From: Cladocopium goreaui
Taxonomy: Eukaryota; Sar; Dinophyceae; Suessiales; Symbiodiniaceae
Direction of reading: 5' to 3'
Length of the DNA stretch: 64,000 nucleotides
NCBI GenBank assembly: GCA_947184155.2
Contig: CAMXCT020000502.1
Span: 1 to 64,000 of the forward strand
The stretch's first letter is position 1; each line of letters starts with the position of its first letter. Positions 1 through 64,000 of this stretch are shown piece after piece. The translations under genes and the position numbers were made by a program. A model generated the notes under the pieces. The model saw only the letters and a program-made list of their open reading frames with translations. It was not told the DNA's origin and ran no database searches.

Positions 1-290
1 CACACACACACACTCACTCACTCACTCACTCACTCACACACACACACTCACTCTCACTCACTCACTCACACTCACTCACTCACACACACACTCACTCACT
101 CTCACTCACTCACTCACACTCACTCACTCACTCACTCACTCACTCACACACTCACTCACACACACACAACTCACACAACTCACACAACTCACACAACTCA
201 CACAATCCATCTACTCACTCCCTCACTCACTCCCTCCCTCCCTCACTCACTCACTGTACTTGAACATACATACACACACACACACAAACT
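1..290. repeat. CA/CACT microsatellite field
   Basis: Almost pure (CA)n, (CACT)n and (CTCA)n tracts, ending in CATA/CACA and CCTAC motifs. No coding content. The block that follows (316-427) resembles the block following the CACA minisatellite near 50.65-50.74 kb. Confidence 0.97.
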
Positions 291-405
291 CACCTACCTA
301 CATACATACCTACATACATACCACCATCGTCCCTCCATCACTCTCATACTTCCTCTTCCCTTCTCGCTTTCTCTGCTCAGTCTAAGTCTAAAGAAGTTGG
401 TAACA

Positions 406-427
406 TGTGGGGTTATCCGGTCCTTTA
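406..427 (+). repeat. 22-bp dispersed motif, copy 1
   Basis: A 22-bp stretch around GGGGTTATCCGGTCC is identical to 50723-50744. Both copies sit about 100 bp downstream of a CA-rich tract and a shared ACATACCACCATC word, so they look like the same end of one dispersed repeat. Confidence 0.75.
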
Positions 428-520
428 ATTGTTGTAGTTGTAGTTGTAGTAATAGTAGTTGTAGTTGTAGTAACACTAGTAGAAGCAGAAGCAGAAGCAG
501 AAGCACAATAGAAGACATAG
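428..520. repeat. GTTGTA/GAAGCA trinucleotide tract
   Basis: Imperfect (GTTGTA)n turning into (AGAAGC)n. Open frames here are low-complexity by-products. Confidence 0.9.
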
Positions 521-659
521 CAGTAGAAGTAGAAGTACAGGTGCAAGTAGCTGGGGATCCTGTGCAAGTGGGAGAACTTGGGTATCGCTAAGGCATCGCT
601 TTGGTATCGCTAAATGCGACCCGCTTTTTTTGCAGAATCAGGCTGGTGCATTTTCATTT

Positions 660-930
660 GCTTGTAAAACTATTCCTTTCCTTGTCCCTTCCTTTTCCTT
701 TCCCTTTTCTGTTCTTTTCCCTCCCTTTTCCTTCCCCTTTTTCTGTCCTTTTCCTTTCGTTTCCTTTTTGTCGTTTTTCTCTCCCTTTCCTTTTCCTTTC
801 TTTTCTCTTTCCTTTTCTTTCTCTTTCCTTTGCCTTTATCTTTCCTTTTCCTTTCTGTTTCCTCTTCCTTTTTCTTTCCTGTTTATTTTTATGTTCCTGT
901 CCTTTTCCTTCCCTTCTCTTTCAACCCTGA
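660..930 (+). repeat. Polypyrimidine tract (CCTTTTCCTTTCC)n
   Basis: About 270 bp of nearly pure C/T on the plus strand, with CCTTTTCCTTTCC-type words. Such tracts can form triplex H-DNA. The Phe/Leu/Ser-rich open frames across it are not credible genes. Confidence 0.9.
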
Positions 931-1950
931 GCCCAAGTCTATCACCGATGCGAACACTTGACGAAATCAACACTCATGAAATATAATTGTTAACTATTCA
1001 ATTCAACATGGGGTATCGCTATTTGGAAAGGCCCCATCGCTAACCTCAGCTTTTTGCACTTTCTGAAAACCAATGTCCAGCCAATACATATCTTAGTTTC
1101 CGCGAGTTTTGACGGTTGCTCATATATATATATATATATATTAAGAACGGCCATTCGGGCCTGTGAGGGGGGGTCTCTGTGAAATCAATGAAATATAGCC
1201 ATTTCCTGGTTTAGGCACTTTTCGGACATAATTTGGTTTTCATCGAAATATTGATTTATGGCAAAAAAGTCCGTATTTGGCAAATCGCGATTTAGGCAAA
1301 TTTTCACTTTTTTGGCAAATTTTCTTTTTTTGCGTTTTCACTCATTTTGGAGAATTTTGAGTTTTTTGCTGTAAATCCGCAATTTGAATTTTACATGTTT
1401 TCATCCATTTTGGTGAATGTATAGGTACATGTCCAGCACGTATTTGTTGGATATATTTTATTGTATGCATGTGGTTAATAAGGCAGCAAGAATTCAACTC
1501 AATTCAACTTAATTCAACTCAATCCAGTCAGTTTCGAAAGTTTCGAGTCTAAAAGCACGGGCCCATGGACCATTCTGGCCCGGGATGTGCCGTGCATTGC
1601 AAAGATAGAAGGCGGCTGAGAAAAAAAACAGAAAACACACGATCAAGAGTGAGGAAAAATTAAATCATTCATGTATGTATGTAGGAGCTGCTGGACGCAG
1701 CATGCCAAGAAAAAGAATAATGTGTTCAATTGCATAGGTAATATTGAATAATGTATTTCAATGCATAGGTAAATTTGAACAAAAATGCAATGTACATGTA
1801 TATCATATACCTTCAGCACGGGTATGCTGAATGTGCTCTCATTCAGAGTGTAGGCCATTTAGCCTTTAGCCAAGCTCTGAACACGGCTGATTTCATATTT
1901 TGGTCCCCACCAAAAACGCCACACTACACGTTGAAACGGATCAAAATTTC
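931..1950. other. Non-coding spacer
   Basis: A/T-leaning unique sequence with a (TA)n tract near 1121-1141 and TTTTGGCAAATTTTC-like short repeats at 1260-1330. I see no supported gene. Confidence 0.6.
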
Positions 1951-4317
1951 AAGCGGCAACCAGGTGCACTCACAGCAGCGGCCTTTCCGCATGCTAAAGC
2001 GATTCTTTCCACTTGAATGTGGCATTTTTCTGTTAGAAGTTAATGTCGGCATAATGGGATGGATTTCCAAGTTGGATGCGGGTGTGTATACAGTATAGTA
2101 GTTGTATCATCTTCAAATGTTGCCTTGCGTAAAGTGGCTTCGGTCATTAAAAAAACATTCCGGCCCAAGAACCGAACACTGTTCAGAATGCATTGGAAAT
2201 TCGAACAGCGCTCAATGCTTCACACTTTTGGGAACTAACAATCCAACCTTGATATTCTAACAATCCGCCCGCAGCGAAGGTGCTGTTGCATTTTCTGTGT
2301 GCACGCATTATCTGGCAGCAATTGCAATAGCTATTACATGCTATTACGCTTTAGCTTGTTTTCTTTTCCTGTGTTTTTCCACTTTTTTCCAAGGGGCTGA
2401 AAATCGGCTAAGTTACCAAACTTGGGCGCAACATGACATGGCCCAACATGGGTCCAACACCCCGCATGGCCCAACATGTCCCAATATTGGCCCAACATGG
2501 GCGCAACATACGCCCAGCATGGCCCAACATTGGGCCCAGGACAGCACAACATAGAGCCAACATGACCCAACGTACTCCCAACATGAGCTTGCAAAGGCCC
2601 AACATAGAACATATGTAGCTGTATTCGGAGTTCCGCTACATGTAGCTGTATTGGAACTCCGAAGCTAACACTCGGGTGCGGGCGGTTGTCGTCGCGAAGC
2701 GAACATATGTTTGAAGAAGTGCATTTCTCATGTCCAAAACTTGGCAAGTGTGTTTACTTAAGTTTTGAAAAAGCAAGCTGTAGAACAGTCAGAATGCACA
2801 AACGTTGCAAGATGCCGAACTAACATGTATAAGTCAAGGGATCGGTGGAGAATCCAGCAATCCTGCCTTGTGCGCGGTCAAGAGCCTGAATGTTGCTCTG
2901 GGGTGTTTCGGAGTCCGTAAGGTACGGGAGGAAAGCCGGAAAACAAACAACTACACCGAATTCATGTTGCATATGGTCACAGGCATTGCAAAGGAAACGA
3001 ATTAGGCAAAAGGGAAGGGAATACAATATTTTTCTTGGTATTAATAGCTTGCTTCATTGTGAAAATCGAACGTATCAAAAATGGCCGTCGCCCGCAAATA
3101 CTACATTTTGCTTCGTGGCGCCACTCAAGCAAGCTGTTTCAGAATAGATTTGTGGGAGGCTAGTCCCACTTTAAAAACAAGTTAGCCTCAGATTCTCTAA
3201 AATGTTCATCCAGATCCAAACCACAAAAGCAGAACCTGGTCTTGAATACTCAAGGAAATCAAACATTCAATATTTTATTGTTTTGGAAAGCTTGCGCGCG
3301 CAATATATATATATATATGTACCCTGGAAGTCCAGGACCTCAAAAAAGTACGTCCATATGAAAATCCGTAGAAAGTGGGTCAAAAAGTACGTCCACGTAA
3401 AATCCTTATGATGTACCTTTTGAGGCCTTTTGGCTAAAAAGGAACATTGCTATAAACATCCTGTTGATGTACCTTTCGAAGCCTTATGGCTAAAAAGGAA
3501 CGTTGCTATAACATGCTATAGCATGCTATAACATGCTATATCATCATGCTTTAAAACCCTCTTGCACATCAAAAGTTTGCATCCAAACCCGGTATTGGGG
3601 TTCAATACAGCGTCCAAAAAAACAAGTGTGTGCATGCATGCATCATGGCTCCGCATTGCGAAGTGTGCAATTTTTGCAAAATGTGGAAAAATCTAAAATC
3701 GTGAGTAATCGTGAGTAATCGTGAGTAGGACCTCAAAAAGTACGTCCCTAAGGCCCTAAAAGGTACGTAAAGGACCTAAAAGGTACATGTAGCGGCTCTA
3801 AAATCGTGAGTAATCGTGAGTGAATTTTCTTCCTCCATCTCCATCACATTTGTTTTTTGAAAAAAAATGGACCATCTGATTGAGTGGAGGGAGCTAAGGA
3901 GGTATGGGTATCCTCTATGGGAACCAAGGATACCACTAATTTCCCATCCACATGTGTGTGATTTGAAGGTATCTATTAAGATTTTGTAACATGGATCATG
4001 GGAGCCAAACGTTCGTTGCTATAAACCCTCGGCTGTAGAACCAATGACATTGCTATAAACCCTCGGCCGTGGAATCCAACAACTATTGCTATAAACCCTC
4101 GGGCGTAGATCCGTGGCATTGCTATGGTTTCTCGGCGATGATCCTTTCTTTGTGCCACTTTCCGCAAGGACTCAAAAAGTACGGCCTTAGGACTTTTAGG
4201 TTTATTACATATATATATATATGTGTGTGTATATACATATATATTGTATATCATGAGGAAAACATGTAGAACTCTGCAGGTGTGTGTATGTGTGTGTGAA
4301 ACATCTGAATAGATGTA
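1951..4317. repeat. Tandem duplication, copy 1 (2,367 bp)
   Basis: This whole block is repeated immediately downstream with an offset of 2,367 bp and only a handful of substitutions plus small microsatellite length changes, so the duplication is recent. It holds a GGCCCAACATG minisatellite (2430-2600), repeated AAAAAGTACGTCC words (3343-3790), a GCTATAACATGCTATAG palindromic stretch (about 3505-3545) and four copies of a TTGCTATAAACCCTCGG unit (4013-4110). Open frames match between copies only because the DNA does. Confidence 0.95.
2430..2600. repeat. GGCCCAACATG minisatellite
   Basis: Degenerate 10-12-bp units of the form GGCCCAACATG. The same array recurs at 4797-4967 in the second copy of the large duplication. 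The Trp-Ala-Gln-His-like open frames on both strands come from the unit. Confidence 0.9.
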
Positions 4318-4319
4318 AA
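4291..4319 (+). repeat. (GT)n-flanked terminal hairpin, site 1
   Basis: TGTGTGTGAA followed by ACATCTGAATAGATGT, a 6-bp inverted repeat with a 4-nt loop. It lies exactly at the junction of the tandem duplication. Relatives occur at 6661-6698, 8003-8047, 29804-29847 (minus) and 49203-49244 (minus). Confidence 0.8.
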
Positions 4320-6684
4320 GCGGCAACCAGGTGCACTCACAGCAGCGGCCTTTCCGCATGCTAAAGCGATTCTTTCCACTTGAATGTGGCATTTTTCTGT
4401 TAGAAGTTAATGTCGGCATAATGGGATGGATTTCCAAGTTGGATGCGGGTGTGTATACAGTATAGTAGTTGTATCATCTTCAAATGTTGCCTTGCATAAA
4501 GTGGCTTCGGTCATTAAAAAAACATTCCGGCCCAAGAACCGAACACTGTTCAGAATGCATTGGAAATTCGAACAGCGCTCAATGCTTCACACTTTTGGGA
4601 ACTAACAATCCAACCTTGATATTCTAACAATCCGCCCGCAGCGAAGGTGCTGTTGCATTTTCTGTGTGCACGCATTATCTGGCAGCAATTGCAATAGCTA
4701 TTACATGCTATTACGCTTTAGCTTGTTTTCTTTTCCTGTGTTTTTCCACTTTTTTTCAAGGGGCTGAAAATCGGCTAAGTTACCAAACTTGGGCGCAACA
4801 TGACATGGCCCAACATGGGTCCAACACCCCGCATGGCCCAACATGTCCCAATATTGGCCCAACATGGGCGCAACATACGCCCAGCATGGCCCAACATTGG
4901 GCCCAGGACAGCACAACATAGAGCCAACATGACCCAACGTACTCCCAACATGAGCTTGCAAAGGCCCAACATAGAACATATGTAGCTGTATTCGGAGTTC
5001 CGCTACATGTAGCTGTATTGGAACTCCGAAGCTAACACTCGGGTGCGGGCGGTTGTCGTCGCGAAGCGAACATATGTTTGAAGAAGTGCATTTCTCATGT
5101 CCAAAACTTGGCAAGTGTGTTTACTTAAGTTTTGAAAAAGCAAGCTGTAGAACAGTCAGAATGCACAAACGTTGCAAGATGCCGAACTAACATGTATAAG
5201 TCAAGGGATCGGTGGAGAATCCAGCAATCCTGCCTTGTGCGCGGTCAAGAGCCTGAATGTTGCTCTGGGGTGTTTCGGAGTCCGTAAGGTACGGGAGGAA
5301 AGCCGGAAAACAAACAACTACACCGAATTCATGTTGCATATGGTCACAGGCATTGCAAAGGAAACGAATTAGGCAAAAGGGAAGGGAATACAATATTTTT
5401 CTTGGTATTAATAGCTTGCTTCATTGTGAAAATCGAACGTATCAAAAATGGCCGTCGCCCGCAAATACTACATTTTGCTTCGTGGCGCCACTCAAGCAAG
5501 CTGTTTCAGAATAGATTTGTGGGAGGCTAGTCCCACTTTAAAAACAAGTTAGCCTCAGCTTCTCTAAAATGTTCATCCAGATCCAAACCACAAAAGCAGA
5601 ACCTGGTCTTGAATACTCAAGGAAATCAAACATTCAATATTTTATTGTTTTGGAAAGCTTGCGCGCGCAATATATATATATATATATGTACCCTGGAAGT
5701 CCAGGACCTCAAAAAAGTACGTCCATATGAAAATCCGTAGAAAGTGGGTCAAAAAGTACGTCCACGTAAAATCCTTATGATGTACCTTTTGAGGCCTTTT
5801 GGCTAAAAAGGAACATTGCTATAAACATCCTGTTGATGTACCTTTCGAAGCCTTATGGCTAAAAAGGAACGTTGCTATAACATGCTATAGCATGCTATAA
5901 CATGCTATATCATCATGCTTTAAAACCCTCTTGCACATCAAAAGTTTGCATCCAAACCCGGTATTGGGGTTCAATACAGCGTCCAAAAAAACAAGTGTGT
6001 GCATGCATGCATCATGGCTCCGCATTGCGAAGTGTGCAATTTTTGCAAAATGTGGAAAAATCTAAAATCGTGAGTAATCGTGAGTAATCGTGAGTAGGAC
6101 CTCAAAAAGTACGTCCCTAAGGCCCTAAAAGGTACGTAAAGGACCTAAAAGGTACATGTAGCGGCTCTAAAATCGTGAGTAATCGTGAGTGAATTTTCTT
6201 CCTCCATCTCCATCACATTTGTTTTTTGAAAAAAATGGACCATCTGATTGAGTGGAGGGAGCTAAGGAGGTATGGGTATCCTCTATGGGAACCAAGGATA
6301 CCACTAATTTCCCATCCACATGTGTGTGATTTGAAGGTATCTATTAAGATTTTGTAACATGGATCATGGGAGCCAAACGTTCGTTGCTATAAACCCTCGG
6401 CTGTAGAACCAATGACATTGCTATAAACCCTCGGCCGTGGAATCCAACAACTATTGCTATAAACCCTCGGGCGTAGATCCGTGGCATTGCTATGGTTTCT
6501 CGGCGATGATCCTTTCTTTGTGCCACTTTCCGCAAGGACTCAAAAAGTACGGCCTTAGGACTTTTAGGTTTATTACATATATATATATATATATGTGTGT
6601 GTATATACATATATATTGTATATCATGAGGAAAACATGTAGAACTCTGCAGGTGTGTGTATGTGTGTGTGAAACATCTGAATAG
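4318..6684. repeat. Tandem duplication, copy 2
   Basis: Second copy of the 2,367-bp unit. Copy 1 ends and copy 2 begins just after a (GT)n plus ACATCTGAATAGATGT hairpin (4291-4319). Copy 2 ends at the same hairpin (6661-6698), after which a different sequence follows. Confidence 0.95.
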
Positions 6685-7152
6685 ATGTAAAACTTCTACT
6701 TTTACATGGCATCTGAATTGATGTAAAACTTCTACTTGAGCAGGGGGGCGGAGGGGACTTGCAAAGCTCTGCCCAACGAAGCTCTTTGCAAGCATCCCAG
6801 GAAGCACGTACTGATCATCCGTGTGTACCTGCCAAGTTGTGATCACCTGTTGTTCAGGGTCTGCTTCCAATTTCATGTCTTTTCTTTTCGCTACTGTCAT
6901 GGCTACCGGCTAAGCCCAGAACCGGCACGTCGTTTTACAACAGCTTTCAAACCAAACTTCATCCTGAGGAACCTCTTTCGATGTCACTTTGATGGCTGTA
7001 CGGTTTTCGCAATTTGTCAGTGCAGCAGATTCGTTTTGACTCTCTTTCGAGTCTGTTCATCAACTCGCTCCTGTCAGGTTTAATGGGATTGGTTTTGCAC
7101 GTAAGATGCATTCCACATCCAAATTCGATAAGACTGTTCTGAGCAAGTGTGT
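6661..7152 (+). repeat. Short dispersed element with hairpin end, copy 1
   Basis: Starts with (GT)n, the ACATCTGAATAGATGT hairpin and TAAAACTTCTAC, then runs about 480 bp that recur at 8003-8500 with an offset of 1,348 bp and a few substitutions. A 115-codon open frame in both copies has no recognisable domain. I read it as a small non-autonomous element. Confidence 0.8.
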
Positions 7153-8002
7153 CACTCACAACGCTTTTCGACATGATGTTGTGAGCCCTTCGGGGAATGC
7201 TTCTCTAAGCAGGATATTGAATTCTGGATCTGATCTCCGAATGTACATTTTTCAACCTAGTAATTCGTTTAAGTAAAGTGAAACAGCCGTTCACCTTTCA
7301 AGTTTCACTATGTCGGTCGCTTGGTTAAACAACTTGCCGCTGTGACTGGCCTCACCCTTTTTGAAGAGATTGCAAACCTGTCCAGAGTAGAACACTGAAA
7401 GCCGCGACAACAACTCCTTTTCAAGGTATCACTTGAGAGACTGCCTGCAGCCATTTTCACATGATCAGGCAGCAGGACATGCTTGCAGGTAAGGTGATTC
7501 TTTCTCTTTATGGTCGTTGGTGAGGCTCAATTGTGCACGTAATTCAGGGGTTGACTGCTTAAGCCGTTTACAGGGTTGTGACTTGACAGCGGAGGGCCTG
7601 AGAGCCTGATCACGACAATTGCATGCGTTGTGGATGCATCATCATTAACTAGTCCCCCATGGGTTCCCTATCTCATGTGTTCCTGCGTTCTCCTCTCTAC
7701 AGGTAGGTTGGGTTCTGCGCGTGCTTAGGTAGGTGTAGGTTTCGCTGTGGTAGGTTGGTTCAGGCGCTTCCGTCCTTCCCCCCCCTCCGCTGGTCTTGTT
7801 CCGTGTCCGTCTGCCTCCGCCTTTCTTTTCCCTTGCCTTTTCAGGGTTTGCCCGCGTTGGGCCAGGTGTCCTGTGTTGGTGTTTTCTCCTTCCCTCTTCT
7901 TTTGCGTTCCCCTCTTCGCGTCCTGGTTAAGTAACTTTCATCTCATTTTCATCTTCTCCATTTCACTGTCCGGACCTTAATTTTCCCACCCTCCCGCGGG
8001 AG
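7153..8002. other. Non-coding spacer
   Basis: Unique sequence between two copies of the short element, T/C-rich from about 7740. No supported gene. Confidence 0.6.
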
Positions 8003-8500
8003 GGTGTGTGTGTGTGTGAAACATCTGAATAGATGTAAAACTTCTACTTTTACATGGCATCTGAATTGATGTAAAACTTCTACTTGAGCAGGGGGGCGGA
8101 GGGGACTTGCAAAGCTCTGCCCAACGAAGCTCTTTGCAAGCATCCCAGGAAGCACGTACTGATCATCCGTGTGTACCTGCCAAGTTGTGATCACCTGTTG
8201 TTCAGGGTCTGCTTCCAATTTCATGTCTTTTCTTTTCGCTACTGTCATGGCTACCGGCTAAGCCCAGAACCGGCACGTCGTTTTACAACAACTTTCAAAC
8301 CAAACTTCATCCTGAGGAACCTCTTTCGATGTCACTGTGATGGCTGTACGGTTTTCGCAATTTGTCAGTGCAGAAGATTCGTTTTGACTCTCTTTCGAGT
8401 CTGTTCATCAACTCGCTCCTGTCAGGTTTAATGGAATTGGTTTTGCACGTAAGATGCATTCCACATCAAAATTCGATAAGACTGTTCTGAGCAAGTGTGT
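8003..8500 (+). repeat. Short dispersed element with hairpin end, copy 2
   Basis: Near-identical to 6661-7152. This copy is flanked by (GT)n on both sides (AGGGTGTGTGTG on the left, GCAAGTGTGTGTG on the right), as if inserted into a GT microsatellite. Confidence 0.8.
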
Positions 8501-8507
8501 GTGTGTC

Positions 8508-8872
8508 TGTGTGTGTACACCGTTATAACAAACGGTTCAGTTCTGTATACGCGCATGTATAATTCTTATGAAGCAGGGGGACCATCCATGTGCTGTGCGC
8601 GATGGTCCAGCGAAGCGGCAGCAGTACATGCGGATATCACGGTTGATCACCGTGACGTACCTGCCTTCGATTGAAATGTATTGAACTGCTGAACATGCTG
8701 TTCTATTCAGGCTGTTTAGGTACTTTTCGACAGTTTGAAATTTTGATTTTCCAGAAGTCACCACTTCGAATGTGACGTTCTCAACCTGCTTGCTATGACA
8801 GGTAACTCAGGACATTAGGCGACGACGGTGACATCATTCACAATTTCCACTCACCATTACCCCACACTGTGT
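8508..8872 (+). repeat. Second short element family, copy 1
   Basis: GTGTGTGTACACCGTTATAAC begins a repeat of about 360 bp. ACCGTT and AACGGT form a terminal hairpin. The block recurs at 9422-9786 with an offset of 914 bp and scattered substitutions, and both copies end in GTGT-rich sequence. No coding assignment. Confidence 0.8.
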
Positions 8873-9421
8873 CATGGGTGTTTGACCTGACTTGGTCGCA
8901 ACGTCGGTTGGTTTCGACCAATCAGAAAGTCATGAGCGGGCATTTTCCCGTATTCAGAGTGGAGAATGAATCTCCGAAGCCGTATGCACTCAGAGTGCAT
9001 TTCATGCGTCATAAGACGAAGTCAAGATTTTACACAGTAAAATCCAATCGAAGCAGCCATAAGACGAAGAAGCCATAAGGCAGAAGTTTCGTCCAATTCG
9101 GACAAAGAAGACATAAGTCGAAGTCACCAACACTACGAGTGCAGCGAACCTTCGATTTGGTCAGAGTCTCAATAGCATTCTCACATCACTCGTCATCGTC
9201 ATCAGGTTCTTTTTAGGCCATGTATTCATTCTCTTAGGCAGGCTCCTTAGGTCAGATTTACTAGGTATAGAACATGGTTCAACGTTTTGTTTCTCACATC
9301 ACTCATCATCGTCATCAGGTTCTTTTTAGGCCATGTATTCATTCTCTTAGGCAGGCTCCTTAGGTCAGATTTACTAGGTAAAAAACTAGGTGCTTTGCGT
9401 TTTGCCCCATTTCGGGGCCAT
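8873..9421. repeat. Spacer with a 114-bp tandem duplication
   Basis: A segment starting TCACATCACTC at 9181 and running through TAGGTCAGATTTACTAGGTA is repeated from 9295 with an offset of 114 bp. Upstream are repeated CATAAGACGAAG words (9008-9120). No gene seen. Confidence 0.75.
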
Positions 9422-9786
9422 TGTGTGTGTACACCGTTATAACAAACGGTTCAGTTCTGTATACGCGCATGTACAATTCTTATGAAGCAGGGGGACCATC
9501 CATGTGCTGTGTGCGATGGTCCAACGAAGCGGCCACAGTACATGCGGATATCACGGTTGATCACCGTGACGTACCTGCCTTCGATTGAACTGTATTGAAC
9601 TGTTGAACATGCTGTTTTATTCAGGCTGTTTAGGTACTTTTCGACAGTTTGAAATTTTGATTTTCCAGAAGTCACCACTTCGAATGTGACGTTCTCAACC
9701 TGCTTGCGATGACAGGTAACTCAGGACATTAGGCGACGACGGTGACATCATTCACAATTTCCACTCGCCATTACCCCACAGTGTGT
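9422..9786 (+). repeat. Second short element family, copy 2
   Basis: Copy of 8508-8872 with the same (GT)n plus ACCGTT...AACGGT hairpin end. Confidence 0.8.
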
Positions 9787-10089
9787 GTCGCGTATGCTGC
9801 TAAGACGAGACTCACGGCAAAATCCTGCCCTCACAACTCGCAACCCCCCGCAATGGGCACATTAAGCTTTGCCCATCAGCTTTCTAATTTGGTGAACATC
9901 TTCGGGGGTCCAATCGCTATACAGGCCGCTACGGAAGTAAACTTGCGACAACCAACTCGTAGCTGCAACGCGGCCATATCCAATTTGAAATTTTGCATTG
10001 GAGCGCAAGGTTCGAATTTTCCATCTCTTGAAATTCAGGAATATGTTTTTTTGACAGCAATTTAGATGCAGGATGCTGAAATTGGATTT

Positions 10090-11975
10090 GTGTTGATTTT
10101 TTGCAATATTTTGGGTTTGAGGATGACGTTGGATAGTGCCACACAGTGCCACATCCAAATTCTGAAATTTGAAAATTTTGTGTTTTTTGCAAGGTTTTGG
10201 GTTTGAGGATAGCGTCGGATAGCGCCACATAGTGCCACATCCAAATTCTGAAATTTGAAAATTTTGCGTTTTTTGCAAAATGTTGGGTTTGAGGATAGCG
10301 TCGGATAGCGTCGGATAGCGCCACATAGCGCCACATAGTGCCACATCCAAATTCTGAAATTTGAAAATTTTTTGTTTTTTTGCACAATTTTGGGTTTGAG
10401 GATAGCGCCACATAGCGCCACATAGCGCCACATCCAACTTGGGTTTGAGGATAGCGCCACATAGCGCCACATAGCGCCACATAGTGCCACATCCAAATTC
10501 TGAAATTTGAAAATTTTGCGTTTTTGTGCAAAATTTTGGGTTTGAGGATAGCGCCACATAGCGCCACATAGCGCCACATAGTGCCACATCCAAATTCTGA
10601 AATTTGAAAATTTTGCGTTTTTTGCAAAATTTTGGGTTTGAGGATAGCGTCGGATAGCGCCACATAGCGCCACATAGTGCCACATCCAAATTCTGAAATT
10701 TGAAAATTTGCGTTTTTTGCAAAATGTTGGGTTTGAGGATAGCGTCGGATAGCGTCGGATAGCGCCACATAGCGCCACATAGTGCCACATCCAAATTCTG
10801 ATTTTTGAAAATTTTGCGTTTTTTGCAAAATGTTGGGTTTGAGGATAGCGCCACATAGCGCCACATAGTGCCACATCCAAATTCAGAAATTTGAAAATTT
10901 TGCGTTTTTGTGCAAAATTTTGGGTTTGAGGATAGCGCCACATAGCGCCACATAGTGCCACATCCAAATTCTGAAATTTAAAAATTTTGCGTTTTTTTGC
11001 AAAATTTTGGGTTTGAGGATAGCGCCGCATAGCGCCACATAGCGCCACATAGTGCCACATCCAAATTCTGAAATTTGAAAATTTTGCGTTTTTTGCAAAA
11101 TTTTGGGTTTGAGGATAGCGTCGGATAGCGCCACATAGCGCCACATAGCGCCACATCCAAATTCTGAAATTTGAAAATTTTGCGTTTTTTGCAAAATTTT
11201 GGGTTTGAGGATAGCGTCGGATAGCGCCACATAGCGCCCATAGCGCCACATCCAAACGGGAAATTGAAAATTTTGTGTTTTTTTTGCAATACTTTGAGTT
11301 TGGGAAAAGCGTCGGATAGCGCCACATAGGGGGGCCACATCCAAACCCTGAAAATTGAAAAAAGTGTGTTTTTGCAGCATTGTTGGGCTTGATAGCGCAG
11401 GATAACGCCACATAGGGCCACATAGCGCCACATCCAAATCCGGAAGTTTGAAAATTTGTTTTTTACAATATTTTGGGTTTGGGGATAGCGTCGGCTAGCC
11501 ACATAGTGCTACATCCAAATTCCGAAATTTGATATCTTTGGTTTTGGGTTTGGGGATAGCGTCGGGTAGCGCCAAATAGTGCCACATCGAACCCGGAAAT
11601 TTAAAAATTGTGTGTTTTTTGCAATGTAGGGTTTGAGGATAGCGCCACATAGCAGTGCCACATCCAATTTTTGAAATTTGAAAATTCTGTGTTTTTGGGA
11701 ATATTTTGGGTTTGAGGATAGCGTTGGATAGCGCCACATAGTGCCACATCCAAATCTTGAAATTTGCAATGTTTGCGTTTTTTTTTTCAGCTTTTCGGGT
11801 TTGAGGATAGCGTGGGTTTTGAGGATAGCGTGGGTCAGGGTCAAATAGCGCCACATAGCGCCAATAGTGCCACATCCAAATCTTGAACATTGAATAAAAT
11901 GTGTTTTTTTTTTGCATTTTTGGGTTTTGGGGATAGCACTGGATAGCGCCACAGAATGCCACATCCAAATCCTGA
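10090..11975. repeat. Minisatellite built on ATAGCGCCAC
   Basis: Runs of a 10-bp unit (ATAGCGCCAC, AGTGCCACAT) alternate with CCAAATTCTGAAATTTGAAAA and GTTTTTTGCAAAATTTTGGG segments in a higher-order unit of roughly 90-150 bp. The minus strand is open in all three frames for hundreds of codons with the same repeating peptide, which is what a stop-free unit of variable length produces. I do not call a gene. The array fades towards 11.9 kb and a short stretch returns at 12630-12760. Confidence 0.93.
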
Positions 11976-11994
11976 AATGTAAAACTGTTCCTTA

Positions 11995-12612
11995 CCTGCC
12001 AGGTGATTGTTTTAAGATTTTATCAAGAAGTCCCGTCGCCTTCCGCCTTCCTCCCCTACCCCGACCTCCGCCTCCGCAACCGCGAGCTCAAGATCTCAGT
12101 GGGCACATGCCAGACGTCAACCGCGAGCGCCAGATCGCAGTGAGCATGAGCGCCAGATCAAAGTGGGCACTGCTGCATTCACTCAACCGCGCGACAGATT
12201 TCAGTGGACGCTGGCGCCACCGGGTTTCCACCGCAAGCACCAGATCGCAGTGGGCACTGCCGGACCTCAAGTGCGAGCGTTCGCGGTTGAGGCCCGGCAG
12301 TACCAATGCCAGAGAGAATGGCAGAATAGATGCCAAATAGAATGCCAAATGGAATGTCAGAATAGATGCCAGAAAGTATGTCAGAACAGATGCGAGAAAG
12401 AATGCCAGAATGAATGCCAGATAGAATGGCAGAATCAAATGTCAGAAAGGATGCCAGATAGAATGCCAGAATAGAAAGTCAGAACAGAATGTCAGATAGA
12501 ATGCCAGAATAGAATGTCAGAAAATACATGCCATATAAACCATCAGATGAGGTGTCAGAAACATGACAAAAATAATTTGGCACGATGGGGATCATTCGAA
12601 GTAAAGCAATTG
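11995..12612 (+). repeat. Composite modular repeat, copy A
   Basis: Module order: ACCTGCCAGGTGA end with a short hairpin; ATTTTATCA; C/T-rich CCTCCGCC stretch; degenerate roughly 60-bp units with CAGATCGCAGTGGGCACTG (12080-12300); minisatellite of AGAATGCCAGATAG units (12310-12525); and a closing GGGATCATTCGAAGTAAAG word (12587-12612). The same order and borders occur at 20106-21100. Confidence 0.75.
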
Positions 12613-12779
12613 CAATATTATTGGTTTTTGGGGATAGCGACACATAGCGCCACATAGTGCCACATCCAAATCCTGATTGTTTTTCAACATTTTCTGCCAT
12701 GTGTTGGGTTTGGGGATAGTGCCAGATAGCACCACATAGCCCCACCCAATCCTGAACATTGTTTTTGTGCAAAATTTGT

Positions 12780-13870
12780 TCTCTTGGGCCGGGGCTCAAA
12801 TTTAGAGCATGTTCTTTTTTCCCAGATAACGTCAGCTATAGCAGTTTTTATTTCTCAATGTAGGGGATCCTGATCCGCGATAATTTTGCCTCTGCCCCAG
12901 CCCTGTCTCCCTGCATGATCGCTGCCTTTGTCTTCCTTCATGATCACTGCCTTCGCTGCCCCTGCTGCCTTGTCCCCCAGCCTTGTCTCACCGATCAATG
13001 CCTTCACTGCCACTCCTGCTTCTTCTCCCGGCTTGTTTCCCTTCGTGATCGCTGCCTTCGCTTTGGTCCATTAAATACCCTATGAAGTGATGCAACCCTG
13101 TAAGTTTGAAAGGCTTTGGAACTTGGCGTCTTGCAAGCCTGGAACTCTGCAACGGTGAAACCCTGGAGCTTTGGCAATTTCCAAAATTCTGTAGTAGCCG
13201 GATTTTCCTCAACAGGGCAATCTTACAATTTTTGCCCCGGCCCGGAGGCTTTGACGCCACACGCGTCAATAATCCCGAGGGCGAGCAAAAAAATTGACCC
13301 ATCAAAAAAGTCCTGGGAAAAACCTTGCTGTCAAAGGGGAAGCATGAGGTCCATGCGTTGCGCATGTCCAAGGCCAAGCAAATCCTATCCGGCTCAACTG
13401 TTTCGGAGACATCAACGCCTGCCCAAACTTCAGAAATTTTCGGCAGGAAATAAGTCGCGGAACGCTGGCCACACGAAGCATACATCTGTATATTGGGCTT
13501 CCTGAGCCTTGCCAGAATCCCGATATTTTACACAAGAGTCAGACCCCCAGCAGAATTAAGAGCTAGGAACCCAAAAACCTTGGAAGCTGCCTCTGCCGCG
13601 ATCATGACGGGGACAAGGCTGGGAGACAAGGCTGTCATGCCTTCTCGTATCCCATGATTTTCTTGTATCCCATGATATTGCTTGCACCGCTGACATGAGC
13701 TTTAATCTTGAGCGTTTGAACTCGCGAAAAGATTTTGATTTGTATTTTTCCCCAAACAGTGTGGCCACACTGACGGGTTCTTACCGTAAGTGTTAAGGCC
13801 TGTTGCACATTCGAGGTGGTATCCGGGGCGTTCAGCATTTTCCCTTTAAATTTCTAGATAAAATTGCACT
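12780..13870. other. No supported gene
   Basis: Unique sequence with medium-length open frames on both strands (for example a 165-codon minus frame at 12988-13485). They lack recognisable domains or consistent codon bias, so I leave the stretch unassigned. Confidence 0.5.
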
Positions 13871-13871
13871 T

Positions 13872-14135
13872 GTGACATGTCCATGTGCATTTCGACTGCG
13901 CAGGCTTGCACAAAACGAGTGTCGCGGTCCTGGCTGGGGCGCCGCATTTCTTGTAAATGTTCGCATAAACTTTCTTTTGTGACATGTCCATGTGTTTTTC
14001 GACTGCGCAGGCTCACGCAAAACGTGCGGCTAGCTAACTTCTGGGGCGCGGAATTTTTCCTGCAAATTCTCGCGTCAAGTGGCTCTGATGACATGTCCAT
14101 GTGCGTTTCGACGGCGCAGGCCGCACAAAACGAGG
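13872..14135. repeat. About 108-bp tandem repeat
   Basis: Three partly diverged units, each opening with GACATGTCCATGTG and containing TTTCGACTGCGCAGGC. A 248-codon plus frame runs through this and the next block but is repeat-driven. Confidence 0.8.
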
Positions 14136-14139
14136 CATC

Positions 14140-14540
14140 TCATACAAATCTTGCCAAGAGACCTCTTGTAGGAAGCTTGGAGCTTGTACAGAGATCTCAT
14201 AAAGAGATCTTGCCGAGATATCTCCTATCCTATAGATATCTTGTCCAGACGTCTTGCCAAGAGACCTCTTATAGAGATCTGTGCAGAGAGAGCTGTTATA
14301 GGGGCCTTGTACACAGATCTTGCGAGTGCAGAGGTCTTGCTCGGAAACTATTTCTAGATAAGTTGAACAGAGATCTTACTTTGAGATCCCTTAAAAGATC
14401 TTCTGCGGAGATCTCCTATAGACACCTTGTACAGATAGCCTTACACAGGGATCTTGCACAGCAGCTTCTGCGGAGGACCTGTCAAGAAGATCTTGCGCAC
14501 GATCTTCTACAGAGATCTTCACAAAGGGAACTTTCAGAAT
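14140..14540. repeat. Degenerate AGATCT/GAGATCTTG repeats
   Basis: Many copies of the palindromes AGATCT and GATATC within 12-20-bp degenerate units such as AGAGATCTTGCC. Confidence 0.75.
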
Positions 14541-15630
14541 CTGACCTGGTATCTCTTCTTTTCACTTGTGCTTCTAGCTTGCAGCCACTGATGCTTTTAG
14601 GTCCTTTCCATCTTTCCCTTTAGAATCCTCTCTGCGCACTGTTTGGGGTCTCTTGCCGGGATAATTTGTTTGTGAGTTTTCGGCCATGTCCATCCTGAGT
14701 GGTTCACAATGCGGGACATATCTGGGACAAAATGGCTTTAGGCGAACCTACCAAACTTCAAAGGCCCGCCCCTATGTGCACTGAACAGTGGACATTTCGT
14801 ATTCTTAGCCTTTGGCGGTCTCGTCAGAAAGAAAAGCAGGACTGGAAAAATTAAGGTTTTCCCGTGCACGCAGTGATTTGCCAGTGTTCTTAAGGGGGTT
14901 CTCGTAGCCAGCGTCAACCAGTTATGGAAGGCTCCAAGGAGAATAGAATAACATCACTTGTCACAATAACAGGAAATCTATTAAAAAGAAAAAACAACTA
15001 AGACAGACTAAAAACCTAAAGCAGACCTTTAAAATCAACTAAGAACATTCAAAAACGGTCCGGAGGCTAGTTTGTTGAGGAAACATTAGATCTTACCAAA
15101 TCAGCATGATACTGCAATACTGATGTCAACGTGACTGGCGAATGGCTTAGATATATTCAGGCGTAATCAGTGCCACTTATATAATTTGTGACTAGATTTT
15201 CTCAGGTGACCATAGAGTTTTTTGAAACTGAATGCTAATCGAGGTTAGATGTTAGAGGTAATGTACGATCATTTGTCATCAGAATCAAAGGCATCTGTTG
15301 GCTCATCTTCAACCCTCACTATGCGGGACACATCCCGAGCCAACATGACCTAAGGGCTTCAAGCGAACCTGCAACACTTGAATGGAATTTCTCCCCATAT
15401 GAATTGAAGAGCATAGTTATTATCATGCGAAAGGATGGTGGCGCGCACACTAGGCAGCAGAAAAGCACGCATGAAAAACATCAAAATTTGCCTTAGGCAA
15501 CCAGAGCTCAACTGTGCTGCTTTGGAGAAAAAATTGGGATCTTCCGGGTTCTGGTTTGTTGTCTTGTGGTGTAAAAAAACAGAAATCAATGACATGCAAA
15601 AATTGAAATAATCATTTTTGGCAAAATTTT
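14541..15630. other. No supported gene
   Basis: Unique A/T-leaning sequence. GCGGGACATATC-like and GGCGAACCTACCAAACTTCA words near 14712-14762 recur in diverged form near 15322-15375, suggesting an old dispersed repeat. No coding signal. Confidence 0.5.
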
Positions 15631-15639
15631 CGATTTCTT

Positions 15640-16070
15640 GAAATTTTGATTTATCAACTTTTTGCCATAATGCGAAATTTTTGCGATTTCTTGAAATGTT
15701 AATTTATCAACTTTTTTGCCATAATTCGAAATTTTTGCGATTTCTTGAAATTTTGATTTATCAACTTTTTGCCATAATTCGAAATTTTTGCGATTTCTTG
15801 AAATGTTAATTTATCAACTTTTTTGCCATAATTCGAAATTTTTGCGATTTCTTGAAATGTTAATTTATCAACTTTTTTGCCATAATTCGAAATTTTTGCG
15901 ATTTCTTGAAATTTTAATTTATCAGCTTTTTTGCCATAATTCGAAATTTTTGCGATTTCTTGAAATTTTGATTTATCAACTTTTTTGCCAAAATTCGAAA
16001 TTTTTGCGATTTCTTGAAATTTTGATTTATCAACTTTTTTGCCAAAATTCGAAATTTTGCGATTTGCAAA
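15640..16070. repeat. About 54-bp tandem repeat
   Basis: Roughly eight units of TTGCGATTTCTTGAAAT followed by TTATCAACTTTTTTGCC. Frames are open on both strands because the unit is a multiple of three with no stop. Not a gene. Confidence 0.93.
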
Positions 16071-16148
16071 ATAGGCACTTTTTTTTGGGAAATCTAATAT
16101 TCCCACTTCGGGGTACAAACGACAGACACAGGCCCAAAGGGTATTCTT

Positions 16149-16149
16149 A

Positions 16150-16182
<33 letters not shown>

Positions 16183-16184
16183 AA
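16149..16184. repeat. (TA)n microsatellite
   Basis: TATATA tract interrupted once by TACATA. Confidence 0.9.
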
Positions 16185-16189
16185 TACAC

Positions 16190-17960
16190 ACGCACCAATA
16201 CAGGAATATAAGCATAGGGGTGGATCCAAAGATACAAACCCTACCTTTTTGGGGGAGCTGAGCATCCATATGAACCAGCCCTGTCGATGCTGTCTCCTTT
16301 ACTGGGGGAAAAATGCTTCATGGCAAATGGCACCAGGAAAATTAATCTTGAGAGCCCGCTGCATATCGCACCGTCCAAACAAAGGACAAAAGCAATGCTT
16401 GGTGACATTGAGGTGGACAAAATACCTGAAGATACCTGAAAACTTTTCCAGGCCACAATCCCCTGGCTGCACAGGACTGTTTGAGGCCAACTCTTCTGCA
16501 TCGTTTGCATGGTCATTTCCTGGCAGAGAATTAAGAAAAAACTCAGGATTACTGAGGCAAAGAGACAAGCTGCTTATTGTTGATGCTGCTAATCAAACGA
16601 CCGTCTGATTGTTGAGGCATCTATGCTCGACTCCTGATCCCGTCTTGAAAGCACGAAATCACATTGGAATAGCCGCGGCTTCTGGTTTGCCACGAGCGCT
16701 GCAGCTGATATATGAACATCTCCCCGTAAGCGTGATTAAGGGTCACAAATGACGACCCCCGTGCCCCCACACATGAAATTATTGTTCAACTTTCAACCCT
16801 TTCAACCATTCCACGCGTGGGATTTTGATTTTTGTGGGATCCCTACCTGAGCCACACCGGTTGCCTGCCCTTGGCCCGGCTGCCTCTGCTCGTTTGACGA
16901 ATCTTGTAGTAGGTCATGCCCAAGACACGTCGTTCAACGGCATTCACTGCCTTTTTTTTCCAGAAAACAATGCTGGCTGATGCTAAGCCGAAAAAACACT
17001 AGGACAGGTTGACATGGTTTACTGACTGCAACCCAAAATCACCTGTCCAAAATTATTTGGGATGGAAAGTAGGGAAAAAAACATATTGAATCCACCTGCC
17101 CCGCTGCGATTTTGAACTCTAGTTGTTTGGAACGTGCTCCAAAAAGCCTCCATGGAAAACATCTCGGAGGTTCGATATCGCCGTGAAAGATGATCCAACC
17201 CTCTTCTTTTCTGACCTTGGCTATGACACTCTTGCGCACTTGTTGCAGCGAACACTGGCAATGACAGTATGGAATGCAACATTCAAAAAACCCTCGAACT
17301 TGCAAGCCTGTAGACGTCGAAAGAACTTCTGCAGTTTGGGGAAGTTTCCTTTTTGTACGAAAACTAAACTTTGCAGGCCATGTTGGGCTATCAGAGCTTG
17401 CGGGGATGCAACGACTCGAGCCATTGGGGTGAACTGAAAGGCTGCACCATCCCAAAGAAAAACCTGTCGTAACCACTGGGACAACATGAGACAACAGCTC
17501 CTCATGTCATTCCACACGATTTGCCCGAGATACTGAGATACTCCTTATTTCTTAACATGTCAAACAGTTACGGATAGTCACGGTCATACCTGCATTGTAT
17601 GCAAGGTTCCTTCCAAAACATGGTTGAAACATGACAAACACTTGGCTCTCAGGCCCCAATGGCCACATAAAGGTGAGCAGGTCACCACAACGGCTACGGA
17701 AAACCCGGGGTTCCCAAGGAAATGATCTGATCTACATGGATAATGGACGATAATGGACGATGATGGGTGATAATGGCGGTTTTTACATAACCTTCGACGA
17801 AGGAAGTTTAGAGGTCAAACTTCCGACAACATGGACAGATGAAAAAACAGATGTGGGAAGGGTCAGAGAAGAGAAGAGCAAAAGAAAGAAGATCAGAAAA
17901 GAGAAAAGTCAGAAGACAGAAGACGCAGGTGCGTGAAAAGGTAGAAAAGTCGAGAAATAC
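16190..17960. other. No supported gene
   Basis: Unique sequence with overlapping open frames on both strands (16249-16608, 17039-17494, 17123-17437). None has a recognisable domain or a clear strand preference. Possibly gene-derived relics, but I cannot support a call. Confidence 0.45.
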
Positions 17961-18049
17961 TGTGTTTTTCCAATGATTTGTGGCTCCGGAGGGTCGACAA
18001 GTAGGCTTGCTAAAGCGGCGAGTGCGGAGCCATGTGGTCAGATGAGAGA

Positions 18050-18440
18050 TGCAAAATTGCACGCCGCTGTGGCGCGAAAATGCGCGAAGCAGATTTCGAA
18101 GTCAAAATGTACAAAACGCCTCAGCTTCGGAGCCCTTGTAGAAGCTGCGATGTCGAAAAAGTGCACGCCGTTGTGGCGCGAAGCACATTTCGAAGTCAAA
18201 ATGTACAAAGCATTTCAGCTTTGGAGCACTTTTAGAGGTTGCGATGTCGAAAAAGTGCACGCCGTAGTGGCCCGAAGCACATTTCGAAGTCAAAATGTAC
18301 AAAGCACACTATGTTCGGGCCACTTTCGGAAGTTGAGATGTCGAAAAAGTGCACGCCGTTGTGGCCCGAAGCACATATCGAAGTCAAAATGTTAAAAGCA
18401 CCACATGTTCGGACCACTTTTGGATGTTCAGATGTCGTTT
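18050..18440. repeat. 94-bp tandem repeat
   Basis: About four units with period 94 bp (anchor GATGTCGAAAAAGTGCACG at 18149, 18243 and 18337), including GAAGCACATTTCGAAGTC. Open on both strands but repeat-derived. Confidence 0.92.
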
Positions 18441-18829
18441 ATGGATTGTGCACCTTGTCAAAAGTGAGCAAAACGTGAGGGTTTTTTAGCCTTTCAAAAA
18501 ATCATGGCAGGCGTGGGACATTTGAAGAGCATCTACAAAGATGCATTTTCCGTGGCAGGCGCAGTACAAGAGACATGTTCATCAGAGCTGCGAGGAGGTC
18601 CGGGAGCTGATTTCCTGAGAGAGGTTACATTTTGGAGCATCAGATCTTCAGGTTTGCTGAAATGATTTTGCGTGACAGATGCAGCACTTCGTATGACCTG
18701 ACATCACTTTTTCGTGGCAGGCACAGTACTTTAGACAGGTGGAGTGGAAAAATCGCAAAACGCATTGGTACAAGGCCGTCAGCTCTGCTCTCAACTTTCA
18801 GTTTTTGAAGGAAGTCTTGCAGAATTTGT

Positions 18830-19340
18830 AGTGTACACTACACCATTACAGTAACTACACTACACTACACTCATTACATCCAATTACACTACACTACACC
18901 AATTACACTAACAACTGCAATAACTACTTCTACTACCACAACTACTACCACAACCACAACTACCATTACAACAACACTACGCTAATTACACAAACAACTA
19001 CAACTACAACCAATCTACATTACACAACGCTACGCTACACTGAATATACTGTATTACACAACAACAACAACTGCAGCTGCAACTGCAACCACAACTACAT
19101 TACACACTACACTACCTTACACTAGACTACACTACTCAATACCACGCTACACTACACAGCACTACACGACACAACGACACTACGCTGCACTACATACACT
19201 ACACTGCTTACACCACACCACGACTACAACCGCAACTGCACGTGCAAATGCACTAATTACACTACATTACAGCTACAACTCCACCACACTACGCTACACT
19301 ACAACTACAGCTCCAACTACAACTGCACTACACCACACGA
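18830..19340. repeat. ACTACACTAC simple-sequence field
   Basis: Degenerate ACTAC, TACACTACAC and CAACTAC repeats over 500 bp, strongly depleted of G on the plus strand. Confidence 0.92.
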
Positions 19341-20105
19341 CATCCAGCAGTTGTGGTAAGGTGACCGCTGCAACCATTGCAACCATTCCAAAAAAACACA
19401 ACTCCAACCACATGTCGGTGCATCAGTGGATTCGCTCTGCCATCCGTGATTCACAACAACCAACCTCTTCTCTAGGTTTCCTATTTTTGAAACTTCTGCC
19501 ACCGCCTTGTGCGGTACTACTGGTATGTTGATTTACTCGCTCGTTGTTCAAACATGATGATACACACACACACACCGAAAATATCCAGATATGGAAAGAT
19601 CCCATTATGGATGTTCATGGTGGGTGGCCAAAACAGAACCACAAAGAAAATCAAGCCTGCACAGCAGTGACTCCCCAGGCCCAGGTGCCATCCACGGCTC
19701 CTCCGTGAAAAGCGCGGTGAGCCCCGTGGCGCCTTCGATGAAGGAGCGCCACTGTGGAGCAGGGACCTGGTGGATCCGGTGATGCCCTTTAAGGGAAATT
19801 CCCACTAAAATAATGATTTTGGGTTACTATCTGTTACTATCTATTTATTTGGGATTACTATAGATGATTTCAACATCAAGTATGAAAACCGTATCACAAT
19901 CCCAACCGCAATGTTTGATTCCTGGAAACTATGTCTTTCTTACCGGGGATTTTTTTTCAGGCAGACAGCAGAAAACCACAAGCCACCAACTACCAAGCAC
20001 CAACCTGCAGGACGCTTTGCAAAACCTTGTGTTTCACGCAGGAACACGCAAATCTCTCCCAATGCATACGCCAGATTTAAAAAGTTTGATCATGATATTA
20101 TTTCC
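19341..20105. other. No supported gene
   Basis: Unique sequence with short open frames only. A palindromic GGAGCC-rich stretch lies near 19690-19770. Confidence 0.5.
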
Positions 20106-20310
20106 CCACCTGCCAGGTGAGGGTTGTTAGATTTTATCAGAGTTGTTGTCCTCGGCTAGCTATCCTCCTCGTCCTCGTTCTCCTCCTTCTCGTCCTCCGC
20201 CTTCTCCTCCTCCTCTGCCTCCTCCTGCAGTTTCTCCTCGACCATGTCTGCATCAACTTCCACCTCAACTTCCGCCTTGCCAACTCTTCGCCAAGCTCTT
20301 TGCCAACTTC

Positions 20311-20503
20311 CCAGCTCAGTGTGCACCGCTGGACCTCAACCTGGGACCAAACCAGCTCAGTGTGCACCGCTGGACCTCAACCTGGGACCTTCCCAGCTCA
20401 GTGTGCACCACTGGACCTCAACCTGGGACCTTCCCAGCTCAGTGTGCACCGCTGGACCTCAACCTGGGACCTTCCCAGCTCAGTGTGCACCGCTGGACCT
20501 CAA
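20311..20503. repeat. 41-bp tandem repeat
   Basis: CCAGCTCAGTGTGCACCGCT starts units at 20311, 20352, 20393, 20434 and 20475, exactly 41 bp apart. 41 is not a multiple of 3, so the peptide repeats appear in shifting frames. Confidence 0.97.
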
Positions 20504-20504
20504 A

Positions 20505-21055
20505 AGCCAGATAGAATGCCAGAAGATATGCCAGATAGAATTTCAGATAGAATGCGAGAAGATATGCCAGATAAAATGCCATAAGATTTGCCAGATGTAT
20601 GCCAGATAGAATGCCAGAAGATATGCCAGATAGAATGCCAGAAGGTATGCCAGATAGAACGCCAGAAGATTTGCCAGATAGAATGCCAGAGGGTATGCCA
20701 GATAAAGTGCCAGAATGTTTGCCAGATAGAACGCCAGAAGATTTGCCAGATAGAATGCCAGAGGGTATGCCAGATAGAATGTCAGATAGAATGCCAAAAG
20801 GTATGCCAGATAAAGTGCCAGAATGTTTGCCAGAACATATGCCAGAAGATTTGCTAGATAGAATGCCAGATAGAATGCGAGAAGATATGCCAGAAGATAT
20901 GCCAGATAGGGTGCCAGAAGATATGCCAGAACTTATGCCAGAAGATATGCCAGGTAGAATGCCAGAAGATATGCCAAATAGAATGCCAGAAGATATGCCG
21001 GATAAAATGCCAGAAGATATGTCAGATAAAATGCCAGAAGATTTGCCAGTAACAA
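20505..21055. repeat. ATGCCAGAAGAT/ATGCCAGATAGA minisatellite
   Basis: Units of 12 and 15 bp (ATGCCAGAAGAT, ATGCCAGATAGA), nearly all multiples of three, so one plus frame reads a long Met-Pro-Asp-Arg/Met-Pro-Glu-Asp repeat and the minus strand is open too. Regular enough to look coding, but the same unit occurs without a gene at 12310-12525. Confidence 0.92.
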
Positions 21056-21100
21056 AACGTATAAATGTCATGGTTGGGATCACACGAAGTAAAGTAATTG

Positions 21101-22390
21101 ATTTTATTTTGGATACGTTTGGTGTTTATTTCGCTTGGTTTAGGGTTGGCTGAGGGTTGATTCAGAGTTTGTTGAAGGTTTTCCTTGGTATGTTTTAAAG
21201 TCTATTTGGCATTTGCTTGGCCTCTATTTTGGTGTCTTGGGTTTCTGGTTTATATACGGTGGGTTTGACATCTCTTTATGCATTGCCGTTTTTGTCATTT
21301 TTTGGGGTGGTTAGAAATTTATTCAAGGTTAGTTGTAAAATTGAAAATGACTTGTTGGGTGTTTTTATTGTTTGCTTGGGTTTGGTGTGGAATGTTTATT
21401 CAAAGTCGTCTATTTAAATTCGGCTTAGACTAATTTCGGGTTGGTTTAGGGCGTTTATTTAGGGCTCCCGTAAAATTATGATTGTTTAGCAGAGTTTATT
21501 TGGGTTTGGTTTATGCCGTTTCTTCAGATACGTTCAGGGTTCATTTGCGGTTGGTCTGGGAATCGTTTTTTAGGGATGTTACGTTTTGGGGTTTCTTCAA
21601 AATTGGTTTAATGGTTTATTTATTTTGGTTAAAATCTTTTGAAAGCTGGTTTGACGATTTCTTCTTTTAAAGGTCCCTTCAATGTGGCTTTAAGGGCTTC
21701 TTTGGCGTACAGTACTGTTAATGTTTCTTGGGGAGCTTACGGTGTTTATGTAAAGTTGGTTCAAGTTTGACTTAGGCTGGTTTATGGTGTTTCTTTCGGG
21801 TTGGTTTAGAAGGTATGGGATTTATTTGGAATTACCTTAGGTTCGGGGTTTGTTTGGGATTGGTTTTAAGGTGTCTATTTTATGTTGCTTTCCAAATATT
21901 TGGGGTTGTTTTGTTTGGTGGTTACTTAAAATTTTTAAAGTTTCTTTGAAGCTTTTTAAGGGCTGGCTTAGGCTTGATTTAAGCTTGGTTTTATGTGTTT
22001 TCTTTGAGGCTGGTTGATAGTTTATTTTGGGTTTGTTTACAAATCATTTAGGCTTGGTAGCGTCTCTCCCTCTTTTTGGTTTCTGATGTTTTTTGGGGGT
22101 ACGTTTAGGATTTCTTCAGGGTTTGCTTAAATTCTATTTAGGCATGGTTTTAAAAAATGTGCTGTCAATTTGGGGCTTCTTTGGTGTCTATTTACGGATG
22201 CTGGGTGTTAATTTAGTGTTGGTATATAATTTTTGTCAGGTCGATTTAAGGAATTAGGTTGCCTTTTAGAATTGGTTTCGGGTTTGTTTATGCTTGGTTT
22301 ACGACGTTTGTCTATTTAAGGTTGGTTCAAATTGTTTATTCAGGGATTGATTGGGGTTTATTCAGGGTAGGTTCAGGATGTATTTCGGAT
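21101..22390. repeat. G/T-rich strand-asymmetric block
   Basis: About 1.3 kb in which the plus strand is dominated by G and T, with degenerate GGTTTATTTAGGGTTTG-like words and very little C. It directly follows composite repeat B. Several TTTAGGG words occur but not in tandem, so I do not call a telomere. Confidence 0.7.
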
Positions 22391-22394
22391 TGGG

Positions 22395-22612
22395 TTAGGG
22401 CTTGCTTGCTTGCTTGCTTGCTGGCTGCCTGGCTGGCTGTCCTCCCTCCCTTCCTCCCTCCCTCCCTGGCTTGCTTGCTGGCAAGCTTTCTGGCAGGCTT
22501 GCTTGCTTGCGGGCAGACTTGATTGCTTGCTGACAGGCTTGCTGCCTGCTGGCAGGCTTGCTGGCAGGCCTGCCTGCCTTCCTGCCTGCTTGCTTTCTTG
22601 CTGTCGCAGTGC
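22395..22612. repeat. CTTG/CTGG/CCTG microsatellite
   Basis: (CTTG)n passing into CTGGCAGG and CCTCCCTC repeats. Long Ala/Gln/Ser-rich minus frames come from it. Confidence 0.95.
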
Positions 22613-22964
22613 CTTTGAGGAGAAGTTTCTGACAATAATTCCTGAGGAAGTCTGAAAAAATCCCAGCAAAATTCCATAGCCTTTTTCTTACCCACAGGTG
22701 TGGGTCAAATATTGGTACTCGATGGATCTCGATCGTGGGATGGTTTGCGGGTTTCCGGTCCCCGGGGTCTCCACGCTTCACTCCCCCCAAAAAAAAGATA
22801 CTATATATATATATATATATATGTATATGTATATATATATAGATATTCAATCTCTGTTGGAATTCGGACCAAACCTGGGTGTCTGATTCTATAGGGACTA
22901 AAACGAAAACCCAGGACTAAGGGGGGGGGAGGGGGGAATTTCCCTAAGAATAGAGACCCTACCA

Positions 22965-25450
22965 AGCCAACAGCCCCCTGCCGCTCCTATAAAATGAAAA
23001 CCCAGCCTCATACTGACCACTACTTCTAACAAATAATCGACTATAAAATAAAAAAATTGAGTCCACGTGATTAGGAAAAAGACCCCCTATAGAATAGAAA
23101 CCGCTCTTTCCAAGGCCCAAAAAGTGGTTTCACATTTGGATCTGGGCTGGCATCTTTCAAGCAAAATAATTCTTGGGAACCATTTTTTAGAAGAATGGTT
23201 GGATCTCCATTTTAAAGGGGCAGCCCTGCACAAAATTGATTGGGTAACAGTGTTGATTAATTATACTAATTATTCGTTTACAGTATGTTTCAATATTTTA
23301 CAGTATCATACAATATTTACAATATTATTGCCCACTGACACCTCCCCTCCCACCCCTATAAAATGAAAACCTAGCCTCATACTGGCCACTGCTTCTAACA
23401 AATAATCCACTATAAAATGAAAAACTGGGTCCAAGTGAGGAAAAAGACCCCCTATAGAATAGAAACCGCTATTGCCAAGGCCCAAAATGTGGTTTCACAT
23501 TTGGATCTGGGCTGGCACCTTTCAAGCAAAAAACATCTTGGGGACCATTTTTAAGAAGAGGGGTTGGATTTTCATTTTAAAATAAAACACTGAGTCTCAG
23601 CGATCAGGAAAAGATCCCCTACTGAATAGAAAATGCTCTTTCCAAGGCGTAAAAAATGGTTTCACATTTGGATCTGGGCTGGCATCTTTCAAGCAAAATA
23701 ATCCTTGGGAACCATTTTTTAGAAGAATGGTTGGATCTCCATTTTAAAGGAGCAGCCCTGCACAAAACTGACTGGGTAACAGTGTTGATTAATTATACTA
23801 ATTATTCGTTTACAGTATGTTTCAATATTTTACAGTATCATACAGTATTTACAATATTATTGCCCACTGACACCTCCCCTCCCACTCCTATAAAATGAAA
23901 ACCTAGCCTCATACTGGCCACTGCTTCTAACAAATAATCCACTATAAAATGAAGAACTGGGTCCAAATGAGGAAAAAGACCCCCTATAGAATAGAAACCG
24001 CTATTTCCAAGGCCCAAAATGTGGTTTCACATTTGGATCTGGGCTGGCACCTTTCAAGCAAAAAACATCTTGGGGCCGCCCTGCACAAAACTGATTGGGT
24101 AACAGTGTTGATTAATTATACTAATTATTCGTTTACAATGTGTTTCAATATTTTACAGTATCATACAATATTTACAATATTATTGTCGACTGACACCTCC
24201 CCTCCCACTCCTATAAAATGAAAACCTAGCCTCATACTGGCCATTGCTTCTAACAAATAATCCACTATAAAATGAAAAACTGAGTCCAAGTGAGGAAAAA
24301 GACCCCCTCGCTATTTCCAAGGCCCAAAATGTGGTTTCACATTTGGATCTGGGCTGGCACCTTTCAAGCAAAAAAATCCTTGGGAACCATTTTTTAGAAG
24401 AATGGTTGGGTTTCCATTTTAAAGGAGCAGCCCTGCACAAAACTGACTCGGTAACAGTGTTGATTGATTATACTAATTATTCGTTTACAGTATGTTTCAA
24501 TATTTTACAGTATCATACAGTATTTACAATATTATTGCCGGCTGACACCTCCCCTCCCACTCCTATAAAATGAAAACCTAGCCTCATACTGGCCACTGCT
24601 TCTAACAAATAATCCACTATAAAATTAAAAACTGAGTCCACGTGAGGAAAAAGACCCCCTATAGAATAGAAACCGCGATTTCCAAGGCCCAAAATGAAAA
24701 ATGTGGTTCACGTTTGGGCTGGCACCTTTCAAGCAAAAACAAATATTGGGGCCCATTATTCGTTTACAGTATGTTTCAATATTTTACAGTATCAAACAGT
24801 ATTTACAATATCATTGCCCACTGACACCCCCCTCCCATCCCCTCCCACTCCTATAAAATGAAAACCCAGCCTCAATACTGGCCACCGCTTCTAACAAATA
24901 ATCCGCTATAAAATGAAAAACTGTTTTCAAGGCCCAAGATTCACGTTTGGGCTGGCACCTTTCAAGCAAAAAAAATCCTTGGGAACCATTTTTAAGAAGA
25001 GTGGTTGGATTTTCATTTTAAAATAAAACACTGAGTCTCAGTGATCAGGAAAAGACCCCCTACTGAATAAAAAATGTTTTTTCCAAGGCCCAACAAGTGG
25101 TTTCACATTTGGATCTGGGCTGGCATCTTTCAAGCAAAATAATCCTTGGGAACCATTTTTTAGAAGAATTGTTGGATCTCCATTTTAAAGGAGCAGCCCT
25201 GCGCAAAACTGACTGGGTAACAGTGTTGATTAATTATACTAATTATTCGTTTACAATGTGTTTCAATATTTTACAGTATCATCATACAGTATTTACAATA
25301 TTATTGCCCACTGACACCTCCCCTCCCACTCCTATAAAATGAAAACCCAGCCTCATACTGGCCACTGCTTCTAACAAATAATCCATTATAAAATGAAAAA
25401 CTGAGTCCATGTGATTAGGAAAAAGACCCCCTATAGAATAGAAAACTGGA
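22965..25450. repeat. Macrosatellite, variable 290-530-bp units
   Basis: Seven partial or full units marked by CCTATAAAATGAAAACC (22987, 23354, 23888, 24210, 24561, 24850, 25330). Units share TTTCACATTTGGATCTGGGC, GATTAATTATACTAATTATT and TTTACAGTATGTTTCAATA segments and differ by internal deletions. The 80-99-codon frames inside are unit-derived. Confidence 0.93.
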
Positions 25451-26299
25451 TTTGCAAGGCTTCAAGTTTGGTGTCACTTTTGGATATGTTTTTTTCCAAA
25501 ACTGGATGGGCGCAATCCAGGTACCATTCTATAGTAAGAATTGGCCTACCAACTTCATCTCTATAGAATCGTATGCCCAGGTTCTGTATTCTATAGAATT
25601 AATTCCAAGGAGGATGACATTCATATGTATAACATCACTACCCTTTTAAGGAGGGGGGGCGTACCCAAATTGCAAGCCACAATTTAGACGTTTTTGAGGG
25701 AGGTGGTCCTGTTAAATGTTGGCCGGCAAGCATTTATCTTTTAACTGCGTCTTATTTGCAAGATTTCATTTTAGTAGGTCCCCTCATTCTTTACGGGATT
25801 TCATTTATTTTCTTAAAAAAACGCAGGGGGGGGCGTTCAATATTGTCCATTGCATTTTTGAAAAAAATGAGGAATTACAGAAAATCAAAAATGCAAACTG
25901 GAAGTGTGTAGGTCCCCAATTGCCTGGTATTTCCAATATATTCTACACTTTCCTACTCTCTTTTTTCATTTCCACGTGTAACATAGAGGTATAGAAGGTA
26001 TTATTATTCCTTGCAAATTACTGGAAATTCCTTGAACTTCAAATAGATGTAAAATTAGATGCTGAAGGTCTTCAAATTTACCACCTACCTATGAAAAAGC
26101 AATAGAATACAAATAAAGATATCAAATGGACCTCAAATGGACCTCAAAAGGACCTCATATGAACCTTTATGGGGTCCCCGTGGTAAACCCCTTAAACACC
26201 CTTCTGCCACGGTTCCTATCTAGCCCCCCCTTATGACCCTCCAACCATAATAGAATAACAATCTACACATGTGTCATGTTGATTCTGAAAGGAACTGTG
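25451..26299. other. No supported gene
   Basis: A/T-rich unique sequence with a GGACCTCAAATGGACCTCAAA repeat near 26128-26165. Nothing else seen. Confidence 0.55.
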
Positions 26300-26765
26300 G
26301 AACGAGGTGTAGGATGGTTACATGTTTCAATCTTAGCTTTACCTTCTTTTTCGAGCACTTTCTGCAAGGAACTTTGGACCTTATGTATGGGATAGTGTTT
26401 TTTTAATCTTATATTTACCTTCTTTTTTAAGCACTTTCTGCAAGGACTTATAGGCCTCAGGTGTAGTATGGTTACATTTGTCTATCTCATCTTTACCTTC
26501 TTTTTAAGCAATTTCTGCAAGGAATTAAGGACCTCAGGTGTAGGATGGTTACATGATTCTATTTTGTCTCCACCTTCATTTTTGAGCACTTTCTGCAAAG
26601 GACCCCAAGTGTAGGATGATTGCATGTTTTAATCTCATCTCTACCTTCTTTTTTAAACACTTTCTGCCAGGAATTATAGGCCTCAGGTGTAGGATGGTTA
26701 CATTTTTTATCTTAGTTTTACCTTCTTTTTCGAACATTTTCTGCAAGGAATGATTACATCCCCAC
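26300..26765. repeat. About 70-95-bp degenerate tandem repeat
   Basis: Six units around GCACTTTCTGCAAGGA and TAGGATGGTTACAT with TTACCTTCTTTTT linkers. Confidence 0.85.
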
Positions 26766-26821
26766 AAAGACACCTCGCAAACAGTTTACAAACTGCTTGC
26801 GGACATTTAACAATGTTTACA

Positions 26822-26920
26822 TCCCCCCACCCCCCCCTATCCGTAGAGTACGTGGGGGGGGGTTCGGAGGGGGGTTCGGGGTGACCTATCTCTTACGAAC
26901 TTTCACCCCCCCTCCCTAAA
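26822..26920. repeat. Opposed C-run and G-run block
   Basis: CCCCCCACCCCCCCC is followed within about 30 bp by GGGGGGGG and GGGGGG runs, giving a possible large hairpin or G-quadruplex-forming stretch. Confidence 0.7.
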
Positions 26921-27301
26921 TGTAAATCTTCCGGGGCACGTTTTTTTTTTGACTTAGAAGGGGTCTAAGGTACATATAGCCTCGCCCATCGGGAGAAAAT
27001 ACGCAGGGGCCAAAATTGTTGCTTACATTTTTTGAACGCCCCCCTTGCTTACACCCAAGGGTGGTGATTGTATAGCCAGTAGTGGAAACCTGTTCGATTG
27101 ATAGGAACACAACGCACGTCTCCTACGATTCTATGACCTTAGCATAAATCAAAACATGTACTAGGTCCATAGATGCACTCTAGAATATCTGATCTGGGGA
27201 GGATCACCATGCCATTTGTTTGGGCTCATTTTACTCATGATCATCCCCATTTACTGAGAATATTATCGCAAACCTTGGTTCCTTCAATATCTTAGCCCTA
27301 G

Positions 27302-27302
<1 letters not shown>

Positions 27303-27332
<30 letters not shown>

Positions 27333-27336
27333 CCTT
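27303..27336. repeat. (CT)n microsatellite
   Basis: CTCTCTCT tract just before the CACA minisatellite. Confidence 0.9.
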
Positions 27337-27359
27337 TCACACACCATCTTCCACACTGC

Positions 27360-29238
27360 GTTGCGCACACAACTTTGTCATACACCCTCTTTCACACACA
27401 ACTTTGTCACACACAACTTTGCCACACACAACTTTGTCACACACTCGCTGCGTGGCACTTGGCGGCATGGACCTTCCATTCGCGTGGCAGGCGTGGCACT
27501 TATGGCTCTGCGCACATCCGCCTGCGTTTGGCGTAGCAGGGGTGGCACTTGGCGACATCACCTTCGTTTCGCGTGGCAGGCGTGGCACTTATGGCACCCG
27601 GCTGGCTCTGCGCACATCCGCCTGCGTTTGGCGTGGCAGGCGTGGCAGCTCTTGTTCTTCCCAACATATTTGTGTGGGTTCTTGTTTTTGATTCTGTATC
27701 CGTCCCGCCTCCGTCCCGCCTCCTCCGCCTCCTCCTCCGCCCCCTCTTTGTCAGCACAACTTTGTCACATACCCTCTTTCACAACTTTTCACACACACAC
27801 ACAACTTTGTCACACACTCTCTTTCACACAAGCACACACCTTTTCACACACAACTTTGTCACACACCATCTTTCACACACACACAACTTTGTCACATGCT
27901 CTCTTTCACACAGAACTTTGTCACACATTCTCTTCCACGCACAAATTCCATTTTGTCACACACTCTCTTTCACACACACCACCTCTCACACGACTTTGTC
28001 ACACACTCTCTTGCACACACACAACTTTGTCACACACACTCTCTCTCTCTTTCACACACCATCTTCCACACGTCGTTGCACACACAACTTTGTCACACGC
28101 AACTTTGTCACACACAACTTTGTCACACAGTCGCTGCGTGGCACTTGGCGGCATGGACCTTCCATTCGCGTGGCACGCGTGGCACTTGTGGCTCTGCGCA
28201 CATCCGCCTGCGTTTGGCGTAGCAGGGGTGGCACTTGGCGACATCACCTTCGTTTCGCGTGGCAGGCGTGGCACTTATGGCACCCGGCTGGCTCTGCGCA
28301 CATCCGCCTGCGTTTGGCGTGGCAGGCGTGGCAGTTCTTGTTCTTCCCAACATATTTGTGTGGGGTTCTTGTTTCTGATTCTGTATCCGTCCCGCCTCCG
28401 TTGTCACACACCCTCTTTCACACACAATTTTGTCACACCATCTTTCACACACAACTTTGTCACACACCATCTTTCACACACAACTTTGTCACACACTCTC
28501 TTTCACACACAACTTTGTCATACACCCTCTTTCACACACAACTTCGTCACACACAACTTTGCCACACACAACTTTGTCACACACTCGCTGCGTGCACTTG
28601 GCGGCATGGACCTTCCATTCGCGTGGCAAGCGTGGCACTTATGGCTCTGCGCACATCCGCCTGTGTTTGGCGTAGCAGGGGTGGCACTTGGCGACATCAC
28701 CTTCGTTTCGCGTGGCAGGCGTGGCACTTATGGCACCCGGCTGGCTCTGCGCACATCCGCCTGCGTTTGGCGTGGCAGGCGTGGCAGTTCTTGTTCTTCC
28801 CAACATATTTGTGTGGAGTTCTTGTTTCTGATTCTGTATCCGTCCCGCCTCCGTCCCGCCTCCGCCTCCTCCTCCGCCCCCCCTTTGTCACACACAACTT
28901 TGTCACACACCCTCTTTCACACACAATTTTGTCACACCATCTTTCACACACAACTTTGTCACACACCCTCTTTCACACACAACTTTGTCACACACCCTCT
29001 TTCACACACAACTTCGTCACACACACACACAACATCTTTCACACACACACAACTTTGTCACACACCATCTTTCACACACAACTTTGTCACACACTTTCTT
29101 TCACACACAACTTTGTCACACACCCTCTTTCACATACAACTTTGTCACACACTCTCTTTCACAAACACACCTTTGTCACACAATCTCTTTCACACACAAC
29201 TTTGTCACACACACTCTTTCACACACCACTTTGTCACA
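27360..29238. repeat. CACA minisatellite with GC-rich inserts
   Basis: Arrays of a roughly 29-bp unit (ACTTTGTCACACACC then CTCTTTCACACACA) are interrupted by three similar GC-rich blocks (27440-27750, 28130-28400, 28585-28890) with GGCGTGGCACTTGGCGACATC and ending in CGTCCCGCCTCC. Very long plus frames (635 and 565 codons) are stop-free repeat artefacts. The same minisatellite resumes at 49245 on the other side of the 20-kb island. Confidence 0.93.
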
Positions 29239-29847
29239 CACACTAGACAAGAATGGATCATTATATGATCCGGCAGGAACTGAATCCTGAAACATGCAGA
29301 TTAGACACGAAACAATGAAATTAATGATGCATCCTATGAATAATAGAAGTACTTCAGAATGGTCATCGAGTTCAGAATCGCCATCAAAAAGAATAAATAA
29401 ACCAGCAATAATATCATCGGCGATGTCTCGGCGAAGCCTAGCCAATAAAGAACCGTCGGCGACGATGGTGTCGGCGATCATGTAAACGAAAGGTTACAAG
29501 TATGCTTTCTACGTCCTTGCTCTGAGGGAGGTTCTGATGCAACGAAACAAATCGTAAATGACCAAATTGATTCCAGATTGCGAAAACAGTGCAGTGAATT
29601 GAAATTTCAAATACACAACGTGGAGGTTCTTGGGTTGAGCCTCTTCCCATTCCAGTAAAATTGGCAGGTACGTGACAAAGGCGTCCCTTCGTCATATCAC
29701 AGCAAATGATGAAGTGTCTTCGTTGAGTGGTGACTTCATCATTGCTCACCACTCCCCTGCAAATGTGAAAAGATCCCCTGCAATTGTGAAAAGATTAGAA
29801 TCATAGAAGTTTTACATCTGTTCAGATGTTACACACACACACACACC
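29239..29847 (-). repeat. Direct terminal repeat 1 of the 20-kb island (pseudo-LTR candidate)
   Basis: About 608 bp, offset exactly 19,399 bp from 48638-49244, with about five substitutions seen (roughly 99% identity). One end is TTTTACATCTGTTCAGATGTT, a hairpin next to (AC)n; the other is CACACTAGACAAGAATGG next to CACA. It carries two overlapping minus-strand open frames (about 80 codons with a hydrophobic stretch; 104 codons, His/Arg-rich), intact in both copies, but the identity is too high for that to show selection. It has no TG...CA ends, so it is not a classic LTR. Confidence 0.85.
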
Positions 29848-29951
29848 GCGTGTAGCGGGGTTCGATTTTTGGAAGACCATCGCTGCAAATGTCGGCAAGA
29901 TCATTCAAATACAAAAGGCTTTCCGGTGCTAATGTACAGGGCCGCGTTCAG

Positions 29952-30677
29952 TCACTCAGAAGGGAGGTTCGCCTCAGCTTGAAGTGTTTGGATCGCGTCA
30001 CGGAAGCTCATGTCTTCAAGCATCCTCCACGTGTCGCTGATTTCCCCAGATGCCATAGCAGCCCTCAAAGTGATTGAAAGTTGTTGGGCCAGGTCCTGGA
30101 TCTTCGGAGTAAAGCGGGTTGCCTCCGTAGGTGCCATAGTCTCAATGGGGACATTGTGAAAAGGATGATGTCCATGTACTAGAGGGATCTCAAAATGATG
30201 TCGCCAATAATCCGCTGTGCGCAGTGACCACTCCCAGTTGCCCGAAAGACCGTAAAAGTAGTGCTCGGGGTCACGACATTTGGAGAGCCCTGACATGGGG
30301 ATCTCTTCAATGAATAACTCCCTGGTATTGTTGGAGTGGGTAATGATCTTGAATTGGATCTGGTGAACCACGCGGGAAGAGAAGTGAGCACGATGGAGGT
30401 AGTGGTATGTAGGACTTGGCTCCGTCGGAAAAGGGACATCAGGAGGTGCGAAGCCTGAATATGTATCAGAATGGGCCGTAGTTCCAATGTCGGTAGTTGT
30501 ACTGTCAGCTGCCAAAGGTGCCGAAGTGGTCCCGGTAGTAGGGTCAGGAAGGCCCGAATGACATAGTGCAGAAGCCTGGGCGTCTGGTGCTTGATCTGGG
30601 TTGGTGGGAGCGAGTCCACGGTTGGGATTCGAAGGCCAAGCCAAGCCCGCCACGGTAGCGTCTCGTTTACGCTCCAT
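29952..30677 (-). CDS. Hypothetical protein, accessory ORF 9 of the island
   Basis: 241 residues from the ATG at 30677; the frame stays open upstream to an ATG at 30806, but that part is pyrimidine-rich DNA giving Tyr/His/Phe/Leu and looks like leader. The N-terminal 80 residues are Pro/Thr-rich and probably disordered. The middle (RVVHQIQFKIITHSNN ... ELFIEEI) matches the pattern in the neighbouring ORF at 31.7-32.4 kb (TTVHSVFIKKL ... DELWIVERT), suggesting two paralogues. The C-terminus is helical. No known domain recognised. It is the last ORF of the minus row, about 105 bp from the direct repeat. Confidence 0.6.
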   Translation of the reverse strand: MERKRDATVAGLAWPSNPNRGLAPTNPDQAPDAQASALCHSGLPDPTTGTTSAPLAADSTTTDIGTTAHSDTYSGFAPPDVPFPTEPSPTYHYLHRAHFSSRVVHQIQFKIITHSNNTRELFIEEIPMSGLSKCRDPEHYFYGLSGNWEWSLRTADYWRHHFEIPLVHGHHPFHNVPIETMAPTEATRFTPKIQDLAQQLSITLRAAMASGEISDTWRMLEDMSFRDAIQTLQAEANLPSE

Positions 30678-30949
30678 GGGTGAAACGATCAGAAATGCGT
30701 GAAATGGTGCGACAAAGGCTGAGGCATCAGGAAATTGCGAACATAAGCCAAGCCAGAGAATAAAATAATGATAATGATAATAACGATAATAGTGAAGTCC
30801 AGTCATCAATCAAACTGTTCAAGGTTCACGGACAGGGCAAAGCCCAAAGCCTAGCAAGGTGAAAAGCAAAGAATCCTTCGTGTTAATAAAATGTCATAGG
30901 TGCAACGAAAAGGACAGTCGGGCATGGTCTTTTTTGGCTAGTGAGCGTA

Positions 30950-31543
30950 TCAGGGCAGGATCACACCGGGGCTCACTTTGTGGCATCGCAGACGTAGCAC
31001 GAAAGGCTGTGAGGTACCCGGGATGAGCAAAGAGGATTCGATGTAGTTGTACTGTCGGAGTCGCCATTCGGGTCGGTATTCCTCCAAAAGCTGCAGGATC
31101 GTCATATCATTGGGGACTTGGAATGTATCACCTTCCAGGTCGCAATAGCGAAACTCCAAATTCGAAGGGTCAAGTTGGATGTCCCATTGGGTCCTCAATC
31201 TTTTTGAAATACAGAAACGTAGTTCTCCAGTGGGAAGGAGGCCGGCTTCAACTGGTTCCATCTGACGTGACCAGGTGAACAGAGCTTCAAGTTCGTAGCC
31301 ACTAACATTTTTGAAATTTGAACTAGCCAAAGCCATGTAGTGTTCACGGTCAGGTTCGCTGCGATGAGTCAGTTCCTGTAAGGGAGAGTAGTCAATCAAA
31401 ATAAGAACAGGTCGGTTTGGAGGAGGGTTCACGTGACCAGGAAGGCCTCGGGGTCCAGCAAGCCATCCAACATTGCGGGTACCCAGTGGTGTCTCAACCG
31501 TGGATGTAGCGCGATATGGATGGGGACGAGAAGAATGAGCCAT
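30950..31543 (-). CDS. Hypothetical protein, accessory ORF 8 of the island
   Basis: 197 residues from the ATG at 31543, chosen because the upstream open frame has no earlier ATG. After a basic, Pro-rich 50-residue start comes a globular region beginning PVLILIDYSPLQELTH and including WDIQLDPSNLEF, an acidic EGDTFQVPND turn and a C-terminal beta-like LRLRCHKVSPG. The same layout occurs in the ORF at 32635-33306 (PVIFQLDLKPMQQLAV, WSIHLPATDF, VHVQVIPRGHP), so the two are likely distant paralogues. Function unknown; no catalytic motif seen. Confidence 0.65.
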   Translation of the reverse strand: MAHSSRPHPYRATSTVETPLGTRNVGWLAGPRGLPGHVNPPPNRPVLILIDYSPLQELTHRSEPDREHYMALASSNFKNVSGYELEALFTWSRQMEPVEAGLLPTGELRFCISKRLRTQWDIQLDPSNLEFRYCDLEGDTFQVPNDMTILQLLEEYRPEWRLRQYNYIESSLLIPGTSQPFVLRLRCHKVSPGVILP

Positions 31544-31721
31544 GGCGTCGAGTGTCGAGTTTTGAGTATAAAGCGGAAAGCCCAAGCTGCAACATAGAAT
31601 GATAATGACCAAGGAATAAAGCCCAAAAATTGGAAACTGGAGGGAAACGGTGTACCTAGTGAGTAGTCACAAATCGACGTGTAGTCACTGTTCTTTTTCG
31701 ATGCCGACAAATAATGTGGTA

Positions 31722-32412
31722 TTACACACTGGAGTCAGACATATCCATCGGGCCCGTATCGTTCGCATCCAGTGGACCATGTACTTGTTGAGGAGGGACG
31801 GTAGGGCGATTGAGATGTAAGGTACGTTGGCATGTTGCCGGTGGTGAAGAAGGTGGTGTAGATCGCCATGGTGGCCAAAATAAAGAGGTGGTGGTTCCTT
31901 GAGAGTGGTGTTGGGCAGAACGTCCCCAGCATGACTGTAAGATATGGAGTTGGTCCGGTATCGCTTCGTACGGTTGGGAGACATAGACGTTGGAATGTTC
32001 AGGGTGTGGGAGAACAGGAACAGCAGTTGCCGTAGAAGAGGAGGATGATTGGATTGGTACATCATAGCAATTATCGGCGCCAATGGTTAGCCGTGGTACG
32101 TAGGGTAGCACGATCGTTGGTGAGGTGCATGTTCTCCAGAAATGTTTCCACTGGTTTCCACGTTTCAATACCATCAAGTGTCCTTTCCACGATCCAAAGT
32201 TCATCCGGACGAGTAGACAAAGGATAGCTCAGCTTCTTGATGAATACGGAATGGACGGTTGTAGAGGTTGGGATCATCCGCGCTGCCCTGGGAATATACG
32301 ATGCCGAAGTAGGATCATCAGGTGGCAGGTGTGGGACAGGGCCATGTACGGATGTAGGTGAGGAACAGTGTGAGACCAATCGGGCAGCATCATCCGTGTT
32401 GGAGGTCGTCAT
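31722..32412 (-). pseudogene. Hypothetical accessory ORF 7 of the island, frameshifted
   Basis: Starts at the ATG at 32412 (MTTSNTDDAARL) and reads about 105 residues including TTVHSVFIKKL and DELWIVERTLDG. Near 32100 the sensible reading moves by one base into the frame that continues PYVPRLTIGADNCYD and a Ser/Thr/Pro-rich tail to the stop at 31722. The first half resembles the ORF at 29952-30677. The frame is open further up to an ATG at 32571, giving a very hydrophobic leader, but the DNA there is pyrimidine-rich and ends in GGCTTTTTGGCTCCAG, so leader RNA is more likely. Either a single-base lesion or a recoding site. Confidence 0.5.
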
Positions 32413-32634
32413 GTATAGTAGCAATAATATGATATCGAGAAACATTGAACTGGAGCCAAAAAGCCGTGGGGAAAGGTCAATGATGAAGAATCGAACAACG
32501 AGCATCACAATAAGGAAAGATGAGAAGCATGGGAGACAAAAGAAACCCAAAACCGGGGTGAAGGACATCATGACGAGTGTTTTTTCCTTTTCCTCATAGA
32601 CGTGAGCGTCTCCAGGAGCTATCTCAAAGGCTAA

Positions 32635-33306
32635 TCACTCGGCCGCTTTAGTGTATCGGGTGGCCGTGACGAATGGATGCCCACGTGGAATCACTTGAAC
32701 ATGGACAGCGAAGCCTGTGTCTTGTGGATCTGGATGGGGTGTCAGCAACAAAGGTGAACACTCACGGGTCGTGAAGGCATCTAGATGTTGATGAGTTTTC
32801 CATGTCGGGTAGAACCAGTTCAAAACGTCCAGGAGAGAATGAGGGAGGTCGTCAAGCATCTGAGCTCCTTGATCAGTGTCAATCATCATGTAGAAATCTG
32901 TCGCTGGTAGGTGTATCGACCATCGTTGTAGCAGCGTGTCGGTAACCACGGTTTTGAGGTCCGAAACGAAATGACTGCGAGCATAATCCGGGTAGATCAC
33001 CTTGAACGTCTGGAACAGGCTGTCATAGGCGGCCGTGGAGAGGTTGCCCGCGACCTTGGGGGCCAGGATGTTGTAGTATGGGTTGCGGACGGCAAGTTGC
33101 TGCATCGGCTTCAGGTCCAATTGGAAAATAACCGGTCGATGGGGTGTCGAAGGCGGAGTCCGGTTGGGTGGGTGCTGAGATAATGAAGACCCCATAGCGG
33201 AGGACGGTGCCCTTGTTGGAGAGCGTGATCGTCGTGTAGGGGAGATCCTCTCGTGGGACATAGCTCGCAGTTGGCAATAGCGATCCAGGTGAATGCGGAG
33301 AGACAT
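32635..33306 (-). CDS. Hypothetical protein, accessory ORF 6 of the island
   Basis: 223 residues; ATG at 33306, with in-frame ATGs at residues 15 and 38 as alternatives. The N-terminus is basic and Arg/Ser/Pro-rich (SPTRRSRSPTRAPSS). The globular part starts PVIFQLDLKPMQQLAV and shows WSIHLPATDFYMMIDTD and VHVQVIPRGHPF, paralleling the ORF at 30950-31543. No known family recognised. A pyrimidine-rich stretch ending in CGGGCAG lies 50-90 nt upstream, as for a splice acceptor. Confidence 0.65.
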   Translation of the reverse strand: MSLRIHLDRYCQLRAMSHERISPTRRSRSPTRAPSSAMGSSLSQHPPNRTPPSTPHRPVIFQLDLKPMQQLAVRNPYYNILAPKVAGNLSTAAYDSLFQTFKVIYPDYARSHFVSDLKTVVTDTLLQRWSIHLPATDFYMMIDTDQGAQMLDDLPHSLLDVLNWFYPTWKTHQHLDAFTTRECSPLLLTPHPDPQDTGFAVHVQVIPRGHPFVTATRYTKAAE

Positions 33307-33489
33307 AGTAAATGGCTGGCGGGTTGTATGATATGAAAGTTCAAAGTTTCAATGGAGCAACACTGCCCGAGTTTGTGAAGGTCAAAAAATGTAAGAACGA
33401 AAAAACCCTTAAAGACGAAGAAAGTTGGGTTGTGGAGCTATAATGCAGTGCCGCAGGCCAGCTTTTTCTTGGTTCGCATATGTCGTTGG

Positions 33490-34122
33490 TCAGCCAAGTT
33501 TGTCTTTAATCTTATTCCACATAGAGCGAACATCTTCCTCGGTATTGCCCATCTTGGTCGAGATCACACGCCATGAAAATCGAGACTTCTCGTCCGCCTT
33601 CAAAGTGCGTAGTTTCTGTTTGTCTTCAGAAGTCCAGAGTGACAGTGGGCTCGAGGAGCGGGATCGGGATTGGTCAAGTCGGCGACGACGTTTTGCAGGC
33701 GCTTTGGGAGCTGATTTGGCTTTCTGTTTGCGGGTCGGCGGTGAAGGTGTTCTGGTAGAAAGCTTCGAGGGTGCAGGTAGGACTTCGGGTGACGGAGCGG
33801 CAACGTGGTGGTGTGGTTCAGGGAGATGGGTTTCCAAGAGTTCATCCATAAGTGCCTCGTCCTCCACGATATCCGGCGACGGGATGTGGGCATTGTCAAT
33901 GAAGTCGTTGGTCTGGTCCGAGTAATGTGGTCGTAGCCCATCAGGTTGATTCCATACGTCTGTGCTGGGAAGAGGGGTAGGTTCAATGTTGGGAATGAGA
34001 GTGGGTGGAAGTAGCGCCATTGCTCGATGTAGTAGAAGGTAAGCATGGTGGACATCATGAAGAAATTGAAGAAATACTGGTTCTTGAATCGGAATTGACG
34101 TAGTAGGAGACGAGGAAGCCAT
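33490..34122 (-). CDS. SANT/Myb-like DNA-binding protein
   Basis: 210 residues from the first ATG (34122). The N-terminal 110 residues are Pro- and acid-rich, then comes a Lys/Arg-rich stretch (KQKAKSAPKAPAKRRRR), a likely nuclear-localisation signal. The last 49 residues form a SANT/Myb-type helix-turn-helix: tryptophans at about 163, 184 and 202, the acidic first helix (SEDKQKLRTLK), and the GNTEEDVRSMWNKIKDK recognition helix. The spacing fits trihelix/SANT domains of transposase-associated and chromatin proteins. It lies 170 bp downstream of the RT gene on the same strand, so it may bind the element's own DNA or target chromatin. Family confidence is good; role is inference. Confidence 0.72.
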   Translation of the reverse strand: MASSSPTTSIPIQEPVFLQFLHDVHHAYLLLHRAMALLPPTLIPNIEPTPLPSTDVWNQPDGLRPHYSDQTNDFIDNAHIPSPDIVEDEALMDELLETHLPEPHHHVAAPSPEVLPAPSKLSTRTPSPPTRKQKAKSAPKAPAKRRRRLDQSRSRSSSPLSLWTSEDKQKLRTLKADEKSRFSWRVISTKMGNTEEDVRSMWNKIKDKLG

Positions 34123-34294
34123 CACGAAACGTCGAATGTGGGCCAAGAAGTAAATGAAGCCGAGTTTGAGGGTGAGCCAGCTGAGAACCAATACTCCAAT
34201 ATCAAATACATTAACGTGTGGCCCGAATAGGTGAAACGTTCAGCAGGATGTGAACAATGAGACGTAAGCGCAAGCGGCAGGGCGGTTTTGGATT

Positions 34295-37012
34295 TTACCA
34301 CAATGAGGAAACGTGCAAATATTGACGGATCGGCTTGGCAGCAGTAGCTAAATCGGACTCGGTAAAACCTGCAGTTCTGTACAAACGGTGCAATGCGGCA
34401 AAACCTCGCGTTCGTTCGTGTGCAGGGTGCGCACATTTGGCGACCAGAAATAGTCGTGAAACAAAACCCGAAAGTTGGACGGCCAGAGGTGATGCGGAGA
34501 ATGGCGCCATGACCTGGTTGAAGTCGCGCGGAGGGCTGTAGCGAAGGGCAAAGGGCTCGAACTCGATGCAAAAGCCCAAGAACTCCTGGTCCGGTTCCGT
34601 TTCCAAAATGATGGGGTGACCGTAGAACTCCGGGTGAAGGAAATTGGCGAAGCAGATTTCGTAGTCCCAGGAGGGATCCGACAAGCACAGTCTGTTGTCC
34701 ACATAGCGAAGGAGGCGAGCTGTAAGGTCCATGGTGCTGAGGGTGGTGCGGTAGGTTCGGTACCAGATTTCTTCAGAGAGTGCGACAACCATCATGCACA
34801 ATGCCGGACTCAGTGGGGAGCCCATGGGGGATCCACGGATTTGTTCAAAAACAGTAGTGCCAATGGAAAATTGGGTCATCTTCACAGACATAAGGATGAT
34901 GCGTTCAATGTCCCGAATGAAGATCTTCCTGGTCACATTGAGTGTACGGCACGTGCGGCCTTTGACTACATCGCCTGTGGTGTTGCCCGGAGTTGCCTTC
35001 ACGGAGATAATCTCGTCAGGGTCGGTACTCATGAGAGTCGAGAGGAACTGCAAGGTCAGTCGCCAGCTAGCGATGAAGCGGTCAGTGTCGATGCTTGTGA
35101 AAAAACCCGCAAGATCTTGGTTGTGTATTCGGGGAGTAGGGAGCGAATCAAAGTCGGTGTCCTTGAGGAGCTTGATGAGATCAAATACATCACCCCTTGC
35201 CAGGTTGTGGGGAAACGCTTGGGGTAGGAGGTTGTAGATCAGTTTGGCGGTGCAGTTCAACATGGGTCGGAAAGGTGCCGTGAAGAAGCTGACAATGGGT
35301 CGCCCAGCCTTAAACTGTTTCTTCCGTTTGGGGAGAACGTAGGCATTCGGTAGGTCTCGTCCAGCACCAAGTGCCCATGGGTATGCTTTGCCAAATTGAT
35401 GATTGATCTCGGCGATGGTCTTCTCGATGATGTCATTTGGGCTGTGCTCCAATTTTCGAAATACCAACGGGTCGGCGAAGGTGGTGGTGAGGCACTGGAA
35501 GTAGAGTACGGGGCAGTAGATTCGTAAGGATGTAGCTCGCTTGTCCTCGTTGTGGAAGACGGCTTCTGGAAAGAGACGTTTGAAGCGTCCGATGTCTTTG
35601 TGTGTGATGTGATTGTGGAGGGTGTTGTAGTGGGACTGAATAGAGCGATGCCAAAGCTCATCAATATGGGTCTTTTGTAATGAAGGGAGTGAGTTCCGGG
35701 TAGTCCACGTCCGCAGAGCAAGGCGAAGGGATGTCTGGATTTCTTTGGAAGGTGGGAAGATTTTGTTTTGAAGCGAACCCGTCGCAATGGATGTGTGTGG
35801 GCCGTCATCGAAATGTAGGTTGTCGCCGTCCAGGACCAAGTGGTGATCAGGATGGGGATCATGAAGAGCATGAGGTCGCAAGGCGTCACAGGCACACTTT
35901 GGGGTTTCGCCATCAGCCCATTTGGTAGCGGCTTCTTTGTGGTTGCACAAGCTGTCCATAACCGAGGGGAACTTTGTGAAGACAATCCCGGTGGAAGGAG
36001 TCTGCAATGTGGTGTTGTAGCATCGAGTTCGATGAACGTGGGAAACGAGCAGCTGTCGAAGGTCCCGGGTCCAGTTGGGGCCTAGTAACCAAGGTGCACG
36101 AAGAGGAACCGGTTTCCTGACTCGTTTGGCCTTCCAGAAGGTCAAGGCTCGGTCAATGGCGTACGACCTCTGAGGTTCGCCTAGGTTGTTGGCAAGACGT
36201 CGAATAAAATAGCATCCTTGGGCCCCAATTTCATTGGATCGGAGTTTCTTCTCCATGTGGAAGCGTCGGACGGAGTTACTGCCCAAATCCTGAATGATCT
36301 CCCAGAGTTGTACTCGTCGATGGAAAAGAGGACTATGAAGAGCATGTCGAACATGATGGGGTGTAGATCGCCAACGGAGTTTCCGCCACAGAGAAAATGC
36401 TCCAAATTGTCGGGAGTCGGAAAATTTGGTACGCGCTATGAGTCCCTTTCGGCAATTGAAAAACTGGTAAATGAACGGAGTGTTTAATCGAGGTTGCCAC
36501 AATTGAATTAAGGCTTGTTCCAAAGCCCAAAAGTTGGATTTATTGGTGTAGATCGGACAAACAAACCACATCCAGAAATTGTCGAATCTGCACCAAAACC
36601 GTAAGGCGACTTCGGCTAACACGAATTTGTTTTGTTGCACTTGCAGAAATTTCCGATAGCGAGAGTGTTCACGGTCCAAAACAAAAGAAGAAGTGGAACC
36701 CACATAAAACTTAGGTTGAAAGTTAGCAATGTGGCAAAAGCGAATATACACCGCCTGAGGGTGCTTGAAACATTGGAGGGCGACTGACAAGTCGTCCCAC
36801 GACCTGCAAAAGAAAATACTCTGCATCGGAGTGCCTTTGAGCAAGGCTTGGAGTTTCGGATTGGCTCGTGGATGTAATAACACATATTGGCCCATCAGTA
36901 CAGTTTGAAGCATCCGAAAAGCAAAAAAGACATCAACAGAAGGGGACAAAGTGAAGGGGGTCAATAGTGCAAGGACAAGAATACAGGAATGAGCCACGGC
37001 CAAAGTTCGCAT
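34295..37012 (-). CDS. Penelope-like reverse transcriptase with N-terminal GIY-YIG endonuclease
   Basis: 905 residues from the ATG at 37012 (the longer frame starts with TTG). A GIY-YIG nuclease lies near residues 88-180: VYI (88-90), FYVGST (102-107), catalytic-type Arg 114, His 116, Glu 165 (ALEQALI) and the LN pair at 176-177. A linker with a CxC motif (CAC, 373-375) and several His follows. The RT has RPIVS (571-575), motif A aspartate at about 633 (DLAGFFTSI), motif B GSPMGSPLSP (727-736), motif C YVDN (770-773) and a downstream LETEPDQEFLGF. Nuclease-CxC-RT is the permuted order of Chlamys/Naiad Penelope-like elements; canonical Penelope has the nuclease at the C-terminus. Motif C has Asn in place of the second Asp: either a lineage trait or a defect. 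A hydrophobic stretch at residues 3-26 is unexplained. Target-primed reverse transcription is inferred from the family. Confidence 0.85.
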   Translation of the reverse strand: MRTLAVAHSCILVLALLTPFTLSPSVDVFFAFRMLQTVLMGQYVLLHPRANPKLQALLKGTPMQSIFFCRSWDDLSVALQCFKHPQAVYIRFCHIANFQPKFYVGSTSSFVLDREHSRYRKFLQVQQNKFVLAEVALRFWCRFDNFWMWFVCPIYTNKSNFWALEQALIQLWQPRLNTPFIYQFFNCRKGLIARTKFSDSRQFGAFSLWRKLRWRSTPHHVRHALHSPLFHRRVQLWEIIQDLGSNSVRRFHMEKKLRSNEIGAQGCYFIRRLANNLGEPQRSYAIDRALTFWKAKRVRKPVPLRAPWLLGPNWTRDLRQLLVSHVHRTRCYNTTLQTPSTGIVFTKFPSVMDSLCNHKEAATKWADGETPKCACDALRPHALHDPHPDHHLVLDGDNLHFDDGPHTSIATGSLQNKIFPPSKEIQTSLRLALRTWTTRNSLPSLQKTHIDELWHRSIQSHYNTLHNHITHKDIGRFKRLFPEAVFHNEDKRATSLRIYCPVLYFQCLTTTFADPLVFRKLEHSPNDIIEKTIAEINHQFGKAYPWALGAGRDLPNAYVLPKRKKQFKAGRPIVSFFTAPFRPMLNCTAKLIYNLLPQAFPHNLARGDVFDLIKLLKDTDFDSLPTPRIHNQDLAGFFTSIDTDRFIASWRLTLQFLSTLMSTDPDEIISVKATPGNTTGDVVKGRTCRTLNVTRKIFIRDIERIILMSVKMTQFSIGTTVFEQIRGSPMGSPLSPALCMMVVALSEEIWYRTYRTTLSTMDLTARLLRYVDNRLCLSDPSWDYEICFANFLHPEFYGHPIILETEPDQEFLGFCIEFEPFALRYSPPRDFNQVMAPFSASPLAVQLSGFVSRLFLVAKCAHPAHERTRGFAALHRLYRTAGFTESDLATAAKPIRQYLHVSSLW

Positions 37013-37057
37013 AATATTGGCTGCTTTTGAGCCTGGTGATTTCAAAAACGTTGCTAG

Positions 37058-38362
37058 TCAGGAGTGCATCAATAACGCCACAGTCATGACCTTGAGGACG
37101 ACTTCATCCGTAGTGGCCCCTTTATGCTTGCAGGGATCAATGCCCATAGCCACGCTTGCGCGTTGGATGGTTTTGGAGGCATCATCGGGTTGGTTTTGCC
37201 ACAATTCATTGACCTTCTCCAGGTTCTTCTCCAGGATGTCTTGCTTGGGCTGTGGTAATTTCAGGTCTTTCAACCACTTTTTGTATTGGGTATCCGTCAA
37301 TGATGAGGGTTGATTGTCAACGAGCCAAGAGTTCACGGATCCCGGAGAAATAAGTAGAACCGAAGGGTCAAAGGTCGTAGAAGCTGCAGGTTGTCCTTGA
37401 AGTGCACGTCCAATCGGTGTCGTGGCTGGTGTAGACCCTTGAGGTGCCGTAGTCTGTGAAGTACTGGCGGCCGATTTTACCTTGGCCAGTTCAGCTTCCA
37501 GTTCAAGAATGCGTTGTTGGCTCGCCACGTCCGCGGAGGGTTGAGCTGGGAGCCAAGATTGGAGAAGTTGAGCGACGTCCTTGGCCATGTTTTGAGTGGC
37601 TTCCTTCTGATTGAGACATTGGCCTGCTGAGCAAGCTCGAAAGGTGGCAAGTTTGTCCAAATCCACATTGCGGGTGCGTAGTTGTGATGCCAATTCAGCC
37701 ACAAATACTGTAGTGCCTATGTTGTCAAAAGGGAGGACGAAGGTTTCTCTTCCGTATGCAACACGACGGAGCCAGGTGTTGTGTAAGCCCTGGTACAAGA
37801 ACTTCCAGAGTGGGACTTGTAAAGGATCCATACCTTCAATGTCTTTGTAGCTTGAAAACCTGCTCTGTCGGATTCTGGAGGGGAAATCCAAACCATTGAT
37901 CTTGTTGGAGTCGTGGAAGTCGACATCAGGTTTCCATTGCTCCACTGGTGGGATTTCAATTGGTCTGCATGTATACCCTTCGTTGACAGTGGAACTTGCT
38001 CCCGGGGATGACATAGGCCTCGGCGATCTCGGTGTAAAAGGATGACGTTGAGGTGCAAAGTTGGCATTGTTGGGAGGTGTCTGGGAACACGGAGGCGGTG
38101 TAGGTGGAAAAGGTGCCGTAGGTGGAGTCCATGGTGGGCGTGTTGGGAACGATGGAGATGTAGGTGGCGGAGGCGGTATTCCGGACGGGTTCCAGAAAGG
38201 TCGATGGGTCGCCATTGCATAGTGCATCGGGCCACGGAACGCAGGTACTGCTTGGTGCCATCCATGTTGATGACGGGGAGGTGTGCGAGAGCGATCCGGC
38301 TGGGAAGGAGGAATTCCGTTCACGTCAGGGCTGAACTGGGAGATCAGGTCCTGGGACGCCAT
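37058..38362 (-). CDS. Pro-rich protein with C-terminal helical domain, accessory ORF 3 of the island
   Basis: 435 residues from the ATG at 38362 (MASQDLISQ). The frame is open to an ATG at 38998, which would add 212 residues and overlap the end of the upstream gene; I prefer the shorter start, but a separate small domain in the extension (LVLDIRHITPDLVGELF) cannot be excluded. Layout: Pro/His-rich disordered N-terminus, a middle folded part (SRFSSYKDIEGMDPLQVPLW), a coiled-coil segment (QQRILELEAELAKVKSA) and a C-terminal SSLTDTQYKKWLKDLKLP ... EKVNELWQNQP helical region. It ends 46 bp before the RT start codon. A gag-like RNA-binding or structural role is a guess. Confidence 0.6.
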   Translation of the reverse strand: MASQDLISQFSPDVNGIPPSQPDRSRTPPRHQHGWHQAVPAFRGPMHYAMATHRPFWNPSGIPPPPPTSPSFPTRPPWTPPTAPFPPTPPPCSQTPPNNANFAPQRHPFTPRSPRPMSSPGASSTVNEGYTCRPIEIPPVEQWKPDVDFHDSNKINGLDFPSRIRQSRFSSYKDIEGMDPLQVPLWKFLYQGLHNTWLRRVAYGRETFVLPFDNIGTTVFVAELASQLRTRNVDLDKLATFRACSAGQCLNQKEATQNMAKDVAQLLQSWLPAQPSADVASQQRILELEAELAKVKSAASTSQTTAPQGSTPATTPIGRALQGQPAASTTFDPSVLLISPGSVNSWLVDNQPSSLTDTQYKKWLKDLKLPQPKQDILEKNLEKVNELWQNQPDDASKTIQRASVAMGIDPCKHKGATTDEVVLKVMTVALLMHS

Positions 38363-38711
38363 GATGTAGACGGGGCCACGAGATAATAGGTCAAAATAAG
38401 CTCGAACTGCCGACTGAAAGCTGCGGTGAAGTGTCAAGGTGAGACGAGGATGGTATGCGATTGAAACGGTGTGAAACATGATACGTGGTCCCAGTGTGTG
38501 AAACGTAAAGTGAAATACGAATCTGGCGCAAGGTTCAAATATCATGAGCATGCAGCAGTTCACAAACCTTTTGAGGGAAGAAGTGGCATCAATACCGAAT
38601 GTCGGGAGAAGCATTGTTACTCCAAAAAGATCGGGCAGGGCCACTAGGCTCACTGTATCGCTGTCGTAGAATAGTCGATACTTGTTCCGGTACTCCTCAG
38701 AGGTAAAGAGT

Positions 38712-40820
38712 TCACCAACGAGATCTGGAGTGATATGTCGAATGTCGAGAACGAGGTTGGCCTTCACGGTGCTGATCTCGAGAATGGCCTTCGTGATAGG
38801 AGGAACGGCGATCTCGACGACTGTAGGTTGAGTTGTCCCAAGAAGCATTGTCGTGCCAAGATCGGCGAGCATGATCTCGAGAGCCAGACGCGGTGGTCTC
38901 GTGGTGGCCAGTTGTGTCTCGAGAGTCGTCTGGAGGTGGCTCCGAAGGTTCTGGTGCGTCGGCAGGAGGGTCAGGTCGTACTGGACGTGCATGATCATCA
39001 GGAGGTTCCGTGGGTGGATTTGTCTCCGCTGCCTGGTGTGTGATCAAGCCCGGGAAAACCGAGTGAGTGGAGGCAACGTAGCATATGGATGCGGCGCTGG
39101 AGTTCATAGCCGTTGCATTGTCTTTGCCCTTGGCGATGCCCGCGAGGTTGCACAAGCGTTGAATTTGGTCATTTCCTCCAGCTAGGGCGCGGATGCATTT
39201 GGGTGAGCGACAAATGGCCAGTAGGCCAGATGGGTTTTGTCCTTTCCCTATGCGATAGAGCTGAGAGGTACAAATCTTGACAGCATAGCCTGGTAGGTTG
39301 TCGATGTCAGCGATCTCAGAGGACATACCGAAGAACCCGTAACATGGGTATTGAGTTGGCATGCCGGCTTCGTTTTTTGTCCAAGTTGCCGGGCGGATGC
39401 AGTCTTCCGCGAGAATTTTGGCAACTGATTCCCAACTCGTTTTGTGGTAGATCAGGTAGGTGCCCATGTGTTCGCCGTGATAGATCGGTTTCTTCCTCAA
39501 TCCAGTGGGGACCGTGATGGTCAGCAGGTTCTCTGGCTCGATGTAGAATGCTTGGGTTTGCCTCGCAAGCTCGATGTCCAGTAAGTTGGATTGTGCAAAG
39601 GCCCTGGCAATGTTCTTGACGGTGGCTTGGCTTGCTTTGATATAAATACGTTGGTTGTTGACGGTGCGATATGGTTGAGCCAACTGGTGGAACATCTCGT
39701 CAACGAATTGGTTGAAGAGCTGCAAGATGGCCGGGGTCAGTGATTGGCGTAGGGGCACTGTATGGTCGGGGTCAAGCTCAGTCAAGCAGCGGACCCTAAG
39801 GGGATCATTGGCTGCCTCAACCATTTCACTGAGGTCGATGTCATTCGTGTCGAATTTTGATATCGAAATTGCATCTGTCACCTCAGAATTTTCACTGTCA
39901 CCGTCAGGGACGCGGAAGGACACAGCGCCAAGTGGTGCTGAAGTGTGGGCTGGTGGGTTGGTAGTTGGTTCAGGTGGCGGTGGATCGGCAGGAGAGTTGG
40001 GTCGAGCAGTGTTGTGGTGGTAGTTGTCGGTGTAATGGCTGTCGTTCCATGTGCCCCAGGTGTCATCAGCGTCGGGAGTGGGGATGTAGGCCGGATTGGA
40101 TGGGTTTGCAGCTGGTCGAAGTACGACTTCACGGCCTCTGGATCGGTGACGTGGTGTCGTGGAACGTGGTCTTGGGTGAGATCGATGACGTCGAGGAACC
40201 ACGGGAGAGCGGCGTCTTGGCGGTGACCGTCGTCTGTATGGAGATGGGGTTCTGCGGTCCTTGGCGTGTTTCGTGGATGACCGATAACGAGGAAGAGGAG
40301 AACGAGGTCGAACTGCACGTTGGGGAGAATAGCGATGATGATGGGAATGTACAGAAGGTCGGTGGGAACGTGATCTTGGAGTCCTGGATCGTGGTCGGCG
40401 TGTTGGTGATGGTGGAGCATGTAGTTGGTGAGGAGGAGCGATGGCTGGAGCTTGGATGATGCGAGGGTCCGGAACGTCAGGTTCGGTGGGTCTGGCTTTC
40501 GGTGCAGGTGGAGGCATGGCGATAGGTGGTGGTGCTGTTGTGGGTAGTGGTGTCGGTGGAATAGGGTTCGGTGGAGGTCCATCGTGTTGGAGGAGTAGCT
40601 GACGTTGTTCTTGGGCTCGTTGAGAATCCATGATCAATCGTTGCTGAGCTTGAATAAGTCGAACCGATTCCGCAAGTTGCTGTGCAGTGGAGCCCAGCGC
40701 TGCAAGTTCAGGTGAAACGGATGAAGGCTTTCGGAGCTGACCGACGTGGTCTGTCCGTTTTCTTGTCAGAGCGAAGCCTGGGAGCCGCCTTAACTGCTGG
40801 GGCATGTGGTGGAGGTTCAT
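38712..40820 (-). CDS. RS/Pro-rich protein with possible ADP-ribosyltransferase-like domain
   Basis: 702 residues: Gln-rich helical start (ELAALGSTAQQLAESVR), Pro-rich 80-135, Arg/Ser-Pro-rich 140-230 (RRRSPPRRRSP), acidic linker, a folded domain at about 320-590 and an RS-type tail. In the domain, YLIYHKTSWESVAKIL (His 459) followed by YPCYGFFGMS (about 491-500) recalls the His-then-Tyr/Phe layout of the ADP-ribosyltransferase/KptA fold. The third catalytic residue is not obvious, so this is only a hypothesis. The upstream Pro-rich frame (40708-41292) overlaps it in another frame and probably belongs to the same protein. RS domains suggest RNA or splicing-factor contacts. Confidence 0.6.
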   Translation of the reverse strand: MNLHHMPQQLRRLPGFALTRKRTDHVGQLRKPSSVSPELAALGSTAQQLAESVRLIQAQQRLIMDSQRAQEQRQLLLQHDGPPPNPIPPTPLPTTAPPPIAMPPPAPKARPTEPDVPDPRIIQAPAIAPPHQLHAPPSPTRRPRSRTPRSRSHRPSVHSHHHRYSPQRAVRPRSPLPRYRSSTKHAKDRRTPSPYRRRSPPRRRSPVVPRRHRSHPRPRSTTPRHRSRGREVVLRPAANPSNPAYIPTPDADDTWGTWNDSHYTDNYHHNTARPNSPADPPPPEPTTNPPAHTSAPLGAVSFRVPDGDSENSEVTDAISISKFDTNDIDLSEMVEAANDPLRVRCLTELDPDHTVPLRQSLTPAILQLFNQFVDEMFHQLAQPYRTVNNQRIYIKASQATVKNIARAFAQSNLLDIELARQTQAFYIEPENLLTITVPTGLRKKPIYHGEHMGTYLIYHKTSWESVAKILAEDCIRPATWTKNEAGMPTQYPCYGFFGMSSEIADIDNLPGYAVKICTSQLYRIGKGQNPSGLLAICRSPKCIRALAGGNDQIQRLCNLAGIAKGKDNATAMNSSAASICYVASTHSVFPGLITHQAAETNPPTEPPDDHARPVRPDPPADAPEPSEPPPDDSRDTTGHHETTASGSRDHARRSWHDNASWDNSTYSRRDRRSSYHEGHSRDQHREGQPRSRHSTYHSRSRW

Positions 40821-41292
40821 CTAGAGGGACCATCGATGCGTCCGTCTGTAGTGGAGGTTGAATGTGGTGAGGTGGGTATGGAGAACTCGGCAAAGGTGTC
40901 GGTGGCGTAGTCGATGTAGGTGGTGTAGTCGATGTAGGTGATGGAGCCGGAGGAGAATGCCAAGTGGGTGGAGCGGTGGGTGCCGTAGGAGTCGGAAAAG
41001 TCGATGGAGCGGTGTGCACCAGAGTGGTTTCAGGGGCCAAAGGTGTGGGCATGGTGGGTACGAGTTGTGGGCCTGATACTGCATGAGGAGCCGAAGTCAA
41101 TGAGGTGAATGGCAACGATGCTGGGGCTGATGCAGACGGCATGAGCGAAGCTGAGGAAGACCATGTAGGATGCAATGGCGAGGGATGTCCAAATAGATGT
41201 GCGTTCTGCGATGATTGCTGCCACGTCGAAGATGGGTTCGTAGGCTGCGGTGGAGCAGGCCATGACGTCGGAGGAGTGGTCCACGGATACAT
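40708..41292 (-). CDS. Pro/Thr/Ser-rich protein, accessory ORF 1 of the island
   Basis: 194 residues from the ATG at 41292, almost wholly Pro, Ser, Thr and Ala with a basic end (RSDKKTDRPRRSAPK). It overlaps the next frame by 113 bp with a one-base offset, and the basic end plus the next frame's SSVSPELAALG region read like one continuous protein, so a single-base lesion or a recoding site near 40.75 kb is likely. Low complexity prevents family assignment. It is the first ORF of the minus row, facing the LINE across a roughly 690-bp gap. Confidence 0.5.
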   Translation of the reverse strand: MYPWTTPPTSWPAPPQPTNPSSTWQQSSQNAHLFGHPSPLHPTWSSSASLMPSASAPASLPFTSLTSAPHAVSGPQLVPTMPTPLAPETTLVHTAPSTFPTPTAPTAPPTWHSPPAPSPTSTTPPTSTTPPTPLPSSPYPPHHIQPPLQTDASMVPLDEPPPHAPAVKAAPRLRSDKKTDRPRRSAPKAFIRFT

Positions 41293-41978
41293 CGCTCACG
41301 AAGAATAATGAAAAATAATGAAAAGCGGCTCAATGATGGATCGCAACCTCCACGTGGGCGAGCCGCGGGCACTTACACTCGGCCGCATTTCAGAGCCTCA
41401 TTTTGATACTTGGTTGGGCAAATCACACGGTACTGGCACTGAGTGCGGTTTCTCACTTCATGACATGTGATAGTTGAATGCAGTGAATGAACAAAGCGAT
41501 GCGCGACGCGGTCTGCGGATTATTAAGACATAGGGAGCACGAGTGTATGCTAATCCCTCCCCGACGTTTTTTGAGTCGGGAGTCTCTTGTGACGTTGATG
41601 CTGTGGTAATTTTTAGGGTCTTGTTTTAGGTATAGGCAGGAGCGGAATTGATCCATCACGCCGTCTGGCCCAAACCTTGGGGCGGTTGGGTTTCGCTGTT
41701 CTGTACGGTGGAACTCTCCCTGGGGCGTACGGGCTAGATCGGAACGGGTGTTAACCGTGTGGTCGGCGGTTAATTACCTTGGGTTTTCTTACTCGGTTTT
41801 CCCTAGGTGGTTTCAGACCCAAAGGTACCGGCACTGGTACAATTTGGTGTGTTCGAGGGCTGATCTAGTGTACGCACGTGGAAAGGTTGGTACATTGTCC
41901 TAGGGCGGGGGATCCGTGTCGGGTTCGGGTTTTCTTTGCTCTCCATTCTCCTCTTGTGTGACCGTACGCACTGCCGGT
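41293..41978. promoter_or_regulatory. Divergent intergenic region between minus ORF row and plus LINE
   Basis: About 690 bp without a convincing gene, separating the start of the minus-strand row from the plus-strand LINE polymerase. It contains CCCTCCCCGACG/GAGTCGGGAG words able to pair (near 41555-41583) and GC-rich stretches. It may be the LINE 5' UTR plus the upstream region of the minus row; no promoter motif can be named. Confidence 0.35.
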
Positions 41979-44075
41979 ATGTTGTATCGACGGGAAAAAC
42001 TCAAAACTCTCACTGCCCTGTGGAAATGTCAACGTGCACTAAGGCAATGGCCGCACAAACATTCGGTTCGGTCACTAGGTCGAAAGGTGGTTCGGGTCCG
42101 TAAAAAGGTCGCAGCAGCTAAACAGCAACGCACCAGACATATTCGGGCCCGTTTTCATCAACGAACTAAAGAGCAGCGCGCATGGCAACGGCAATGGAGA
42201 TTGGCCACCTGGAATACGCGTGGGTTGGGTGCAGTTTCTGGATATATCAACCAAGAATTGAAAATCCAATGTTTTTTATCGCGTATGGTTGTTCAGCGTT
42301 GGGGGTTGGTCACTCTGACTGATCTGTCTTTCCGAGAGGACGGGGTACGAACGTATCGTTGTCGTGGTAGTACATGGTACCTAGTGGTTAGACAGAAAGT
42401 GGGATTTCTCATGTCAGAGGTATGGTGGAATTGGTGGCAGTCGGGTGGAGCTGTAGTCTATCAGAAATCTTATCGCATTGCAGCTCTTTCTTTTCCCCGT
42501 GTTGGTTGGCGTCGAGGGTTGTTTGTGGTCGGTGTTTATGCCCCTACGAGTTCGTCAGGCAAAGAGGAACGGAATACCTTGAGAAACGATTTAGACCTTG
42601 TGTTGGAGTTCACCCCTGCCACTAGTCTAACTGTTATTATGGGAGACTTTAACGCAGAAATGGGTAACAATGTAGATCATTCTATTGGTGGATGGGATGT
42701 GATGGGACGGTTTTCGGCCCCAAAGATTACTACACCGGGTCAAGAATGGCGAGATTGGTGCTCCAGACAGGGTTTTCGCAATGTGGCAAGCAGGTTTCAA
42801 TGTCGTAACCGCGTTTCCTGGGTACATCCACGATTTCTCTCCCACCACGAATTAGACCATGTGTTTGTTAAAGGCAGTGATGTTTGGCATTTGCAGCAGT
42901 GTCGATTTTTAGTGGAAGGGCCCAATGTGGAATTCCCGTGGTCCCCATATACAGATCACAACCCGGTCGAATTGATCCTCAAAATTGGCAAGCAATGGTG
43001 TCCCTCGATGTCTTTTGAAGCCCGAACCCAAACCCCGGACATCGCTCGTATGCGGGGCACTACCCCTGAAGCAACTGCGTTAAGACGGGAATGGATGGAC
43101 AAAGTTGAAACCAGATTGCAGAGTCTCATGGATCAACCGCATTGGGAAACCATATGCCAAATATATCGTGGGGTAGCATTGGAAGTGTGTGGTATTCTTA
43201 AGTTACATAAGGGGGCCCCCTGGTTGCGTTACCATGGAAATGTCATTAAGCAACTTGATCAAGCCATTCGCCAAGCACAAGAGGCTGATAGACAGGCTAG
43301 GCACACAGGAGATCCACAACGCATGCAACAATGTCGTAGACAACTCAACACAGCTCGGCGGGTCAAATTACAACAAATTCGAACGTGGGAAACCGAATGG
43401 TTGTCCCAAAAGGCGGAAGAGGCCAATCGGACTCTGGACACCCCGGCCGCCACAAATATTTTTCAACTTGTCAAGGAGCTCATCTCAGCAGTAGGTAAAG
43501 GGTCCAGAGATGGAGGCCAGGCCCATGCAGGTAGTCCGGCAGAGGTCGAAGCTTGGAAAGACCACTTTCAAGCCATTCAGCAAGGAATAGGTGAGGTTGA
43601 TGATAGTATTTGGCCTGACATTAGTCAACGCCCAATCGATACCAGTTTGGATGACCCCCCTTCATGGGAAGAGTTTCTTCGGGCCATTAAAGAAATGCGT
43701 TTAGGCAAAGCAGGCGGGGAAGACACCATGCTAGCGGAATACATCAAGTTTGGGGGCCCCCAACTCCGTAAGGAGGTGTACCGTATTGTACAGGAATGTT
43801 GGCAGTCGGCTACCACCGCACCACCTGGGAAGGAAGCAGAAAGTTGGCCTACTGAATGGAAGGTCGGCATTACTGTGCCCCTTTGGAAACGCAAACAACC
43901 AAGGTCTAGTAAACACAATTGGCGTGGTATCACCTTGTTGTCGGTTGGTAGCAAGTTGGTAGCTAGAATTTGTGCAGCACGCCTCCAGCGATGGAGTCAA
44001 CCATGGTTGAACTCGTGTCAGTTTGGTTTCAAAGCCGGATCAGGAGTGGACGATGTACACCAGGTTACCCGTATA
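41979..44075 (+). pseudogene. LINE-type polymerase, part 1: APE endonuclease and start of RT
   Basis: The ATG at 41979 starts MLYRREKLKTL; the frame is open to 44120. A Lys/Arg-rich N-terminus is followed by an apurinic-type endonuclease: WNTRGLG, GVYAPTSSSGKEER, MGDFNAEMGN, LDHVFVKG and TDHNPVEL. The position usually held by the catalytic Glu reads LTDLSF, so Asp may replace it. After a helical linker the RT begins (GKAGGEDTMLAEYI, WKVGITVPLWKRK, NWRGITLLSVGSK, FGFKAGSGVDDVHQV). Near 44070 the coding sense moves to another frame, so this copy is broken. Family: LINE/non-LTR retrotransposon of the APE class with RNase H. Confidence 0.85.
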
Positions 44076-45100
44076 GGTTGTTGGAGGAAGCAGCCCAATC
44101 GGTTCACCCACACACCATAATGTTCAAATTCTTCGATTTAGAGAAAGCGTATCCCAAGGTGCCTCGACACGCGCTTTGGAAAATCTTGGAGCTCAAGGGA
44201 TGTCCCCCACTGTTTCGAAAGGTGTTACAGGCAATCCATAATGGGACTCACACCAAAATTCGTTTTCAAGGTTTTGTTTCTACCAGTTTTGTACCCGACC
44301 GGGGGCTCCGGGAGGGATGTCCGTCTTCCCCTATCATGTTCAACTTGTTCCATGACTCGCTAATGGAAGTGTACCGTGTACGTCGTTTACGTGTAGCTAC
44401 TGCGCATGAGTGCCAACCAGGTATCAGCATTACATATAAAGTTGATGGTCGCATCGCTAAGAGACGCGGGGACAGAAATGAAGAAGGTAGGAATATTAAA
44501 ATGAGTCGCATTGGGGATTTTGCGTATGCAGACGATACTGCAATTATCGGGGATGCGGAAGAAATCAGGCATGCCGAACCCCTTTTCGTGAATACAGTTT
44601 CACATTTCGCAGGTCGGGTTAACGAGCACAAAACAGAAGGATTGAGGGTCTGTGACACGGCACACGCACCATATGATGTACAAGGTCCAGGTGAAGCATC
44701 CACAGTCAAACATGTCGGTGCCATACTAGCGGAACGCGCCGGCCACACAGCTGACACAGATCGCGCAGTGCGTCAAGGGGTACAACGGGTCGAACAGGTT
44801 GCGTCTGCATGGTCTAGAGGTCGCCAGGTACATGCCCGTAGAAGAGATCTCAAGTTGTCGGTTCGGATTCGCGTTTTGAAAGCTATAGTCAAAGGTGTGC
44901 TCTTCACTTTTGTGCGTACACGAGCATGGCAGGCAAGTCAAATCCACAGGTTGCAATCAGTCATCAATTTAGCGGTGCGACGCGCCTTCAATATGCGTAC
45001 ATACACACTTCGACGTCAAGGACTCAGTAACGCAGTACTATGCAGAATGGTTCAATGGGAACCGTTTATGGTTTCTGCACGACGTGCATCTTTGCTGTGG
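44066..45100 (+). pseudogene. LINE-type polymerase, part 2: RT palm and thumb
   Basis: Continues the RT in the -1 frame: RLLEEAAQSVHPHTI, FFDLEKAYPKVPR (motif A), GLREGCPSSPIMFNLF (motif B), DFAYADDTAII (motif C with YADD) and a thumb with VRIRVLKAIVKGVLFTF. The frame ends in a stop at 45106, while the sensible reading (IGHVARM) carries on in another frame from about 45095. All RT catalytic residues are present, so the breaks look like recent single-base losses. Confidence 0.85.
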
Positions 45101-46449
45101 CTATAGGGCATGTTGCACGAATGTCAGTTGATGCCCCGCAGAAACAATTACTCTTTGGATGGATTACCGATGCTGGGGCCAAACAACATTGTCCATACAA
45201 ACAGGCTCAATGGTTGAACGCATGTATCCGACAAGCCAACATATCCGAAATCGATTGGTACCGCTTAGCGCAAGATCGGACCAAATGGCACAATCTTGTT
45301 ATGGCTGCGTACCCTAAAGAACAAGTATCTAAAGAGAGGGAACGCGAACTTGATGCATGGCGCATAGGAGTACCCATCCCCGACTGGGCGCAACCGCACC
45401 TAGAGCACGGTGAACGTAATTATGAGGATAGTGATAATGAATTGGGGGAGCGTAGGCGTGGGGGAGATGTTAGAAGGGTGGACCCAAGGACCTACGGACA
45501 ACGTCCCCGTCAAAACAGACGACGCGCTAGGGATGATGGTCGCCTCACCTGCCCGGTTTGTCAGACAGTGTTTACCAAACATAATCAGCTGGCCTTCCAT
45601 TATGAGGCAGAACATTCTATTTGCGACCCCAACTTAAGTACAGTGCAGTCCTTCCACTGTGTCAAGTGTATGCAAACCTTTCGCCGGGTTGGGACCTACA
45701 AGAGCCACACATGCCCAGCCACAAAGCTTTTAGATCGTTTTAGTTGTATTGACAGCGAGGCGAGAGTGTGTGGCCCAGACAAGACCCTCTCTGCACCCCT
45801 TCCTACATGGTTTCACATCTACACGGATGGATCGGGGGGAAGCAGTGGTTCAGATGAAGCACCTCTCAATGCGGGGTGGGGAGTGGCAGTATTTGACCAA
45901 CACAATCCTGGCATGGACACTGCTTGGAGAGCGGCCCTGTATGGTCCGGTTAATGTAGCACCTTATGATCCAATTTGGTTAGGTGCTAGGGTGAAGTCCA
46001 ATAACACTGGTGAAGTTAGTGCCATCGGGGAAGCTTGTCGGTACCTTCTACAGGTTCATACGCTGTTACCGCCAAACCACCCTCGCCAGGCCACTATATA
46101 TTACGATTCCACATATGCATATGGGGCAGTTACACGTCTGAATAAATCCAAGGACAATGTGGAACTTGTTGATACTGTCGCCACCTTAGTTGATGCAGTT
46201 CGTCGACACTTCACACTGGATTTCCAACATGTACGTGCACATACGGACATATATGGAAATGAAGCAGCTGACAGATTAGCAGCCCGAGGGGCGGCTGGCC
46301 GCATCTCCCCTCATGCGCAAACCTGGATCCAACGACCCCCCGGACCAATGGGTACTGACCCACCCCCCCTGCCCCAAAGCGTGCACCTCGCATGCGTCGT
46401 CCTGCCGCTGCCAACCCCGGCCCACGGGCTGGACGATGGCCCCTTTTGA
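45095..46449 (+). pseudogene. LINE-type polymerase, part 3: zinc fingers and RNase H
   Basis: Begins with IGHVARMSVDAPQKQ, a conserved LINE segment. Two C2H2-like fingers follow (CPVCQTVFTKHNQLAFH and CVKCMQTFRRVGTYKSH), then RNase H: IYTDGSGGS (Asp), NNTGEVSAIGEA (Glu), IYYDSTYAY (Asp) and RAHTDIYGNEAADRLA (His and Asp). The catalytic set is complete. Stop at 46449. A third apparent -1 shift leads into the next segment. Removal of the RNA strand after target-primed synthesis is the expected role. Confidence 0.85.
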
Positions 46450-46667
46450 TGTGCGACTCGTGTAACACACAATTTCGATCCTGTGACCTCCCACAACACC
46501 AGCCTGATTGTAGGGGGCCTGACCCGGCAAACCGTACATGTCAATATTGTGCCAAAATCTTGGAAAGTGTACAGTCCCGTAAAAACCATGAAAGATATAC
46601 TCATTCGCAGGAAGCTCTACGAGATGGACTCATCACAACATTACCCAAACGCCGGACAGGCAGATAG
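46392..46667 (+). pseudogene. LINE C-terminal zinc-finger segment
   Basis: 91 codons overlapping the RNase H frame by 58 bp. Two finger-like units: CDSCNTQF ... HQPDC and CQYCAKILESVQSRKNH. It is probably the natural C-terminus of the LINE protein, separated by a frameshift, though an independent small protein is possible. Confidence 0.55.
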
Positions 46668-46701
46668 GGATGCTGAATGCTAGTCCAGTGTCACTTTCGA
46701 T

Positions 46702-47496
46702 ATGGCTTTTGTCATCACCTCGCCCTTCCCCCGCAGCCATCATGAACATCAAAGTAGTGATTCTGTGTTTCACCCTCCTGGTGTTGTCCTCATGGCTCGT
46801 GTTCCCAGAAACCCAGCCAACTCTGACACGGGCAGAAAACGAAAATTGGACGATCTCGATCGTCGCCTCACCCAAGCAGAAAACCAGCTCACACGGCACA
46901 ACGATCGGTTGGACAACGTTGAGTTGCGCCTTGAGTTGGATCAAAGTTATCGGTTTATACGTGTGGAGGCGTGTAAAGGACTTGAAGAAATGTTCGCCAA
47001 GGTGGTAACAGGCGAAGTATCCAAAAGTGACATACGTGATGTGGTCGGTCAAACACTCACCCGTGAAATCAGGGAGGTCCTTGAACGCCAACATGATGAA
47101 GGCGCGCTCCAACAAGCATCCCAAACCCATGGCAACAACAGGAGGAAATGGCCCACCGCTGTACAACGCAAGTTGGTTTTTGATGGGCTCAACTTATGCC
47201 CCCTCATCGAATGGTGCTCCAAAGCTGGAAACAGTGCCTATTCAGTCAGGCTCACCCCGGGGGAACCGTCCCGCCTTGCACATGAAGCCATCCGCACCAC
47301 ACTCAACTGGTCCCTGTATATCTACAGCAAATTCGCAAGCGAGGGGGAATCTAAACTACAAGTTTACCCCGACCGTGGCCCCAAACAGCGAGCCAAAGGC
47401 AAAGGAAAAGGTCAAGGCAAAGGAAAACCAGGTGGAGCCAAAGGTAACGGCAAAGGTGGCAAAGGGAAACGAGACCGAGACAGCCAGGAGGGTTAA
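46702..47496 (+). CDS. Coiled-coil, basic-tailed gag-like protein 3' of the LINE
   Basis: 264 residues from the ATG at 46702. A heptad-patterned coiled coil spans about 45-95 (KLDDLDRRLTQAENQLTRH), followed by helical segments (VVGQTLTREIREVLERQ), a central folded part (WPTAVQRKLVFDGLNLCPLI) and a Gly/Lys tail (KGKGKGQGKGKPGGAKG) suited to binding nucleic acid. The layout recalls LINE ORF1 proteins, but it lies downstream rather than upstream of the polymerase. It may be a displaced ORF1, the start of a following copy, or an unrelated protein. Same strand as the LINE. Confidence 0.6.
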   Translation: MAFVITSPFPRSHHEHQSSDSVFHPPGVVLMARVPRNPANSDTGRKRKLDDLDRRLTQAENQLTRHNDRLDNVELRLELDQSYRFIRVEACKGLEEMFAKVVTGEVSKSDIRDVVGQTLTREIREVLERQHDEGALQQASQTHGNNRRKWPTAVQRKLVFDGLNLCPLIEWCSKAGNSAYSVRLTPGEPSRLAHEAIRTTLNWSLYIYSKFASEGESKLQVYPDRGPKQRAKGKGKGQGKGKPGGAKGNGKGGKGKRDRDSQEG

Positions 47497-48171
47497 ATCC
47501 CGGCGGCCGCCGCCGTTAGCCAAGGCAGGATGCGCAGACCAAACAACCCAAACCAAAAAAAAAAAGGAAACAATCTCAGATGCTACCCACTTTTGTTTTT
47601 AGGTGATGTAAGACTTAGTCGTAACCCCCTATCGGCACAACGCAGAACAGGTGGGCGGACCTCCCAAGTGGAACCCCCCAAGGTCGACACTTGCTTATTG
47701 GGCAAGTGTCAGGTTTCTGCCGTGCCGTAGGGCTAACACACGACCGTTCCCCCTCAACGCGTTCCCCAAGTGTTGGTACTACTCAGGGAAAGCTATACGT
47801 AAACCTTTTTTATTTGCTCTCACTCCCTTCTTTGGTCTTTTCGGTTGCTTTCTTTCTTGTGTGTGTTCGGATCCTTCCCAGGTCATGTTCCTGGTTATGA
47901 AGTTTTACATTTTGCTCGAAGTGTCTATGACCTACTAGCATAGGGTTCCACTGAATGGTGCTACCAACCTTTCCTGTTTCATATGTGTTTCACCCAGCCC
48001 TCACGAAATGGGACCACTTACGGAGATTCATCAGTGCGAGGTCGACGCGCCCATGGTATTTCGACTGTGGATGGGGAACCTCAAAAATGTGGTGGCTACC
48101 TTCGTCGCCCACATCATCATCATCATCATCATCAAAATAATGAAAATGCAAAGACAGGATTCAGTTCCTAG
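47497..48171. other. Probable LINE 3' region, non-coding
   Basis: Contains an A11 run at 47557, unique sequence and a (CAT)n tract at 48110-48135 that may be the simple-repeat tail of the LINE. No supported gene. Confidence 0.45.
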
Positions 48172-48528
48172 ACCTACTGTTCGTGCAATTGTGCCACAAC
48201 AGGCCCGTGTTCCAGTCAGCCACGAAGGCATAAAACGGCATTCAAGTTCAACCGAATTAAGTGCACAATATGTTTAACCTCACCAGACAACCATCAAAAA
48301 GAAGAATACCACACCTGCAAGACGTGGGCCTGCCTGGTCCATTTTCATGTAATGTTGCAAAATGTCGCTGTGAAAGTGCTGCAGAATAAGAGGTTTCTGA
48401 ATGTTCGATACGGCTTCTCGCTGCAAAGAATGCAATTCACAAAGGATCGCAAGGGACAGCCGGAACGGCAGGACATCTCAAAAAAGTTGCAGAACAGAAA
48501 GGCCAACTGTTGCGATTTACTTAGATGA
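48172..48528 (+). pseudogene. Cys-rich zinc-ribbon-like open frame without a start codon
   Basis: 118 open codons after a TAG, with no ATG before the middle. Contains KCTICLTSPDN ... EYHTCKTWACLVHFH, a Cys2 ... Cys/Cys/His pattern that vaguely recalls the C-terminal zinc ring of piggyBac-type transposases, then a basic helical tail (RKGQPERQDISKKLQ). It could be a fragment or an exon; no core DDE domain is nearby. The assignment is weak. Confidence 0.3.
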
Positions 48529-48599
48529 ATTACTAAATTAAAATGTGTAAATTCGGCAGTCAAAACAGTCATCACTCACCCTAAAAAGGGTTGCCTCAA

Positions 48600-48626
48600 A
48601 TGGCTCCATGGCACCATGTCGGAGCC
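48600..48626. repeat. Hairpin before direct terminal repeat 2
   Basis: GGCTCC and GGAGCC enclose ATGG and CCAT, a nested inverted repeat about 12 bp before the start of the second terminal repeat. Confidence 0.55.
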
Positions 48627-48637
48627 ACCATGGAAAT

Positions 48638-49244
48638 CACACTAGACAAGAATGGATCATTATATGATCCGGCAGGAACTGAATCCTGAAACATGCAGAT
48701 TAGACACGAAACAATGAAATTAATGATGCATCCTATGAATAATAGAAGTACTTCAGAATGGTCATCGAGTTCAGAATCGCCATCAAAAAGAATAAATAAA
48801 CCAGAAATAATATCATCGGCGATGTCTCGGCGAAGCCTAGCCAATAAAGAACCGTCGGCGACGATGGTGTCGGCGATCATGTAAACGAAATGTTACAAGT
48901 ATGCTTTCTACGTCCTTGCTCTGAGGGAGGTTCTGATGCAACGAAACAAATCGTAAATGACCAAATTGATTCCAGATTGCGAAAACAGTGCAGTGAATTG
49001 AAATTTCAAATACACAACGTGGAGGTTCTTGGGTTGAGCCTCTTCCCATTCCAGTAAAATTGGCAGGTACGTGACAAAGGCGTCCCTTCGTCATATCACA
49101 GCAAATGATGAAGTGTCTTCGTTGGGTGGTGACTTCATCATTGCTCACCACTCCCCTGCAAATGTGAAAAGATCCCCTGCAATTGTAAAAAGATTAGAAT
49201 CATAGAAGTTTTACATCTGTTCAGATGTTACACACACACACACC
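48638..49244 (-). repeat. Direct terminal repeat 2 of the 20-kb island (pseudo-LTR candidate)
   Basis: Partner of 29239-29847 in the same orientation. Ends with the TTTTACATCTGTTCAGATGTT hairpin and (AC)n, then passes directly into the CACA minisatellite. Confidence 0.85.
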
Positions 49245-50110
49245 ATCTTTCACACACAACTTTGTCACACCCCGTCTTTCACACACAACTTTTTCACACA
49301 CCATCTTTCACACACACACACAACTTTTTCACACACCATCTTTCAAACACAACTTTGTCACACACCCTCTTTCACACACAACTTTGTCACACACTTTCTT
49401 TTACACCAACTTTGTCACACACTTTCTTTTACACACAACTTTGTCACACACACACACACTCTCTTTCACATACAGCTTTGTCACAAACACCATCTTTCAC
49501 ACACAACTTTGTCAAACACCATCTTTCACACAACTTTTTGACACACAACTTTCACACACACCATCTTTCACACACAACTTTGTTGCACACCATCTTTCAC
49601 ACACAACTTTGTCACACACCATCTTTCCCACCTACGCATTGCGCGGCAGGTGTGGCACCTGGCGACATCCACCCACAGTTTGCGTGGCAGGCGTGGCACT
49701 CGGCGACATCGACCTTCGTTTGGCCTGGCAGGCGTGGCACTTGGTGACATCCAGGCTGCAAGTGAGTCCATCTCTCTCAAATACAACTTTGTCACAGACA
49801 ATTTTGTCACGCACAACTTTGTCACACACAATCTTTGTCACACACAATCTTTGACACACACACACAACTCTTTCGCACACAACTTTTTCACACACATCTC
49901 TCTCACATACAACTTTGTCACCCACAACTTTGTCATACACAATCTTTCACACACATCTCTCTCACATGCAACTTCTCTCTCTGTCTCACACATCTTTGTC
50001 GCACACAACTTCAATTTTGTCACACCCAACTTAGTCACACACAACTCTTTCACACACAACTTTGTCACAAACAACTTTGTCACATACACACAACTTTGTC
50101 ACACACTTGG
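49245..50110. repeat. CACA minisatellite, right arm
   Basis: Same CTTTCACACACAACTTTGTCA units as at 27.36-29.24 kb, with one GC-rich insert (49630-49770) containing GGCAGGCGTGGCACTTGG. Long open frames on both strands are repeat artefacts. Confidence 0.93.
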
Positions 50111-50400
50111 GTACACCCCGAAGGGAGAAGATGAAATGAGATGAAATGAATCGTCACATGTGGCCATCATGTATGCAACATGACCTTGCTACCTACCCTA
50201 GAAAACGCATGACATGATATGACAAACGGCAAACGGTGAGCTGGTTCTTGGGTTAGCCGGATCCCATTCCGGATCCCATACCAAGAGCAGGTACAGGTTC
50301 ATGCGTCCATGAGCCCTTCCACCACATCTTCCATAGCTTCGTTGGGAAACATAGGAAGATGGGCTGTTGCCCCCCTGCTTACACCCTTTGATTCAGGGCT
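50111..50400. other. Spacer inside the CACA field
   Basis: Unique sequence with ATGAGATGAAATGA words. Nothing coding seen. Confidence 0.55.
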
Positions 50401-50650
50401 TCCCACACACACAACTCTTTCACCCACAACTTTGTACAACTTTGTCACAGACAATCTTTCACACACAACTTTGTCACACGCAATCTTTCACACACACACA
50501 CACAGCTTTGTCACACACACAATCTTTCACACACAGCTTTGTCACAAACAGCTTTGTCATACACAACTCTTTGACACACAACTTTGTCACAAACAACCTT
50601 TCACACACAACTCTTTCACTCACTTTCACACACAACTCTTCACATACCAC
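50401..50650. repeat. CACA minisatellite, distal segment
   Basis: Further CACACAACTTTGTCACA and CAATCTTTCACACA units. Confidence 0.9.
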
Positions 50651-50722
50651 CATCTCCTTTGTCCTATCTTCTTTCTCCGTGCCGCTTCAACCACTTTCTC
50701 TGATTATTGGAAGATGTTGACT

Positions 50723-50744
50723 TGTGGGGTTATCCGGTCCTTTA
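50723..50744 (+). repeat. 22-bp dispersed motif, copy 2
   Basis: Identical to 406-427. In both places it follows a CA-rich tract and ACATACCACCATC. Confidence 0.75.
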
Positions 50745-50984
50745 TTTTTTCTATGTTATTGTATGTGTTTGTGTGTTAGTGTATAATTTTTGTATATCGT
50801 TGACATCAACCGCTCATCACCCCTACTCCCCAGGTGCACCAAAGCCACCTGATTCAAGGCTTCATCCGAGATGAGGGGCATCAACTGGGCCACATCACCA
50901 GCACAGAGCCTAAGCCATGACAAACTGCTAATGGCATCATTTAGCGTTGTTATGAATTGTTATGCATGAGATCTTGGGGAATAC

Positions 50985-51025
50985 TTATATATATATATAT
51001 ATCTATCTATCTAAAAAAAACATAC

Positions 51026-51053
<28 letters not shown>
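50985..51053. repeat. (TA)n/(TATC)n microsatellite
   Basis: TATATATAT, CTATCTATC and TATATATGTATGTGTG tracts. Confidence 0.9.
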
Positions 51054-51056
<3 letters not shown>

Positions 51057-51059
51057 ACT

Positions 51060-51770
51060 GTTCACACCCACATGCTGCCACGCGAACACTTTTTGGACAT
51101 GGGAATCCGCTGGCAAAGGGATGAACCAAATCCATACAATATGTTAAAACATTCATTCGAAGTTCCTTTAAATGCCAGAAACGTTGGTGAATTCAACCAG
51201 TCTCATCATCATCATCATCTTCATCTTCATCTTCACCTTCATCATCAACATATCCTCATCCCAGGTAACCTGGTCAAATGCAACAAACTAAACACTGAAC
51301 ACATAATCAATCAAACTTGCTGAACGTACATCAACAAAAATCGAGTGGACTTCCACCAAACCAGATTCAATCAACACCCAGGAACATGTGCAGAACCTCC
51401 TTAGCGAAGCTTACTTCCTTTGTCGGGATCGAAACTTGACGCAAACCGGCCAAACCAAAGTTCAAATGGAAGCCTTCTGGCGTGCTCCTGCAGCATAAAG
51501 GGGTGCCCAAGTTAAACTCTCATAATGGCTTCTGCCAAACAACCCTGTTTCAAAGCTGAATCACTCATGCCAAATCTCTTCTTGTTACGTGGCTCAAACC
51601 TGTGCAATCCTCCAACAATAAAAACACAGAAGTAAGCAGCGCTCGATCCAACCAATGTAAATCAAAAACGAAAACCATGCACTTGTTGTATGTTCAAACT
51701 GATTCAAGGAACATCAGTAGCATCATCACTACTAATTAAATCTAATCATATAGTTTGATAGGATTGATTT
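51060..51770. other. No supported gene
   Basis: Unique A/C-rich sequence with a CATCAT/CTTCAT tract at 51208-51245. No coding signal. Confidence 0.55.
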
Positions 51771-51900
51771 TATCTATCTATCTATCTGTCTGCCTGTCTG
51801 TCTGTCTATCTATCTATCTATTTATCTATCTATCTATCTGTCTGTCTGTATGTCTGTCTGCCTATCTAATCTAATCTAATCTAATCTATTCTATCTATTA
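51771..51900. repeat. (TCTA)n/(TCTG)n microsatellite
   Basis: ATCTATCTATCTGTCTGCCTGTC tetranucleotide tract, ending in TCTAATCTAATC. Confidence 0.95.
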
Positions 51901-51948
51901 GTTTTTTTAATCCATGAATCATAATCAATGCTCACAGCTCTTGCTGTG

Positions 51949-52088
51949 GATCCAACGGCTCCTCAGCAGCGCCAGACCACAGCATGACGCGCTCACCGCG
52001 TCCTTCGCCAAGGTCTCCTCGGCCAAGGCGTCCAGCTGTGCGGAGCGACGCGACGCCATGGTCGCCATGCGCACACACCGTGTGAGCC
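51949..52088 (+). CDS. Candidate isolated exon, strand uncertain
   Basis: A 140-bp GC-rich island in A/T-rich DNA. On plus, after TGCTCACAG (acceptor-like), the frame reads WIQRLLSSARPQHDAL ... SSCAERRDAMVAMRTH with mostly G/C third positions and a GTGTGAGCC donor-like end. On minus, an ATG in good context (GCGACCATGG) reads MASRRSAQLDALAEETLAKD up to a GTGAGC donor. Both are plausible exons; I cannot choose, and no family is recognised. Confidence 0.3.
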
Positions 52089-52139
52089 GCGTGGGGAATG
52101 AGATGTCTCTGGGCCAACTGAGAATTTAAAAAGGCAATG

Positions 52140-53060
52140 GACTGAGCATCTTTCAAAATCTCTTCCAACTAATTTTGGTTCGTGAAAATGTGGATTGATG
52201 TCTGATTGAGTTACAAATTGCTTCAATCACAAGACAGGATTCAACTGCCAGTAAACCATCTGCCACCATTCTGCCACCAAAATCCAGGATCTGCCGTTGC
52301 CAGTGCTCCCATCATCCAACGGGAGAATCGCCGTTGCCAAGACCAAAAATCGCCACAGGTCGCGGCTAATGTTAGATACAGTACCAAAAATGATACATGC
52401 ATAAGTTTTGGTAGGGAAATGACTAGATTCCTCATCCCTCCGTCAAAAAACAACTATACATACTCGCCATTACTCTCCCTCATTTTCCCGAAACAAAGAT
52501 ACTTCGTATGAGACCCCAAATGGTCAGAATAGCAGTTATCACATACGGCACTAAACAATCCGTCCGAGGTTTGTCCGTAAAATTTGAGCGGTGGTTTGTC
52601 CGTAAAATTTGAGCGGTGGCCCCATTTCAACAGTATTCCAAACCATTGTTTAATTTTGGGTTACGCGCCGTTAAAACTTAAACCTCCTAAATGGCTCGTT
52701 AAATGCCGATGCTTCCCAGTACAGTAGATGATGGTTCAAATCATATGGAGAAGGTGATTACCCGTACCAACCATTCAGCAGCAACGCTTGACCGAACTGA
52801 GACACTTTTTGACGAAAGCATACGCACACACATATACACAGCACATACAATCGACGTTGATTCATGACAATTACATGCCAGCTCAAAAACTTGACCAGCC
52901 TCTTTAGGCTCGTTCTATCTCGTTCTCTTTTGTCGAAGTATACACCTCCTGAAGTGCTCAGCAGCAAGCTCAGCAGCCAGGGTGACCCGGTTCCAACGTT
53001 AAAATTTGCTCGCTGGAGCTGATGTCGCCACAGCCACAGGCACTTCGGATGGACCGTTTC
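52140..53060. other. No supported gene
   Basis: Unique sequence with a short tandem (TTTGTCCGTAAAATTTGAGCG twice, 52570-52615). Open frames at 52206-52511 lack domain or codon support. Confidence 0.5.
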
Positions 53061-53062
53061 GC

Positions 53063-53695
53063 TCAGCATCCACCCTCCCATGTCCAAAAGCCACTCCCAA
53101 ATCCAGGCAGGGGCACACATTTTCCATTGATCGGATCTGCCTCAATGGTCGGTGGATTTTCCGCACAACTGCCACGAAAATAGACCCGGATGTGGAGCTT
53201 GTTACTTCCCGTGCACTGGTAGTACACGGCCACGCCGCTCTTGTCCTTCTCACAAGAATCTAAGGGAATTGCGGCAGCAGTAACGTTCTCGAAGATACGT
53301 TTGCTGTCGCAAACATCGTCGGAATAGAGTTTCACCTGGGAATGGGAATTAAAAAACAAGAGAACTCAGAACCCACAGGGTTTGGTCATTTCAAATTAAC
53401 AATCTATTTTGGAAGGTGTGGGAGGTACTGCGGTACCCATAGGTACCCATCGGTACCCATAGGTACCCATCGGTACCCATAGGTACCCTATTCTCAGACG
53501 ACCCACCTGAACCCCGTTGATCGAGGAGGCTGCTTTCGCCGCAGACGTGAAGCCACCCATCGTGGTAATGGCTGCACTGGAGACGAGCTCACGACGGGTT
53601 GTGGAAGGCACCACGAAGGATGGGAACACGACGTACCCAATGCGAGCCAACAAAGCGCACAGAATGAGCACCGAAAATGCGCTGGAAGATGCCAT
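53063..53695 (-). CDS. Two-exon gene for a small six-cysteine protein with a bipartite (plastid/lumen-type) leader
   Basis: Exon 1 is 53695-53507 (63 codons, ATG at 53695); intron 53506-53336 (GTGGGT ... TTCCCAG, 171 bp); exon 2 is 53335-53063 (90 codons plus stop), joined in phase 0, total 153 residues. The leader has a hydrophobic signal (FSVLILCALLARIGYVV), an FVVPS motif like the FVxP of dinoflagellate plastid leaders, then TTRRELVSSAAITTMGGFT, a twin-Arg plus hydrophobic stretch typical of thylakoid-lumen (Tat) targeting. The mature part has six Cys (VCD, SCEK, QCTG, SCAE, KCVP, GGC), suiting three disulfides, with VKLYSDDVCDS and VAVYYQC. Family unknown. Plastid-lumen or secreted location is inferred. 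Confidence 0.68.
53425..53490. repeat. 10-bp GGTACCCATA/C repeat inside the intron
   Basis: Six or so units alternating GGTACCCATA and GGTACCCATC near the donor side of the intron. KpnI-type palindromes GGTACC make each unit self-complementary. Confidence 0.9.
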
Positions 53696-53849
53696 GGGTC
53701 AAATGTCTATTGTGTTCTTTTCCGACAATTTTTTCGTGGCGAGGATGCCTCTTAGCATCTGGAGCCAAAAGCCAGTTCTCTACATTTGTATGGAAGCCGG
53801 GGGTTCTTATGGTTGCGGATTTTTTTCTCCATTAGAATTCAGTTGACTG

Positions 53850-54132
53850 ATGCTGATGAATATAATCCCTATGAAGTATGTAACCTGAGTAATCCCTTCT
53901 CCCTATTACTAACCCCCCCAAATACTAAAAACTAGTGTCCATCTCCAATTTTTGGAAAATTTCTGATTAGCCAATTTGACTTTTAATTGATCCCCTTTAG
54001 AAAACAATTAAAAAAATAAATCTACCATTTGTGTGTTTTCCCCCCTAATACTAAAAACTAGTTCACCCCGGGGTGTTTATTATTAGGGTCCGTCCGAAAT
54101 TTGTTTGTTTTTATTATTAATTTAAGGTTTTT
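53850..54132. other. Non-coding spacer
   Basis: A/T-rich, with CCCCCCTAATACTAAAAACTAG words repeated at about 53921 and 54041. Confidence 0.6.
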
Positions 54133-54256
54133 AATTTAGGATTAGGAGGAAGCTTCGAAATCTAATTTTTGGCAATATTTTAATTGCGTTATATAAAGAA
54201 ATTTAATTGATTTTGAGATCGGAAAATAGTTTTTATTATTAAGCGTTTTAATTGGG
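54133..54256. repeat. Direct repeat flanking an A/T block, copy 1
   Basis: GAAGCTTCGAAATC, TTGGCAATATTTTAATTG and GAAATTTAATTGATTTTGAG recur in the same order at 56580-56712. Confidence 0.85.
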
Positions 54257-54299
54257 TGCAGAATTGTTTTTGGAATTTATTTTTTTTACAGTTTTGGAT

Positions 54300-54715
54300 T
54301 CAATTTTGGGTTTCGTGCCTCTTCAATTTTTCCATTGTTTTCTTCATTTTTTCTATTGTTTTCTTCAATTTTTCCATTGTTTTCTTCAATTTTTCCATTG
54401 TTTTCTTCATTTTTTCCATGGTTTTCTTCAAATGTTCCATTGTCTTCTTCAATTTTTCCATGGTTTTCTTCAATTTTCTATGGTTTTCTTCAATTGCCCA
54501 TGGTTTTCTTCAATTTTCCATGGTTTTCTTCAATTTTCCATGGTTTTCTGCAAGTTTTCCATGGTGTTCTTCAATTTTTCCATTGTTTTCTTCAATTTTC
54601 CATGGTTTTCTTCAATTTTCCATGGTTTTCTTCAATTTTTCCATGGTTTTCTTCAATGTTTCCCTGGTTTTCTTCAATTTTCCATGATTTTCTGCAAGTT
54701 TTCTATGGTTTTCTT
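54300..54715. repeat. TTCAATTTTCCATGGTTTTC minisatellite
   Basis: About 20 units of 20-22 bp. Phe/Ser-rich open frames in three plus frames are artefacts. Confidence 0.93.
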
Positions 54716-54739
54716 CAATCAATCAATCAATCAATCAAC

Positions 54740-54776
<37 letters not shown>

Positions 54777-54830
54777 TATATATATATATATGTATGTATG
54801 TATGTATGTAGGTAGGTATGTATGTATATG
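54716..54830. repeat. (AATC)n, (TA)n and (TATG)n microsatellites
   Basis: Three adjacent simple repeats, followed by two TTTAGGG units at 54840-54853, too few for a telomere call. Confidence 0.92.
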
Positions 54831-54929
54831 CAGGGTGTGGTTTAGGGTTTAGGGATACAACATGTAGGTATAAGTACATAATTATTTGTAGTTTCTTTTG
54901 GGATCAAAGCTGTCTATAAAAACAACCAC

Positions 54930-56081
54930 AAATATGTCATATATATATGTATACGTATGTATATCTATAAGTAAATATGTATGTGTATTTAATATATATA
55001 TATACTTATAGATACATAACAATATAAATATATACACATTGATATGTATATAATACATATTAATATGTATATATATATATACATTTATATAAGTACATAA
55101 ATATATATCAATATAAGTGTATATATAAATGCAAATATATACATTTACATATATATATGTCTAAATATATATATATATGTCTAAATATATATATATGCCT
55201 AGATATATATATATATATATAAATATAAATTTTAACATAAATATTAATATAGTCGAATCAAACTAGTGTATTGAAAAGTGTGCAAGTTTGAATTTAAATA
55301 ATTAAAAAAGCGGGAGGGGGGGGATTGGGGGGGAGGGCCAGCGCCTCCTCCCCAAAGCGATTTGGAAACGCGCCTATTTACATGAAAGGTGCTGGGTTGA
55401 ATGTTTATCTCATAGGTGTGATAGTTAGACTACAACGACATGCACCCCTGGAAACATGTGGAATACTTATATATACTCGTTATATATATACATACTTATT
55501 CATATATATATATATACATTTAAATGTATATACATATGAATGTATATATATATAAGTACATAAATATATATATATATATATTAATATGTAAATATAAATA
55601 TATAAATATAAATACTTAAATATAAATATATAAATATAAATATATCAATGTATATATATAAGTACATAAATATATATTAATATGTAAATATAAATATATA
55701 AATATAAATATTTAAATATTTAAATATAAATATATAAATATATAAATATAAATAAATATAAATAAATAAATATAAATAAATATAAATAAATATAAATATA
55801 TAAATATAAATATATAAATATAAATATATAAATATACATATAAATATATATATAAATATATAAGTGTATATATACATGCATAAATATATATATATATATA
55901 TATATTTACATATATATATATGTATATATATGTAAATATATATATAAATGTAAATATATACATATATATATATGAATGTGAACATAAAAAGTAATAATAT
56001 GTATATATATATAAAATAAATAGAAAATATAAATAATAAACAAATATTTAGATATACATATATAAGTGTGTATATAAATGC

Positions 56082-56113
<32 letters not shown>

Positions 56114-56180
56114 GTATATGTTAATATATATATATACATATACATATATATATGTATATGTTAATATATATATATATCTT
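54930..56180. repeat. AT microsatellite field
   Basis: Long runs of ATATAT and AAATATAAATAT, interrupted at 55230-55500 by unique sequence. An AAACATAAATATTAATATAGTCGA block (about 55236-55290) recurs at 56186-56244. Confidence 0.92.
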
Positions 56181-56254
56181 AAATTAAACATAAATATTAA
56201 TATAGTCGATTCAAACTAGTGTATTGAAAAGTGTGCAAGTTTGACATACTAAAA

Positions 56255-56473
56255 ATACCACCAAAAGCCATGGAAAGCAAGCCAAAAGCCAAAAGCAAAC
56301 AAGCAAAACAGCAAAAATAGAAAAAAGAAAAAAGTAAAAAAAAAGCAAAAAAACAAAAAGCAAACAAGCAAAAAAGCAAAAAAACAAAAATGCAAAAAAT
56401 CAAAAAAAGCAAAAAGCAAAAAAGCACAAAAGCAAATACGCAAAAAAGCAAACAAGCAAAAAAGCAAAAAAAA

Positions 56474-56542
<69 letters not shown>

Positions 56543-56545
56543 AAA
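56255..56545. repeat. GCAAAA repeat ending in a long poly(A)
   Basis: GCAAAAAAGCAAAA units pass into a nearly pure A tract of about 70 nt (56470-56541). Confidence 0.93.
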
Positions 56546-56579
56546 AAAAAATCCAGAAACGTAACAACATATTAAGGGA

Positions 56580-56712
56580 TTTAATTTAATATTAGGGGGA
56601 AGCTTCGAAATCCAATTTTTGGCAATATTTTAATTGAGTTATATAAAGAAATTTAATTGATTTTGAGATCGGAAAAAAAAAGTTTTTTTATTATTAAGGG
56701 TTTAATTTTACT
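56580..56712. repeat. Direct repeat flanking an A/T block, copy 2
   Basis: Partner of 54133-54256, with small indels. Confidence 0.85.
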
Positions 56713-57525
56713 AATAGGGTTCCCTAATAATAAATACGACCCTAATAATAAAAACTACCTACCGTGTTTATTAATGGGGGGGGCATGGGGGTATAGTATT
56801 AGGGAGAAGGGATTAACCAACCTATAACGATCCGTATTCATGGACCAGCAGAGTCTACAGTTTACAGTCCATTTTTTAAATGTTGATTCTCATTGGCTAG
56901 GTTTGGAGGAACATTTGCTACAACAAAATGCAATAAACAATGCCAAAAAAAAGACAAATGCTTTGGAAGGTGTAATGCCCCAACACATGCTCAAAAAATA
57001 TCGTGGCTAAATTTGGGTACCCTGGGGCCAATTCATGTTTGACTAGGTGCCAGTCATATTCCACAATGGCCAACTAAGGGATAAAACGATCCGAGGCTTC
57101 TCCGGAATTTCAATCCCAAGCTTGGCCAAGTCCCAACACCTCCCCATGGATGGAACAGGTGTTGAGCCATTGGACTTGACCAAGTGTGGCGTTCACACTT
57201 GGCTTACTGAAGAATCCGCCATTGAGTTCGATGGTTTTCCCATTGAGCCTCCACTTTTTTGGGGATTTGCCATTGCCATGGCCTGGGATTTGCTTCTAGT
57301 GCCCCAACAAAATAAGCCGCCATATCCTTTATTATATATATACAGTATAATCTACCAAAGACCAACCATCAAAGCTATATATAGTGGTTTCCGGCAGGTT
57401 TCCACATCGTTCAATTCTACATATTCTACGACATACTGTGGATGGCTGCGAAACCCTGACCACCTTGGATGATTTGGATGGTTGAAACATGTTGAAACCT
57501 GTTGAAACCCTATAAATAATGGGAT
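56713..57525. other. No supported gene
   Basis: Unique sequence. A 141-codon plus frame (57047-57472) lacks domain or codon support. Confidence 0.5.
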
Positions 57526-57534
57526 ATTTACCAC

Positions 57535-57637
57535 CGATCAAAACTTCATCAGCCATTGAGTACAGCTTGAGGCACTGCTCCCGCTTCATGGCTTTCCGCT
57601 TCAAGGACGGGGAGCGCCGCGGTTTCAGCGCGGATTC
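57535..57637 (-). CDS. Candidate exon G of the 57-62 kb minus-strand gene
   Basis: Acceptor CCATCCCAG, then phase 0 reading SPSLKRKAMKREQCLKLYSM ... DEVLIG up to G|GTGGTAAAT (donor at 57535 or 57532). Lys/Arg-rich helical peptide with G/C-biased third positions. It joins in frame to exon F (59075-59152). The downstream exon was not found. Confidence 0.45.
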
Positions 57638-57804
57638 CTGGGATGGGGTGATGCCAGGGGCGTGGCCTGTGGTTTCTATATTCTATATCTTCATTCCTAT
57701 GATCTTTGAATATCTTTGAAAATCAACAGCTGCAGTTGTTTTTTCCTCACTGCTTGATGTGTTTTTTTCGGGGTACCATTGGTATCATCTATCAAACATA
57801 TATA

Positions 57805-57904
57805 CCCTCTGGTGAACTAACATAGCACTGGAAAATGGCTATTTATAGTGGATTTTCCCATTAAGAATGGTGATTTTCCATTGCTATGTTAGTTCACCAG
57901 AGGG
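57805..57904. mobile_element. Foldback MITE with TA target duplication
   Basis: 100-bp element whose 32-bp ends are inverted repeats with one mismatch: CCCTCTGGTGAACTAACATA at the left and its complement at the right. Flanked by TA on both sides (57803-57804, 57905-57906), as for Tc1/mariner-derived MITEs. Internal sequence is non-coding. It lies in an intron or intergenic part of the minus-strand gene. Confidence 0.88.
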
Positions 57905-57909
57905 TACAT

Positions 57910-59070
57910 AAGATTTGGATCGCAGTTTGGTTTTCCGAAAATCTGCTGACAAAGTTTGATATAGTTTGATCATATTTTGAGCCATTCTACTTTCGCCAGT
58001 CAGGAAATTGGCGTGTACCTCAAGGCCGCAGTCAAGGAAGTATGACCGACCAGGGTGGTGATACAATCACTCATACTCAAGTTCTGAACTGCCGGTGCAG
58101 GGTTTGCACATGGTTTGTTACTGGGCTATATCCCGTAACAAACCCCAAGTAAATACACCAAGTAAGTCCATCCAATGCCTTCCCCGTAATATCAAACAAT
58201 AACACCCCAAAAAAATCCTGGGGGAACGTATGCACTAACTTCCGGGATCATCTCGGTGTAGTGGTTGATGGTAGTTGATCTGCTTTAACCTATAGGAGGG
58301 GGCCACGGTGACTGCATCGCAAAGTCATGGTTTTTGGTGTAGAGGTTTTAAACCTTGAACACCTTGGAAAGCACCCCTTTGAAACATGCTTCTGGTGAAT
58401 TTAGACGTCACAAGATTCGCGGGCTGAAGTATCAACCGACCCAACTCTCCAATTGAGAAGTTCACCAGCACCTAAAGGCCAGTCAACATCTTGAGGCACG
58501 GATACACGCCTGCAAATCTATCCCAACTGCCAAAGCACAATCACTCTCTCTCTCTCTCTCTGCAAAACAGTCCAAACAGAAATCAAACAATTGAACGAAA
58601 CCCTCACAATAACAAACACTTAATTACATTAGGCACATCCAAGGATGGATTCGGCTTCAACGCCCCTTCAACGCACCAAGTCTCAGAATTGGATTTTCCA
58701 AGTGCAGGAAGCCGGGGCGCCTGGCGCATCGTTCTTGGGATTTCCGGTGAATTGCCCTTGGACAAATTCACGGATCAATCTCTTTACTGTATTCAAAGCA
58801 TATTCAAAGCATATCAAAGCATCCACCTATTTGGTCCAGAAATTTCACCAGAAGCCAGATTGCTTTGGCCAAGGAAGCAGCATCGGTTTGTTAAAAGTTC
58901 CAGCGACATAGTTCAACAATGTTCAACATAGTTTAACATAGCCACATCATAGCTGGCATAGCTAAAATATGCTATTTTAGCATCTAAAATCCCAAGATAT
59001 CAACGAATTGCTTGATCAACTGGGGAAAAACGTGCTGGAACTCATCTTTTCGCCACGCCCACCTTGGCGC
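57910..59070. other. Probable intronic or intergenic sequence
   Basis: A/T-leaning, with a (CT)n tract at 58544-58561. A GC-richer patch at 58660-58760 has short open frames on both strands but no clear exon. Confidence 0.5.
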
Positions 59071-59074
59071 CCAC

Positions 59075-59152
59075 CTTGGGACTCTGCAGCGAGGCGATGC
59101 TGCTCACGCTTTGCGGGGTCTTGAGGCCGCCCTCAGGACGCATTCGTCCCGG
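59075..59152 (-). CDS. Candidate exon F of the 57-62 kb minus-strand gene
   Basis: 78 bp, phase 0 at both ends. Acceptor GGTGAAAG, donor AAG|GTGGGC. Reads PEGGLKTPQSVSSIASLQSP, Ser/Pro-rich and probably disordered. Confidence 0.45.
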
Positions 59153-59327
59153 CTTTCACCAGACACAAATAGGTGATCATAGGCTCATAGGTGTTTTGAT
59201 TTTTAGTTTTATTATGTTTTTATTCTTAGTTTGCCAAATCAATCATTTCATCTGCCTCAAATTCAATAATTCAATAATTCAATACTCATATGAGCCCCAT
59301 AGAGTCGATGCCATGGTTTCTAGGCAC

Positions 59328-59414
59328 CTTGTCCTTGGATGGCTGCGGGCGCCCAGTTTGCGCGTCCTGGTCGATGCCCAGCGCCTGCCTCGGGAAACGC
59401 GGGGCAGTTGTTTT
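59328..59414 (-). CDS. Candidate exon E of the 57-62 kb minus-strand gene
   Basis: 87 bp, phase 0 at both ends. Acceptor CGCCAAG, donor AAG|GTGCCT. Reads TAPRFPRQALGIDQDAQT then RPQPSKDK with mostly G/C third positions, while neighbouring DNA is A/T-rich. Confidence 0.42.
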
Positions 59415-60520
59415 CTTGGCGTTTCGGCAGAGGCGTCCCATAGATAGGTGAAACATGGTAAAACAAGGAAGTTCACCAGCAAGAATTGCGATTTACTAAA
59501 TTTACGATGATTTTGGGGGAGTTAGAACTGGGTTAACTGCGGTTTATTAGTGGATAATATTGTGAATTAGTGTGATAATCCCTCTCCAGTTACAGGGATG
59601 GGGGTGCTGGTTGTGTCTAATGCAAAGTCAAGAAAACAGGGGGGCTCTTTCCACAATGCATAACGTCATTTAAATTGGACTCTCCATTCTACGAAATCTC
59701 AGCCACTGACCCCATAATGATCCCATTAAAATAGTGTTAGCTTTAACTTTTCTATCATGTTCTATCTTGGGTGGTGTTACTATAAACGCTACTCGTACTT
59801 GAAACAAAACTGTTCCCGCATCTTTCCGATAAGTTTCTTCCCTAAGTTCAATGACACCACCATCAGTTTCAATGGCTGGTTTGAACATCACCCAAAACTG
59901 TGGGGGTTTCCATCAATGGGAGTACCCCAATAGCTGAATGGTTTATGTCCGGAACAATCTTATTTCCAGTGGATGATTTAAGGGTACCCCCATGAAGATG
60001 GAAACCCCCATGTAGATGATCTGAGCAAAGACATCCCCATCTGCCAGCCTTACACATAGTATTTTCTTGGTGAAGGGTCAACGGGTCAAGTACATGGTCC
60101 CTAAATTGGATGTCCCCAATAAACAAAGTGGATATGCCGAAGATGCATCCACTTATCTGGGCAAAGTGCGAAAAAGTCACATGAGAATATGGCCATTTGC
60201 TGGGTCCCTGGGTGACCGATTCCCTAACATCTTTCGTTTTCTTCGCAAGGTGCTGTGCTATACATATACATATATATATATATGTATATATAATAAAAAT
60301 ATATATATAATTATATATGTGCAAATGTTCCCTTCAAACCCACCATTGTTGACCTTTTTTGGCCTTAAATAAGGGTGGGTAGATGTCCTCATTAAACATC
60401 ACCCAAATATTGGGGTTATTATCTCCAACAAATACTTGAAAGTTATGTTCAAAATCCCCAAAAAGGTGTTTAACTTGGATTGGGTGGAAGGTTGAACCTT
60501 CCGTCCAAAACCTCAGCCAC

Positions 60521-60605
60521 GCTGCAACAAGATCCCCATGATGGACAAATCGCCCTTGGCCGACGCCAGCACCGCTTCATGCTCGCGGAGGCTTCGAAGT
60601 CGATC
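60521..60605 (-). CDS. Candidate exon D of the 57-62 kb minus-strand gene
   Basis: Acceptor CCCCGAG, phase 0, reading DRLRSLREHEAVLASAKG then DLSIMGILLQ. The frame hits a stop soon after; the only GT donor before it (C|GTGGCT) leaves phase 1, which does not fit exon E, so a further exon or a non-canonical donor is needed. The helical, charged peptide looks genuinely coding. Confidence 0.45.
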
Positions 60606-60885
60606 CTCGGGGTACATCATTTTTTAATGACCAGGTTACACCACCCAAATGGCCTTTCTTTGGTAGAAAGATATTGCTTGTTGACATCATGGCCCATCTT
60701 GGATACTCTGCGTTTGTTGATTTAGCTGGTTAGTCATACAAATATGCAGCAAATATTTGTTGATATGATATGCCCCCGTAGAGTTGGTGCAAAACTAGAC
60801 ATCCAGTTGGTCTCGCATGATTTCAACCCTAGAATTCTTTTGTTTGTTGTGATCATCTTTTTCCAGGCAAGGGATGAACATCAAC

Positions 60886-60968
60886 AGAACGCCCAAGACC
60901 CAAGGCTCTCCAAGAGGGATGCCCTTGTGGCTGAACGTCCTGCCGTGGGACTTTTTTTGGTTGGGAGC
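60886..60968 (-). CDS. Candidate exon C2, ambiguous strand
   Basis: On minus: acceptor CCACCTCAG, phase 1 in, phase 0 out (TCT|GTTGAT), reading SQPKKVPRQDVQPQGHPSW, which fits between exons C and D. On plus: a strong acceptor (ATCTTTTTCCAG at 60866) opens a frame with MNINRTPKTQGSPRGMPLW. Both fit, so strand is undecided. Confidence 0.25.
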
Positions 60969-61588
60969 CTGAGGTGGAGTGACCGGAGGTTCAAATGATT
61001 CATGTGGAAAAAACGCTGGAAGATATGAGTGGTTTGAGTGGTTTGAGATGAAGTGGAAGGTTTCATGGTGAGGAATGAGATGAAGTGAGATAAAAAGCGA
61101 GATAAAAAAGTGAGATGATGTAAAATAATGGTGAGATGAAGCGAGATGAAGTGAGATAAAAAGCGAAATGAAATGAGTGGTTTCACTGGTCCATTTAAGG
61201 CTTTGTTTTCAGTTTTAACATGCTTAAATCCTAAATAGTGAACACACATTTGACAAAATGAACCTTTCGCTGGCCCAACTCCTTATGTCAAAAGAACCTG
61301 GTGGTGAAGGAAGTGGCATGTCAAAGCTCCCCAAGAGGGATGTCTAAAAATTGGGTACCCTAAATCCAATGTATATCATTTATCCCATTTGGATCGGTCC
61401 TTGGGTACCCGTTTTGGGTCCATGTTCATTCCCAAAGCTCGAACAGTTATTGACTCGAACGAGATAGGCCAGTCATGAAAGTCTTCCCCAAAGATGTCAG
61501 TCATTTCATAGCTATCACTGTCATTCCCAAGTTGTCCTCAGAGAAAAGGTTGCCCACTGGGAATCACTGGGACCCATATATGGGGGAC

Positions 61589-61705
61589 CTGGACCATCCC
61601 CCCATGGCTCCGCCGGGCGCCCACAGCGCCTGGAGTTGCCCTCTTCCCAGTGCTCGATGGATTCGATGAGCTGATCTCGAAGCTGAGGATATTGCCGCAA
61701 GAAAC
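61589..61705 (-). CDS. Candidate exon C of the 57-62 kb minus-strand gene
   Basis: 117 bp between acceptor CCATCCCAG and donor CAG|GTCCCC, phase 1 at both ends. Reads FLRQYPQLRDQLIESIEHWE then EGNSRRCGRPAEPWG. Strong G/C third-position bias and an amphipathic helix pattern make it one of the best exons here. Confidence 0.55.
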
Positions 61706-62045
61706 CTGGGATGGGACCGAATGGGATCCAGAAATAGCTGGATGGGAAGATTTTGGATGGGGGGGGGTCCTTTCTCTGGGTTTCTGTGAGTTCTTTTAAG
61801 TGTTTGTTTTGGGGATGTCTATGCAACAAATGCATGTCGAATCAAATGTGGCGTTGTAATTTTGGAAATTGGAAAAATATGCCTATACTGCCTATACTAT
61901 GCATAGACAAAAATATCAGTTTCATCATAAGTTCGGTCTACATATTGAATCAACTAATGTCACAGTATACAATCTGCAGTCTAAAATCCTGAAATACAAT
62001 GCGGCCATCAAGTAAACATGATCAACCCATGAGAAGCTTGGCGAC

Positions 62046-62099
62046 GCTTTCGGAACTTCTCTTCCTCGAGGAAGTGCTTAGAACTTCCCACCCAGCGTC
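62046..62099 (-). CDS. Candidate exon B2 (54-bp microexon)
   Basis: Acceptor GCACCTGAG, donor AAAGC|GTCGCC, phase 1 at both ends, reading RWVGSSKHFLEEEKFRK, which runs smoothly into exon C. Alternative frames are open too, so support is mainly phase agreement and charge pattern. Confidence 0.38.
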
Positions 62100-62266
62100 C
62101 TCAGGTGCGCTCACAAGAGCAATGCAAACAAGTCAAAGAACAAACATCCACCCAAAAAAAAAAAAGATCGTCACAAAAATCACCGACGCAACAATAAACA
62201 CATATTCCGTTCCAAGAGAATCTGTGACCGAAGTAGCCGCTCCAAGTAGCCACACAACAGCTCAAC

Positions 62267-62396
62267 CCCAGAGTGGGCCCCCAGACAGTCCTTCTCCGGC
62301 TTGAGCCGCGCGCTCAAAGGATTCGCCTGCCAGAACCAGGGCCTTGAGCTCCTCCCGTTGACCCAGAATGACCTCGATCCGACGCGATTGCACCAT
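62267..62396 (-). CDS. Candidate first exon B of the 57-62 kb minus-strand gene
   Basis: ATG at 62396 in strong context (GGCACCATGG), with an in-frame TGA 15 nt upstream and no AG between, so it should be an initiating exon. Reads MVQSRRIEVILGQREELKA then LVLAGESFERAAQAGE, a charged helix with coiled-coil character. The donor is either TGG|G-GT at 62267 or a GA donor at 62291; both leave phase 1 and fit exon B2. The protein, joined through exons B2, C, D, E, F and G, would be helical at the N-terminus and Ser/Pro/Lys-rich later. Family unknown. Confidence 0.5.
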
Positions 62397-62399
62397 GGT

Positions 62400-63310
62400 G
62401 CCCCAGTGAGATCAATCGCGAACATTAATTTACAAAAGTGGATTAACTTAACCGATTTATCATAGATTTTTAGCCTTCTATAGTAGTTTAGTTAACGATG
62501 CTTAAAACCAATTTGTAAATGCAGGGGCGCACACCACCTTGCAATGATTTAAAAGAGATTCAGCCTCTGATTCAAACGCTTGAGAAAATCTACCTTCTGA
62601 CACCTTCTGATAATGCAACCTTGCATGGGACAAGAAGCCACTTGTAAATGATGGTCTTATTGAACATTATTGAACACTGGGATTTCTAGTGTCAGGTTTG
62701 CTGACATTTTCTTTAACAAAAGGACCATCCATCCTTAACTATCCTCAACTTAGGTGAGTTTGCTATAATTTGCTAACCTACTCCAAGTGGAGCTTAATGC
62801 GAACGAGCTCAATCCACGGCCCGCAGCCGGGACCTCCCAGCGAAACAAATCACGCATAAATTTCGAGGTCAACAGCCACTAACCCCTGTTAGGGACTTAC
62901 ATAACTTGCATTGGTTTATTAAACACTAACCTGGGTTGGTGGTTTCAACCCCTCTGAAAAATATTAGTAAATGGGAAGGATTATCCCATATATTATGGAA
63001 AAAATGTTCCAAGCCACCAACCAGACTAACTCTGTAACCCCATTTCGTTTTGAGTCGCGGCCGATATATCTAACCCCACAACATAAATAACAACGTATGC
63101 AAAGGTCAAGTTGGGACACGAATCTACAGGAACCATCCTTATCTACAGAATCTACAGTGTATTTTTCGGTTGACCGCTATCTGCCATGCTTTGAAAACTC
63201 CGTGTTGGTCAAAAACAGGGGGGTCCCTACATGTTCAATCATATTTTTCCATGTCTTTTCCTACTGAATTCATCGAAATCAAGCCCCACCACCGGTTTCC
63301 GGTTGGTTTC
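62400..63310. other. Intergenic or intronic sequence
   Basis: A/T-leaning unique DNA without supported features. Confidence 0.5.
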
Positions 63311-63321
63311 CGTCCGGCCAC

Positions 63322-63443
63322 GCTGATGGACTCGGCGTAGTCCTCCATGCGCCGCAGCTCGTTCTCCAGCTGCATCCGACGAGCACGCGCAGTGGTCTCG
63401 TCCTCGACCGCACGGAAGAGCTGCTCCAAGTCCTTTGTGTCAC
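63322..63443 (-). CDS. Candidate exon A, coiled-coil, probably of an upstream gene
   Basis: Acceptor TGTTCCTAG, entry phase 1, reading DTKDLEQLFRAVEDETTA then RARRMQLENELRRMEDYAES. Donor is AGC|GTGGCC (63322) or a GA donor a few bases on. High G/C third positions and a clear heptad pattern. Since exon B carries its own start codon, this exon likely ends a different minus-strand gene extending past the window. Confidence 0.5.
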
Positions 63444-64000
63444 CTAGGAACACACCAGGGGGGTTTATCCTATCTAGAATATACATGGAGGTTTATAGTT
63501 GGAATATCATCAAATCTTCGTCAATTCAGTCTAAATGGAGGTTTATAAGCTAGGAAAATCATCTAATATCATCTATAAACGGAGAATGTTCACTTTGGCC
63601 TGGTTATGACCCACGTAGTTAGGGAAGCCCTGGCCCATAAATGATGAACGATATATATATAGTTGTGTGACCAATGACAAAAAGGGCCACGTGCGCATCA
63701 ACAAAAAACACATATGAAGAACATCAAAGCTGGGTAGAACACCAACACATGAGGAATCAATGAATCGTTTGAAACGTTGAAACCTTTGTATCGGGGGAGT
63801 TGCACCCAACGCGTGAGCGAATACAGACTATAGAGGGTCATTGATGTCTGTCTGCAAAATGTGGGAGTGGGTTTCTGGGAGCCAGTTGGTTGATTCATCC
63901 TGATACCATGGGGTCACACCAACAAATAGATGGGTTATATTGCAACAAACTCTAACTAATCGATACACTACAAACGGTTGTTTGACTTGAATCTCTGATG
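63444..64000. other. No supported gene
   Basis: A/T-leaning, with the repeated word ATGGAGGTTTATA (63484, 63535). Nothing else seen. Confidence 0.5.

Follow-up and report, generated by a model that had tools for sequence, protein, structure and literature searches.

The window analysed here, a stretch of 64,000 nucleotides from a Cladocopium goreaui contig (CAMXCT020000502.1), carries an island that is best explained, with good probability, as a copy of a dinoflagellate retroelement, 13.2 kb long and present in high copy number, into which a younger LINE has inserted. The best reading of the element itself, which we consider probable, is that of a new polycistronic, endonuclease-bearing Penelope-like retroelement.

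The island interrupts a CA-rich minisatellite and is enclosed by direct repeats at 29239-29844 and 48638-49243, which are 602/606 identical, gapless and offset by 19,399 bp. Within it a dense row of minus-strand ORFs, including a 916-aa reverse transcriptase (RT) ORF, runs from 41292 to 29952. An earlier note on this DNA had described repeats of about 608 bp with about 99% identity at the same offset, the broken CACA minisatellite and the same-strand ORF row, all of which were recovered, the repeats as 606 bp. With the LINE removed the element measures 13,183 bp in the window, and its parts follow one another on one strand in the order LTR, GTGTG, ORFs AB, C, RT, D, E, F, G and H, GC-rich stem-loop, (GT)n, LTR. 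The features of the window are as follows.

29244..29830, minus strand: 3' LTR, 587 bp, running from the palindrome AACATCTGAACAGATGT to CATTCTTGTCTA; 583/587 identical to the 5' LTR
29831..29875, minus strand: interior 3' end, a GC-rich stem-loop then (GT)n, adjoining the 3' LTR
29952..30677, minus strand: ORF H, 241 aa from ATG; paralogue of F (F/H z=5.6); dN/dS 0.31-0.62
30950..31543, minus strand: ORF G, 197 aa from ATG; paralogue of E (E/G z=14); dN/dS 0.13-0.16
31722..32412, minus strand: ORF F, interrupted in the window copy; dN/dS 0.13-0.20
32635..33306, minus strand: ORF E, 223 aa; dN/dS 0.11-0.19
33490..34122, minus strand: ORF D, 210 aa; dN/dS 0.09-0.21
34295..36913, minus strand: RT ORF, 872 aa from ATG (916 aa from TTG); RT core at about 35600-34450
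36482..36754, minus strand: GIY-YIG-like domain, N-terminal in the RT ORF; VYI..FYVGST..R..ALEQALIQLWQPRLN
37058..38362, minus strand: ORF C, about 434 aa from the ATG at 38362; dN/dS 0.14-0.16
38712..41292, minus strand: ORF AB, split in the window copy; dN/dS 0.22-0.53 (65 codons only in the comparison with the C5918 copy)
41312..41324, no strand: left target-site duplication of the LINE, 13-bp AAAATAATGAAAA
41325..48133, plus strand: nested LINE of 6.8 kb, not part of the element; Exo_endo_phos, RT, RNase H and CAT-repeat tail
48134..48146, no strand: right target-site duplication of the LINE, 13-bp AAAATAATGAAAA
48147..48642, minus strand: interior 5' end upstream of ORF AB, GTGTGATTTCCATGGTGG...; 550 exact junction 33-mers genome-wide, short units included
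48643..49229, minus strand: 5' LTR, 587 bp; 583/587 identical to the 3' LTR

The plus-strand LINE is nested within the minus-strand element. Its domains are recognised by profile (Exo_endo_phos E 3e-4, RVT_1 E 2e-11, RNase_H E 2e-12), and none of 300 shuffled flank pairs gave a duplication as long as its 13 bp. The corresponding empty site is found in a copy on contig C3687, where the equivalent of window position 41324 joins that of 48134 directly and the 13-mer occurs once.

The element is repeated in a genome that 172 exact DinoSL (spliced-leader) 21-mers (control 0) mark as that of a dinoflagellate. At least 50 RT matches are present in the genome; the 50 scored are all full length and 95-100% identical, and RT copies lie in the interior of contigs of up to 1.49 Mb. 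The first C3687 copy matches the window over 29749-41324 at 92.7-96.0% and over 48134-48697 at 85.6%, while a second copy on the same contig, with a 3.9-kb insertion, and a copy on contig C5918 match the element in part. Toward its 5' end the C5918 match stops early, as a 5'-truncated copy would. Ten further copies picked from the top RT matches were probed at the predicted LTR positions: the start of the 3' LTR was found in all ten and its end in nine (the tenth stretch has N), the 5' LTR was complete in eight, and both LTRs lay near the predicted distances in eight, one of these with a 500-bp insertion in its 3' LTR. The first 100 of the 1,542 exact LTR ends in the genome gave 48 same-strand intervals, of which 16 form a full-length class at 12,313-12,764 bp (median 12,569); the window interval is 12,577 once the LINE and one duplication are subtracted. 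Extrapolation from these 16 intervals per 100 LTR ends suggests about 250 full units in the genome. A further 23 of the 48 fall at 1.0-1.2 kb and are non-autonomous units of the same family, with LTRs and without the eight ORFs. Such short units abut the 5' LTR on its upstream side in at least two of the eight copies and elements lie head to tail in C3687, which together with the direct LTRs gives the pseudo-LTRs and the tandem or partial-tandem arrangement of Penelope-like elements.

The earlier note had named RT copies without their neighbours, or the repeat as a widespread independent element, as evidence against its reading, and had suggested using other copies to define the termini; these checks mostly favoured the note. 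The neighbouring ORFs are kept in the copies read (one further full, two partial), in keeping with the recurrence of the full-length interval, and the LTR ends of the window, AACATC...TTGTCTA, recur in other copies. The repeat does belong to the element, as the placement of both LTRs in eight of ten copies indicates, but it also occurs in the short units.

Within one element the two LTRs are 97.3-99.8% identical in nine of ten elements (88.7% in the tenth), and between elements they diverge widely, LTR divergence being uncoupled from that of the RT region (r = 0.04; 66 pairs, 12 copies). Of the 1,542 exact LTR ends, 735 run on as GTGTGT, 730 as GTGTG plus another base, mostly the join between LTR and interior, and 77 as neither, so that outer LTR ends lie in (GT)n in 735 of at most 812 cases; in the window the outer end of the 3' LTR sits in the (GT)n/(CA)n minisatellite. 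A target-site duplication of the element is not visible because (GT)n targets hide any. The palindrome at the LTR 5' end and the interior stem-loop, whose stem is shorter in the window copy, show a few compensatory changes; the covariation is slight, and shuffles matched the number of pairs changed on both sides in 174/500 (LTR) and 49/500 (interior) cases. Many Penelope pseudo-LTRs (pLTRs) carry a hammerhead ribozyme, a common but not universal feature of Penelope-like elements; none was found in the element by Rfam on 48130-49300 (E up to 10) or by a core-motif scan of 29.0-49.4 kb on both strands.

All eight ORFs show dN/dS below 1. The RT has a median of 0.081 (16 other copies, 120 pairs), and the other seven stay below 1 in all three comparisons made; selection on AB and H is less clear because the comparison between the C3687 copies gives 0.53 and 0.62, respectively. 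The note's count of about nine extra ORFs comes down to seven genes besides the RT, the multi-ORF nature of the element standing, since AB is split into halves and F interrupted in the window copy. In the first C3687 copy (C3687a) AB is one 873-aa ORF, the window copy being without about 40 bp near 40726, and F is a single frame of 280 aa (228 aa from ATG used for dN/dS). AB has a proline/SR-rich N-terminal half plus another C-terminal domain, and C is proline-rich with, by eye, a short coiled-coil-like stretch. E/G and F/H are duplicated gene pairs. The accessory ORFs scanned with Pfam, NCBIfam and PHROGs gave no relatives except a Myb-like stretch at the C-terminus of D (Pfam E 0.006, under cut-off), and the same scans found no viral hallmark genes.

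The putative RT with its N-terminal GIY-YIG-like nuclease is the only recognisable enzyme of the element, and the identity of both domains is supported, if weakly. The RT core carries the motifs RPIVS, FFTSID, GSPMGSPLSP, RYVDN and FLGF, its catalytic box being YVDN, not YVDD. RVT_1 matches all 14 RT copies (best E 0.0058) and a group II RT profile matches the RT ORF at E 0.006, both far under the curated cut-offs; the unrelated TAP_C also matches the RT part in 10/14 copies (best E 0.011). Comparison of the RT profile with solved structures found no match, and hhalign did not link this RT to that of the window's LINE. GIY-YIG (PF01541, searched to E 10) matches 11/14 copies with a best E of 0.05, far under the curated cut-off; the nuclease part of the window copy itself matches only TMEM37 (E 0.05) and not GIY-YIG. 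When 31 windows were compared with YhbQ and UvrC by hhalign (62 comparisons), the six best all paired with UvrC and fell on the domain's E...N end, with E 0.006-0.011 and a probability of 4-6%, and YhbQ was absent from the best 12. Conservation of the GIY-YIG motif carries little information because the 14 copies compared are 96-99% identical. The Penelope-like RT with N-terminal GIY-YIG of the earlier note survives as an RT with a GIY-YIG-like N-terminus in a large, multi-ORF, LTR-bearing element set in CA repeats, its Penelope membership being likely rather than proven and drawn from motifs and weak profile matches, not phylogeny.

Most likely, the GIY-YIG-like nuclease would nick (GT)n/(CA)n tracts, and the CA-rich 3' end so exposed would anneal to (GU)n of the element RNA beside the LTR end and prime reverse transcription; initiation internally in an AC-rich stem-loop is described in the available part of PMC11167929. 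LTR-proximal stem-loops and (GT)n may set the start and end points of synthesis, and under this proposal each new unit would be flanked by (GT)n and would contain the same LTR twice, by analogy with pseudo-LTR Penelope elements. The short units may be mobilised in trans. Expression of the eight genes probably starts from a single transcript, which spliced-leader trans-splicing in the T-rich spacers (T content 0.30-0.37 vs 0.23 in ORFs) would resolve, and the accessory proteins probably assist the RT as RNA-binding or structural partners. Polycistronic expression is called rare in dinoflagellates in the accessible text of a review (PMC11453091). We tentatively suggest, at somewhat under even probability, a new class that joins all of these: a Penelope-lineage RT with upstream GIY-YIG, an eight-gene virus-like operon, spliced-leader trans-splicing, insertion into (GT)n by microhomology at both ends, short LTR-only units driven in trans, and an LTR pair swapped as an exchangeable cassette at transposition.

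An unlikely alternative is a genuine LTR retrotransposon from a lineage not yet described, using tRNA-type priming, strand transfer and integrase-like insertion and no Penelope-type target priming. Near-identical LTR pairs and a tight full length are expected from strand transfer, the two LTRs change together while RT regions remain similar, and full-length copies with two matching LTRs resemble that class closely. However, no integrase, aspartic protease or RNase H was found in ten minus-strand ORFs of the window (Pfam) or in seven of them (NCBIfam, PHROGs), the LTR ends are not TG...CA, the outer ends are embedded in (GT)n, the C5918 copy is apparently 5'-truncated, and a GIY-YIG-like domain ahead of the RT is a feature of Penelope elements.

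The single 20-kb giant element of the earlier note, plus-strand ORFs included, is refuted: the window LTRs do span 19.4 kb, but this length was seen in 0/48 same-strand intervals from the first 100 LTR ends, and the LINE domains, CAT-repeat tail, 13-bp duplication and empty site rule it out. The right third of the island is the LINE, and the 20-kb size arose because this ordinary second element had jumped into the window copy. It is very improbable that the accessory ORFs are cargo between Penelope pLTRs, either host genes or a cluster of viral genes. The lack of database relatives among those scanned, the weak Myb-like match aside, would suit such an origin, and rotifer pLTRs have moved host genes according to the available part of PMC3846280; against it, the same ORF row occurs in the copies read, the matching interval length recurs in the LTR sample, dN/dS is below 1 throughout and no viral hallmark genes were found in the ORFs scanned.

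If the Penelope-like reading is true, a nuclease-bearing eight-gene element extends the class to alveolates, as the first described from one within the literature examined, and offers a second route to large size. With its numerous near-identical copies the family would be a tractable case for multi-gene upkeep in a retroelement, suited to asking how one transcript yields eight proteins and how pseudo-LTRs arise, and its (GT)n insertion habit may help account for the repeat structure of dinoflagellate genomes.

Among known systems, the Chlamys/Naiad-type Penelope-like elements, reportedly described by Craig et al. in 2021, encode a GIY-YIG-like domain ahead of the RT within a single ORF, and have pseudo-LTRs and insert into CA-type microsatellites. 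The present element shares the pseudo-LTRs, the CA-repeat insertion and, if its N-terminal domain is GIY-YIG, the domain order; it differs in its 13.2 kb and eight genes vs their single main ORF, and in its near-uniform full length, YVDN box and lack of a detected hammerhead. Chlamys elements are reported in a 2025 Ectocarpus study, which in its available part gives Penelope-like elements as previously unreported in TSAR (PMC12477816). Penelope-like elements are otherwise compact, with 1-2 ORFs in 4-6 kb, the exception given in the accessible portion of PMC6431247 being the Terminons, giant telomeric elements of bdelloid rotifers of up to 40 kb. According to the same portion, these have no fused endonuclease, may include a stand-alone GIY-YIG-like ORF among their accessory genes, and join telomeric repeats via a 3' hammerhead structure. 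Many accessory ORFs beside a Penelope-class RT are common to both, whereas here a nuclease-like domain, weakly supported, appears fused to the RT and (GT)n tracts are the target, so that the absence of a fused endonuclease and the telomeric 3' ends that define Terminons are not those of this element. A further related group is formed by the endonuclease-containing Penelope elements Pen1-Pen6 of the rotifer Adineta vaga, for which the available text of PMC3846280 describes direct pLTRs with a 5' palindrome, solo pLTRs, unrelated cargo between pLTRs and 5'-truncated copies, each with a likeness here; they differ in their one ORF, with the RT ahead of the endonuclease, in their low copy number, and in pLTRs that are often inverted and target duplications that are visible.

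The direct repeats of about 608 bp that an earlier note described, offset by 19,399, are present and flank an island within a CA-rich minisatellite, but the single 20-kb Penelope-like element with about nine extra ORFs that it placed at 29239..49244 does not stand. The island is composed of two elements, a plus-strand LINE nested inside a minus-strand element which measures 13,183 bp without it. The features concerned, and one further duplication in the window, are as follows.

29239-29844 and 48638-49243, direct repeats, ungapped and identical at 602 of 606 positions
41312-41324 and 48134-48146, AAAATAATGAAAA, bordering the LINE on both sides
41325-48133, plus strand, nested LINE with overlapping ORFs that hold the frames of its endonuclease, RT and RNase H
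46702-47496, further basic, KGKG-rich ORF of the LINE, 3' of these frames (an odd order if it is ORF1)
1951-6691, direct tandem duplication of 2.37 kb (1951-4319 and 4318-6691), 99.6% identical

Once cut back to the termini common to other copies, the repeats of the window copy are LTRs of 587 bp each, with 583 identical positions. The plus-strand ORFs at 41.9-46.4 kb are those of a LINE, matching Exo_endo_phos (E 3e-4), RVT_1 (E 2e-11) and RNase_H (E 2e-12), and the LINE ends in a CAT-repeat tail. A match as long as the bordering 13-mer was found in none of 300 shuffled flank pairs, and on contig C3687 another copy of the element runs uninterrupted from the equivalent of 41324 to that of 48134, with the 13-mer present once. 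After this correction the minus-strand element is a real family of 13.2-kb, eight-gene, LTR-flanked retroelements that insert at (GT)n and carry a GIY-YIG-like nuclease upstream on the RT.

Eight ORFs follow one another in the first of two copies on C3687 (C3687a, 13,282 bp): AB (873 aa), C, RT, D, E, F, G and H. In the window copy AB falls into two parts at the point where it lacks about 40 bp, and F is interrupted. Two pairs of these ORFs are paralogous, E with G (z = 14) and F with H (z = 5.6), from which G–H seems to be a duplicate of an E–F pair. The median dN/dS of the RT is 0.081 over 120 pairs of 16 copies, a sample drawn from 20 RT loci after removal of the window copy, which is shorter, and of three loci that contain a stop. 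Comparison of C3687a with three other copies gave 0.05-0.21 for six ORFs (C, RT, D, E, F and G); AB gave 0.22-0.53 (the comparison with C5918 covering 65 codons only) and H 0.31-0.62. Scans of the non-RT ORFs against Pfam, and in part NCBIfam and PHROGs, revealed no relatives beyond a weak Myb-like match in D. A domain of AB at 39500-39020 (YHKTSWESVAKILAEDCIRP...YPCYGFFG) looks by eye slightly like an ADP-ribosyltransferase or tRNA 2'-phosphotransferase; it had no credible match in the databases searched, solved structures included.

Copies were counted across an assembly of 1,165,616,438 bp, window included. A search with the RT ORF gave 1,869 first-look candidates, and the 50 that were scored are all full length with 95-100% identity, five of them containing a stop codon. 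The conserved 3' end of the LTR has 1,542 exact matches and the LTR-to-interior junction 550, the latter including short units, which are LTR units of the same family lacking the eight genes. The first 100 LTR ends listed yield 48 intervals between same-strand neighbours, of which 16 lie at 12,313-12,764 bp (median 12,569), 23 at 976-1,244 bp, three below 900 bp and six elsewhere. The window interval comes to 12,577 bp once the LINE and one target duplication are subtracted, and the full-length unit is therefore uniform. Solo LTRs were considered as the chief product of transposition and not adopted, since only three of the 48 intervals are under 900 bp. Among the 23 short units, the twenty that were read (L053-L072, each about 1-1.2 kb long) have the interior start and the LTR ends in common, but their terminal GC-rich stem-loops differ and they fall into at least two subfamilies. 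No diverged autonomous copy was seen by eye in the ORF list of the stretch 3' of the C2712 copy (L051). The copies on C4394 and C4279 (L035, L036, L039, L040) have an identical 3' flank, yet their 5' flanks and 5' LTRs differ, possibly through recombination or an assembly join.

In sense orientation the LTR starts with AACATCTGAACAGATGT and ends with CATTCTTGTCTA. The 1,542 LTR ends are followed by GTGTGT in 735 cases, by GTGTG and another base in 730 (mostly the LTR-interior join) and by neither in 77; all 31 flanks read open with six or more bases of GT, 30 as counted by script and that of C3687a by eye. The 5' LTR is absent from its expected place in two of ten probed copies. The copy in C5918 looks truncated on its 5' side, where the match stops at window position 38910 with 4.3 kb unmatched beyond and no (GT)n. 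A few compensatory changes are seen both in the 5' palindrome of the LTR and in the GC-rich stem-loop of the interior 3' end; the sequences are few and were selected, and counted by pair the changes do not exceed those of shuffles. That count used 11 distinct LTR starts for the palindrome (the C190 solo LTR excluded) and, as an illustration, six hand-picked forms of the stem-loop; not among these are the window copy and C4394, whose stems are shorter, and most short units, whose GC-rich end is different. No hammerhead was found by Rfam on 48130-49300 or by a core-motif scan of both strands of 29.0-49.4 kb; no Rfam family reached its gathering score in the window, and the six matches on 48130-49300 at E up to 10 are all chance-level.

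The two LTRs of an element are alike: identity is 98.4-99.8% in eight of the ten elements with both; the other two stand at 97.35%, a 500-bp insertion not counted, and 88.7%. Between 12 copies, kept after exclusion of the C4279 3' LTR with this insertion, the median LTR distance is 0.222 vs 0.037 for the RT ORF with 1.5 kb each side, and the two distances are uncorrelated (r = 0.04 over 66 non-independent pairs). The LTRs therefore change pairwise, independently of the RT region, as might be expected if transposition copied a single LTR, at times taken over from a different member of the family, to the two ends.

Dinoflagellates use spliced-leader trans-splicing, and the 21-base leader has 172 exact matches in the assembly, its reversed control none, on which ground the host is taken as a dinoflagellate. 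Given this mode of processing, the simplest reading of the eight same-strand ORFs would be one polycistronic transcript that is processed into a separate mRNA for each gene. T content is 0.30-0.37 in the spacers vs 0.23 in coding sequence. Speaking against this reading, dinoflagellates rarely express genes polycistronically according to a review (PMC11453091). A relict leader 5' of ORF F was rejected: the two one-mismatch matches in the window were equalled in 14 of 100 shuffles, and the site differs in C3687a.

RT motifs are visible by eye in the RT ORF, where all 14 copies scanned match RVT_1 (best E 0.0058, below the curated cut-off), ten of the 14 match the unrelated TAP_C family in the RT part (best E 0.011), and the top match in NCBIfam is to a group II RT (E 0.006). 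The catalytic box (34740-34680) reads YVDN rather than YxDD, invariant in 14 aligned copies. The N-terminal part matches Pfam GIY-YIG in 11 of the 14 (best E 0.05). For the window copy itself the sole match there is to TMEM37 (E 0.05). When 31 ORF windows, excluding three RT loci with a stop, were aligned as profiles with E. coli YhbQ and UvrC, the six best of 62 comparisons all fell on the E...N end of the domain in UvrC (E 0.006-0.011, probability 4-6%), and YhbQ was absent from the best 12. These Pfam and UvrC results support a GIY-YIG nature consistently, if weakly. Searches of solved structures with the RT ORF, its RT part, its nuclease part, the RT profile and the AB domain found nothing credible, the nuclease part and the AB domain giving chance-level matches. 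Outside the host, no relatives were confirmed in viral contigs (RT, part of AB, and C), genome contigs (RT) or phages and plasmids (RT, tblastn).

A title-level search found no paper suggesting a Penelope-like element of dinoflagellates or Symbiodiniaceae ('Penelope' in PMC6722697 is an author's name), and novelty is claimed only for the searchable literature because most subscription papers fall outside its scope. Penelope-like elements had been unreported in TSAR until a 2025 Ectocarpus study, according to its authors (PMC12477816). What survives of the proposed multi-ORF Penelope-like element with upstream GIY-YIG, its 20-kb size aside, is an LTR-flanked eight-gene family with a GIY-YIG-like domain upstream, which is probably a new form of Penelope-like elements.
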